A DNA stretch of 64,000 nucleotides. Origin: Glomus cerebriforme. Lineage: Eukaryota > Glomeromycota > Glomeromycetes > Glomerales > Glomeraceae. The position numbers were made by a program, and so were the translations under genes. The notes beneath the pieces are model-generated. The model was not told where the DNA came from. It saw only the letters and a list, made by a program, of their open reading frames with translations, and did not search any database. This document shows positions 1 through 64,000 of the stretch, in pieces; position 1 is the stretch's first letter, and every line of letters starts with the position of its first letter. The DNA is taken from NCBI GenBank assembly GCA_003550305.1, contig QKYT01000257.1, forward strand, positions 25,172 to 89,171. Reading direction: 5' to 3'.

Positions 1-102
1 TATAAAAAAATTAAAATAAATATGATTCTCTATAAATAATATCCCACAAGACCCCCAATGTGATTTGTCAATATACAATTATAAGTTATAAGTCAAAAAG
101 AC

Positions 103-963
103 TTAAATTGATCCATCTATAGTTCCTAAATATATTTTTTTTCTGAAACCTGCAATACTATGAATATCAAAAAAATTATTATTATTATTATTATTATTTT
201 TTAAAAAAAAAAAAATTTCAAATAATCATTTCATTTACCTTTTCAACGCGTCAATATTCATTGGTTCATCGGCGATTTCAAGATCTGATGTAGATTTACA
301 GCGGAAAAAAACCCAGTTTCTATTTTTCAAACACGGAAATAATCCTTCTAATTTCTCTTTGATTCTATCATCATCGAGGCAAGTAAATGATCTCACCAAA
401 CCAGCGTTACGTAAGGTTACAATCCTAAAAAAAATATATATATTAAGTAAATGGAACAATGGACGATCAATGTAACTGTGGCTCGTCGCTTACCTTCTTG
501 GGATCTTTGGCGTTAGAACCCCATAAGGCAAACAATGTACAATGAAACTAGTGGCACGCTTTTTTTTAGCATATTTATTACTAGCCACACCGATATTATA
601 AGGTCTAGCATTAATTTTATTTTTTCTTTTATTTCGTCCTCTGTTTATTTCATTGGCGGTATGAACATTATTTAAAGAATTTGTGTCATGAAAATTTCCA
701 TTATTTGGATAATGATTAATTTGATTAATTTGATTATTATAAATTTGTAAATCAAAAAAATTATTAATTTCAGTATGATCGAAATTTTGGATTTCATAAC
801 CAATATTCGACAGAGTAGTAAGAGTATCCATAGTTTGATAAGGTGTATTTGATGCTTGCAAAGGTATTTGAGGAACCTGAAGAACCTGAGGAACCTGTTG
901 AGTGTTTGAACAATTACAACCACAACCACAACCACAACCTTGACATTTTCCGTAAGACCCCAT
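103..963 (-). CDS. Family gene 1: Cys-rich N-terminus plus conserved C-terminal domain, 3 exons (236 aa)
   Basis: Function not recognised. Exons 963-494, 424-239 and 157-103; both introns are GT-AG and phase 2. Residues 7-17 are CQGCGCGCGCN-like, followed by a Pro/Gln/Asn-rich linker and a basic stretch, then the family domain from about residue 138: SFIVHCLPYG, KIPRR, a DDD helix start, LFPCLKNRNWVFFRCKS, and RKKIYLGT near the end. If exon 2 is read through, the frame seems to stop right after LKR, but AAAAG|GTAAAT is a donor and exon 3 matches the third exons of the paralogues. It is the closest relative of the gene at 17.3-17.9 kb in exon 1. No signal peptide or membrane segment is seen. 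Exon structure is inferred from paralogue comparison. Confidence 0.72.
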
Positions 964-1010
964 ATTTTTATTTTAAGGAATTAATTTTTTTTTTTTACCC
1001 TTTATATATT
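964..1010 (-). promoter_or_regulatory. Promoter block shared with the 17.9 kb gene
   Basis: Just upstream of the start, on the minus strand, lies TATATAAAGGGTAAAAAA followed by ATTCCTTAAAATAAAAA and the ATG. The same order is found at 17918-17970 before the related gene. It looks like a TATA box plus a short conserved leader. Confidence 0.5.
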
Positions 1011-2271
1011 TTTTTACCAAAAATTTAATGTTAAATATTTATCTGTTAATACAGTTATTTCAACTCTATTTTTAGACGTAACCATGTTTGGTCATAATTA
1101 TGACAGATTATCTGTCTATCTATTTTATCAGAAATTACCTGTTATTGATTTTTGATACTTTTACGCCCATCTAAATTTATCTGTTATGACCAATAAACAT
1201 TTTGCAGTTGTTAATGAAACGGTTTTTAGCCAGTTTTCATTAATAAATTATCAGTTATTCTTGATCGAGAATGCATGATGATTATCTTTTCTGCAGTTTA
1301 TCTATGTTTTCCTTGATGAAACACCTTTTTATTTATCCACAATAAAATCATATTGCAATTTTTAATTGAAAATTCTTATTGGATCTTTTTTTTTAGAAAT
1401 ATCAAAATTTTGTGTAACATTGTTTATGTACTATTACTATGTACTATTACTTAAACCGTTCTTTTTTTTTTTATAAGCTAGATTCGGATGTGAGATAAAG
1501 AACAATATATAATATTTAAACCTTCCAAAATTGGGATTCGAATGTTAGATGTGAATGAAGTCTGAAATTATAAATGATATAGTCTCCCCAAAAAGTTTTT
1601 GTTATACGTATATTGAAACAATGACTACCAAACTAAAGTAAAATGTTAGCAAATAATAAAACATAAAAATACATACCAAGTGTTTGTTACAACTCATTGA
1701 GATCATGTTGTTGATCTATTCAATTCATCCTAAATGTGAGGTTCACCTATGTTTTCAATAAAACATTTATTCTGGATTTCAATAAATTCTATAAAAATTC
1801 GCTATTTTTACTGCCGCGACAGCCAAACGTTTTACGTGATTTTGGCCAAACATTCTCAAGTTATTTGCAATTACCCTATCTGAAATTGTTTATGATAGCG
1901 ACTTTACTCTTCTGATCATATTCCGCTTCCTCACTCTTGTTGATTATAAGCATGAGAGAATTATGATGATTAAAAAAGCTTAAACAAAATCTTCTAAAGA
2001 AACAATATAAATTTCCACGTGAAACTACACATTATATTACAGAATTGTGCAGATTTTCGTTTATCATAAAATTTCATTGGAAATCTGTAGGAGATTTACT
2101 AGAAATTCAAGAAATTATTAATACTAGCGCAGTATAACTGTACAAAAAATTAAATTAAATGTATAGAACATCTATGAGACATCGTCCTACAAAAAAAAGG
2201 AACAATTTTTTTGTTCTCAAAAGAAAATTTTGTAATAAATATAAAATATAAGTAATTTTTTTTTAAACAAA
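1011..2271. other. Intergenic, AT-rich, upstream motifs
   Basis: No gene seen. TTATCTGTT occurs at about 1039 and 1177, with further CAGTTA/CTGTTA-like words between 1040 and 1260, upstream of family gene 1. The rest (1300-2270) is low-complexity AT-rich DNA. Confidence 0.5.
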
Positions 2272-2696
2272 TTAAATAGTAGTTAGATCGAATATACGAC
2301 ATATTAGCCATACTGTGTTCGGTTCGATTCTTAAAGTAAGTAAAAAAAAAATCAATTAAATTAATAGAAAGATGATAAGGTAAAAGATATATACGATTAA
2401 AAAATATTTTTTAACAAACCTCTGATTAATCCACGTGTAACCTCGATCCATTCCAAGTGTTTCATCATAGGATATTCGGTTCCGCTTGGATTTCCATGAT
2501 GGTTCCCTGTAAATTTCTTTGTAAATCTTTAAACAGCAAAAATTTCCTAATGCTAAAAAAGAAACTGTGTCTGAATTAACAGAAATCCCGAGAGAGCAAC
2601 CCTTATTACTGTCAATACTAACGTTAGGTCCATCGCGTAAAATATTTGCTATTTGGTCACGTGTGATACTCCATTCAAAAACATACGAATAATACG
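2272..2696 (-). CDS. Candidate unrecognised gene fragment, two 3' exons
   Basis: An open frame of about 115 codons without an ATG start runs on the minus strand here, with visibly higher GC than its surroundings. It fits an internal exon 2696-2420 (acceptor TTATAG, donor AG|GTTTGT, phase 2) joined to 2329-2272 (acceptor TTTAAG), which ends in TAA after 19 codons in the right phase. The peptide includes ITRDQIANILRDGPNVSI and YDETLGMDRGYTWINQR. I do not recognise the family. Upstream exons were not found, so it may be a relic or the 3' end of a gene broken by the repeat at 3.4 kb. Confidence 0.33.
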
Positions 2697-2699
2697 CTA

Positions 2700-3388
2700 T
2701 AATTACAAAAAAAAAAGATTACATATCGATAGAATCGCGGTCTGGAATACTTCATATTACTATCGTCTAAGATATCTTAAGAATCTTTTTGATCTCAAAA
2801 AATAAAATGAATCTGTAATTTTAATTAATTTGTGTGGCTTTCTTTTTTTTTTCTTTATATTTTTACTTTTACATTAGATGGATTGACGTAGTTCGATAAT
2901 CAACATTCTTTATAACGAACTGACGGTTCTTTTCGGAATATAGTAATTTGCTATGTTTTATATACCGATCTTATAAAAAATTTGAGGGTTCGTTATATCC
3001 AGTTCTTCCTCTCAATGGAAAAAAAAATCCAATATAGATTATGACTGTAGTTGAAATTTTGGAACAATATTTAAATTCAATTTCGGGCATTGTTGTTCTA
3101 AATAGATGGAAGAATATACAATGTTAATGCAAATTTATCGTATCTATATATCTATTTTAGAGAATTTATATGCGGTTGAATTTTAATAAGGAGCCCGCCC
3201 ATTAATTTTTAATAAATGTATTCTAAATAAAAAAAAAATAGATCAAATATTTAGAACATAGCTTTGGCCGGCATAAAATAGTTCTACTAGAAATCGGAAT
3301 TTTTATAAATTCTTAGATTTCTTTAAAAAATAAATTATTGGATAAAAAAAATCTTAATATCATACCTCCTTGGTGCATCTTTATCGGG
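2700..3388. other. Intergenic, AT-rich
   Basis: Nothing supported as a gene. If the gene fragment to the left is real, its missing 5' exons would be expected here, but I could not identify any. Confidence 0.4.
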
Positions 3389-3753
3389 TCTGGTACGAAA
3401 TCCCGACGCTACATAATCCCGACATTTTCAAAATCCCGAAATTGGTCATCAATAAACGAAATAAACTTTTTCCGTGGTGCATAACCTTTTACTAGTCTTT
3501 TACTAATGACTAAGAATTTAAGATTTTAGTTGCTGGTTATTTTATATTAATTTTAATATTGCAAGTAATTTTATTCATATTTGAATGATAATATATTTTT
3601 ACAAATTAACTTTAATATCGGACAAGTTTCAGGATTGTATATTGAATTGGATTTTGAAAGTGTCTGGATTTGTACCAGTCGGATTTTGCAATTTTGGGAT
3701 TTTGTCAGTCGGGATTATATAATGTCGGGATTATGAGTTTCGGGACTGAGCTA
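3389..3753. mobile_element. MITE-like element with ATCCCGA repeats at both ends
   Basis: The left end has TACGAAATCCCGAC followed by two more AATCCCGA units. The right end carries inverted copies (GTCGGGATTATATAATGTC, TTTCGGGAC). The interior is AT-rich and non-coding. The TACGAAATCCCGA end is shared with the inverted repeat at 48045-48181. No clear target duplication was found, so the boundaries are approximate. Confidence 0.5.
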
Positions 3754-4570
3754 TAATTTGTAATAATTGTATTTGAGAATTCTATGTAGTATGATATTGG
3801 CGTTGATATGAGGTCTAGAACCAAATTTTTAATTAAGAGAGTCAGGAAAAATTTTTTGATAATTATTTTTACAAAATGCTTGGATTTAAATACAATTTAT
3901 AAAAATTTCCACAATCAATTTTTTTGCATATTTGTATAAATGAATACTATACCCCATAGTAGTAAAATTCATTTGGTCATAACTTGTACAATTCATTCGC
4001 GGCATTCATTATTTTTTTTCCTAAATTTACCTTTCCTTTCGATTGCTCTAATTGGATATTTGAATTCCGAATTCCGATTTGCACCTATGTATGGCTATAG
4101 ATATAACCAAAAAAGGGCAATCATTTTAATCATGTAAACAATAATAATAGGTATTACAATAAATATAAATAAATATGAGACTTCCTTGTTTTTAAAAACA
4201 GTTCGTCAAAAACGTTATAAAAAAACGACTCAAAATATTGCCAATGAAAAATAAAAATGAATTTATTGTAAAATAATTCAATAATTTGGTTCGAATACCT
4301 CTATATTATTTATTTCTTGTGAGTTAGAAGAAAGTATAAAAGGTTTCGTATATATATTTTGAATTTCGTTACTAGAAACTTTGGATTTTTTTTTTAAATT
4401 TCGTTCCATTTTTTTAATTTTTTTTTANTTTATGTGGGGAAAACAATGTTAATATTTCATACAAAAATATTGGATGGAAACCCTTTATCTCATAAATAAA
4501 CTTAATCAGTTTATTGTAATAAAATATTAACATATAAAATAACTACTCATTTATGCGTAAGTAATATAAT
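3754..4570. other. Intergenic
   Basis: No gene seen. A 65-codon open frame at 3940-4137 on the plus strand has no supporting features. It is most likely chance. Confidence 0.4.
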
Positions 4571-5593
4571 TTAATTATCGGTAATATCTTCTAAAGCCCT
4601 TAGTAATGGCCCACTTTCCGTTCCTATATATAATTTATTCCTGTAACCTGATATTCTAATAATTTAATAAATCAAAGATGAGTATTAAGTTACATATATA
4701 TAATAGTTTATTTTTAAAAGTATTTACCTTTTTATATGTTCAAAACGACATGTATAAATTGGTACATCGGCAAGTACAGGTTTTGATGATTTACACTTAT
4801 AGAACCTCCAATTTTTATCTTTCAAGTGTGGATGTAATTTTTCTTCAATCACACTTTTGATTTGACCATCCGAATCTCCGTGGAAACGAATATTTACTCT
4901 TAATCCGGCTTCCTCTAATTTTGAACCACTAAAATTTATTTATAATTTTAATTAATCTTTTAAAATAAACAATAATTATGTTATCATAGATCATAAATAT
5001 ACTTGCCGTCTTGGTATTGTTAATTTCTCTCCAACTAGGCAAATAACTGTATACTCTTCGTTCGTAGAAGGTACGTTGTTAGGTTGATGATTTTGTTGAT
5101 CATTTTCGAGAGGTTCAAAGCCAGAAAGCTGTTGTTGAACATATCCAAAAACAAATTGATTTTGTTCATTATTTTGTTGATCATTTTCATAAGGTTCAAA
5201 GTCAGAGAGCTGTTGTTGTTGAACATAATAATTTTGTTGATCAGAAAGAACATATTGATGTGATCCAAGAACTTGTTCATGATCATTTTCGTGAGGTTCA
5301 AGGCCAGAAAGCTGTTGTTGAACATATTGATGTGGATTAAACGCGTTAGTGAGTTGTAGTCTTCGAGATTCTTCGAGTCGTTGCATTTGAACCAATATTT
5401 CAATCGTATTATTAGTATTAAAATTATAATGAAGTGGTACATAAATAATTAAACCATTTGATGTAGTTAATCCTGTATAATTAGGGATAATAGGAACCAC
5501 ATTTTCACGATAGCTTTGATGACGTCTCCATAAATCATCATCACCAGAATGGATACTTCCTAAAGTATTATCTGGATTTTTATCTCCCATCAT
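4571..5593 (-). CDS. Family gene 2: Gln-rich repeats plus conserved domain, 3 exons with a GC-AG intron (290 aa)
   Basis: Function not recognised. Exons 5593-5007, 4928-4728 and 4655-4571. The N-terminal part holds three imperfect copies of YVQQQLSGFEPxENDQQN between about residues 88 and 175. The conserved domain follows: YTVICLVGEKLTIPRR, then LEEAGL, DSDGQIK, LHPHLKDKNWRFYKCKSS, and ISGYRNKLYIGTESGP at the end. Keeping the family's phase-2 junction needs a GC donor (CG|GCAAGT) for intron 1; no GT donor gives the right frame. Exon 3 is longer than in the paralogues, adding about ten codons after the GP. No stop or frameshift is seen, so it is probably functional. Confidence 0.7.
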
Positions 5594-6372
5594 TTATAAA
5601 TTTAGAGGTAGTTTTATTTTAATTTATTCCTCCTCCTTTTCTTGAATTCGAAAAATTTTTTCATGCCATTAAATACTTTTTTTTTACTAACAGATGATGG
5701 TAATTAAGAACAAATAATTTATTATATCTGTTCTACATTTCGTTAACTGGAACAGTTATATTTAGCCATTTTTTTGTATCACATAAATGATCGGCAAGAA
5801 AAGTTAAGTGTATAACAGATAATTCTAGTAGTTTATTATTGATTAACAGTTAACAGTAATTCGGATTTATTTACTCATTGTGCATATTCGTGGCCCGCAT
5901 TATAGACATTAATTATATTTTCTCTTCGGAGTATTTGTCATTTGAAAATTTATCATTAGGAATGTAGAAATTTGAAATGGTCAGTTGAAATTTGAGTTAT
6001 AAAAAAAATTAATAAATTTTTCGTCTACAATTATTATCACAAAGTAAAGATTTGTGATTTGTATTAAAAGATTTAAAAGATTTCTATTTCGATTATTTTT
6101 TTATATAATGTAACACAAAAAAAGTAAATCACATGGAGTTACAAAACAGTATTAACTAAAATATGTTTTTATAGAAGTTAATTTTAACCAAATAGAATAT
6201 CAGTTATTAGGAAAACAAAAAACAAAATACGACAATCGAACTATATTTTATTATTAATAAAATGGATAATGAAAATAGATAAATAGATATACTGTATATA
6301 ATGGAATCTGAACTAAAAATGGTATGATTTTCCCGATTTTCGTCCATTTTTTTTTTAAATTAATATTGATGT
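5594..6372. promoter_or_regulatory. Upstream region of family gene 2
   Basis: No gene seen. AACAGATAA lies at about 5814, with AACAGATGA (5692), AACAGTTAT (5751) and AACAGTTAACAGTAA (about 5845) nearby. The same word types recur upstream of the other family members. From 5900 on the DNA is plain AT-rich spacer. Confidence 0.4.
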
Positions 6373-7266
6373 TTATATTTTAATTCCTACATACAATTTC
6401 TTTCGAAATCCCGATATTCTAATAATGTAATAAATCAAAATTTTAGAATTTTACGCGAGCACAAATCGCACATGAAATATAAATTACCTTCTTAATTCAC
6501 TAACGGACAATATTGTTACATTAGCAGGCACGAGTTTATGTGATTTAGATGGTATCCATTTCCAGCATTCAGGTAAATTAGTAGGTACAAGTTTAAATGA
6601 CCTTGATTCACACTTATAAAATTCCCAGTGGCGATTTCTTAGGGTTGGAAAATTTTTTTCGATTAATGATCTGATACCAAAATCTGTATCATCATCAAAA
6701 CAAAGGGTTGCTTTTTCAGCTCTAACATTATATATATATATGTACGCAGGAAATATTTTTAAAAAGAAAATTCAATTAATAAAATAAATACGGATGTATA
6801 AAAATATATATTCCCATCTCCATAGCAAACGGCTAAATTATACAATATATATATACTATATATAAATATCATACTTTCTCGGTATTGGTCTTGGTCTATT
6901 ATCAATAGCAGGTGGTAAACGAATAACTTCAAAACTAATAGAATCTTTTGCGGGGATGTGACCATTTTTATGTATATCTTCTCTTGTTTGAAAATCCGAA
7001 ATAATAAACGGTTGAGGATCAGCAGATGCAGCTGGAGTAATCGATTGAGACATGGTTGATGTTGACCATATTTGTAATGGAGGTAGGCTTTGATATGTGG
7101 TTTGTGTTTGTTCAGGATCATTCAATGAAGAGAGAGCAAGTCCATTTTCGAAATTTAGATCAGATATATTTTGATTTAGATACGCTAGTGGTCCGACAAT
7201 TTTATAACATATATTACAAACCACATAATTCACACGTTCACACTCGCACATAGTATGATTACTCAT
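6373..7266 (-). CDS. Family gene 3: CxxC N-terminus plus conserved domain, 3 exons (223 aa)
   Basis: Function not recognised. Exons 7266-6875, 6721-6488 and 6418-6373, both introns phase 2. The start gives MSNHTMCECE and then CNIC, possible metal ligands. A Pro/Ser/Gln linker leads to the domain: SFEVIRLPP, RPIPRK, CFDDDTDFGIRSLIEKNFPTL, WEFYKCES, LVPANVT and, from exon 3, ISGFRKKLYVG. Without splicing, exon 1 would run into KYDIYI and stop, so the donor GTATGA and the domain's continuation in exon 2 decide the model. It belongs to the same subgroup as the genes at 10.3, 14.1 and 42.5 kb, which lack the extra AGL segment present in the other subgroup. Confidence 0.72.
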
Positions 7267-7310
7267 TTTTTATGTAAAAGGGAAGAAAAAATTTTTTTTT
7301 TGATATTATA

Positions 7311-7413
7311 CAAACTCCATTTAAATAATTTCTAATTTTTTGACCCCCTCCCCCCTAAAAGGTATTTCTAATTTTAGTGAACTGGCTCTATCTATCATAT
7401 AATTATCTGTTCA
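7311..7413 (-). promoter_or_regulatory. Promoter blocks shared with the 11.1 kb gene
   Basis: Two short blocks upstream of the start are nearly identical to those before the gene ending at 11118: ATTATTTAAATGGAGT (minus strand, 7315-7330) and GAACAGATAATTATATGAT (minus strand, 7394-7412). The spacing to the ATG is similar in both genes (about 50 and 130 bases). The second block contains the GATA-like word AACAGATAA. Confidence 0.5.
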
Positions 7414-7620
7414 GATACAAATAATAAATACTTTATAGATGAGAAAAAAAATTATGAATAACTATGTTTTTAATTAATTTTGGTAGGAGTTTTGTGGCGC
7501 GTTTATATTTCACATGTTAAAAAATAACTTGTTAATATTAAACAACAATAAATATCTCATGTCAAGTAAGAGATTTATTTTCCAATTAAAAAAATTAAAA
7601 AAATTTTTGGGGGGTTTTTT

Positions 7621-8760
7621 TTACAGATTTATATATGCTTAACAGTTAATAATAATTTTTTACAGATATATATATGCTTAACAGTTAATAATAAGTGTGT
7701 TATTCGATATCATAACAAAGAAATCACGCGGTAGTGCGGTAGTTATTTGGTTTGTTTACAGAATTTTGACTGGATGTACATTTTATTTTAATAAACGAGT
7801 ATAGATCTTATCTTAACAGTTAAGATTATTGTTTTTAAAAACAGTCGGATAAGCCAATTTTTGTGATCAAAGTTACACAATTTCATCAACGAATAATATG
7901 TAGTCAATTTGGTTTGCATATTAGGTGTATTCCAATTTTGGGAAATAATTGAGTCATAACATTAAAAATAAATTAGATTACATAAACTAAATGTACACTT
8001 TAAAATTATAAATAGAAAAACTAATTCAAAACAAAATTATCTAATGGAAACACTTCCGGACATATAAAAAATAATAACTTTTGAAAGGTAATTAGGAATT
8101 TTTTTAATTCCTTAAATTCCGTTTTAAAGATTACATAATATTCAACCGATATATTATCAAAATTAATCAACAGTTAATCCGTAAAAAAAATATAATTATT
8201 TGTTATTTTTACAGATATATATGCTTAACAGTTAATAATAAATGTATATCCATAATGTTATCCGATATTATAACAAAGAAATCATGCGGTAGTGCGGTAG
8301 TTATTTGTTTTGTTTACAGAATTTTGACTGGTTGCATATTTTATTTTAATAAACGAGTATAGATCTTATCTAAGATTATTGTTTTTAAGAGCAGCCGGAT
8401 AAGCCAATTTTTGGAACAAAGTTACACAATTTCATCAACCGCGAATAATAGTTACATATTAGGTATTCCAACTTCCAAGTTTGGAAAGAATTGACTCGTA
8501 ACGTTAAAATAAATTAGATTATATAAACTAAATGTACAATTTAAAATTATAAATAGAAAAACTAGTTCAAAACATAATCTTGCTAAAATTATCTAATGGA
8601 AACACTTCCGGACATACAAAAATGTAAAAATAATAACTTTTGTAAGATAATTAGGGGCAAAAGGAATTTTTTTTACGGACTTTAATTCCTTTAATTCCGG
8701 TTTAAAGATTATCTAAGCATTATATAATATTCAACAGATATATCATCAACAGTTAATCCG
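7621..8760. repeat. Tandem direct duplication, unit about 525-550 bp
   Basis: Copy A (about 7660-8181) and copy B (about 8209-8760) align along their length. Both start TACAGATATATATGCTTAAC, both contain ATGCGGTAGTGCGGTAGTTA-type sequence and CTAATGGAAACACTTCCGG, and both end CAACAGTTAATCCG. A shorter third start lies at 7621-7656. The copies differ by small indels and substitutions, so the duplication is not recent. No coding frame is shared. Confidence 0.8.
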
Positions 8761-10044
8761 TTTATCAATTTTGTGAATAATAAAGCGTTTTATTCTATTG
8801 TTGTTGTTAAAAAAATTTAATATTTTTCGTATCACTTATTTATTATCAGTTATAGTGATAGACACATAAACATTAACTATCTTTGATTTGTTAATCGAAT
8901 TTTCTCAAATGATTTGGTAAATCGCGTAATTTATTTATGACTCATACTTTGTCAAATTTTTAATAGTTATAATTAATAATTAAAAATGAATTTTTTATGA
9001 AATATTTTTAATTTACTTTTTTGTATTTTTTTTTCATTTTTAATAATGTACAAATTGTCACACGGAAAAATATTTATAACTAATGTGCCACATTATGACG
9101 AAACCTTATGTCACAAACATATGGACAATACCGAAATAACTTTGTTTTTAATAAAAAGAGACATAACTGTTTTATTAGTTTTTTTTTCCTTGTTAATTAA
9201 AAAAAAATGTAGTGTTAACAGATAAACTAAAACATGTGAAATAGTCAAATGTAAATCTAATTTATCAAAAAAATATAATTAATTGAAAGATTAGATTTTC
9301 TCTTTTTGTATAATTATCTATTTGAATTCGAGATTGGATTATTTATTTACATCATCATATATTGATAGGCATTTAAAGTAAAAAAACATCCGATACGCTA
9401 TTTGCTGTAAATTGCATAAATATTTGGTAAAATACAGGAAGGGACGGAAAAATTAAATCGTTGTAAATGGAAGCATAAATTTTTAATTAACAATAATGCC
9501 GCTCTAAATTACAAGATCTCTTGTATTCCACTAAAATTATAAACAAAAGAAAGTATTCCCAAAAATGGTTGGGAAAATCATGAAGTTTTTTTTTGTCCGC
9601 GTTATAGGCTTTATAACTTTCCAATGTAAACATACCTTCAATAATAATATGTTCTTTTCAAATTTTTTTTTTTTTTTTTATACCGAATTTGCTATTACTG
9701 TTGAAAAAAGTAGAGAAATAGGAAATCCTATAAGTGGTAAATTACTATAAAAACAAATTTTTATTAGTTTACTAGAATTATCGATAATGGATAAAAATAA
9801 TATGTCAGCCAGCATTATGGAATTAAGCGTGGCGTTTACGTGAGATGTATATATTAAATATTTAAAAAATGTAACACGAACGGTGATGAAAATACCACAT
9901 GATTTTCCCCATATATATATTTTAATTGACGGATGATAAACTACGTAATACGTACAATTTGTACAATATGAAAATTTATGTTCAAAAAATGTGATCAACG
10001 TCCAATAAATGCTAATATCTACCTATATACTTTTACCAAAAAAA
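8761..10044. other. Intergenic spacer
   Basis: No gene supported. AACAGATAA occurs at about 9218. The 106-codon minus-strand open frame at 9678-9998 has the composition of chance AT-rich DNA and no recognisable motif. Confidence 0.4.
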
Positions 10045-10244
10045 GGGGGTCGTCTAAAGCCGTGTTCGATCACGTGAATTTTTATATTACCATGTGACAT
10101 ATAGGTGTGTGACAAATAAATTTTCACACATCGAAAAAATTCTAAGTCCCTGGAATACATAGTAAAAATGAAAAAAAGAGGTGTGACATGGGGAGTGACA
10201 AATTTAAAAAGGTCACGTGATCGAACACGTCTTTAGACGTCCCC
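10045..10244. mobile_element. MITE with about 30-bp terminal inverted repeats
   Basis: The ends read GGGGTCGTCTAAAGCCGTG on the left and, reversed, GGGGACGTCTAAAGACGTG on the right. Both continue into TTCGATCACGTGA. The interior is short and non-coding. Each arm carries a CACGTG palindrome. Flanking A-runs hide the target duplication. The superfamily is not clear. Confidence 0.72.
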
Positions 10245-10312
10245 AAAAAAAAGGAAGGTCTAGTCCTGTCTATGGGCTAACGAGGTGGGTCCAAAATTAT
10301 CGACATTCTTTT

Positions 10313-11118
10313 TTATACAAAACTTACGTACAATTTCTTTCTAAATCCAGAAATTCTAATAATAATATTATAATAAATCAAAATTTAAATTTTCGAGCGC
10401 GAATGACAACGATATTTTTATAAAATTCTTATTACCTTTTTAATTCCTTAATAGTCAAAGGTACATTTATAACGGCGGGTACAAGTTTATGCGATTTAGA
10501 TAATTTCGACGTGCCAGCAGGTGTAGATTTATGTAATCTAGATGTTTTACACTTATAAAATCCCCATGAAGATTTTTTCAATTCTGAAAATTCCTTTTCG
10601 ATAGATCTTATGATTCCATCAGCCGAATCATCATCAAAATAAATGATTTTTTTTTCAACGCTAACAATATTTTTTTTTAAAAAAAAAGACAATTTTAAAA
10701 TTAATAAAATCAACAATATATACTATATATAAATATTATATTCATACTTTCTCGGTATTGGTCCTTCATCAACATATGCAACGGCAGATTTAAAAAAAAT
10801 CACTTCAAAACTATTTTTTGTGAGGATGCGCCTATTTCTATGATCCTTTTTTTTTGTTTGAACATTTGAACGTAAATCACGTAAATCATTAGGCGCTTGA
10901 GGAATTACAGCAGGTATAACTGGAGTAACAGATTGAGGTATGATTGGTGTTGATAATGTTTGTAAAGGTAAGATTTGATAAGTGGTTTCTGTTAATTCAG
11001 AATCAACCGATAAATAATCCGGATACGTGGCTGGTGTGGCTGATGCAGGTGGAATTACGTAAAATAGTCCATGACATCCAGGACAAATCACATAATTCTC
11101 GTATTCGGTATGAATCAT
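10313..11118 (-). CDS. Family gene 4: CxxC N-terminus plus conserved domain, 3 exons (212 aa)
   Basis: Function not recognised. Exons 11118-10748, 10660-10436 and 10355-10313, both introns phase 2. The N-terminus has YVICPGCHGLF (one CxxC). A Pro/Thr/Gln linker with ETTYQILPLQTLSTP resembles the same part of the 7.2 kb gene. The domain reads SFEVIFF, GPIPRK, IIYFDDDSADGIIRSIEKEF, WGFYKCKTSR, LVPAVINVPLTIKELKR and ISGFRKKLYVSFV (stop). All junctions match the paralogues. There is no sign of decay. Alternative: a relic kept open by chance, but three compatible exons make this unlikely. Confidence 0.72.
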
Positions 11119-11166
11119 TTTTTTTTATGTGAAGAGGTGAAAAAATTTTGAGATTACAAGAATAAG

Positions 11167-11261
11167 ACTCCATTTAAATAATTTCGTGATTCCTCCTTGA
11201 AAGATATTGCTATTTTTGGTAAATGTAGTGAATTGAAAAGTATCATATAATTATCTGTTCA
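11167..11261 (-). promoter_or_regulatory. Promoter blocks shared with the 7.3 kb gene
   Basis: ATTATTTAAATGGAGT (minus strand, 11168-11183) and GAACAGATAATTATATGAT (minus strand, 11242-11260) repeat the arrangement seen before the gene starting at 7266. Retention of both blocks in otherwise diverged flanks suggests they matter for expression. Confidence 0.5.
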
Positions 11262-12778
11262 AAACTACAGATACAGATATATTAAGAATATTAAGATTCA
11301 AGGAAAAAAAAAATTAAAAATAAAGTTTTACTTTATGGTAATAATAATAGGTATAGATCATTTTGGCGCGTCGTATATAGTTATTATAGTTATTACAGTA
11401 TGTCATGTGTCAAAATATTTTTTAGAAAAAAAAATTTTTGAACAATAAAAAAAATTGGGAATTTTCGTAAATATCAGATGTCAAAAAGTAAAATTTTTTC
11501 CCATGTTTTTTTTTTCGCAGATAGGTTATATATATGCATCCGATGTGACTCATCATAATCAAGTTATTATGGTAGTTTTTTTTTTGTTGGCTGAATTTGT
11601 CACGTAATTAATTTACACAATAAATAACAAATATTTTACATATATATAACACATATATGTGCATAAGGTGAATAAGATAAAAACAATAAACTTTTTTTAG
11701 AAATTTATTGAGAACTTAAAGATTGATAAACTACAGAATATTACTCAGAGAAAGTGTTATCGGAACTTCATCTTGTGAATTATCAATAAATAAACAGATC
11801 TGAATGGACTTTTATTATACTTTAAATTCCGAATTTTTAATAATTTACCTTATCTTATCAAAAGATTTTTAGATTTATTATCAGTATAATTTTTTTTATC
11901 GAATAATGTGTTTCTCACACTTATTGTTGTTAAATTTTTTGTTTGTCGGTAACTACTGTATAACTTATTAACATACTATTAATAGAATATTAATAAATAT
12001 TTATCAATTTGTTACTTTAAAAACTCTTTGAAATCAGAAAATTCCAAAATTGATAAGACAAAAACATATTCTAAAAATGGGATTCATATATTATAAATGA
12101 AGATTTATTTGTGTAAATTTTATCTCATAGATATATTTTTTTTCCCAAACCCCCTATTATTTTACCTCATACCTATTAAAAATTTTATGATTTGTTAATG
12201 TTATTGGTGTTTATTATTATTGCCATTTTGTATTTTCATACTACAGTAAATCTTTATTATGTGATACATGCAGCACATCAGCGAACGAATCATATGTTAC
12301 ATTGAATTATTTATGATATTTGTTATATCAATGTATTTTTTTTTTTTTTTATTAATTAATTATACAAAATTTGGAAAAAAAAAATGTTGTCCGTACTAAT
12401 AAACACGTGATAATTAGTGATGTATTGCAAAATTTCTTGATTTTTTTGTAAATATTTATTTAATTCATCTTTTGAAACAATGATTATAGTTTTAATTTCG
12501 TTATCTTTTTTTAGTCTATTTACAAAATAATAATATGTAAATGTTTTCAACCGAAAACAAAATAAACTTTGCTGAATTTACTTTAAAGTTATGGATATAA
12601 AGCTTTGTCATAACTATATTTTCTATGTATAGAGATAATAAAAAGTTCTAATCAATAAATTTATGAATTGTAAGAATAATCTACGATTATTTTTCTTAAT
12701 ATGGTCCATATTTTGCTCCTATATATAAAATTTTAAATAAAGCTACAAATTTTTTAGTCACACGAAAAAAAAATATAA
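11262..12778. other. Intergenic spacer
   Basis: AT-rich, with long A and T runs. No gene supported. The small open frame at 12356-12550 has no recognisable features. Confidence 0.4.
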
Positions 12779-12869
12779 TTGGCACTGGTAAAATCTCCAT
12801 TCAACCGTTTTCTTAATTTCATCATCTGCTGAATCATTTTTTAAATCGGCTTCTTCCAATTTTGCACCA
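12779..12869 (-). pseudogene. Relic of a family exon 2
   Basis: After an acceptor-like ATATTAG the minus strand reads GAKLEEADLKNDSADDEIKK, then TVEWRFYQC. This follows exon 2 of the gene at 4.6-5.6 kb, but the LFPxLKNR segment between helix and Trp strand is missing through an in-frame internal deletion. No exon 1 or exon 3 was found next to it. Confidence 0.6.
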
Positions 12870-13617
12870 CTAATATTTATTTGTTTATTTATAATTACAA
12901 AATATTTTTATCAAAATTTTTGACTAAAACTTTGTCAAGTAAGAATTAGATTGATTATAAATAAATACTTATTTTTGGTTTTTTTTTTTGACTAACCATT
13001 CCAAATTTTAGTAATCGAAATAATCTATCTATTATATTTGATATTATTGTTCAAATTCAAATAAACTATCCGTTTTGAATAATTATCGTTATTAAACACT
13101 CCGAGGATAATGCCTAGTCTGGCCCGCATTATGCCGATTTTTAACTGGCATTATATTCGAAAAATAGGTATGTCTTAAGGCATTATAAACTTGGCCCAAT
13201 AGTGCAGGCCGCTCGTGATCGTCTAGGCACAACAACACGATTAAGATAAATTGTTTCTTGACAATAAAATTATAAAAAAAAAATCGGTAATGAACTAATG
13301 TCATAATATAGGTATCGTTCACAAATGAGACACAAAATTATAAATGATGGCGAATTAAAAAAAAAATTTAGTACAATAATTTATTTATAAGAAATAAAAT
13401 TATCAGATCAGCTTGATATTAACAAGGGTTCTATGTATTGAAGATCGATACTTTTGCATAAACATGATATGTGATTGAAAATTAAAAGATTCCAAAAAAA
13501 AATTTTATATTTAATCGGTTTATCGAATAGAGTTTCTTTATTAAATTCATCGTGCGTGACATGTATAGGACGAAGATCAGAAACCTCTACGTGATAAGAA
13601 TGTATATACAGTGATTA

Positions 13618-13780
13618 CAGTCAACCCTCTATAATTGCACACCCCTTGGGACCATCAAAATTTTCATAAAAGTGCTTTTTAGAGAGGGTGTGCATTTATA
13701 GGAGTAAAATAATTAGGGATCGTATGAGCTGCATTTAGGGAAAGTATACATAATGAGTGCAATTTATGGAGGGTTGACTA
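13618..13780. mobile_element. CAGTC-type MITE (pogo/Tigger-like), TA target site
   Basis: The left end is CAGTCAACCCTCTATAATTG and the right end, reversed, is TAGTCAACCCTCCATAAATT. TA lies on both sides. The related element at 26428-26586 has the same ends. It is about 160 bp with no coding capacity. Terminal CAGTC and TA duplications are typical of pogo/Tigger elements. Confidence 0.7.
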
Positions 13781-14075
13781 TACCATAAATAGCTAGCTCA
13801 TAATTATAAAAAACAATGATGGATTTGTCTCCCGATTTTCATACATTTTCCAAAATTTCCCGCAAATATATCATTTTTGATTCGCCTCAACTATTCGTCA
13901 CGCCAATGCATAATATAAATAAACATTATACAGTACTGCTATAAATGGGGCGTGATGTTTTATGCGGTGACGCTATGGTTACACGAATCAAAACGATATA
14001 TTTGCAAATTTCCCGGATGTTCCTGGGAAACCGTGATGACAGCCGAAAAAAAAACAGTTCTAGGATGGTTTCTTG
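13781..14075. other. Short spacer
   Basis: No gene supported. The plus-strand open frame starting at 13945 runs antisense through exon 3 of the neighbouring family gene and is a shadow of it. Confidence 0.5.
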
Positions 14076-15030
14076 TTATATGCACGTAACAGGCTTATAT
14101 TTTAAACCCACGTACAGCTTGTTTCTAAAGCCCGACACTCTAATAATATTATTAAATTTTAAATTCAATAATATATAAAAAGGAAAGACATTTTTTTTTA
14201 ATAATTTTATTACCTTTCTTGTAATAATTCATTAACGGTTGATACATTATCAGCAGGTACAAGGTAATGCGATTTAGGCTCATAGGGTTTAACGCTGGCA
14301 TGTACAACTTTATATGATTTAAGCGTTTCAACTTTATAGAATTCCCATGGAGATTCTTTTAGTTGTGGAAACAAATCTTCGACCGATAGTCTAATTCCTT
14401 CAGCTGTATCATCATCGAAACAAATGTCTTTAACTTCAGCTCTAACATTTATTATTAAAAAATAAAGTCAATTGAATTAAGAAAACAAATAATATAAAAT
14501 ACAGATGTATATGTATATACATACTTTCTTGGAATTGGTATTTTATTCCCAGCATATTCAACAATTGTTGAAAACGGAACATAAATCAATTTAAAAGTGA
14601 CTGGATTTTGATTCCTATTAGATGCTCTTTTTTTGGGATTGCGATACGGAACGTGATCATTTTGATGATCAATAAACGTTTGAAGAGTAGGTATCGACTG
14701 AGGTATAATTGGCGTTGCTGGAGGTGGACTTTGATAAATGGGTTGTGTTTGTTCAGATCCATTTAATGAATTTTGGATTCTTAAAATCTCATTCGTATAT
14801 TCATTTATCTTATTGTATAGGTAATTTGAACGCTGAATAAGAGAATTGTTATTTGCACCAATTCGGCCCGAATTTGAGTTTAATGGTTGAATGATTTGTG
14901 TTTGTTCAGATTCATTTAATAAATTTTGATACTCATTACTATCCTTACTTAACTCATTGTATAGCCAATTTAAATAATAATCAAGAAAATTATTATTTGC
15001 ACTAATTCGACCCAAATTTGAGCTTTGCAT
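14076..15030 (-). CDS. Family gene 5: internally repeated N-terminus plus conserved domain, 3 exons (265 aa), start shifted
   Basis: Function not recognised. Exons 15030-14525, 14441-14214 and 14139-14076, phase-2 introns. The N-terminal half contains two copies of about 45 residues beginning SNLGRISANNN and SNSGRIGANNN, each ending ESEQTQ or GSEQTQ. The domain reads TFKLIYVPFS, IPIPRK, ICFDDDTAEGIRLSVEDLFPQL, WEFYKVET (the usual Cys is Val), LVPADNVSTVNELLQER and VSGFRNKLYVG. Alignment with the 7.2 kb gene shows its ATG-AGT-AAT-CAT start is AGG-AGT-AAT-CAT here, so that start is lost. I chose the next in-frame Met (MQSSNLG). An upstream in-frame Met at 15126 is possible. Confidence 0.65.
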
Positions 15031-15435
15031 TGATAGAAATTCGATATGATTACTCCTTTTTTTTAAAAAAAGTTCTATATATAAATACTTTTTTATTTGC
15101 ATTTTAAAGATTCGTATTATCTGCAAGTAGATCTAATCAAGCATTGTATTAAATGATTAAATGTATTTTACGGGGCTCCGTATGCTTATAAATTAGGTTA
15201 GCAATATTATGTCAAGCTTAAGAATTAATTATATAAAAAATTTATAATCCGCCATGTCTATCTGTTAATCAACAGATATTCTAAAAAAGGAAATTTTACA
15301 AAGGAATATAATGTTGAAATTCCTTAATGTATAGTATTATGTACTTTAAAGTACATAGAGATGCATGATTGGACAAGCTGCACATGTACACATGGAAAAA
15401 GAATTTTCTGACAGTTAATAATTTAAGTTATAAAA

Positions 15436-15502
15436 AACCCTACAAACACATCAGGAACGTCACATGTCATGCCATTTGCTTTCTGATGCGTTTGTAGGGG
15501 TT
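15436..15502. repeat. Short inverted repeat (67 nt hairpin)
   Basis: AACCCTACAAACACATCAG pairs with CTGATGCGTTTGTAGGGGTT with two mismatches around a 28-nt middle. It could be a minimal MITE or a recombination remnant. It is non-coding. Confidence 0.6.
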
Positions 15503-16244
15503 ACCATATAAGTTATTACTAATTTTGGTGAACAGTTAAATTAGAAATGACAAAATTCCTTTTTTTTTGCAGATGTAAACGGCTAAATTCTAATAAATTC
15601 ATATAATGTTACGAAATATCATGTTTTAATGAATTTGACTGGATGCATTTCGCTCATCAAGGTATTAAAACATTGACATATTGTTCATCGGTAAGTTTAG
15701 TTAAGCTATAGTTCATCACACATAAATGTACTTTACGAACTTACTTAATCAGTTTACGTAATGATAAATTGCAGCAAAATTTATTTATTCAAACGGTTAA
15801 TCCTTCTGCCGCCATCGTGTAATTATTTGTTTATCTGTCAATCCGAACAGATAGGGTGATAAAAATCCCTAATTATCACATAAGAAAAAAAACAATTCTA
15901 AAAAAGGAATTTAAATATTCAATGTAATATACTCAAATATTTTCTATTTACTTATTATCTAATCACCTTTGTTGAATTCCCTTAATGATATTGTATTTGC
16001 GCTGTTAAACTACATAAAAAAAACTTTAATACTAGAGACCTCATTAGTTCATGCAGATGTCTGCATCAAAAAATCTGATAAGCATCACGTGCATCACATG
16101 TATCATGGGGTGATACTGCGACGAATTACAGTACATGACGTTATATCTATATTTCTTTAAAATAAAAATATTTACGCGCACAGTAAATTTCATTACAAAA
16201 AATGATAATTAGCTCTATGAATATGAAATGGTTACGGTACATTT

Positions 16245-16331
16245 CACCGAAGTCTACTTTGCCGAAACCCATTTTGCCGAACCCGTATTACCGAAAGACA
16301 AATGTCGTATTACCAAAAATCATTTCACCGA
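16245..16331. repeat. Degenerate short tandem repeat, TTTNCCGAA
   Basis: Successive units CATTTCACCGAA, CTTTGCCGAA, ATTTTGCCGAA, GTATTACCGAA, GTATTACCAAA and CATTTCACCGAA occur at intervals of about 10-19 bases. The pattern is non-coding and differs from the AT-rich surroundings. Confidence 0.65.
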
Positions 16332-17303
16332 AAAAAAGAAAAAAGATTTCTGATAATGATATTAATTTCAAATTCTTGTAAATTATTGCTAATTTTGGTG
16401 AACTATTAATATCATTAATTAGTATTCAAAAAAGTTTATCGTTCTTATGTAAATATCTTATGTAAGAAATTACGAAATTTCTTTTTTTTTTGGCAGATAG
16501 AAATGCTAATAAATTTATAGATGTTATACTCAAATTGGTAAAATTGAGATTATCTAAAATTGCGTCATCGGTAAATCTAGTTAAGCAATAGTGACTTAAA
16601 ATAGAATAAAAAATTAGATAAATTAAATAGTTACAAAATAACAACGTGTATTTAAAGAATCATATTATTTGCAAATACGGTAGATCTAATCAATTACAGG
16701 ATCGCTTATTAATCAATTACATAAGGTTCGTTACATAACATATTTAGTCGGAAAAATCAATCTTAATGAACCGATCGAATATAAAAAATTTTGTTATTCA
16801 GTTGTCATTTTTTTTATAAACAAGAATATTTAAGGAAATTAATTACCGTAATTATTTGTTTCACAATTTATTGTTAATCAGAACAGTTATGGTGATATAA
16901 AAATTAACGAATATTCCTCCTGATTTTATCACATAAGGAAAATACGAAGGAAATAATATACAAAAGGATTATAAATATTCAAATGTAATACACTCGCCCA
17001 GTTAAAAATTTACTTTTAACTACACACCTTATCTGTTGAATCGAAAAAATTTAATAGTTGTATAACGACAAATATGCAATAACAGATAATCATGCGTAAA
17101 ATTAATACAATTAGTACAATATAATACACAAACCACTAGAAGACCTGCATACATAACAGATAAGTAATTCTCAGAATTCTTAAATTAATTCGAGCATTCT
17201 AAATTAAAATAATTAATTATAGCAATTTTATAAAATTAAAAGAAAATTCTTTAATGCTTTTTTTTTCTATTAAAAATGTGAAACCAACTAATATTAAACA
17301 AGA

Positions 17304-17917
17304 TTATTTAAAATATGTAATATGAAAAAATCTCCAGGCTCTATTTTTCAAATGTGGAAACAATTCTTCAACCGCTTTTTTGATTTCATAATCCAAGTCT
17401 TTATCGGAAAAAGTTAATTTCTTCACTAAACCAACATTACGCAATTTTTTAACCCTAATAATTTAATTTGTTAGAATATATATATATATTTCGGGATAGT
17501 AAATAAAAAAATTTTAAATACTCACTTTCTTGGAATCTTTGGTTTTAAATTCCCATGATGAGGTAAACAATATAAATTAAAAGTAATGCACTTTTTTCCA
17601 CTAGTTGCCGCACGAATATTATGACCATTTTTTCTTCTATATTCGACGTTACCATCAAAATTCATTTCATTGAAGTCATTATTAATCATGTGATTATTTT
17701 GAGCATTAATCATTTCATTAATGAAATTAATGTTAATTATTTCTTGTAAACTATCAAAATGTTGATTCTCATATTCAATACTCGTAAGATGATGCATAGT
17801 TTGATTATTAAATTGATATGACTGCTGATTTGGTTGCTGAGGATACTGTTTAATTTTTAAACAACCACAACCACAACCGCACCTACAACCACATTGGCAA
17901 TTTTCTAAAGTCTCCAT
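17304..17917 (-). pseudogene. Family gene 6: Cys-rich N-terminus, C-terminally truncated (180 aa)
   Basis: Exon 1 (17917-17526) starts MET and then CQCGCRCGCGCGC, close to the gene at 0.1-1.0 kb over its whole length (Cys cluster, QTMHHLTS, basic stretch, FNLYCLPHHGNLKPKIPRK). Exon 2 (17454-17304) gives VKKLRNVGLVKKLTFSDKD, EIKKAVEELFPHLKNRAWRFF and then leaves the family pattern with HITYFK and a stop, exactly where the KC motif should follow. No third exon was found downstream. Either the domain is truncated and the gene is dying, or it encodes a shortened variant. The open frames and the preserved splice sites mean a recent loss. Confidence 0.6.
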
Positions 17918-17970
17918 TTTTTATTTTTAAGGAATCAGATAAAATTTTTTTTACCCTTTAAATAATAAAA
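17918..17970 (-). promoter_or_regulatory. Promoter block shared with the 1.0 kb gene
   Basis: Minus strand ATTATTTAAAGGGTAAAAAA, then GATTCCTTAAAAATAAAAA directly before the ATG, matching the block at 964-1010. TTATCTGTT follows at about 18026. Confidence 0.45.
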
Positions 17971-18034
17971 TTTTTTTTATATTCGGGACCATTCTATAAA
18001 TTTAAAGAAACCGCTACTTTAAATTTTATCTGTT

Positions 18035-20377
18035 GCATAAAAGAAATCTCATAAAATTACAGATATTAAATAATTATTAATTCGAAAATAAACTTTATCA
18101 AAAATACATGATTTCATTTGCTTAAGCCACAACGTATTTTAACAACAGTTGTTTTTTAAAATCGGGCATCGAATAAAATCTTTTGTTTTTCTCTTTTTAT
18201 CAGTTAATAGTTTACCATTAACGGATTTCAAAAACAAGATACATAACATTTATCTAATCAACGTTAAGTATTATTTAAGCTAATTACAGTACTATTATAA
18301 AACTTCTTATAAATTCCGAAATCCCGAACCGAAGCATTATCAACCATATCAATATAATACAATACGATTTAAAATTTTTGATTATTCGGGGAACTCCTTA
18401 CTTTATTATTCTTGCTTTTTTATTTTGGTTACAATATTCAATTAGAACGTGTTTTCTAAATTCCAAGTTCAATGTTATACGTCAAGGCGTCTGACCTATC
18501 CTGTTGTCGGCATGCAAAATGTTGTAATCTGTTTGTTAATAATAGTGTAGCATAATTAAACAAACTTATTTGTCCATATTTAAATAGTATATTACTTAAT
18601 TAATAAATACATAATTATGTAGTGCTAATTTTTTTTAGGAAATATATATGTCAGATTAATATCTGACGTGCGTTAGCTATATTCTGGAATATTTTTTAAT
18701 TTAAAGCGTGTAAAGCATAACATATACGCAGGGTTTCGTAAGATAAACTCTAATCATTGATTGACCCTGGTATTTGGTATATATGTAATCATGTAATCGT
18801 CAAACTTTAACAACACGAATATAAATAATGAAAGGGATTACTTTATATCGAGATCGCTTATTACGTTAGCAAAAATTTCTATAGGAAGGGAATCAAAAAT
18901 TAAAAATAAATATATTATAGTACTATTAAATGTTATTTTAAAAATGTAAATTATTTATGAGTACTAATTTTCATGAAATTATTAAATGGGGGAGGGGTAT
19001 TTTTGTTAACCAGAAATCATTTTTCTAAAGGGGGAGTTGAGAAACTTGGCATAATTAATAGCATCATCACCGATTATTTTGGGCGTAACAAATATTTATT
19101 AAATACATTATATAGTTTTAATGAATTTTCAGCAGGAGTAATATCACGTATCAATTACACGATCAATAGTATTGTACGGCATTTAACTTTCCGGCACTAA
19201 TCCTATTATGGAACGGGGCTATATTGTTCTTTGACCGATATTTTACAATAACAGAAAGTTTTAGGTATAAAATTTTGATTTTAGGGATTTTACATAAATA
19301 AATATTCTTCGATAAATTCATTTTTTTTTAAAAAAAATTACACGCTTTTAGAGACTTTATTTTACATTATGTAACTATCTATTTAAGTACGTTTCCCCTT
19401 CTCCCATAAAAGTGGTTTACAGCTATTATGGAAACTCTCCTCGAACGTATTTTAATATAATATTATTCTGAACGATAATAATTTAACATTTTGTCAAAAT
19501 TTTGTTCTTAATATTTTTAAACTTCGTGTTAAAGTTTTATAGTGAAACAAGAGGTCATGGTGTCAACAAAAATGATATGATCCAATTTCTACCATTCTGG
19601 ATATAACTATTATAAAGATATCATTTGTGAAAATTGGAAACTGAAAAACCATCTTTAATGTAACGAGTCGATGTACAGTAATTGTGAACAAATCAGAAAT
19701 GTAAACCGTATCACGTGATCGATTACTACCTGCGGCCGTCGTAATATACACTAGCGAATAGGGACGACATCACATTCCAAGATGAAATCAATTGGCTGTT
19801 CAAATTGTCATATTATTCAATAAACAGAAATATTTAGTGTTAAATAAGGCAATAGTTTGCACTTGCTTAGTTTGTGACTGGCACACCTTTGGATCTACCA
19901 AGGCATCATTTAATTCCGGATCATCATAAGACGCACAGCTTTATACTTCATTAACATGAAAGATCGCATAATTTATACTAATAATGCACTGAAGGTTTAT
20001 TTTCATTAAACCTGTTTGTAAATTTTATTAGTTTCAAAGATTGATAATATTTAGATTGTTCCTTTATGTTACGTCTACTATGCATTATTACGTGCAGAAT
20101 CCGCTTTATAGAGCCAAGAATTTTACACATTAAAGCAGTAATACCAAATAATATTAACATGCGAAATTAAGAATCATTCTTTATATTAAATTCTATTAAA
20201 TATAAAGAACTGAATTACAAACTAAATCATTCTACTACTCTATTCTTAGTGTTTAAATTTATTTCAAAAATTAATTTAAATTACAAACTAAGAAACTTGT
20301 AAAACATCCTTACTACTCTATTATTAGTGGTTTAAAAATAGTTCAAAATAAAATATAAATAATTAGAAGCTAGCAGT
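18035..20377. other. Intergenic, no supported gene
   Basis: AT-rich spacer. A stretch at about 19830-19930 reads as an open minus-strand peptide (SCASYDDPELNDALVDPKVC) of coding-like composition, but no start, splice partners or family could be assigned. Other short frames look random. Confidence 0.4.
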
Positions 20378-21356
20378 TTAAAATCCATCTAAAAGTAAAA
20401 ATACAAATTAATAAAAAAAAACTCTTTTTTTTTAGAAAAAAATATATTTACATAGATCTTACCATCAGGAATTTCTAATTTGTCCTGTTCTTCTGGATGA
20501 AAATTTGGATTATTGTATATTTCTTCTTCATCTATAAAAAAAATATATAGAATAAAATTAGAACAATATTGCATTATCCTATTGAATTGTTTCTCTTTTG
20601 TAATCATTTTTTAATATCTAAAAAAATTTTCATTGAATTATCATTTATAATGTCAAAACAAAATGTTAGAATATAATTAATTACCTTTAGAAATATAATT
20701 CGATTTAGATGTGCTGATACAATTTTGGTTAATTGAGTTATTGAAGCCATCAACTGAAAAAAAAAGAAATTATTAAATACTAAATTTTCCAATATATATA
20801 AAGTTTTAACATAATCAATTACTTACTATTATCAGAAATAATAAGTCATATGGTTTATTAAGAAATGCTATTAGAATTTAAAAAAAAATCATAAATAATA
20901 AATACTTCATAAATGAAACCACTTAATGAAAATTTTGATCTATACCTTCTTGTTCTTCTATTATTGTTTTAAAAAAAGTATTCATATTAATATAAAAATA
21001 TTTAAAATAAATAAACAAAAAATTGTTATTATTGTACCTTCAGTTGCATTTCTTAAATTTTCAAGTTGATAAATTTTACTCGCACATGATCTGCTATTTG
21101 TATTATTTATATAATCTGTTTTTTATATGTTTTTGAATCATAATTTATAAACAAATTAAAATTCTTGAAAATCTTCATATCGGTTGTGTTTTTTTTATTT
21201 TGACATATTAAATATATTAATTTCTCGTATTTTTTCATGAGTTTGAATATCAGGTCTTTTTAATGGAACAGCATCCCAACATTGTTTCATTAAATTTTTA
21301 TATTCTAAAGGTGATTCTGGTGCAATTTTTGGTCTTATACCAATAATAATATCCAT
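20378..21356 (-). pseudogene. 5'-truncated TKL-type protein kinase, C-terminal exons only
   Basis: The first exon begins inside the kinase fold: IGIRPKIAPESPLEYKNLMK, QCWDAVPLKRPDIQ (subdomain XI). Then come short exons typical of the low-complexity tail of glomeromycete TKL kinases: SRSCASKIYQLENLRNATE, EEQE, DGFNNSINQNC and STSKSNYISK, EEEIYNNPNFHPEEQDKLEI, and a last exon coding only DGF and the stop at 20378. Most of the inferred GT-AG junctions keep frame, and the tail looks little decayed. Everything upstream of the IGIRPK segment (N-lobe, HRD, DFG, APE) is absent, so no active kinase can be made from this locus. Confidence 0.65.
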
Positions 21357-24300
21357 TCATAATACATTTAATGTATAATATAAAAAAATGAATAAACTAA
21401 GCTATCTAAATGTTTTATAAGAGATAGAAAACGTCAAAAAAATATTTCATTTTGCTTTGTCAGTGAGGTTGAACCAGACCCTTAATTGTAAACAAATTAT
21501 TTATGTGTAACAAATTTATTACAATTGTTTTACAAGAATGTAGCATGAAAAATCTTCATTGTTAGAAAAAGTATTACGTCATCAACCAGATTGAAAAAAA
21601 AGAAGTAAATAAAAATTAATTTATTTGATCTTGAACGATCCTATATGTTTTTCTTAAAAATAAGAATATAGCCTCTAATCTCTGTATCAATGATGAAGGC
21701 CTACTAAGAATGTGACACAAATTGATTGTACACGTGCGTCAAGGTGGGATCTTTTCGGGTATTTCTTGCAATATATATATATATCTATCTAAAAATTTAA
21801 TTACATTATTTAACTTTTTATAAATTTAGGATAACTACTGATCTTGTAGATTCATATTGCACACCTATTAAGCCTATGAATGCTTCTTCTGATGTTCAAC
21901 TCTCAAAAGGTGGACTTGTAGGAATAGTTTTTGGATCTATTGTAGACATGAGTCTAATCAAGTCTTGTACAGTAACTCTCATGATAGGTTATTGCTTTAT
22001 TAAACACCGTATGATATCATTTAACTTTTAGTATATTTGCTTCCATCTTTAAACTTGAATAATTTCGCTATTTGTATTGAAAAAATCAACTTGAGTATTA
22101 TCCTTTTATATTCCATTTGATAAAATTTTATATTGCAAGATTTAGTTATAATTAATTCAGTTTTTAATGTATGAAAGATTAATCTAACTTAACGACAGAT
22201 TAAAAATTTAACAAATAAAAGTGATTGATTTGTAATGGTTACTCCATTTCTTAATACTCATAATAACTGGATTAGTCATAAATAGTCAAATTTATTAAAT
22301 TATATTCAGTAAACTCTGTATGTAAATAATGTAATACTCAAAAGATTACAAATGGTAAAATTGCATAAATAAATTTCCTATTACGTAATGAGAATTTTAT
22401 GTCCAAGAGTCATATTGTACGCAGAAATGATATCATCTATTATTATTAGTCATGCAAAAACTATTTTTTTTTTGTGTCTATTTATATGATATAAAAAGGT
22501 ATAAATACCTTTTCTTTTTTAAATAAACCCATTTATTAATCTAAACTTCCTCTAAACTTCCTCCTTTTTTAAAAAAACTAACTCTCTTAATTAAATTTTC
22601 TCTTTTCACTTCTCACTTCTACATGATCAGTATAGACGCGCCTCTATTTTTTTAAAACCAGTCCTTCTTTAAATAAACAATTTTTTTTTCTTCCAACTTT
22701 TTTTTTTTTAAACCAGTCCTTCTTTAAATAAACAATTTTTTTTTCTTCCAACTTTTTTTTTTTTAAAAAAAAAAGAATTCTTTTTTATTAACTTATTATT
22801 TTAACAGTTTGACAACAACAATAATAACGATATTATAAACCTCAATAACAATGATAATAAGAGTTTCTATTTATAAACTCAAATAGTATAAGGTATAGAA
22901 TTTTAAAAAAATATTAAAAATTTCATTTTCAACTATTGGTCGTTCTTAAGATTTTTCCTTTTATAAGGTCTACTAATCTTGGAGGAGAGATTAGTTATGN
23001 TCCTTCCTTATATAAGTTGAAAGCTTAAGGAATCTTAAANTTCATAATTGATTCCTCTCGCTTCAAGATCACAAGTTAAGCCAACAGAGTTATCTCGGGG
23101 TTATTAACCTTTTGCCTATGTCTTTTTCTTGTCGAAGAATGGTTATGACTTTTATCCCAAATGATTATTTTTTTTATTTAATTATTATTCTATACTTTGA
23201 TGATATTAATCATCTTTTTCTAATTTTTAGGTACAATTCTTTTGAGATGTAGATTCTATTAGATGAAACAATTTATACAATGTATTATATTTTGAAAATA
23301 ACTTGAAGTTTAGGCTTATGAATCCATTCAGATATTCTTTAATAATCTGGCAAATACATACAGATATTGCAGATCTGTTTTTGCAGTAAGTTTTATTTTT
23401 TTTTCATTTCTTCATTTTGGTTTGTTTCTTTTTTACTAATTTTGATCTTTCTCTTTGGATCCTTTTATTCTTAAGTTAAACAGAAGAGAATAATGGTATA
23501 TTAGTTTTTTCATTATGTAATTTTTTATGTGCAATTTATATATGAAAAGTTGTAAAAATTGTATAAAATTCTGTATTAACTATAACTTCAAAATATGCAT
23601 TCAATAAATTGACATTTTATATGAATTAAATTATAGCTTTAGTGTTATTACATATATATTATATTACTAATTTTATTTAATATTAATTAAAACAAGTAAA
23701 TTCTGCTGATAAAAATGAAAATATATATTAATATACCGCATTAAATTCATAATAAAATTTATTAATAAAATAAAATAATTCAATGGTAATTTTATAATGA
23801 TTCAATAATGTAATTTCAGTACATAACAATTTTTATCTGAGCCTAATAACTCACAAAATCATTATNTCTGAAACAAATACTCTAGCTTATTCTTCTACTT
23901 CAATAGAAAAAAATGGTCTCACGTAAGCTGATTTGAAAATTTAAGACGAATGAACTTGCATAAGAACTTGGAGTTTAGTAAGACATCTATCAAACTTTTA
24001 TATAAATTAGTTTATTAAGAGATCCTACATTAAATCTCACCAAGGATCATTTTCTCATACAAAACTCTAAAAGACTTGAAGAAAATGTAAAGAAAATATA
24101 AAATTGATAGAAATAACATAAAGAAGGACACATCATTTAAGCCAGGTAAGTCAGAAGTTTTGTTAGAGAAGACAAAACTTTAACACTTGATATATTTTAT
24201 AATTTATAGAATCTGTGAAAATTGTTGATGATAACGGTGTACTACACGAAACTTTTTTGGTTTGAGCAATTTTAGATTACTTTATTATATATGTATATTG

Positions 24301-24383
24301 CGCATAATAGCAATTGGTCATGAAAGCTATAATTTGCAAAGTATTTAATTTTGTAAATATATTATGGATATATTTTATGTTAT
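21357..24383. other. Long AT-rich region without a supported gene
   Basis: No gene seen. It has long T/A runs, scattered single Ns (about 22998, 23039 and 23866) and one tandem repeat (22655-22764). The truncation point of the kinase tail lies at its left end. Confidence 0.4.
22655..22764. repeat. Tandem repeat, two copies of a 55-bp unit
   Basis: The unit begins AAACCAGTCCTTCTTTAAAT, continues with a T-run, CTTCCAAC and a second T-run, and occurs twice in direct succession. Confidence 0.8.
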
Positions 24384-25310
24384 GTTTCAGGTAGTGTTAC
24401 GATCCGGATGAATCCGTGATCCGCCAATCCGATTCGAAACGATCCGGATATCCGCCGGATGCATCCGGATTTATCGGATTGCGGTGTTCAATCCGGATGA
24501 TCCGGATGATCCGGATCATAACTTTTTTTTTTTTAAAAAAAAAAAAAAATTCTTTTTTCACTTTACTTTAGTCTCATTAAAATTTTAAATTTTTAAGAAC
24601 GTTTTATTAACGTTCTTCTCTTTTCTTTTCTTGTAGATTTCGGCTTGGACCTTCTGGAACAGTCTTGGAGGTAATTTCAATAAGGGAGGGGANNNNNNNN
24701 NNNNNNNNNNNNNNNNNNNNNNNNNNNNNNNNNNNNNNNNNNNNNNNNNNNNNNNNNNNNNNNNNNNNNNNNNNNNNNNNNNNNNNNNNNNNNNNNNNNN
24801 NNNNNNNNNNNNNNNNNNNNNNNNNNNNNNNNNNNNNNNNNNNNNNNNNNNNNNNNNNNNNNNNNNNNNNNNNNNNNNNNNNNNNNNNNNNNNNNNNNNN
24901 NNNNNNNNNNNNNNNNNNNNNNNNNNNNNNNNNNNNNNNNNNNNNNNNNNNNNNNNNTTTCAATAAGGGAGGGGATTTATTCATTTTTATTTTAAGAACG
25001 TTTATTAACGTTCTTCTCTTTTCTTGTAGATTTCAGCTTGGACCTTCTGGAACTGCCTTGGAGGATTTCAATAAGAAGGGGAGGGGATTTATTTTTTTAT
25101 TTTAAGCGTCATCCCGATTTTTATTCCTGAAATATCCGGTGTATCCAGTATAAAAAAATCCCTAATAATAATTAAAAAAAAAATTATTTATTTAACGGAT
25201 CATCCGTCATCCGTCCGAAACTCATCCGGATGATCCGGATGAAATTCGAATCGGATGAATCCGCGGATTGACGGATTGATGGATTGATGGATCGTAACAC
25301 TTGTTTCAGG
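24384..25310. mobile_element. Non-autonomous hAT-like element with 8-bp target duplication
   Basis: The element spans about 24392-25302. Ends: AGTGTTACGATCC on the left and GGATCGTAACACT on the right. GTTTCAGG is duplicated on both sides (24384-24391 and 25303-25310). Subterminal regions are packed with ATCCGGATGATCCGGAT-like direct and inverted repeats, as in hAT elements that bind transposase subterminally. The interior holds a minisatellite interrupted by a 265-base run of N. No transposase is visible. Confidence 0.75.
24603..25105. repeat. Minisatellite with 108-bp unit, partly unresolved (N gap 24693-24957)
   Basis: The unit runs TTTCAATAAGGGAGGGGA, an AT-rich stretch, the palindrome AGAACGTTTATTAACGTTCT, TTTCTTGTAGATTTC and CTTGGACCTTCTGGAAC. 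Starts at 24958 and 25066 are 108 bases apart, and another partial copy precedes the gap. The gap probably hides more units. The two long frames crossing it are artefacts of the N run. Confidence 0.8.
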
Positions 25311-26427
25311 TCTTTACGAATCATTCAGCTAAAAGAGTGAAGTTAGGACTTTATTTTGATTTTCTGCAATAATATAAACTTATTTACTTATTTTATTATA
25401 AAATTTAGAACTAAAAACTTTATAAATAATTTAATGATCTTAATTATGATATAGCCTATTAAATTATCCAGCCAATATTTACTTTTTTTATTTGCCCAGA
25501 TCTCAGATAATTTCGATCTTATTAGCAATAATTTCGATCTACTAATTAATTCATGCGATCGAAATTAACTGACCGAAATTATTGCAGATCTAGCAGATCT
25601 GTCTAAAATTCAGCAGAAGTTACTGCTAATCTGGCCAAAATTATGTGAAATTTAGACAGTTTATAGGAATTTTTGTTTTAGAAGCTGAAATTAACTAAAA
25701 TTGGCCCGAAATATTTTGCCCACAATGTATAATACATACAGTATTAAAATTTTGCTATTTCTTATATATTTCAATACATTCTTAAAGCATGCTCTGCCAG
25801 CTCTGGTAGATTAATACTTCTGTTTTACCCTATACATTTGATCGAAGGAATTGGTCAGTTCAAAATAGATCCTCTTTCCCGACCTTTGCTTTAATCATTT
25901 TTTGTGGATTTTCTGACACGTCACAACAGACTTTTATTATAGAAAAAATTATTCATTCATAATAATATTATTTGTTTAAATTTTCTAAGTTTAGTAATTA
26001 CATTTGTAAGTTTTATATTATGTAGACATAATTCGTCCTTCATCTTAAGATATACTTGAATTTCTTTTTACATTCATTTCACAAATTCTATGCTACCATA
26101 TTTGATAACATCATCATCTATTATATTTCTTATTAATAAATTATGTGACATCTTTAACTATGTTTGATAAATTAGTTAATAACTCGATTTGCTTGCTGCA
26201 TTAATTGAATAATCAATTGTAGTTACAAATACACCTAATGTACCAATAGGATAATTTCGTGCCCTGAAATAATAATGATTGACATACTGTAAGTTAAGAT
26301 CATAATAATAAATATAACTTTCGTATTTACGTACTATGAATTCCCTTATATGTTTCAATGGAAACTTCTAATTTTAATGTAAGTTTATTTATCAAAGTTG
26401 CAATTTATTATTTGTTAAATATTAATA
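25311..26427. other. Intergenic, no supported gene
   Basis: AT-rich. Around 25490-25620 there are several AGATCT and GATCGAAAT-like words in both orientations, possibly remains of an old repeat. Nothing coding is supported. Confidence 0.35.
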
Positions 26428-26586
26428 CAGTCAGACCCCCCTAATTGCACACTCCATAATTGCACTCATTATATATACCCTCCTTAAACGCGGTTTGGTC
26501 CCAAGCTCATATGATCTCTAATTATTTTACCTCTATAACTGCACATCATCTCTCCCAAGAAGTGTGCAATTATAGAGGGTTGACTG
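26428..26586. mobile_element. CAGTC-type MITE (pogo/Tigger-like), TA target site
   Basis: The left end is CAGTCAGACCCCCCTAATTG and the right end, reversed, is CAGTCAACCCTCTATAATTG. TA flanks both sides. It is 159 bp, the same family as 13618-13780 and end-related to the autonomous-type element at 39801-42162. Confidence 0.75.
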
Positions 26587-26588
26587 TA

Positions 26589-27412
26589 GTTATAATAAAT
26601 CTTCACAATTATCAAACAAAGAAAACCAAATAATTATTTTAAAAACAGTAAAATACCTTACCAAAACTCACATATTACATGTAAGACCTTTCCGTTTTCT
26701 AGAAAAAAAAAAACAAAAAATTTGTGTTCATTTTTTTTTTAAAAAAAAAATAATTAATAGAATTTTTAAAAATAAAAAGCTAATATAATGATTGTGGCGC
26801 GGATCATTAATGGATTGTATCCCCAATATCATAAATTTTATCTCATGTTACATTACAGGATACTGGCACGTTCTTACGTTTTACAGCAGGACAAAACTAA
26901 TTATAAAACATTTCGGCTGTTGTCACAAGTATTGTATTAAATTATCCGTCCGAAATAATTTCAAGTAATGACAAATTTTAGTTGCACTTCATCTTGATTT
27001 TTTAATGTTTCTTTTTTTGTTTACAAAAAAAAAAATTATATAAAATTAATTTTTTAGCATTAGAAAAATTAAATCGAAGTATTTTTTTTTTTATGATGCG
27101 ATAATAGAAGCTTCCAATTCCCATCCTAAATTTAATTTTTTTTTTTCAAATAAACAAATAACCAAATTGGGAAAACATTGTCATCTAATCAATTCGGAGT
27201 AAAAAACCTTAATACCGAATTGGGCTTCACGGTTACATCATATGCAAGATCTATTCTATAAAAGTACCAAAATAACGTCCACAATATTAATAGATACATG
27301 ATATCATTAACAAATACGGTAATGTGTTTCATCACACTTCCTATATAAAAAGGACGTAAAATTTCCTTGAATCTTAGACGCAATTAATTTATTAGAAGAT
27401 TCAAGATTTACT
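26589..27412. other. Intergenic, no supported gene
   Basis: AT-rich spacer with A/T runs. The 64-codon minus-strand frame at 27189-27383 is not supported. Confidence 0.35.
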
Positions 27413-28300
27413 ATTTGTGCAAATTGTAATCGCAAAGTATTAATCCCAAGTCAATTTTGTAGAAGAAATAAAAACAATATAATTAAAACCGAATTAATTA
27501 ATCCTAAATTATATGAATTTATTAAAGAAACTCAAAATCATTCAGAATATTGTGATGATTTTGTTGAATGGATACCATGGAAAAGTTTAAATAATATAAA
27601 ATATTTAACAAAAGGAGGAAATTCAATAATTTATCGTGAAAGTTGGGACTCATTAACTATACCTTTAACTTTAAAAACTATTAAAGGTTCTAATAATATT
27701 AATGAATATATTCTAAACGAGGTAAAAGAAAAGGTTAAAATTAAAAATAAAAATTATAATCTTTTTTTTTTAAATAAAATTTTTGTTTCAATCATTAGTT
27801 TAAAATGCACCATAAATGTCGTAGTCAAAACGTTATACCATTTTATGGAATTACAAAATTATCTGAAGAAATATGAATATGCTATGGTACTAAAACATGC
27901 AGAAAATGGAGATTTACGAAAATATATTCGCAAATGTTTTTCAAGTTTAACTTGGATTGATAAAGTAGAAATTCTTATTAAACTTTCAAAATCCTTAAAT
28001 TTTCTTCATCAAATGAATTTGACTCGGAAATAGGTAAATAAAAATAAAATTAATATTTATATATATATTTTTTTCACTTATATAAAATTAATAAATTTTA
28101 TATTTTTAATTAATAAAGCTCAAAATTCCAATGATATTCAAGGAGTTTTACCTTATATCGCTCCTGAAGTACTAAGGAATAATCCATATACAAAACAATC
28201 AGAAGTGTATAGTATGGGTATGATAATGTGGAAATTATCTTCAAATAAACCTCCATTTTCAGATAGGCTTCATGATAAAATACTTATAATCGCAAATTAA
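27413..28300 (+). pseudogene. Decayed TKL-type protein kinase lacking HRD and DFG
   Basis: The open stretch 27413-27720 has no start codon. It begins FTICANCNRKVL (CxxC as in glomeromycete kinases) and contains FVEWIPWKSLNNI, a degenerate glycine loop LTKGGNSIIYRESW and LTLKTI at the VAIK position. After an intron, FKMHHKC, VIPFYGITKLSEE, a frameshift near 27870, then YAMVLKHAENGDLRKYI and FLHQMNLTRK with a stop. The next piece (28118-28300) resumes at VLPYIAPEVL and VYSMGMIMWKLSSNKPPF. The HRD loop and DFG are deleted. The reading ends at ILIIAN before the C-lobe is complete. It cannot encode an active kinase. Confidence 0.75.
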
Positions 28301-30753
28301 CTACTCAATTAGGAAGCGATGAAAAAGTTGAAGAATTACTAACTGAAGAAGAGTGCGAAAAAGTAATTAAAACTCAAAAATAATGATGGTTCTTTCGAAA
28401 TATCCAAACAAATCATCGACCATCTTGACATAACTACAACTGAAAATATTCCATCTTTCATTCATATTACTGATGAACGTGCCAAGAAATTCGATACCAA
28501 AACATTCATAACTATAGCTTACACCAATAAAGTGCTTGGAAAACACAAATCGAAAACGACAGAATCAGATAAAAAAGCTCTTGCTTGGTTACATGTACAA
28601 GTCAAAGATGAAAAATTAGAAAAAGAAATTTTAGAATCTTGTGTATCCAAACCAGAGACCGTGAAAAAAGATCAACCTGCTGTTCCTAAACCTGTTTCTG
28701 ACATTCCTAAAGAAAAAGAGCCCGAGAAACCGGAATGTTCATCCACTGATGTAGAATTAGATGATGTTGAAGAAATCATCAAATTGGACAATGATGTTGA
28801 TGATCATGAAAAAGCCGATGCATTTGATACAGTTAAATCATCCATTACTAAAGAAATTATCCAGAATGTAGTATCGAAACAAAATGAAGACGGTTCTATT
28901 GAAGCTAGTAAAGACATTTGTACACAATTAAATGTATCTTCTGAAGAAACTACAGCCGTAAAGATTGCATATCTTAAAAATTTAGCGGATTAGCATAAAG
29001 GTGAATGGGATGAAAAATATAAGAAAGCTCGTCAATATCTATCTAAACAAATTGGAAATACTAAAGACGAAGACGAGTTAATAAATGCTACCAACAAATA
29101 TGTAGACGACTCAAAAAGTTATTAAAGATAAAAAGAAAGCAGCTGTCCTTGTTATACGAACAACAACATCTGAAAAAACAGTCAATGATGCATTATCGAG
29201 ATGGATCCTTCGAAATAAGCGAAACAATCACCAAAGAACACGATAATACTTCCTCCAAAGATTTAGTCGAGAAAGCTCAATCTTATGTTACTAGTGATAA
29301 AGTTAAACCTGAAAATTCCGAATCTATCTTTAAAACAGCAATTATGCTCGGATTTCTACGTACAACTAGTCCTTCAAGTGATTTATCAGAAAAATTCAAG
29401 CAAGCCAGAGCATATCTTAGTTCTCAAATTGGAGATGCTAAACTAGAAGAAGATATCATAAAAGTGTCAAGCAAAGTAGTAATTGACAAAGGTTCAGAAA
29501 AGGTAGTAAAAGAATCTAAGAAAGAAGCACTCAAAGATGAAAAGTTGGTAGAAGAATTACTAACTAAAGATCATTGTTGAACAAAGTGTCCAAAAAGAGA
29601 AGAAAGAAGTTATTGCCACTGTTCAAAACTCTACAACAATCGAAAAAGCTAATGAAATAGTATCATGTCAAAATGATGATGGATCTCTACAACTTTCCGA
29701 CTCTGTTTCTAAAGAACTTGATGTTGGATCCAGCGATTTATTAATATCTTCCATTAAATCTTATTTCGACACCAAAAAAGTAAAATTACCCGAAAGCAAA
29801 CCATGACCTTATCTTTCCTCAGAAAACATCATCTTTTGAAACTTCACCAGAATTGAAAGAAAAATATGAAAAAGCGAAAAAATATTTAACTTCCCAATTT
29901 GATGAAAAATTTGAAGAATTATTAACAATGATAGATGAATTGTTGTTGAATATGCAACTAAAAAGATAGTTAAAGAAAAAGCAGATCAAGCGGTTGTTGA
30001 AAAAGTTCAGGAATCTGTAACTGAAGAAGAGTGCGAAAAAGTTATTAAAACTCAAAGTAAAGATGGTTCTTTCGAACTATCAAACAAATCACCGACCATC
30101 TTGATACAACCGAAAATATTACATCCTCTATTCGTATTACTGATGAACGTGCCAAGAAATTCAATACCAAAGTTTGGTACACATTCATAACAATAGCTTA
30201 CACCAACAAAGTGCTAGGGAAACATAAATCGAAAACGACAGAATCAAATAAAAAAGCCCTTGCTTGGTTGCATGAGCAAGTTAAAGATGAAAAATTAGAA
30301 AAAGAAATATTAGAATCTTGTGAAAAATTAGTTGTTGAAAAAGTTTTTTTGTTCAGCTGGGTTGGTGGCTAGATTGATGATACGGTAAAACATACAACAG
30401 AGGCTGAAGCTAAAGAAAAAAAGAAGGCGGCAATTATCACTTATGATTATGACGATGATGAAGAAGGTTAATTTATTTTATTTTAAACACAAATACGCAT
30501 ATACTTTTTATTATACTTATTTAATATAAAATTTATTTAGATGCTAGATATATCACTCAAACATATAATTTTTCTTTGGAAGGTAAATATTTATTTAATT
30601 AGTATTGTTAACTTTGCTGGATAATTGTTTTATTTCATGCTATGGCTTTAAAATTTTATTTGCAATGTATCTTTCCTATCAGCCAAATTTAAAAATTCCT
30701 TTTATTTAAATTACTGATTTTATTCTTTCTTTCTTGTAGGTTTGAAATTATAA
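28301..30753 (+). pseudogene. Frameshifted gene of repeated Q-x2-DGSFE helical units, 3' half
   Basis: At least five imperfect units follow one another. Each starts near VIKTQxxDGSFE, QNEDGSIE or CQNDDGSLQLS, continues with a helical stretch and ends in a YLxxQIGDxKLEE-like motif (about 28340, 28820, 29190, 29640 and 30010). Frame breaks occur at about 28375 (an A-run), 28990, 29110, 29578, 29805, 30080 and 30370. The 3' end keeps splice sites: an acidic ITYDYDDDEE exon, ARYITQTYNFSLE (30541-30583) and a last exon ending at 30753. The DGSFE-plus-helices pattern resembles the C-terminal part of VIT/VWA (inter-alpha-trypsin-like) proteins. That assignment is tentative. The 5' part is replaced by the kinase relic. 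Confidence 0.6.
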
Positions 30754-31274
30754 TATTTAACATATTATATAAAGATTTGTCGCTTACTGTGGTTGTTGCT
30801 ACAGAATTTATTAAAAGAACAAGATTATATAAATTTTTATGAATCGACTCAAAAAAAGTATTATGATAACTCGAAAATGAATTTAAGGTAGGTAATCAAT
30901 TTTGATATAATAAAATCGGTAGTTCGTAAACTCTTAACAACAAAATCCTCTTAATGTACAGTAATTAGTATTTTGTGAAATAAATTAAAAAATTTTCAAC
31001 ATAAACAAACAAGTTACAAAATACAATAGTACTTTATATAGACCGATGTATAAATTAATTTTGTTTTTTTCGTAATTCTTTCCTGTCATACATTAAACAA
31101 GCACAACCTATTTTTTTTTTAAAGTTAGTCAATGAAAAAAAGCTTCAAAGAAAACAAATGTACAAATACTTTTTGAAAATATTATTTCTTGAATTTTGGT
31201 TCAGTTAAGAAAATTATATTCATATTTTTACACTTTATGTGATTTATAAATTATTTTTAAAAAATTTCAATTAA
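30754..31274. other. Spacer, no supported gene
   Basis: AT-rich, nothing recognisable. Confidence 0.35.
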
Positions 31275-32230
31275 CTTTGCTTTTCATAAAACTTTATTGA
31301 ACAAAGCCAACACAGTTTTTCATATAATAAAAATCCCATGGGATATCAAATGGAGAAAATTTGTTAAGTAAATTATCATTATTCTCGGAGATGGAGATTC
31401 AATGATTAAATGCAATTGTCAGTGTCATCCACGAGTCGGTTTTATTAGTAAATTAGTCCCTATAAAAACGAAATGTCAAAATTTGGTTATATATTGTATT
31501 TATAAATAGATGTCTGAAAATGAACTACTTTGTCTTGATAATATTATATAATTATACATAAATACAAATAGTATTTTGCACATTTCATAAGTTTACGTAC
31601 GATATTGTAAATGAAGTAATGAACTTTGATATGTAAAAATCCTTTACTTATGCCAAGCTAACTTCCCTTTGAACAGTTTATGTTAGCCTGCTGTTGTTGT
31701 ATTCTGTATACATTGTATCCATCTATCTACTTTTATATAATCAATATGAATAAATACAAGGATATAAACTAATTACAGCAAATATACTGCATATCGTTAA
31801 AAATAAAAAAATAAATCAAATATAATTACCATTTAGACGTGCGAAAATTATGTAATAATTTGTTTACAAAAATTTTATTTATTTATTTGATATTTGCATA
31901 TTTATTTGACTTGATCATTTCAGTTCATTTCTATTCCACATTACTTACTGTAAAAGTGATTCCAACTTAATAAATCAAATGTCTTAATTTCAAAATTTTA
32001 ATATCTATTCCATGTTGATAATAAAATCCGTCTATGTATTAACTTTTCGGCCACATTTTCAATGCTTCCTATTTCAAATTGATGACAACATCCAAGCTGA
32101 GATATTGAATCAGTCCGACTACTGTTTCTTTATATAATTTAAATGGTTTGATTTCACTTTTCATCTGATTGTATTTTTTCTTCTCTTTTTGGTAACTTGA
32201 AAGATGGCCGGAGGCGTTGAAAAAATTGTA
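31275..32230 (-). repeat. Duplicated segment, copy 1 (inverted relative to 54.2-55.5 kb)
   Basis: Read on the minus strand, this segment aligns over nearly its whole length with 54165-55505. Shared stretches include AAAAGTGAAATCAAA, TACAGTAAGTAATGTGGAAT and ACCGACTCGTGGATGACAC. It includes the end of the BED-finger frame. Copy 2 carries an extra 392 bp, a CAGTC-type element. The TA at 31971-31972 here is the uninterrupted site. Confidence 0.82.
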
Positions 32231-32561
32231 CAACGAATGGATCATCAACAAATGAAAAGGATACATTTGCTGAAGATAAAGCTTTGTGTAATAAAAGTTC
32301 AAGAGATTTTTGCTCTTCATCGGTCATACAGTCATTAAAGTTGTCAATTCGCGATGTAGTACTACTATTTTGTTGTTTATATTGTGATTTTGCATCATTC
32401 GGAGCTTCTGGACATTTCTTGTCAAGATGGGATTGCATTCGTTCAGGAACAGCTCGTTGAAAAACTTTGGAACAGTATTTACATTGTACATGAGGATGTG
32501 AATCATCATTTTCAATCTTACAGTAAAAATGTTTCCAAACAGGGCCCTTTCTTCTTACCAT
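32154..32561 (-). CDS. BED-type zinc finger protein, hAT-transposase N-terminus-like (135 aa)
   Basis: The peptide opens MVRRKGPVWKHFYCKIENDD, then CKYCSKVF and HLDKKC, giving the W, Cx2C and H-x4-C pattern of a BED DNA-binding finger (about residues 8-50). Residues 98-125 (SANVSFSFVDDPF, LRPSFKLPKREE) match the region that follows BED in hAT transposases. The catalytic part and the C-terminal dimerisation domain are absent. In the other copy (54.2 kb) the frame continues past KREEK as KYKQMKSEIK. One A more in the run here makes this copy stop 5 codons later. It is either a transposon relic or a small host gene made of the finger alone. Decay is more likely. Confidence 0.6.
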   Translation of the reverse strand: MVRRKGPVWKHFYCKIENDDSHPHVQCKYCSKVFQRAVPERMQSHLDKKCPEAPNDAKSQYKQQNSSTTSRIDNFNDCMTDEEQKSLELLLHKALSSANVSFSFVDDPFVVQFFQRLRPSFKLPKREEKIQSDEK

Positions 32562-33705
32562 TTGGTGTAATTTATTGTTTAGTTGTATGTAATGAAATTA
32601 ATGAAATCAATTATTTTTTTTAAAAAATGGCGAGGTGAAAATAATTATTGGAAAAAAAAAAGTAATTATAGAATTTAAAAAAACGATTGAGTTTATATAT
32701 ACAGTAGTATGAATTAAAAATTTCTATTGGTTAATTAACCCAATTCTGTTAATTAGATTAATTAACACAGCATCGATTAAGTTACACAGATCTTTCTAGC
32801 CGGCATGATATTAATTTAATAATAACCTATTACATTAGACTTTGTGTTATTAATGATATCCTTTTATGATTATGATTTTCCAATTTTGTAATCAAAATCG
32901 ATCATTTATCATATGACAAGTCGACTGAGAAAAATTGTCGCTGATATCTTTATATAATTATATCTGTCTCCAATAAATTAAAATTGCCGGCGCAACATAA
33001 TTGTAGTGGCGTACATAAATGGTTTATTAAAATTTAATTACAAAATTAATTTATCTTATTAACGAATGCGAAAAGCACATTACTGTATAAAAAAAAAAGC
33101 CCAACTTGAGAACTTGAGAAGATATAATATACTATTTGTTACGAAACGCGCATGTCTTACTAATAAGTTTCAAATGTCGCTTTCAATTACAGTAAATTAT
33201 TTTTTCGCGTACCGTGCTGCCGAAATTCAATTACGTCATTTGACTAGTGTAAATCGTAATGAAATTGGTAAAAATCATAATAAAATCAACAAATGCATGC
33301 GCCTAATTATTTACTGCACAGCCGAAATACCGTATAACCGATCATTCAGATATTAAACGATTAAACTTTAAAATATAATCGGCCAAATTGTAATAAAAAT
33401 TGGATGTTGGATCGAAATCCATTGTCAAAATTTTTTTTTTTTTTTTGGACCTTGACTCTTTTAGTTTGAGAGAAAATGGAATAATATTATGACATCCTTT
33501 TTTTATCTTATTGACTAAATTCGTTAATAAACACCTAATATTATTTTTTAAAAAAAATAAAAATATTAAATTCTTGATGGTTACGGTTAAAATTATCGTA
33601 GTATAGAAAACAACAGCTATTTTTTTTTCTATTTTGTATTCTTATACTTAGTAATACAAGTTCTTAAAAGAATAAAAAAGTATAAATTTTGTGAAGTTAT
33701 TGATG
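32562..33705. other. Spacer, no supported gene
   Basis: AT-rich. The 96-codon plus-strand frame at 33066-33356 has no recognisable motif, and its composition fits chance. Confidence 0.35.
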
Positions 33706-33708
33706 ATG

Positions 33709-33870
33709 ATTATAACATCCTGGTATAATTGGTACATCTGATCTGACGTGGTCCACCAGTGAATGATGAAGAAAGAATTATACGATGACCTATATTATTA
33801 CTGCTGGTATCTCCAGTATGTATAGAACACTTGACAGGAATACTTGTTTCAGTTTGGTTAGAATTTACTA
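33709..33870 (-). pseudogene. Helitron helicase-like fragment
   Basis: The minus strand reads SNNIGHRIILSSFTGGPRQ and then NYTRM. This follows the RIxLPSSFxGSPRxMxxxYQDAM block of the Helitron helicase-like (Rep/Hel N-terminal) domain, with the central Tyr region degraded. Only this short piece survives. Confidence 0.6.
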
Positions 33871-33921
33871 ATCAAAAAAAAAAAATTTAATTGTGGCTTA
33901 CAGGGCTTAGATTTTTAATGT

Positions 33922-34296
33922 TTGGGAATAATGAGGGTTTATGATAAGGTATTTCTCACTCTAATCGTGCAAAAAATTCTTATGAAAAAAAAAACCTCTG
34001 AAAATTCGCCTTTGGTATATAACGAAGAGAAAATTCTTTACAAAAATCCTATTTACCTCCGTATTTCTGTTAAGTGGGGGAAGTCAATCGAAGAGGATCA
34101 GGATAAGTATAAAACTATTGGGTTCATTCCTTACGATTTATATGTTGAAGAAGTCGATAAAGTAAACGCTCTTGGAAAAAAAATAAGATCTCTTCAGGAG
34201 AATAAACCAAAAAAAAAAGAACAACAACAACTTTTGAAACAAAGAGAAAGATATATAAACAAAAATAAATATGGAAAATTAAAAAAAAAGAATTAA
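33922..34296 (+). CDS. Unrecognised Lys-rich open frame (124 aa)
   Basis: The frame starts MGIMRVYDKVFLTL and ends in a Lys-rich tail (NKPKKKEQQQLLKQRERY). The middle, with YLRISVKWGKSIEEDQDKY and GFIPYDLYVEEVDKV, has coding-like composition. It sits between a Helitron piece and LINE remains and is probably part of a decayed mobile element. No family could be named. Confidence 0.3.
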   Translation: MGIMRVYDKVFLTLIVQKILMKKKTSENSPLVYNEEKILYKNPIYLRISVKWGKSIEEDQDKYKTIGFIPYDLYVEEVDKVNALGKKIRSLQENKPKKKEQQQLLKQRERYINKNKYGKLKKKN

Positions 34297-35160
34297 ATAT
34301 AAAAAAAAACTAACAAATGCCTGCAAAAATCACCACAATTTGTTATGTACACGAAGTAAACAGAACATCTTACCCAAGACTATCTTGTATCAGGAGTGAT
34401 AAAGGTTATTTCTTTCAGTGAATCGAATGATCAAATTAAAAATAGAAGATTTCGAGAGAGGAGACACCATCTTTCTCAGAGGAAAGTTGAATGTATGATG
34501 TTCTTATTGTTATTGTGTTTAATTAAATAATTAACCTATTTTTTAAAATATACATAATTCTTTTCTACATAAATATATTGTAATAAGGTTAATGCAATAA
34601 TGCCACATCCATTTAAATTAATGACGAATACATGACTAAGCAGTAATGATTATTAATGATTGGTTCAATCCTCAATTTTAGGCATCAGGGAACTGAAAGA
34701 ATTTTGGGTTGAAGCTAAACATGATGCCAATAATAAGTATCTCGTAAACAAGAACTAATTCAATCAATCAAAATGTGTGCTCTACAACTGCTATCTTAGT
34801 GGGCATAATAATACTATCAGTAATCGATGAAATTACGTACGAAGAGACTATACGTTATCACTACTACAAACCCTCATATTTTTTTCATGACTTCTCTTCA
34901 TATATATTTCAAAACCATTAATATCATATAAAATCATGATCTTAAAAAAAAAAATCTTTCCTTTTCCTTGCTTTTTGCAAAAAAAGCCGCAGTAAAAGAC
35001 CTGAAGGAATTTTTATTTGTTATATACACCATACATTAGCATTACATCTTGACAAACAGATAGCTATAGGCAACAAACGCCTGACTCAAAGCTCAGTCGT
35101 GAAATCAGTCTAAAGTGACAACACCAGCAAAAAGCCCAAAGAACTTTTACACGTAATTTT
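34297..35160. other. Transposon-derived spacer
   Basis: Mixed, partly higher-GC sequence between decayed elements. Short frames such as ELKEFWVEAKHDANNKYL (34690-34740) look like coding remains but could not be assigned. Confidence 0.3.
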
Positions 35161-35650
35161 TGTTTTAGAAGAAAGTCTAGCAAATGCTATTGATGTTAGT
35201 TGTTCTTTCAATGGCCGCAATCTCAAATGGTACCAACCATGTCAAGGAAAACTTCTCTGTTACAATTGCGGCAAATTAGATTGTAATCCAAATTTTTGTT
35301 CTCACAAATCTAAATCCATGGATAGTCACAATCCTGCATTGAATAATCTTTACAATAAATACTGACCAGTACAGCACAAAAAACCTCTTAAAGCTGCCTT
35401 ATCTAAGGTTACTTCCAATAAATCCTTTGTGGCTGCCATTACTTTCTCTTCTTCCAAGACTAAACCTTTCCATAAGGAGCAAATTGCTTCTACTTCTTCC
35501 AGGCCCAGAGATAGATGACTATGAAATGAGCAAAGTATTATTTACAATCACCACTCACATTCTGCTACCCTTAAGATTTATGTTCTCTGATAATATAAAA
35601 GATGCTCTCGAAGGTCTTAATTCCTGTCTTGATTTATTGAAAGATATTTA
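35161..35650 (+). pseudogene. LINE ORF1-like fragment with zinc-knuckle-like Cys cluster
   Basis: The frame reads ANAIDVSCSFNGRNLKWYQP, GKLLCYNCGKLDCNPNFCSH, a compact CxxCx4Cx4C cluster like the nucleic-acid-binding knuckle in ORF1 of glomeromycete LINEs. The line stops at about 35363. A second frame (35427-35651) continues with MSKVLFTITTHILLPLRF. It lies upstream of LINE endonuclease and RT remains in the same orientation. Confidence 0.5.
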
Positions 35651-35984
35651 GTATTTTTTTATGATTGAAATATTAATGAAATCTAATATATAAGTCTAAA
35701 AGTTAATGTAATAGATGAATTTATCAAAGATTCGTATAATGCTAGACAAATTCTGTTAAAATTAATGATTGCTGAAGTTGGAGAAGAAAATATTTAAGAA
35801 GTATGGAAGATTACTGATATATGACTTGAAAAAAGTATATATTTTTTGTAGTAATAATCAATTCTATTTCATATCTTTGTTTGTGCATGTCTAATATATC
35901 TCATGGCATTATTTGTTGCCACTATTTTTAAATAATGATGACTTCAGCAGTTACAGGATTTCAAATCCAAATGATATCTTCAAA

Positions 35985-36480
35985 GTAGTATATTGATAAT
36001 CAGAAAGATAAGGATGCAGCAACTGAAATTTGTTATTTTGTAAACAAAGAAGCTACTCAAAATTTTTTGGGTATAACACTCACTCCAAATCCTTTGACTG
36101 TTCTTGCAGCTGTTACTAATATTTTACATTACACAGCAAAGAAAAAGGTCAAATATGGAGAAGTATGGAAGTTGCGTGGTAGGCAGCTCAACTTGCTGTT
36201 AAACATGACAGTTATAATGAAATTATTAGTTGGTTAAAACAGTTTATTACTCGATACAATAAAATAGTAATAATGTGAAACTAAGATCTTATGGAATATT
36301 CTGAAGTCCAAGTTGATGATAATAAAGAAAATGAACTTCAAGTTAAAAATCTTAGTTTTGTGACGTAAAGGACACCTAGAAACAAAGTAGTATAAATTAT
36401 CAACTGAAAAAAAGTTTTATGTGAAATATACCTGCAAAATGTGCAGTCAAACAAAGATATAATAGTGTAAGGTACCAGAT
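35985..36480 (+). pseudogene. MULE/FAR1-like transposase C-terminal remains
   Basis: Pieces in three frames read FVNKEATQNFLGITLTPNP, LAVKHDSYNEIISWLKQFIT and, near the end, KLSTEKKFYVKYTCKMCSQT. The last is a KGRP-type tail with a CxxC knuckle as in MULE/FAR1-like transposases of these fungi. Several stops and frameshifts are present. It may have inserted into the LINE or simply lies next to it. Confidence 0.4.
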
Positions 36481-36889
36481 TTGGTAATATTATCCATTCA
36501 TTGTATTTATCTTAATTTATTTTTTTTAGCACTTCAGTTAATAATATATCATGTTTGCAGAAATCATTGATGTTTATAGCTTATAAAGCTTTAACTTTGG
36601 AAATTTTATAAAGAATAATAACATTTAAAATAATCCTTTCAATACTATATATACCCTATATGAAGTTAGAAGTTATATTCAGTTAACGGGTCTTACTATA
36701 ACTAAATTACCAATACCTGTTTCTTCAAAGCTTAAACATCTCAATAAGAATATAGAAAAATCAATATCTAAAGTAACTATTTTAAATAACTGCAGTGTAG
36801 TAAAAGCAAACACAAATTCTATATCAAATTTGTGTTTTTCCCAATCAGTTATGTTTTTTGGTTCTTCAGTTTTCAGTAAGGATAGTAAA

Positions 36890-38773
36890 TTCTAGTATGG
36901 TGTACCAAAAGAACATAAGTATTAAATTAGCAACCTACAATATTCAAGGCCTAAACTTATCAACAAACCAAAATTAACTTTTGGAATTAATGAAAGTCAA
37001 TTCTATCAATATTTTAGGTATCATAGAAACAAAACTTAAAAAAATCAGTCATAGTACCTATATAAAAATAATACAGAATTTAAAGTATATTTAAATTCAC
37101 CCTTGGGATCAGGTATTAGCTTCTTAATTACTTGAGATTATGATAAATACATTCACGCTCACAAAGATTATAAAGGATTTCTTATGAAAGGTTATATAAA
37201 ACTGAAGATTATACAGGTATAACTACACACAAATTTTACTGGTACAAAAGATACAAAGAGATAATTTCTACACATAAATATATTACCAACTTTGTTAACC
37301 AGTATAATACAGAGTAATTCTTTTAGGAGATTTTAACATAAGCTATGAATTATACAAACAAGAATATTGAAAAAAAGGTTCTTTCTATTGAAAATTTTCT
37401 CTAATGCATTCTTTAAAAAGATTATATTTAAAAAATACAGTCAAACTTTTAAATAATATTTCTCCCTTGAATCCACACAATATGTATATACCAAAGTATC
37501 AAAATTTGCTGCCAATTATATATGGATCTCACGTGACTTAATCCTGGATATTATATCTAGTGGCAATTTTAATATAGACTTATACAACTCAGACTATCAT
37601 TTATTTAAAAATAAGAGTGCTGCCAAACAAATTCAAAAAGTAATTTTTACTTATAATCACATGACTAATGATAAATGGAATAAATTCCAAGCTACAGATA
37701 ATTGAATTGTTAACTATGTAGATAATATTAGCAATAATACTGAATTCAATAATATGTACAAAGATTATTATGAATGCTACATATAAAACTATAGACAATC
37801 ATTGGATGATATCACAATACAAAGAATCTACACCTAAATATATTAATGAAGCATATGAGCACATTAAGTTCCTTAATAAATTAATCGTTAAGATTAATAT
37901 AAAGAACTTTATAAAAAATATGATGAAGTTACAAACTTCATGATACTCAACAATCCAATACATCGCACATATCACTTCCTTAAATAAATACAATATTAAT
38001 TTATAAATGACCATTAATTTTGCAAATATTTGACAACAAATCAGGGCTTTTCACAAAGTTTTAGTAATTCATCATGATTAACTCAATAAAAAATACAATA
38101 AAAAAAAAATAAAACAATTTATTCAACAACGTTGAGAAAACTACAAAGATGATCAAAATCAAATGATCGATTCTTTTTTGGAAAGACAAGAGAGTAATTG
38201 TTATTGATAAAGGTATAAACAATAACAATGTCACAAAATCTCTAGTCACAGATCCTAACAAAGTTAAAAGATTCGACTTGCAAAAATCATGGTGAAACAT
38301 AATATTCTAAAAGGTAACCAATTCGCTGGTCTACTGGGTTCATCAACTTTTGAACCAATTAAAATTATTAACAAAATCATCGAGGATGCCAAAGAGAAAC
38401 GTAATGATTTATGGATGCTGTTTCAAGACATGTCAAAGCATACGATCAAATTAACATTTTCATGTTAGAAAAAGACTTAAACTGCTATCAGAATTTATGC
38501 AATTAATATATTATCTCTTTATGAATCAGAAAAATAAAGTTTTTACTGTGGTTAGAACAACAGACTCTTATGAGGTACTCATAGAAATCGATCAAGAAGA
38601 CCATTATTATGGGGTATTTATTATGATCCTCTCCTTTGCGAAATCAAAAAACAAAATTAGGTTACATGATATCATCAATATTCATCAACAACAGTAAATA
38701 GTCCATTTGCAGAAAACAATTTTTTCGTTGGCTTATATGGACGATACAATGTGGATTGCTAATTCGAAAAGCA
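36890..38773 (+). pseudogene. LINE retrotransposon: endonuclease and reverse transcriptase, decayed, 5' part
   Basis: The endonuclease start is readable as ISIKLATYNIQGLNLSTNQN, then INILGIIETKLKK and LLGDFNISYE near 37320. The RT follows: HNILKGNQFAGLLGSSTFEP, DLWMLFQDMSK (38400-38430), DPLLCEIKKQN, and the catalytic AYMDDTMWIANSKSNL at 38733-38773. Stops and frameshifts break it about every 50-150 bases, so it is inactive. The palm motif is cut immediately after by a foreign segment (38774-39058). Confidence 0.75.
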
Positions 38774-39058
38774 ATCTCCAAATTGCCTCTTTCATCTTTA
38801 GAAATTTCACACCAAGNACAGAAATATTTTGAATTTGCACTGTTAAAACCAAGACAAATACATAAAAATTTCCAGTCAGATGAAAAAAAAAGATTAAATT
38901 GCCAAATAGTATTATTAATTTCTAATCCAAATTCTTTTAATTCATGTAATTCTTTCAAAAATAATGCCATAGCATTTTTTAATAACTCATAATTTTCATT
39001 ACCAGGATATAAGACAATTGTAAAATGTTTATCTGGAAAATGTAAATTTTTCTTATCA
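38774..39058 (-). mobile_element. Foreign transposase-like segment inserted into the LINE RT
   Basis: On the minus strand an uninterrupted frame reads HFTIVLYPGNENYELLKNAM, ALFLKELHELKEFGLEINN, LFFSSDWKFLCICLGFNSAN and then CxWCEISKDERGNLE. The SDWKFL acidic motif followed by a CxWC knuckle looks like an RNase-H-fold DDE transposase with a zinc insertion. I cannot fix the superfamily. LINE coding resumes directly beyond it. It has no stop over 95 codons, unlike the LINE around it. Confidence 0.55.
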
Positions 39059-39330
39059 TTAAATGAATTAGCTGACGATTTTAACATATTAAATAATATT
39101 AAAGTAAACAAAGAGAAATCAGAACTGATGATTAATAACAACAATGTTGATTTAATAACTAATAATCAAATTACGTTAAATTTTGATTCAGATCCAATAA
39201 TTCAATCTGCGAAAAATCGGAATCTTTAAGAATTTTAGGTGTTTGGATGAATTTAGTGAAAAATGTCAATTCGCTATAGATCAAGTAAAAGATGAGATTA
39301 TTTTGATATGCACCAAAGGTGCAGACTGCA
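39059..39330 (+). pseudogene. LINE reverse transcriptase, continuation
   Basis: The plus strand reads LNELADDFNILNNIKVNKEK, SELM, then, after frameshifts, ESLRILGVWMNL and QVKDEIIL. This is the thumb side of the RT that follows the YMDD segment in glomeromycete LINEs. Confidence 0.65.
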
Positions 39331-39800
39331 GAAACAGATTACTCAGTAGTACAAATCACTAATAACAATTAAATTATACTATTATGTAATAATAAATACT
39401 ACTTAAATTATTATTTTAATCTAAAGTAATATATAAGCTTTAAAATATTTTAATACTTACTAAACCCAGAGCAACGCCTGGGCCTACGGGCTAGTAGTTA
39501 ATATCATTTTGTTATTTTTTCGATCTTTTAAAATAAATTAAGAGTTATACAATGAGCATATTTAAAGTTTGGATTTATTAAATAATTTTTGTATTTTCCC
39601 TTTATAAAGTTAAACTAATGGTTATAAAAGATTTTTATAATTTTCTTTAATTGTTAAAGCACAAAATTGTGTAACAGGTACAGTATGTATTTATCTGTTT
39701 ATTTGATGGCCGAACTTTTAGACTAATATTTTTAGATCGACTATAAACTCTCGATCGGGTAGGTATGAACTCATTAAGTATAATCCATATATACAGTATA
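39331..39800. other. Spacer
   Basis: AT-rich, no gene. TTATCTGTT occurs once at about 39691. Confidence 0.35.
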
Positions 39801-42162
39801 CAGTCAGCCCTTGATGTAACGAAGTGGGTGTCCGGGCCAATCAGGCCTTCGTAATAAAGAAATTCGGTAACACTACAACGAATTATTCGGTATGATATAA
39901 CGAATTATTCGGTATACCATATAACGAATATTATTCAATTGTATTAAATATCCGTTATATATTTTATTAAAGTATAGGTTTTTTAAACATAAATTAAACA
40001 TAAATTTCATAAATTTAATTAGTTATATTATTTATTACGCGTTTTATTTATTATATTATTATTATGTACAAATTAAGCTATACATGACTAATTAATATCT
40101 TCGCTCATTTACTATTAATAAAATTGTCAAGATTAGTTTGCTTTGCTGACATAAAACGTTGCTTTAAGGCTTCTTTTTTTAGCTTTTTGATAAATTTTAA
40201 TTCTTCATGCTTCATATTAAAACAATTCTCCTGTTGTTCTAAATATAAAATAACTTTTTCATAAGATTCAATAGCTTCATCATGGGTGACAGGTGGTAAA
40301 GGATCTGAAGGCTCTTCCATGTTATCTTCTTGATTATTATTAGGAAAAACTGCTTTCAGAATTTCTTCATTAGATGGCATTTCAGTTGTAATTTCATCTT
40401 TATCACAATGAATAAATTCTTCGGCATTAATAGGATCTTCAAAATCAAGTTTATCAATTAACATTTGAATTTCTTCCAATTCTTTTGTATGTATAGAAAA
40501 AACTTGTATGTCAGGATCCATGATATCGTCAGCTTCATTTTCGTCATCTTTAGGCAAAATATCGGCCTTTGACCAGCAATTTTTGATCNTACTTTGTGTA
40601 ANACTATCCCACGCGCGTGCCACATATTTAATGCATTTTTTGATATTAATGTCAACAGGATCAATCCCATATTCATTGTATTTATCAAATGCCTTAATTT
40701 TATTACGTAAAAATAACTTTNNATNNTNTNNNNANNNNTAANTTANNNNTNNNNANANNATNNAAAGATTTTTATTATAATAAAAACATTACATTACATA
40801 CCTTAAAACTGTTAATGATCCNTTGATCACATGGCTGTAAATGTGCGGTAGTATTTGGAGGGAGATGTTCAATAGTAATATTTGTAAGATGTGTTGTTTC
40901 ATACAAAGCATGGGTTGGAGCATTGTCAATGAGAAGAAGAATATTTCNGTTTTGTCTTCTCATTTTGGTATCAAGTTTCTTAAGATATTGGTTCCAAATT
41001 GACACCTGCATCCAACTTTTAGAATTCCAACAGTAATCAACTGGGAGGGCTTTTTTATCTATATTTTNNNNNNNNNNNNNNNNNNNNNNNNNNNNNNNNN
41101 NNNNNNNNNNNNNNNNNNNNNNNNNNNNNNNNNNNNNNNNNNNNNNNNNNNNNNNNNNNNNNNNNNNNNNNNNNNNNNNNNNNNNNNNNNNNNNNNNNNN
41201 NNNNNNNNNNNNNNNNNNNNNNNNNNNNNNNNNNNNNNNNNNNNNNNNNNNNNNNNNNNNNNNNNNNNNNNNNNNNNNNNNNNNNNNNNNNNNNNNNNNN
41301 NNNNNNNNNNNNNNNNNNNNNNNNNNNNNNNNNNNNNNNNNNNNNNNNNNNNNNNNNNNNNNNNNNNNNNNNNNNNNNNNNNNNNNNNNNNNNNNNNNNN
41401 NNNNNNNNNNNNNNNNNNNNNNNNNNNNNNNNNNNNNNNNNNNNNNNNNNNNNNNNNNNNNNNNNNNNNNNNNNNNNNNNNNNNNNNNNNNNNNNNNNNN
41501 NNNNNNNNNNNNNNNNNNNNNNNNNNNNNNNNNNNNNNNNNNNNNNNNNNNNNNNNNNNNNNNNNNNNNNNNNNNNNNNNNNNNNNNNNNNNNNNNNNNN
41601 NNNNNNNNNNNNNNNNNNNNNNNNNNNNNNNNNNNNNNNNNNNNNNNNNNNNNNNNNNNNNNNNNNNNNNNNNNNNNNNNNNNNNNNNNNNNNNNNNNNN
41701 NNNNNNNNNNNNNNNNNNNNNNNNNNNNNNNNNNNNNNNNNNNNNNNNNNNNNNNNNNNNNNNNNNNNNNNNNNNNNNNNNNNNNNNNNNNNNNNNNNNN
41801 NNNNNNNNNNNNNNNNNNNNNNNNNNNNNNNNNNNNNNNNNNNNNNNNNNNNNNNNNNNNNNNNNNNNNNNNNNNNNNNNNNNNNNNNNNNNNNNNNNNN
41901 NNNNNNNNNNNNNNNNNNNNNNNNNNNNNNNNNNNNNNNNNNNNNNNAAAAAAAAAATTCGGTATAAAAAAATTTACTATAAAAAGGGTCATTTACATAT
42001 GTAAGTTTATATATTATTTCTTCGTTCAACGTTATACCACATTTATTTAGTAAAATTCGGTATGACAAATTTTTATCCATATGATAAAATCNGTACTATA
42101 CTAAAGATCCGTTATATTGTAAAATTCGTTAAATCAGAATTCGTTATAGAAAGGGCCGACTG
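39801..42162. mobile_element. Tigger/pogo-type DNA transposon, gapped
   Basis: Terminal inverted repeats: CAGTCAGCCCTTGATGTAAC on the left and, reversed, CAGTCGGCCCTTTCTATAAC on the right, both followed by GAA. TA flanks both ends. ATTCGGTATAA-like words repeat in the subterminal parts. A minus-strand transposase lies inside. An 880-base N gap (41068-41947) and a patch of scattered Ns (40722-40763) hide part of it. Confidence 0.85.
40105..41067 (-). CDS. Tigger-type transposase, C-terminal part of DDE domain and tail (partial)
   Basis: The sequence from the gap to 40802 reads YCWNSKSWMQVSIWNQYLKK, then LLLIDNAPTHALYETTHLTN, IEHLPPNTTAHLQPCDQ and IINSFK. This is the second catalytic Asp (LIDNAPTH), the PPNTTAHLQPxD block and the conserved region after it, as in pogo/Tigger DDE transposases. 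SFK is followed by a good donor (AAG|GTATGT), so an intron probably covers the N-rich stretch. The tail resumes as MARAWDSxTQSxIKNCWSKA and an acidic C-terminus ending at 40105. The N-terminal CENP-B-like half must be in the 880-base gap. Single Ns prevent judging whether it is intact. It acts by cut-and-paste at TA. Confidence 0.8.
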
Positions 42163-42491
42163 TATACAGTATATGTTCTCAATTATATTAATTTTGGTAC
42201 TAATGATTCATATATTTATTTTTATAATCTTTATGATAATAAAATTGCACCAAAATTTGTTTAATGATTAAAGATGTCTCACCAAACATTAAATGAAATA
42301 TTGTTTGAAACAGATAATGACAGTCTGCCAAGATTCGCAATAACTATTAAAAAAACATGTACAGTAAAATGAAGTTATTTATTTTTTTTTCCGGCCTCTC
42401 TTTCTCTTCAGAGTTTTACATAAAAAATGAGCAATTTCAATTTATGCAAATTTTCACTTAAATAAAATCAATCGTAATCCAACTGATACTT
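42163..42491. promoter_or_regulatory. Upstream region of the decaying family copy
   Basis: AACAGATAA occurs at about 42309, 180 bases before the family copy, the same word found upstream of the intact members. No gene. Confidence 0.35.
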
Positions 42492-43341
42492 ATGAATCAA
42501 GCCTCCTCTATTATGAATCTTCAAGAAAGATATGTAGTCGCTCAGAATATAACGCGTGATCCATACCAAAGTCTACCATCATTATCGATAGCAAACTATG
42601 TATCAAGGTCAAATGAACCTGGCTTACAATATAGCGATTTTTATTTTTGTGAACCAACCACGTATCAAAGTCCATTTATTCGCAGTTCAGATGATATTTT
42701 AACACCCCTATCAATGGTTCAGCATAAGCCATCTATCAAAATTTCATGTATGAAATGTATTGAATAGTCACAAATCACCGATACCAATAACTCTGAAGCA
42801 CAATCTAATTTACAAAATAATAATACTAAAATTAATCAAATATTTCTTAAAACAAAAAACAATAATAAATCTATCAAATTTAAATTTATTTTGTAATTGA
42901 GATTGTAAGATATCGAGAAAGTACAGTATGAATATTTATATATATATAAGGATTACTGTATATTTATTTCTAATTTTTTTTAAAAAAAAAAATATTAGTG
43001 GTGAAAAAAAAAGAACTTTATTTAGATTATTTGACTGATTAAAAGATCAAATTTCCACAACTGTTAAATAGAGACTGGGTATTTTTTACATTATATAAAC
43101 CTGTGCCTGGACGCAAATCATCTAAATAACATACTTTTTGTACCTGCTGATGCACTACGGACTGTTAATGAATTAAAAAGGTAAATATATATTGATATCT
43201 CTTTTTCTCTCAAACAAAAGCAAAGAAAAACCTACTGACGATGACCCCACCTATCATGAAATTTAAAAATTTACTATTTATTTTATTATTATTAGTATTT
43301 TGGGGTTCAGGAAAAAGTTGTACGTAGGATTTTTTTTTTAA
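42492..43341 (+). pseudogene. Family copy 8: decaying, three exons still recognisable
   Basis: Exon 1 starts MNQASSIMNLQERYVV, contains the family linker pattern (DPYQSLPSLS) and has a stop at about 42766. Its domain end is degraded to ISRKYSMNIYI with a donor-like GTACAG, compare PIPRKY in the relatives. Exon 2 (about 42999-43180) shows a stop after LDYLTD, then KFPQLLNRDWVFF, loss of the KC motif, another stop and a conserved end VPADALRTVNELKR. Exon 3 (43296-43341) is perfect: acceptor ATTATTAG, then SILGFRKKLYVGFFF and stop. The copy is on the opposite strand from the left-hand cluster and directly follows the Tigger element. Confidence 0.7.
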
Positions 43342-43680
43342 AAAAAAAAATTTAAATGGCCAGATGAATCAAATGAGAAAATTTCATGATTATCGAATGG
43401 TAAATCATCGCGATTTACGGTTTTTATTGTTCCAGAGTTTCAAGAATTAGTTTCAACATCTTTTATTTTTAGATAGAAAATCGTATAAATATATATCATA
43501 TACAGTACAAATCATTTCAATCACAATATTTATGAACATTAAATAACGAAAAGAGTTATAATAAATAATACTTTAATTTCTCAGTAAAAGAAGGATGCAA
43601 TACCATTCTTAAGTCATGTCGTTAGTCGAACTGCTATTTAACTTTATTGGAACAAATGTATAAATAAGACATGCGTTTTT
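43342..43680. other. Spacer
   Basis: AT-rich. No gene. Confidence 0.35.
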
Positions 43681-45033
43681 TTATTTAGTTACATCTCCTA
43701 ATCTACGTGACAATACCATCTCTTTAGTGACGTGTGGAATCAATCTGCTGGTGTAGATTGCTCCAGGATCTCTTTCATGCATTTGTGTAAGTTGTTTTTC
43801 ACGATAAATCTGAGCATCCTCAAATTGTTGCTTTATATTATCTTTCAAACCTTGGGCTCCATACCAGTCTCTGATTGTGATGATGATTTCGCTAGCCGTT
43901 GGTCTTCTTGATGGATCCTCGCTCCAGCATTTTTGCATAAGTTCAGTCCAGCACGATGGTGTGCAATGAGGGATACTAGGTCTCAATCCATTACAAATGT
44001 CACAAATCAGATTAATATCATGGCCACGATTCTGAAATGCTGGTTCTCTAGCAGATAACTCCCACATGATGATACCTAGTGCATAAATATCACTTGCTTG
44101 TGTGTGTTGCTGATCTTTATCAAAAAGTTCTGGTGCCATATATGGAATTACACCATACTTTCCATCTTCTTCATTTTCACCATGGTTGATGTGTTTGCAT
44201 AGCCCAAAGTCTGAAATAGTTACAAATCCGATATGGGTGTCTGGTAAAGCTGAGATAGTAGGATCTCCTGTGAGAACATTACCACTGTGCAAATCGCGAT
44301 GAATCCACCCTTTCTCATGAATCGACCGAAGTCCAATTGCTATTTGGTAAAGGCTATCGACACAATTAGACCATTTAATGCTACCCTTTTCTGCCTTGAA
44401 CGTGGAGCGTAAGTTACCTTTGTCATAATACCACATGACGAATGCATATTCATGTGTGTATGGATGTTTGGTAATACCTATAACCATTGAAATACCAAAT
44501 AGAGCATGTTGACATGTAAAGTTTGCTTTAACCTGATACACAAAAAAATAAATAAATTAAAAAGTACATAGAAAAAAAATACATAAATAATAAAGAAATT
44601 ATGGAGACTTTGATACCTCATTAATTATGTCAGCGATATTGGTCTGTAAACGATTTAAAGTTTTAAGAGCAACAGTGCAAGGTCCTGTTCTGACCTGGTT
44701 ATGTAATATTGAGTGGCTACAATTTTTATCTTTTAGATAAATACGAATTCCCTTTGACCACGTTGCAGTATACACAGAACCAAACCCACCATCTTCCAAG
44801 TGGTTCACATTTGAGAGTTCACTTGGTTCAATCCACTCCAAGTACGTATCATAAAGGTTTGTATGGAGCTGAGTTTGTTGAATGAATTCATCAATTAACT
44901 TATTACCGCTTGTCCATTCTCCAAACTTTGCTTGAAGTTTTTTTGGATCACACACTTCACACCATTGAAAAAGACTATTATCTAGATTAGTGTAATTTTC
45001 TATGCCGCATTCTTTACAACTATCCATTTGCAT
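43681..45033 (-). CDS. TKL-type protein kinase, two exons (422 aa), apparently intact
   Basis: Exons 45033-44617 and 44532-43681. The junction (INE|VKAN) is phase 0 with GTATCA and CAG borders. The N-terminus has two CxxC pairs (C6/C9, C25/C28), a likely zinc ribbon common in glomeromycete kinases. The kinase domain: glycine loop LEDGGFGSVY (79-88; the first Gly is Asp), Lys124 in VALK, HRDLHSGN (217-219), DFG (247-249), YMAPELF, DIYALGIIMWELSAREPAF, and WTELMQKCWSEDPSRRPTA. All catalytic residues are present, so it is probably active, phosphorylating Ser/Thr or Tyr in the cytoplasm. Substrate unknown. It diverges from the lectin-like gene with 432 bases between the two starts. Confidence 0.88.
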
Positions 45034-45465
45034 TTTTCAGTACGAGTTTAAAGTTTAATTGTAGATCATATGATACAGAATTGAAATTATTCCATATTTA
45101 TACTAATCCGGAAATTTGTATGGAAACGTGCTACATTATGATACGTGCTACATTAATCGCAATGTATGTTGATCATATTTAACCTAATTTGAATTGTCTT
45201 ACGTATACAATGAAAAAAATAGGATGTTCACTCATGGGCAAATTCGATCTGAAAGCGAAAAAATGGCTTATTCCTTTTATATTATTTGCAAGAACTCGAA
45301 TTAGTAACTTGGGCTGAAATTGTGACACTTGAATTGTATATGCAAATTTCGTAAAATTCTTTAAGGCATGAACATTGTACATTTAAATATCTTTCCGATA
45401 TCTCACTCCAAAAAATTTGTTATTGAAATTTTCTTAAACGCTAAAAAAAACTTGTAGTGAATAAA

Positions 45466-46209
45466 ATGCGATCGTTATTTTTTATAGAAGCCAAACATTC
45501 CGGAAAAGTTTTTGATGTTGCAACTGGCTCCAGGGAAAATGGTGCCAAAATAATCCAATACATCAAGAAATCGATGGATGACCCTACTGTAAATTTTTTA
45601 ATTCTGACAAAATAGTGTGCATTATGTGTCTCATGAGTTCCCTTTATCAATTAATTTTCTTTCGTATTTGTTTAGGTTGATAATCAACTCTGGTATTTCA
45701 ATAATGGAGCCATTTACAACGAAAACTCTGATCTCGTTATCGATGTTTCTGATGGTAAGTAACTTTTGATCTAATAAGAATTAATTTTCTGATTTCTTAA
45801 ATTCCTTACTCTTTATTTCTAGCAAATATCCAAAATGGTAAAGATCATTGATTAATTACGTCTTATTAGGAGAATTATTTTTGGTTATTTAATTTTACCA
45901 TTGACATATTTTTCAAGATACACAAATCATTCAATACGAAAATAATCCTGAATGCTCTGACAACCAGCGATGGACCTACAACGAACATGACAAAACTATC
46001 AGCTTGAAAGCTCATCCCAACTTTGTCCTTGATGTTAAAGTAAATTTTTTTTATTTTGCTTAATTTGTCATGAATCAGAATATTGATCCTAATTCTTTAT
46101 CTCGTTATTTATACAGGGTTCAAGCCAAGATGACAGGGCCCCCATCATCTTGTATAATAAAAATGTAACTCCGAATCAACAATTTATTTTGCGTTATATC
46201 AATAAATGA
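45466..46209 (+). CDS. Ricin-B-type beta-trefoil lectin-like protein, five exons (143 aa)
   Basis: Exons 45466-45588, 45676-45754, 45823-45837 (15 nt), 45918-46039 and 46117-46209. All junctions are GT-AG and keep frame. Three trefoil-like repeats are visible: GKVFDVATGSRENGAKIIQY with QLWYF, LVIDVSDA with TQIIQY and DNQRWTY, and FVLDVKGSSQDDRAPIILY with NQQFILRY. These are the buried-Asp and QxW-type motifs of sugar-binding R-type folds. No signal peptide, so it is probably intracellular. Length fits a single trefoil domain. The sugar ligand is unknown. There is no catalytic chain; this is the lectin fold only. It shares an upstream region with the kinase. Confidence 0.82.
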
Positions 46210-48044
46210 AATTTTAGTTATCTATTGTTATTAGAATGATCTGTACGCAGTATTAATGTTAATATCCCGTTTTTATTTGAATTGAACAAAAAAAAAAATG
46301 TTTTTGTCCATAAATAGTACATTTTTGTGAAAAGGCGTTAAATTTTTTCTGTATGTACTGGGAATTTGCTTGTAATTAGGAACAAATCGTTAGGTATAGA
46401 GCCATTGTCTAGATAAATACAAAATTTGGGTCATTAGTCGGGCAGTCAATAAAGAATCAAATATTTACCCAGGTAAAAGGGGAATGTTAAATTTTTGGTG
46501 ATGTTTGTACGCTATCAATATTAATAAGTATTAATATCAACACCCAAGTTGCACGACGAGGATGTCAACACCATTGCAACTCAAAAAATTTTTGAATAAG
46601 ATCAAAATTATAATTGAAAGATTCGATTTAACTAAAAGAAAGTACCTTTCTCAAAGAAGAAAAGAATAATTCAAAAATAATAAAGAAATAATCTTAGAAT
46701 TAAGGTTAGTATCGTCGCTAAATGGTTAACATGTCTGGGAATAGAGTTACATAGTTAAATATGCATACCCAAGAGACATGAACCGGAGAATGTGTACCGG
46801 ACCGGAAGGAGCGGTTCCCGGATTTGTCCGGATTCGTTNCCAAGACCATTCCGGCACTTCACTTTCGCGGAAGCTTGAAAGAACGTCTTCGCGGCTATTA
46901 AATAACCGGTCGAAGATTCAAACCAAAAGTCACATTTGAAATTTTTGGAAATCTTCGTTTATCGAAGTTCATTCAATAAAAGAAACATTGCAGAGAACGT
47001 TAGTTTTAATTTTATTGATTAAGGAAATGATTAAGAAAGAGAAATTTATCTTTTAGAGTAACACAGAAGCCAATGAGTCATGAGGACATTTGAACATGTA
47101 TTAATATGAAAAATACGCGTATTACGTAATATTATTGAAATTAATAATAATAAAAGATATACTATTTTAGTATGTCCTACCTGTGCCACAATGTAACTAT
47201 CAGTGTGAAAAAACAGATTGTTTTATTAGGGTTTAGGAATAAAGGTATAAAAAGAATTTACTTGAGATACGCCTATAATCTAAACCTGCTTCTATTTCTA
47301 CAAGCAGCAACCTACTCCTCGTTAACTAAAGTAGTCCAAGAATCACAGAAGAACTTATCGAATTTTTTACAAGGAAAAGTATTATTTTTGAATTTATTAA
47401 AGAAAAGATTATTGGTCATGTCTTTTTAAGTTTAATTAAGGAAAGTTTCGCAGCGCGGTTACTAGAAAAGGACATTAATGCCACATATGATTATTAACAC
47501 ATGCAAACACGAAAGTATGAAAGAGGTCTCAGTCAACAGTCAGTACGTTTCTACAGTTAGATAATATATAGGTTTTTAAAAGATATCAGATTCGTTAAGG
47601 TATATAATTAATATAATTCATGCTAAATTCCATGAAAAAAGTCTTTGGTATTAATTTTCTATTAACGTGATATTGAAATATTATCCCTTCAAAGGCTCAA
47701 ACGATAATAATATCAGAAAGATCATAAATATTTTTTTTTCTCTCCTTTTTTTTTTTTATCAATCGTTAAATTAAAAAATCAATCAAACCGAAACATACAT
47801 TTTAATCAAAATATTCAAATAAAGAAATACATAATGAAATATGGAACATCTTGAATAATTCCCCTCCCCCTTTTACTATTTATCACAGATTCCAAAATAT
47901 ATCAGAAAAATATTATTTTTCATCATCCTTTTAACTTATATATCAACTTAAGAATTTTGATTTACTTTATTAATATTTAGATTATTTGATTTACTTTTAC
48001 ATTAGTTATTTATTATTTCACTTGTTTCATCTTTTATAGGGTAT
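46210..48044. other. Intergenic, no supported gene
   Basis: AT-rich, except a GC-richer patch at about 46780-46925 with repeated CCGGA words (ACCGGACCGGAAGG, GTCCGGATTCG, ATTCCGGCAC) in both orientations, probably an old transposon end. The 85-codon frame at 47172-47429 has no recognisable motif. Confidence 0.4.
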
Positions 48045-48181
48045 GGTACGAAATCCCGAAAAATTGGCCCGCATTAATCTTTAATGCTACCCGGAATTAT
48101 AATTCAAACTGAAAAAAATCCTGAAACTTGATCCCGGGCGGCATTAAAGCTTAATGCGGGCCAATTTCGGGATTTCGTACC
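48045..48181. repeat. Large near-perfect inverted repeat (137 bp), related to the 3.4 kb element
   Basis: GGTACGAAATCCCGA and GGCCCGCATTAA on the left pair with TTAATGCGGGCC and TCGGGATTTCGTACC on the right. A further inner pair is CTTTAATGCTACCCGG with ATCCCGGGCGGCATTAAAG. The arms are about 50 bases. ATCCCGA ends are shared with 3389-3753, and two more TCGGGATTTT words follow to 48222. Confidence 0.75.
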
Positions 48182-48222
48182 TGTCGGGATTTTGAGTTTC
48201 GGGATTTTGGACGGCACCCCTT

Positions 48223-49346
48223 TTATAAATTCCTCATAAACATAAGTCTTACATGTCCTTACATCAAGAGTATCCTAAAACCCAATCCTGATTTTGATGC
48301 AGTTTAGAGCCATGAAAGTTTTATGTATATTATTTATCATGTCCCAAGTATTGTATAACTTTTTTTGAGGTGACCAACAAGCTGTTCCCTCTCAATATCG
48401 TTGTACACATACATCACTTGTTTCACTGATTCACTCACCTGAGAAATATAAAACAATAGTTTTTGAAAATTTTGATATATTAAATTTAAATGATATTTTT
48501 TATGTTAAAATCTAAGATACATGTAACATTTATCATCCAATGTTTCATTTATTAACTCATATAGTTTATGGTAAGTTTTATTATCTCAATTTAAGAAATA
48601 AAATAAACTTTTTATTATTAAGAAAAGCCATTGGTTATTAATTTTATTTATTTTAAAAAATTTCAGTCACGTGGATGTCACACGCATTTCACGATATTTG
48701 TTAGCAACACAATTGACACAATTGACACAATAATATTTAATCAGTAGATAATTGTATTTAAAAATTAATCCGAATGTATTTACGCGTAATCGCAATATTA
48801 TGACCGCTTAATATCGTCATATTTATGCATGAAAGTATCAGTGATACGGATGATACGGATAGTTAGATGCACGAAATAGTTTTACTTTTTATGATTGTAG
48901 CCAATCGAAATTATTTATAGAATCAAAAAAAAACTTCGGAGTTGATATTAGACTTTTACTTAAATTCAATTTATCTTACAAATTTGACTAACTGAAATTA
49001 CAATGTTGGCGTTTTTTACGTAACTTATCGTTTTACGTGTCTGACGCGACTTTTGATGATACCTTCATATTTGAAGTATGTTATAAGTTTGTTAAGTTTG
49101 TGTAGTCGTATTACAAGTACTACAATCAGGAATTGAAATATAAAAGGACTGGAATCTCAATTAGTTTTTTAAAAATAAAGATATAATAATTTTCAAAAAA
49201 TAAAAAGCAACTTTCAGATCTGTAAGTAGTAAATACTATATATAAATTGTTCACACGGATAAAGTTTTTTTTACTTTTCTTACACCTTTACATCTTATTG
49301 GTACTTTTTTTCTTTTACTAGATAACTTAAATAAATAACTTAAATA
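48223..49346. other. Spacer upstream of the Mei2-like gene
   Basis: AT-rich. No gene supported. Promoter details of the next gene cannot be resolved by eye. Confidence 0.35.
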
Positions 49347-51486
49347 ATGGAAGGTTATAACGCTCTCAGTTCAAAAATTATACCTGTTCCTGCTTGTCCT
49401 ATTGCTACTCGCGCCAGCGGTATTTTTACCAACTCCTATCGTGCATTAGTTGATACTAACAATATCACAAGTCTTTATGAACCTCGTCACACTCGAGTTC
49501 ATTATGACGTTTCCAGCCGGCCCCATGAAGTTAATGGCGCCGTTGGTAACACCGCAATTCATAATGACGTTGGAAATTTTAAGGAAATGGTAAAGAATGC
49601 TACCGACTTGCCAGAAGGTTATAAACTCAAGCTTGACGCTAATTGTCATTGCTATCCTAAACAAAATGGTATTTCAATAGTTGGTTCTCATTCTGGCTAT
49701 TATCTTTTGTCCGGAAAATTTATTAAAACTAAACCTTCCGTAACGAGCCTAGTGAAGGCCAGGGAAAAAATAGACATAAAGCGTAGCAATGGATTGTCCA
49801 TGCTCTCATCTGAAGTATTCGAAGTAGCTATTGCTTCACCAATCTGGAATGGTTTAAATTGGGTTCCTGAACCTTCACGTTGGCTTTGTGTCTCAAATTT
49901 CCCATTTGAATCTGAATATTATCCGGTTTTGAGACTTTTATTTGAAGTAAATTATAATTTATATTTCAATAAGGTGATGATTTATCGATTTTAACTTATA
50001 TATCCTAATCAAAATAATCTAAACATTCTAGGCATACGGAGATGTTCGAGAAATATATTGCGATACCAAAGGAATTGCGTATGTTTTCTATTACGATATT
50101 AGAGATGCAATAAAAGCACAAAACTCACTCAAGCATCAAGTGGCTCCTCATAATAGAGGAAGGCTTAACGTCAGGTTCAGTCAAAAACCGACAAATATCG
50201 ATGGTGTATGTACATATTATTATAATTTTTGTTTTTTCTTTTATATTTTACACGTTTATCTATCTTAATATTTATCATTTTAAAAATATTAATAGCTTAT
50301 ACAAAATGAAGGCAGCCTTATAATTTCATATTATGACGCATACGCAAGTGAACCTACAATAAAGACTCAACTCAACAAATACGGGACAATAAAAGAATTT
50401 TGGTCTCAAGTATATGATGATGTGCGAGTAATAACCCTCGAGTACTACGATTCGAGAAATGCAAATTCGGCTAAGAAGTCTTTAAATGGGCAAAAAATAC
50501 AAGTAAATATTCAAATTGAAATAACGTTCGTTGTTGAAGTGTTATACATTGTTATAATTCTTTTAATCATCAATAGGACGCGATTTTGATCATCGAGTTT
50601 CACGATCCAAGTGCACATTCTTGGGATATAATAACTAACGAAATTTCCGGGCGTCAGAAACCACCAAAACCGGCCGCGAAAAGTTATCCGGAGCTACCAG
50701 CAACGAATACAGTGCACTCATCTGGAAATAGAACAATTCCTTTGAGGAATTATATGAATATTGAAAAAGTCAAGCAAGGTATGTTATAATATTGGATTCA
50801 CAACCCATCCCGATTGACTAATAGAAAAATTAGAATCCGGTCCAATCAAATAATAATTTGGTCCATTCTAACGAATTTGTAATGACTGCTCACAATAAAT
50901 CAAATAATAATTCTCTCATTAAAATAGGGCTTGACGTTCGAACCACATTCATGATCCGAAATATTCCAAATAAATACACACAAGAAATGTTAATTGCGGA
51001 ACTTAACGAAACTCATAAAGGAAAATATGACTTCTTATATTTGCGTATTGACTTTGCAAATAAGTGTAACGTCGGCTACGCGTTTATAAACTTCGTGGAA
51101 ATAAGGTAAATAAATTATCTACAATTTTAAATTCATATAAATTCTAACTTTATCACTTTATAATCTATTAGCACAGTGCTTTCTTTTGCCGAATTGCACG
51201 TGGGTCGAAAATGGACCTGTTTTAATTCCAACAAAATCTGTGAGTTGTCATATGCAAATGTGCAGGGATACCCTGCACTTGTCGATAAGTTTAGGACCTC
51301 AAGGTATTTGCATTTTTTATATATAATATTGATTTAACCTTTTTATTATGATAAAAAATAAACTATTATTTTTGTCTTAATAGTACAATGAGGGAAAGGC
51401 CAGAATATCGACCAAAGGTATTCTTCACTTCGGGGCCCATGAAAGGCATGGAAGCTCCTTTTCCATATTATTCAGGCCAAAAATAA
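49347..51486 (+). CDS. Mei2-like RNA-binding protein, seven exons (about 562 aa)
   Basis: Exons 49347-49946, 50032-50205, 50296-50502, 50577-50778, 50834-51105, 51172-51303 and 51384-51486. RRM1 (about 178-255) has WLCVSNFP and [13 protein letters not shown]2 (about 265-345) has [15 protein letters not shown] and [10 protein letters not shown]. The diagnostic C-terminal RRM3 reads [60 protein letters not shown] and a final [10 protein letters not shown]. This is the Mei2 signature, a family of meiosis and differentiation regulators that bind RNA. The exon 4-5 junction is odd: the best donor (CAAG|GTATGT) with the visible acceptor TTAG leaves RRM3 out of frame by one base, so there is a non-canonical donor (AAA|GTCAAG), a one-base error or a real frameshift. 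Confidence 0.85.
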
Positions 51487-51957
51487 GGATACTTCTCACG
51501 TTGGTTAAATGAAAGCGGATAATCCTAATTATTGTTTTTTTTTGATGTCACACAGTATATTTATATGAAAAAATATTGTGGATTTTGTTAGTATTTTGTT
51601 TGTCAGAGTTCAGCTGCCATCTTGCTATCTTGTATTACACTAAAATATTATTTAAATTTTAATTAGTAATTACATAATTATGTAAGCTTAATAATATCGT
51701 GCTCTTTTTGTATGTTACAGTATTCCTTAAGGTTTGTGATTTTACAAAATTTATATTAAATAGTCAGTTTCTCATTGAAGTAATTTGTCAATTTATCGAA
51801 TTAAAAGAAAAAGAAAGAGCATGAACAATCCATAAAAATAAATATAAATGATAAAGAATCAATATTAAATCAGTTTTTGTGCTTAGAAATGGATTAAAAT
51901 CTAATCTCGTAACTTAAAACATTTGTTTGTTGTATCTGCTTTATAATCGTGATGCAG

Positions 51958-52145
51958 TACTCATTCATGCTTGACAATTTTAGACTTGCATTATTTAATT
52001 TGCTTAATAAACATGGAATAACAAAATATGACAAAAAAGCATTTGAAGTTATATATTTAAAAGTTGCAATTGAAGGAAATTTACACGCACAATATAACTT
52101 AAATTTTGCACTACTTTCTTGTTTAAAAATTTTGTTGAAATATTA
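51958..52145 (+). pseudogene. Sel1-repeat-like relic
   Basis: The frame LFNLLNKHGITKYDKKAFEV followed by IYLKVAIEGNLHAQYNLNFA follows the Sel1 pattern (HGI-x-KDxxKAFExYLKAAxxGxxxAQYNLG) with several key Gly positions lost. It covers about one unit and ends in stops. Sel1 repeats often accompany kinases in these fungi, but none is adjacent here. Confidence 0.5.
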
Positions 52146-52339
52146 CTAAGTTTCATTATTCTCTGCATAAACTATCAACACGGCAGATTTATGAATACCC
52201 CAAAATTTGTCTGTCAATTCAATTGACTTGGTAATTAAATTGACCCTATGTATATATTGTATAGAGCATGTGAAATTGATTAAGCTTTTCACATATGCAA
52301 ATATATGGCAGTCTGTTCTATGTCAAAAGTCCGCTGTCT

Positions 52340-52364
52340 TCAGCAGGTGACCTGCTGTTTTTTT
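52340..52364. repeat. GC-rich hairpin followed by a T-run
   Basis: CAGCAGGTGACCTGCTG followed by TTTTTTT. The core AGCAGGT recurs at 52367, 52389 and 52613. The shape is that of a bacterial intrinsic terminator, but it lies before, not after, the Lon-like relic. Confidence 0.45.
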
Positions 52365-52399
52365 AGCAGGTCCCCCACTGCTTATCAGCAGGTCAGTGT

Positions 52400-52661
52400 G
52401 ATAAAGCCGTTCAGCAAGTTTTAGGGAACTTGACCGATGAAACTTTAAACAAAAAGTTCAAGGATGTATTTTTTGATTTCCCCGTGCTGATTAATGAAGT
52501 AATCTTTTTCTGCACAGCCAATTATCCTGATGACATTGAACCTTTTTTATTGAGTAGGTTAACCCGATTAAACCTTTAACTTTTGCTGAAAGAATAGCCC
52601 TTGCGTGGTTTGCAGCAGGTAATTGTTATCAGCGAAAATTTTTCAGTAATATCAGGTTGTA
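52400..52661 (+). pseudogene. AAA+ ATPase fragment, Lon-protease-like
   Basis: The frame reads DKAVQQVLGNLTDETLNKKF, KDVFFDFPVLINEVIFFCTA, NYPDDIEPFLLSRL, then a +1 shift and NPIKPLTFAERIALAWFAAG. This resembles the Lon segment with DLSKVLFICTANxxDxIPxPLLDR followed by the EKxxIA helix (sensor-1 Asn in CTAN, sensor Arg in SR). Local GC is clearly higher than in the surroundings. No P-loop or protease part is present. The details (FFDFP, NYPDDIEPFLLSR) look closer to bacterial than to mitochondrial Lon, but that is from memory of the family only. Confidence 0.45.
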
Positions 52662-53439
52662 GGATAATGTCCAATTTTATTACGAAAAAAACAATATATT
52701 TTGATACTATAAATATTAATAATAATAAACACACCAAATTTTTTAAAAAATGCAAGAAAAGTTTGAGACAAATTATAAATAGGTTATTTGTAATTTGAAA
52801 TATAATAACCTGTAACTATAAAAGATAAATCAGTTTTCTTTTATCATATATTACATATGCATTATTATAAAATTTTAGAAAGAGAACAAACAGGATTGGA
52901 ATAAGATTATTGTTTACTTTTTAGAGAATTTGTAAGCGTTTTGTTTTTTATCGCACCTGCGGTATGTCGCATGGGTCAGCCACTAGATTTTTATTGGTTA
53001 AAATTTTTTGCAATTGTTTATTGAAACTTTTTTCCAAATATATATTAAACCTATAAGTTCTTTTATTATTCTGTATAATTTGTAAATTGTATTATTACTT
53101 TATTTGTTATATTAACTAAATTTGTGGTTTATGAGGGACTTCATCCCCCATTACTATTTATATAATCATTTTTTTTTTATAAAATTTTGACATATAGATC
53201 AATAAAAGGTTAGAATATATTATTTATTTTAAAATTGTTTAATTTATGTATAAAAAATATGAAATAAAATAAATATCATAATTATGATCTAATGTTTCTA
53301 ATAAAAATTCAAATATAAAGTAAAATATATCTGATATTGTATCATGTTCTATAATCATAACTATGGATTAAAGTATAAAATCGCGTGATTCTGATTTGGC
53401 ACGCAATAAAATTTGTATGATCTCTATCAGCCAATTCGG
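52662..53439. other. Spacer
   Basis: AT-rich. No gene. Confidence 0.35.
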
Positions 53440-54156
53440 AACATGATTAGAGGTTGGAACCGATCCAAAAATCCTTAACCGATTAATAATCGATTAACAA
53501 GCTACCGTAACTGAATAATAATCGGTTAATTAATCGGTTAATTAATCAGTTAATTTGTGATAAGGTTAATCGGTTAATTAACTGGTTAATATATAAATTT
53601 CACACACATTTTCGCTTACAAACATATAAATTAATGTTCCGAAATATTTATTCATATATAAATACATACTTAATTACAAGATTTATAATTAATGATTTTT
53701 TTAAAAAAANNNNNNNNNNNNNNNNNNNNNNNNNNNNNNNNNNNNNNNNNNNNNNNNNNNNNNNNNNNNNNNNNNNNNNNNNNNNNNNNNNNNNNNNNNN
53801 NNNNNNNNNNNNNNNNNNNNNNNNNNNNNNNNNNNNNNNTATATTTTGAATTTCTTTTAATAAAAAGAATTTCTTGGAAAACTTTTGGACTAAGGCGCGT
53901 CTGTTTATTTGACATGCTATTTCCAGCATCTGAAAATAAGCGTTCGCTTGGAACAGAAGTTGCCGGGATAGACAAGTATTATCTATTTTAAGATGATCTG
54001 CATTTTTAGCCGATTAAATTAATCGGTTAATTAACCGGTTAAATTAATCGGTTAAATTAACCGGTTAACCGATTTTCGAGGTACTTTAATCGGTTAACCG
54101 TCTTAATCGATTAATTAATCGATTAACCTTAATCGGTTCCAACCTCTAAACATGAT
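53440..54156. mobile_element. Internally deleted hAT element with perfect 8-bp target duplication
   Basis: The element occupies 53448-54148. Ends: TAGAGGTTGGAACCGAT on the left and ATCGGTTCCAACCTCTA on the right, perfect inverted repeats of 17 bases. AACATGAT lies on both sides (53440-53447 and 54149-54156). Subterminal TTAATCGGTTAAT-type repeats flank a short core with a 130-base N gap (53710-53839). Confidence 0.9.
53840..53985 (-). pseudogene. hAT transposase C-terminal dimerisation fragment
   Basis: The minus strand reads [20 protein letters not shown], then [20 protein letters not shown] and RN. This is the hATC signature (xIPATSxPSERxFSxAG, NxxRxxLxPxxxxxLxFLxxN). Upstream of it are a stop and the element end, so the rest of the transposase is lost. 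Confidence 0.85.
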
Positions 54157-54164
54157 ATGTTTTC

Positions 54165-55505
54165 AACACCTCCGGCCATCCTTCAAGTTACCAAAAAGAG
54201 AAGAAAAATACAAACAGATGAAAAGTGAAATCAAAGCACTTGAATTATATAAAGAAGCGATCAGACTGATTCAATATCTCAGCTTAGATATTGTCATCAA
54301 TTTGAAATGGGAGGAACTGAAAAGAATGGAATTAAAGCATTGAAATTATATGAAAATGTGACCGAAAAGTTTAATACATAGACTTGGATTTTATTATCAA
54401 CATGAAATAGATATTAAAATTTGAAATTAAGACATTTGATTTACAGTCTACTCGCTTTATAACGAAGTTGGTGGTTTAGCCAATCAGACCTTCGTTATAA
54501 GAAAATTCGTTAATGTAATGTGAAAATCTAGTATAACTTGGGAAAAGTTGGTATATTATGGTAAATTACATAACATTTGTATTATTATATATAAAATATT
54601 TTCGTTATATTAAAAAAAAATTCGTTATGAAGGAAAATTCGTTATAATAAGAGCCATTTTATATATATTTTATATGTACACTTTCTAGGTTTACTTCGTT
54701 AAACGGTATACAGCATTTTATTGTAATCTTCGGTATAACAAGATTTTTTTCATTTGTTAAATTCGGTACAACACTGAAGGTTCGCTATATTAAGAAATTC
54801 GTTAAATCAAAATTCGTTATAAAGCGAGTAGACTGTATTAAGTTGAAATCACTTTTACAGTAAGTAATGTGGAATAGAAATGAATTGAAATAATCAAGTC
54901 AAACAAATATGCAAATATCAAATAATTTTTGTAAACAAATTATTACATAATTTTCGCACGTCTAAAATGGAAATTATATTTTTGGCATTATTGATTTACT
55001 TTTTTATTTTTAACGATATGTGGTACATTTTTTATATCCTTGTATTTATTCATACTGATTATATAAAAGTAGGTAGATGGATACAATGTATACAGAATAC
55101 AACAACAGCAGGCTAACATAAACTGTTCAAAGGGAAGTTTATAGCTTGGTATTAGAATAAGTAAAGAATTTTTACATATCAAAGTTCACTTACAATATCG
55201 TATGTAAACTTATTAAATGTGCAAAATACTATTTGTATTTTAATATATATTATTATCAAGACAAAGTGGTTCATTTTCAGACATCTATTTATAAAGTTTG
55301 ACATTTTTTATAGGGACTAATTTAATAATAAAACCGACTCGTGGATGACACAATTGCATTAAATCATTGGAATCTCCATCCCCGAGAATAATGATGATTT
55401 AATTAACAAATTTTCTCCATTTGATATCCAATGAGATTTTTTTATGAAAAACTGTACATCTATCACGAACTTTATACATTTTTTATATGAAAAGCAAAGT
55501 TTAGA
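54165..55505 (+). repeat. Duplicated segment, copy 2 (inverted copy of 31.3-32.2 kb)
   Basis: It aligns in reverse orientation with 31275-32230. It starts with the end of the BED-finger frame (CCTCCGGCCATCCTTCAAGT; peptide LRPSFKLPKREEKYKQMKSE at 54173-54236) and ends near GAAAAGCAAAGTT. It is interrupted by a 392-bp element at 54444-54835. A hAT element ends a few bases from its left border. Confidence 0.82.
54444..54835. mobile_element. Small Tigger-type element inserted in duplicated segment, TA target site
   Basis: The left end is CAGTCTACTCGCTTTATAAC followed by GAAG. The right end, reversed, is CAGTCTACTCGCTTTATAAC followed by GAAT. TA is duplicated on both sides. The interior has AAATTCGTTA and TTCGGTATAAC words as in the 39.8-42.2 kb element. 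The sister segment at 31971 shows the same flanks joined by a single TA. Confidence 0.92.
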
Positions 55506-57284
55506 ATTAGGGATTTGCTTGTCACGTGTACCAGATTATGACGCTCCAGACTTGACAACGTTTTCTATTTCCATAATTATAAAGTCACGTGATACTACAA
55601 ATCGAATGCATAAAACATCTAAGTTTAAATCCTAATATTAGAAACATAATTTAACAAACAGAATAACTAAGATCTGGGTACTCTGGGTATGTGTTCATGG
55701 AACAATTTATCTGTTTTGTTACGTTTCTATTACTAATTTTGGCAGGTTATTGAGATGATGAATGAGACCTTTTTAGGCATGCAGTATAATGTAATCACGC
55801 GAGCAAAAATACATTACGTAGTTAGGATACATACGCTCATTAGGCGTATAATACTTATAAATAATAAATAAATAAAATAAAATAAATAATTAGATCGTTT
55901 TATACCTTTGTGTAAAAAAAAAAAAAAAATACCAAATAGTTATAAATAAAAAATTGGAAGGCAGTTCTTTTTCTTATCATTTCGTCTCACATTAAGTCAT
56001 CAACCATTAAATCATAACTACAATATAGATTTCCAATTGTAAAACGGTTTATAATAAATAATTCTTGGCCTTATTTTAACTTCAAACTGTCTCACTACCT
56101 TATTCATTTCTTTACTAATATATAGAATAATAGAATCACAAGAGCAACCAAAAAAAAATTTACAAATAGATACCGGCTTTTTTTCGTTGTGCATCAAATT
56201 CACGCGCTTTGTATCAGTCTCAAAATGACAACATTAATTCTAAAATTCCTCCCTTATTTTCAATCAGTAATTAATGGAAACGGAATGGAAAATGGTGTAA
56301 AAGATATTTTTATTTTATTTTATACAAAAAAATTATTCTTTGTATAAATAATTATTTATTTATTAATGAAACATTAGAAAAGCATATATAGAACAAATAT
56401 AAATTATTTTATCTTTCTAAATATTATTACAGTGTAATGCAATGCTAACAACTTACAGTACTCTTCCTTTAGTATAAAATTTATTTCAATCAATGCATTG
56501 ATCTATACGACAATAATTAAAGATTTATATTCTCAGAATCTTATTTACATAAAAAACTTTGTTCAACATTGTCCGTGTGAAAATTTTTTTTTTTTGTCTC
56601 CCAAAATGAAAAACAAACCGATTATTTACATATTAAACGTTCTTGGCAAAGATTTCTTCAGTTTCCGAACATCTGTGTTTTTATCTGTTATGTTTTCTAT
56701 TTATAATAGATTTCAACCGAATTTTTCCTTCATTTAGATATATCCGTTGACCAGTTACAGTAGTTACTAGTTAATGTGGATTTTACCAATATTTATACTC
56801 CTTAATTTTCTGTAGTTACAATTGACTTTAATGATAGGCATGCAGGTTCCACTATTTTTTACTTTATTTTGGCGGGAACACTGCGATTATCTATTTTAAG
56901 TCAAACCGAATTGTTCTATAAATGAATAAAGTTTAAACCATTACATTGCATATAAAATATATAAAATATATAAAATTAAATTTATATTAAATTTATATTT
57001 TTAATAAAACTATATTTGTTATTAAAATAACAAGTGGTTTTTTGTACCATGTCATTCAAATGTTTATAAACAAACGTTCGGTGTCTACCGAGATCGATTA
57101 AAAAAAAGATATATATATATATAAGAAAAAAAAATTTTTTTTCTCAATTTGATAGAATATGTGTTTGTTTATGAGCAGTAAGTTGTCAGTAGTTTCAGAT
57201 AAACATAAAAAAAAAAAATAATAATAATCACATGCAGTTATTCACTATTATAAGTGCATTTTAAACTGCAATTTTACCAAAACT
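55506..57284. other. Intergenic with TTATCTGTT words
   Basis: No gene supported. The 9-mer occurs at about 55707 and 56681, upstream of the family gene at 57.5 kb. The rest is AT-rich with homopolymers. Confidence 0.4.
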
Positions 57285-57293
57285 AACAGATAA
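57285..57293 (+). promoter_or_regulatory. AACAGATAA motif upstream of family gene 7
   Basis: An exact AACAGATAA about 180 bases before the start codon. Its core AGATAA fits the GATA-factor site WGATAR. It is one of the cluster of such words near family members. Confidence 0.4.
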
Positions 57294-57471
57294 ATTTTTA
57301 AACACTTAAGCACTTAATTACGGCTCAATTTCAATTTTCACCTTGCTAAAATAAGGTGTATTATGATATAAAGTTTGAAAATCACAACATGATGAAAACT
57401 TATAAAAAAAACCCCTTCATATTTTCAAAAAAAAAAAAAAAAAAAAAATTCAAGACATTCTTAAAAAAAAC

Positions 57472-58241
57472 ATGGCTTATCTTGGATATTATTCTTTAAT
57501 TCCGGTGATCAGATATAGCTGTGGTTGCATAATTAAGTTATGTGACCATTACGAATGTATTCATCATGAACTCAGACCATACGTTCAATATCTCCCCGTT
57601 TTAACTCAAAATCATACAAATTTTGTTCCGGAACTCGGATACACAGAACCACTTAATAATCCATTTAACGCAACAGACCAAACGTTGTTAAATAGTTATG
57701 ATGAATCACAAGTTACTTTACAAAATACGGGGAGTAGACCTGAAAAACCCTTTCAGTTATATGTTCTACCTTGCGGAAATTTAACTCCAAATATTCCTAG
57801 AAGGTAGTGTTTGATAATTTATTTTAATATTATTTATTTCCTTTATTAAATATATATATTATTATTCATATATGTTTTTAAATATACTGTATTAGAATTG
57901 AAAGTTTGAAAATTAAAGGATTGTTGAAACAAACTTATTTCGAAGATGATTCAGATTCCGGAATTAAAAATAAAGTTGAATCATTATTTCCATGTTTGAG
58001 GGGTAGAAGTTGGCGATTTCTTCGGTGCATATCAACGTCGAAACTTGGAATTGCTACCGAACCAACCAATGGATGGTCTATCAGAGAACTGAAAATGTAA
58101 ATATTTTATTTTATTTTATTTTATATTTTATTTATTTATTTATTTATTTTTTCTTTTTGTTATGAAAATTTGATTATTAGGATCGACGGGGTTCGCAAAA
58201 AAATATATATTGTGACTACAGATGGACCCATTCATCTTTAA
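57472..58241 (+). CDS. Family gene 7: Cys-containing N-terminus plus conserved domain, 3 exons (197 aa)
   Basis: Function not recognised. Exons 57472-57803, 57896-58096 and 58181-58241, phase-2 introns. The N-terminus reads MAYLGYYSLI and has SCGC, CDHYEC residues and His pairs that could bind metal. The linker is short. The domain is complete: FQLYVLPCGNLTPNIPRR, IKGLLKQTYFEDDSDSGIKN, VESLFPCL, SWRFLRCISTSKLG, IRELKM and, in exon 3, IDGVRKKIYIVTTDGPIHL. This copy revealed the third exon, because its intron 2 and final exon are clean: AAAAT|GTAAAT and TTATTAG|GATC. It stands alone on the plus strand, about 40 kb from the left-hand cluster. No decay is visible. Confidence 0.75.
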
Positions 58242-59724
58242 TGGGGCACAGTTTACTAAAATATAAATATCAAATAGTAATTAGTGATAAAAAATATATA
58301 TATATATATTCCTTATTTGTTTATTATAATTATACATATTATACATATTATACATATTATTACTTTTTAGGATAGGATATCAATTTTAACTAGTGTATAT
58401 AAATATAAATAAATTTTTTAACTTTAATTATTAATTTATCCGATAAAAAAACATAATCATAATAAGTGAACAATGTAAATGGAATTTTTTTTTTAGGATG
58501 GTCTCAATTTATATTGGTAAACTAGAATGTTCCGTAGTTTTATTTGTGTATACATAATATTAGTACGTATATTACTTTTTTTTTTATTTCTCGTCCAAAA
58601 CAAGATTAAATTCGGCTAAAGAAAATATAAAAAAATCTCTTAATATTATATAAATATTAATTAACAACCGAAGATATTGTACAACTTTCATGACATCAGA
58701 ACAAAATTTTAAAAAACAAGATCCCCGTACTTAGTATTTTCATTTTACACATAGAGGGTAGCGGGTATTTACGCCACAAAATACAGAACAGATAATTAAC
58801 TGTTGCTTTGTAACAGATGATGATCTTAGACTTTTGGAATTTATTTTTTTCCTATTTTCCCCATTTGGTTTAATCAATTTTTATTTGTAACACTAATGAT
58901 ATTAGTTACATTGACAGATAATTTTTTTATGACAGTTAATTTTTTTTTTAGATTCAGATGAATATTCGAAATAGTCAAATAACCCCATGAATGAAGGACA
59001 TCATTATTAAATAAAATATACAAATAAATGAAACAAAACAAACGAGAAATTTCATTCAGAATCGTATAGGAAATTTTCGGCTAAGCAAAAAAACTGATAT
59101 GATACATTTAATTCAGGCAGTTACGCAAACTTATTCCTTAAAATTTTGTATTAATAGCAAAAAACATTTAAATTATCGCAGAATTGAATTATTTTGATGA
59201 ACCAGTTTAAATATTTCTTTGTGGAATATAAATTTATTTACACTCTTCATAATATAATACTATCTTTGACAATATTCATATGATTTGAAAGGTTACGCAT
59301 GCTGGCATGCAAGTTTGCGTAATTTTAAATTCTTTCACCTTGATATTGAACTTTGTAATTGATAGATATAATAAGACTTAAAATGATAATGATGATAAGG
59401 CATCGTGAGAGTCATACATATTCTTTACTAATTGGATTGTTACATCTTTTTTGAGATTTATATCTGTTGAAATAAACAAACAGATATTTTTAACAGATAA
59501 TAATAACCAATAACACCCTTAAATGGCTGCATGATTCTCAGCCTTATGTATAATTTTAGATGGTTACACAAATTTTAACTTTGATAAGATTAAATGGTTG
59601 GGGTTTTAAATTACTCAAAAAGGTAAATGAAATGTAATTAACAAATCCGATTTTTAAAAGTATAAATACACGTTATAAAAAATTTAGAAATTATTATTAA
59701 AAAAAAAAAATCCAGAGTATAACT
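58242..59724. promoter_or_regulatory. Upstream region of the N/Q-rich gene
   Basis: No gene supported. AACAGATAA at 58787 and 59492, TGACAGATAA (58914), GACAGTTAA (58932) and AAACAGATA (59477) cluster here. A TATA-like AGTATAAATACACG lies at about 59659-59672, about 55 bases before the ATG. Confidence 0.4.
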
Positions 59725-60333
59725 ATGAATCAAAATAATTTTTCGAATAATAATTTTATTGATAATAGTTATTCTATGACGGAACAACCTTTACCCAATA
59801 ATATATCTTTTACTCATGACGCTTCTTACCTTCAACCAACGGAGAATAATGTTAATCATATTTCGAATCAATCTCCAACTTTCAATTACGAACAAGAACC
59901 AGAACCCATGCCCTTTAATGAACATGCTATTCCGAACATGGTCATGCAGTCCTATCCTACGACGACGACCTACGAGCCACTAAATACCTACCATAATTTT
60001 AATAATGTTAATAATGAACAAAATTTGATTCAATATCCCCAAAATCATATTCAAAATGTAAATAATTTTTCTCGACCATATTGTTATCAAATGTCGATCC
60101 CTGGCTTCGAAATTATCATTAGAGCTTCAAATAATAATATTTTAGATAATCAAAATCAGCTTCAAAATCATATTTATTCGAATCCTTCATTAGATCAATT
60201 TCAACAATTTCAACAAAATCAAATACAGGATTCTCCAGATTGGAATTTTAATGAATATGAATTAAAATACGCAAATGACAACTACAACAATAAACAAATG
60301 AATATATCTATTGGAAATGTAGCTAGTTTCTAA
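59725..60333 (+). CDS. Asn/Gln-rich protein of unknown function (202 aa)
   Basis: A single-exon frame starting MNQNNFSNNNF. Asn and Gln dominate throughout, with Phe, Tyr and Pro interspersed (LDQFQQFQQNQIQ near the end). One less biased island reads RPYCYQMSIPGFEIIIRAS (about 114-132), the only hint of a folded segment. No domain is recognised. The composition is that of low-complexity, possibly prion-like or transcription-related proteins. The start is supported by a TATA-like box and a leader of about 50 bases. Upstream it shares the AACAGATAA word with the family genes. A spliced 3' extension cannot be excluded. Confidence 0.6.
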   Translation: MNQNNFSNNNFIDNSYSMTEQPLPNNISFTHDASYLQPTENNVNHISNQSPTFNYEQEPEPMPFNEHAIPNMVMQSYPTTTTYEPLNTYHNFNNVNNEQNLIQYPQNHIQNVNNFSRPYCYQMSIPGFEIIIRASNNNILDNQNQLQNHIYSNPSLDQFQQFQQNQIQDSPDWNFNEYELKYANDNYNNKQMNISIGNVASF

Positions 60334-62274
60334 ACAAAGAAACTGTTTATTTCAGTAATAATAGTATTTATACGAAATATTATAAAATGTAACAGCAATA
60401 CTATAGCTCGAATTCAAAATTTGAATAGTAATGATGATTCATATCCTACAGAACGTTTAATTATTCCTTTTATTTGTATAAATATTTTTGTTATTTTTTT
60501 CAATCTATCCAATCTATCCTGAATTCATATTGCATTATGTGTAGCAAAATTGTTCGTCAACATACTATATTATTTAATAAAATTTTTTAATTTAAGTTTT
60601 TTTTTGGTTACGTAAATAAAATATGTTCACGACTATAATATATTATTGAAGTGAAATATCAGTTTAATTATCATGATACTGTATTAATTTTTGAAACAGC
60701 GTATGTGTAACAAATGAATATTATCCTAATAATTTATGGAATTGGTAAAGGAAAATGGAATAGGAAGTAATACGCAAGTATTTTTTTTTTAGTGAAAATG
60801 ATATTATCCGGTAATACCGATATAACTTGTCAGAAAAGTAATAACGATATTTTAGAACTATTAACAAATTAACATTTGTAAAAATTTAAATTATACACTC
60901 CTATGAAAGTTTTACTACCCACTGATCGAAATGATGTGGTTTTCATCATGGATACTAGGGATGGCAAAAAACATGTTATAAACCAATTTTTGTTTTTAAA
61001 TCATGTTTTATAAAAGGTTTAATTCATTAATATCAATAAAAAAAGAAAAAAGAAAATAGAATAATGCACGATATTTATATAAATATTTCGCTCGCTTTGC
61101 TATTTATTATGTATGATTTTAATTAATTTCATCCTCCTCAAACCAATTATCATTCCTAAAGGTGCACAATTACATTCATTAATAATGTCATTTCCGTAGT
61201 GGTTGCATTTTGACAAGGTGTTATTTGACCATCAACTTCCCTAATTTTCAAAGTGATTAGATTATTCAGTAAATGATTATATAAATAATCATTATGATGA
61301 TTGTCATTTTTTTTTTAAAAAAAAAAAGGTTTAAAGTAATAAAAAAATTATTTTAAAACGCTGTGATTTAAATCAGTGTCAACGCCAACCCAATTTCCAT
61401 TAGGTATCTGGCATTTCCGGAAAAAATTGGAAATTTCATTAATACAAATATTGTGTATTCTATAGAAATTAGACAAGTTTTCATAGTCTACTATTTTCAT
61501 GGTAGAAATTAATTTGAAACTATATAACAAATAATTGTAGGTTTCATTTAAGTGAGAAATATCACACCTGTGATCGACGGAGTTTATGTAGTACAATTTT
61601 GAATGTTTATTGTTTATACAGTGTAAATAAAAAATTTATCATGCTTAGATAACTATTTTAAGGAAAGTTATTTTTTTTTAAATATGTCATCATTTTTATT
61701 AATAGTTACATAACACATTTGTATTAAAAATTGGTCTTAAAAAAGAGTAGCCATCGACGGATTTGATTCACCATGTAAATCAGTGTAATATTTAACGAGA
61801 AAATAATAAAAGGATAAAAAATAAATGTAAAGATATTTAATGCTTCTTTTAACATTCACCTTTAAAAATATCTTTGTGAGTAAGAAACTACAGATTACAG
61901 AAGAAAAAGGAAGAACAAGATTTGTTCATATGACATACCTTAAGTTAGATGGGTTGTAAAGAGTTTTTTTATTGTAACGGAAAGTAATTATATGAAATCC
62001 CGTGTATGGCTGTATGCCGATCGAATTAGTATTACACTAAAATATTATTATGTAAAATTAAATTTTATTATGTTATTCGCATACTAAATTTGGATATATT
62101 CCCGTGATCGACTGCATAATTGAACTAATCAAAAACTAATCGAAGTGTATTAGAATTAAAAACATTTTTCATAACTGTATAACCAAAACTGTGGACATCA
62201 CATTGCCAAAAACAAAAACAAACAATTCTTAATCTAGAAATTTCTCCTTAACTTTATGTATTGATTAAAATAGA
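60334..62274. other. Intergenic, no supported gene
   Basis: AT-rich. An 82-codon minus-strand frame (61348-61596) has somewhat balanced composition but no recognisable motif. Confidence 0.35.
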
Positions 62275-64000
62275 TTATCATTCATTTGACGAATCAATTT
62301 AAGCTTAAACGTGTTTCAAACCATAATTTCAAGTTACTGTAAAATAAATAATCGACTTCCTTTATTAATAAAATTGTAAAAATATATGTGATACATATCG
62401 TTATTTACATATCCGAAATGAAACAATTCCTCCTCCCTTTTAACGTTTTGAATAAAAAAAAAAAATTTTTTTTTTTCTGGTGGTTGTACACAAACAAATA
62501 CGGAACATACGGAACAGCAGTTTATATTTCAAATTACACTGACATTCTTGTTGTTGTACAGTACATGATAAAATATAGTTTGCAACCAAATTAAATAATC
62601 ATAGGTAACCATGAAAATGGTTTTTGTTTTGTCTCATTCGTGAAACAACTCCATTTTTATCAATTTGAATGATTTTTTTTTGCGATGTATGTTATCAGGA
62701 ACTTAACTAAAAATAGGATCTATGGAAGTGAAACATATGTGTGACTTTAGCCTTTTCCGTCATTTATTTAGCTAATTCAAAAGAAATACAAAAAAATTTG
62801 TAATCTGATGCAACATTGAAAAAAAATCAATTAAAAATTCATAAATAATACTGTGTAAATTTTTAAAATAGATTACGCATGACTATAAAACGACATCAGT
62901 TCATGACAAAAATTTGATCATTTAAGCTTAAACTGTTTCAAATCACATCACATATTAAGTAAAGTTTGTAGCCAAATCATAAAACTAAAAGCTAAGAATA
63001 TTTTTTTGTTTTGTCTTCTTGTTTATCCATTCATGAAACAACTTCTCCGTTTTATCAATTTGAATATATATCAGATATATATATATTTTTTTTGCGGTAT
63101 ATGTAATCAGGAACCTTAACTAAGATCAGATCTACGGAACAGAAACAGATATGGAATGTTCGAACTTTAACTAAAAATCGGATCTATGGAAATGAAACAT
63201 ATGTGTGACTTTAGCCTTTTCCGTCGTATTCAGATCATGTGACAAAAAAATAAAATTATTTGCCAAAAAAAGTTTGCAATCTAATGCAACATTAAAAAAA
63301 AATAATAATAAATCACTAAAATAGGAAGTTAAAATGATACTGTGTGAAATTTTAAAACAGATTACGTATGACTATAAAACGACATCAGTTCATGACGAAA
63401 CTTTGATCATTTAAGCTTAAACTGTTTCAAATCACATCACATATTAAGTAAAGTTTGTAGCCAAATCATAAAACTACAAACTAAGAATGTTTTTTGTTTT
63501 GTCTTCTTGTTTATCCATTTTATGAAACAACTTCTCCGTTTTATCAACTTGAATATATATATATATATATACCGTATATTTTTTGCGGTATATGTGATAA
63601 TCAGCAGGAACTTTAACTAAATCAGATCTATGGAACAGAAACAGATATGGAATGTCCACTTACGTTAACAGTTATATTTGAACTTTAAATAGGAAACTTG
63701 TACATATAACATAATAAATAATCATAACCAAGCATAAAAATAGTTTTTTGTTTTGTATATTCATTCATGAAACAACTTCTCCGTTTCATCGGTTTGAATG
63801 ATTTTTTTGATTTTGCGATGTATGTAATCAAAAACTTTAAATAAAATAAGATCATCATTAGCATGTCTTTAGTTTTTTCCGTTATTCACTGTTGTTGGCT
63901 AATCAATTCAGAATAAGAAATAAAATTATATGCAATCTGACGCAACTTTAAAAACAATTAATAGATATAATAGATATTCATCACTAAATAGGAAGTTAAG
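62275..64000. repeat. Tandem array of about 489-bp units, continuing beyond the window
   Basis: GACTATAAAACGACATCAGT recurs at about 62881 and 63370. Other shared words are AAGCTTAAACTGTTTCAAAT, ATGAAACAACTTCTCCG, a TTTTGCGGTATATGTAATC-like segment and ACATATGTGTGACTTTAGCC. Copies of these parts are present from about 62275, and the last unit is cut by the window end. Units differ by indels and (AT)n length. No coding frame is conserved. Confidence 0.8.

Follow-up and report, generated by a model that had tools for sequence, protein, structure and literature searches.

Within a window of 64,000 nucleotides of DNA from the arbuscular mycorrhizal root symbiont Glomus (Rhizophagus) cerebriforme, by which we mean the whole stretch analysed (contig C366, positions 25172–89171, of a 112.5 Mb genome), lies a cluster of related genes whose products share a domain that very probably has, at superfamily level, a ubiquitin-like β-grasp fold, as judged from predicted structures. 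On balance, we lean towards a clustered birth-and-death family of Rhizophagus-type arbuscular mycorrhizal (AM) fungi, presumably evolving by local duplication and decay, in which the domain would serve as a non-conjugated protein-binding module of adaptors or regulators and the clustered copies would probably be switched on jointly by way of AACAGWTA, an element that they share upstream. The fold itself is already known. The family, the combination of its N-termini with the domain and the promoter element appear to be new, as none of them was found in the libraries and open-access literature searched. The fold missing from the family libraries searched, together with the common upstream DNA signal, suggests that the cluster is a co-regulated, lineage-specific family. 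AM genomes contain many lineage-specific genes without an assigned fold; one such family now has a predicted fold, relatives in two other species and a candidate control element, and one of its copies is predicted to be fused to a kinase, which makes specific tests possible.

Gene models and extent of the family

Gene models running from ATG to TAA were built from open reading frames and splice-site modelling. The initial annotation had described seven gene models, one decaying copy and an exon relic. All eight flagged positions do carry family sequence, in agreement with the shared pattern that it proposed, and the tally became six complete genes, one truncated copy, one decayed copy and one relic:

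103..963, minus strand: g0.1, complete; exons 494–963, 239–424 and 103–157; long (NAGL) subgroup, CxC-rich N-terminus
4571..5593, minus strand: g4.6, complete; exons 5007–5593, 4728–4928 and 4571–4655; Gln-rich middle, intron 1 modelled as GC-AG
6373..7266, minus strand: g6.4, complete; exons 6875–7266, 6488–6721 and 6373–6418; short subgroup, Cys/His N-terminus
10313..11118, minus strand: g10.3, complete; exons 10748–11118, 10436–10660 and 10313–10355; short subgroup, CxxC N-terminus
12761..12907, minus strand: exon-2 relic, reading SGAKLEEADLKNDSADDEIKKTVEWRFYQC
14076..15030, minus strand: g14.1, complete; exons 14525–15030, 14214–14441 and 14076–14139; short subgroup
17307..17917, minus strand: g17.3, truncated copy; exon 1 17526–17917, exon 2 from 17454; CxC N-terminus
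42492..43340 (limits approximate), plus strand: g42.5, decayed copy
57472..58241, plus strand: g57.5, complete; exons 57472–57803, 57896–58096 and 58181–58241; long subgroup

The splice models of g0.1 and g6.4 are identical to the deposited proteins P0001 and P0002, respectively, and the g0.1 protein matches G. cerebriforme C1645_826140 over its full length. The part coding for the domain is interrupted by two introns at positions fixed across the family, and it is in this sense, and no other, that the domain can be called split, as it had been. A third deposited protein, P0003, has exons 1 and 2 in common with g14.1 but takes its 3′ part from the relic at 12761–12907, so its 3′ end is regarded as a misannotation; the last exon of g14.1 as remodelled here restores the family motif. 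In g17.3, homology ends after WRFF and exon 3 is missing. The g42.5 copy contains in-frame stops, has lost most of the start of exon 2 and changes frame at least once within that exon.

A domain profile scored 65–101 bits on the seven coding-like window copies, and 20 resamplings of the window under a first-order Markov model reached at most 14.8 bits; the profile was trained on the very copies that it scored, and the copies were also linked to one another by single-protein searches of the genome. With the same profile, the decayed g42.5 fragment was marginal (16.4 bits) and the relic not significant (7.6 bits). Protein searches of the genome placed five further loci outside the window (C366:90060, C425:54773, C261:133015, C365:117047 and C738:333364), which brings the coding-like loci to at least 12, eight of them on C366 within ∼65 kb; this count is a lower bound, as the searches score the best candidates only. 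The C425 copy may be a pseudogene, since a stop lies in frame ahead of its domain. The candidate on C775 was dropped (weak match, E 0.387, and no convincing profile match), as were those on C501, C289 and C535, and none of 57 candidate long proteins carried the domain. A search of ∼5.8 billion proteins picked out as relatives G. cerebriforme proteins, two from R. clarus, four R. irregularis entries (one of which represents 11 sequences) and one additional fragment; it depends on exact shared five-residue words, so wider relatives may escape it. The family is therefore local in that it is clustered in the window, but copies outside it and relatives in two other species extend it beyond the original description.

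The division into two subgroups was borne out in part. In the tree, seven of the eight NAGL-type (long) rows group together (support 87/91), whereas g4.6 is unplaced; g0.1 and g17.3 join R. clarus and R. irregularis proteins (support 92/93), and nine of the 12 inner branches are weak.

Protein architecture and the C-terminal fold

Most of the proteins would consist of a Cys-rich N-terminus, an N/Q-rich basic middle and the ubiquitin-like β-grasp domain at or near the C-terminus. The N-termini vary, as had been noticed: the g0.1 type is rich in CxC in each of the three species, others contain CxxC or Cys/His motifs, and in g4.6, g14.1 and the C738 copy no Cys cluster is visible at the start. 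In the C738 copy (L052 / G000:C738:333364 region, minus strand), a long open frame encodes an N-terminal part that consists of LSSPFPLAPSLNNNTIINRPPQNMGF-type repeat units. A metallothionein match of g17.3 reached 17.5 bits, below the Pfam cut-off of 23, so metal binding by the Cys-rich N-terminus is something that we only infer; this front part would sense or hold metal, or anchor the protein. The middle region, which is N/Q-rich with basic stretches and has low confidence in the predicted structure, is probably disordered. The domain follows at the C-terminus, and in 10 of the 12 rows that bear a glycine near its end, 2–16 residues come after that glycine.

One copy, on C261, is a predicted fusion of a protein kinase with the family domain. 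The gene (L033:4319-7356, G000:C261) has five exons with GT-AG introns, and its open frame of 915 residues runs from the kinase (Pfam protein kinase, E 8e-29) through IPRK to the domain, which lies in frame at the 3′ end; the N-terminal region contains CxxC.

AlphaFold models were available for two proteins, one per subgroup, and both have the order strand-strand-helix-strand-strand-short helix-strand. Among the matches listed, the structural neighbours of both models are mostly ubiquitin-fold by title, and a crude propensity and moment calculation gave the same outline, in line with the β-grasp that had been put forward as a possibility. The view that the domain is undescribed also held. No Pfam model reached its cut-off (7 and 13 sequences scanned, with matches listed up to E 10, of which HMMER filters drop most above ∼0.1); NCBIfam gave a single match, far under its cut-off (five proteins); and a PDB search with the domain sequence gave no significant relative (best E 0.36). 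Thus the match to a known family that would have contradicted this view was sought and none was significant in Pfam or NCBIfam. Below the Pfam cut-offs, PP_kinase (E 0.039) and Metallothio_2 (E 0.0082) in the first scan, and PP_kinase (0.0088), DUF6258, TBK1_CCD1 and Vac14_Fab1_bd for single rows in the second, were set aside. A PDB match of the full-length profile to TarL (E 0.00084) was rejected as low complexity because the profile positions involved (42–113) were taken for the N/Q-rich linker. The viral structure library gave nothing at E ≤0.001 (14 matches up to 10), and Rfam and tRNA scans returned nothing.

Within the ubiquitin-like superfamily, several known systems invite comparison. 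PB1 (p62/SQSTM1, atypical PKC, NBR1) shares the β-grasp topology, is the best or near-best structural match for both models and, like one family copy, is linked to a kinase. Its hallmarks are an acidic OPCA motif after strand 3 (type I) and a strand-1 lysine that is conserved (type II), whereas in the family the acidic FDDD follows strand 2 and stands ahead of helix 1, and strand 1 has no conserved lysine (both judged by eye on the alignment, with strands taken from the P0001 model). No PB1 match was listed by Pfam up to E 10 for the 7 and 13 sequences (matches above ∼0.1 being mostly filtered), and we regard a divergent PB1, which would pair with a second PB1 in the head-to-tail manner of kinase scaffolds, as unlikely. 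A true UFM1-like modifier, one made with long extensions at the N-terminus, cleaved behind the conserved glycine and then conjugated to its targets, would be more surprising. UFM1-type modifiers carry their C-terminal VG on a flexible tail, whereas in the P0001 model the family glycine is part of the last strand (226–231); 12 of the 14 rows retain the (V/L/I)G and the other two lack the glycine, and a di-glycine after the last strand, the mark of conjugation in the manner of ubiquitin, occurs in none of the 14. The family further differs from UFM1 and other ubiquitin-like modifiers in its long N-terminal extension and in that no sequence similarity was found. The frames of the C425 and C366:90 kb copies stay open for 40 and 56 residues beyond the glycine, and these two long tails lower the chances of the modifier further, to the point where it is highly improbable. 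The crinkler header of R. irregularis (RiCRN1) is likewise modelled as a ubiquitin-like β-grasp in the same genus as some of the relatives, and that fungus has many such genes (PMC6131194). However, the header is N-terminal and the family domain lies at the opposite protein end; the motifs LxLWKV, AFPVDI and HVLxxP given in PMC6131194 were not seen by eye in the family alignment. No Pfam Crinkler match was listed for the 7 and 13 sequences, and there is little chance that the domain belongs with these AM-fungal effectors. No sequence similarity was found to RA, RBD, UBX or USP-type UBL domains. The hallmarks of PB1 and the di-glycine are thus shown, by prediction, to be absent, and we prefer a non-conjugated module whose probable setting is regulation or signalling, where it would dock its protein (a kinase in the case of one copy) to a partner.

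The upstream element AACAGWTA

We know of few promoter signals in G. cerebriforme. After simple repeats, AACAGATA is the top 8-mer of the family-bearing parts of the window (1–20 kb and 56–64 kb), with 23 occurrences against 2.6 expected. The top four filtered 8-mers are all versions of AACAGWTA (z 12.6, 9.2, 7.5 and 7.2; simple words, words seen fewer than 10 times and words expected less than once were filtered out), and other words come out on top in the control regions, with z of 7.8 (window 20–56 kb) and 6.8 (other loci); the motif was discovered in the same data that were used for testing. In the family-bearing parts (1–20000 and 56000–64000), CACGTG is also over-represented (16 against 2.9 expected). 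The genome as a whole contains 6234 copies of AACAGATA (0.055 per kb) and 3804 of the reversed control; in the family regions the density of AACAGATA is 0.8 per kb. The seven 300 bp stretches before family starts contain 17 ACAGATA/ACAGTTA sites, compared with 10 in the 34.7 kb of the control part of the window (20–56 kb). The sites are listed below, with the distance from the start to the nearest ACAGATA in gene orientation (good to 1–2 bases):

1039..1185: sites upstream of g0.1, four within 300 bp; nearest 76 bp
5725..5853: sites upstream of g4.6, four within 300 bp; nearest 131 bp
7403..7823: sites upstream of g6.4, one within 300 bp and more beyond; nearest 137 bp
11251..11280: three sites upstream of g10.3; nearest 133 bp
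15259..15540: sites upstream of g14.1, two within 300 bp; nearest 228 bp
18026..18066: site pair upstream of g17.3; nearest 109 bp
57286..57293, plus strand: site upstream of g57.5; 180 bp
59725..60333, plus strand: N/Q-rich open reading frame, not a copy of the domain; motif 228–260 bp upstream, including an inverted pair

The DNA at 7600–7900 and 8200–8450, upstream of g6.4, appears by eye to be a local duplication that repeats a motif-bearing stretch. In two pairs of family genes, the promoters partly align with each other. Outside the window, one of three copies examined (the starts of C261 and C738 being left out) has sites within 300 bp.

The element often forms inverted pairs, TATCTGT-N3-26-ACAGWTA. 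Such pairs are found at 61 separate genomic places (96 rows; control, 32), seven of which fall in the window, where 0.03 would be expected. Of these seven, six stand ahead of family genes (g14.1 in two cases, once at a distance of 0.8 kb), and the seventh precedes the N/Q-rich frame at 59.7 kb. An eighth pair on C366 precedes a second N/Q-rich frame (L065:3221-3829, minus strand). The two N/Q-rich frames are both single-frame and have PG(F/L)EIII in common; BLASTP between them was not significant (E 0.39).

The shared element, if real, marks a coordinately controlled gene cluster, which one transcription factor would drive through the element, often present as inverted pairs. The proteins might themselves be DNA-binding regulators that act on the motif, forming an autoregulated cluster: the motif stands in front of the seven window members, and most of the proteins combine N/Q-rich middles and basic stretches before the domain with Cys-rich N-termini. 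However, Pfam listed no known DNA-binding family and β-grasp domains are usually protein-binding, which makes autoregulation improbable. That most of the genes are duplicates in decay, with no role at present, would fit the truncated copy, the decayed copy and the relic in the window, the stop before the C425 domain and a flat codon-position pattern, but the window has six complete genes whose splice sites are usable, and relatives are kept in two other species, which leaves this explanation very little room. We give equally little credence to a private signalling regulon of AM fungi in which UFM1-like domains, mostly glycine-processed, would be joined to metal-sensing N-termini and a kinase under one dedicated DNA element, a scheme made less likely by the same two long tails past the glycine. 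Co-switching of a family of protein-binding adaptors or regulators remains our preferred account.

Other features lie among the family copies. A protein kinase gene is located at 43681–44556 (minus strand; Pfam E 4.3e-35), and a kinase-like fragment at 27371–28033 (plus strand) falls just under the Pfam cut-off. Runs of N at 24693–24957, 41068–41947 and 53710–53839 are gaps, so the long open frames across them on both strands are artefacts. A BED zinc finger at 32154–32597 (minus strand), above the Pfam cut-off, is possibly transposon-derived.
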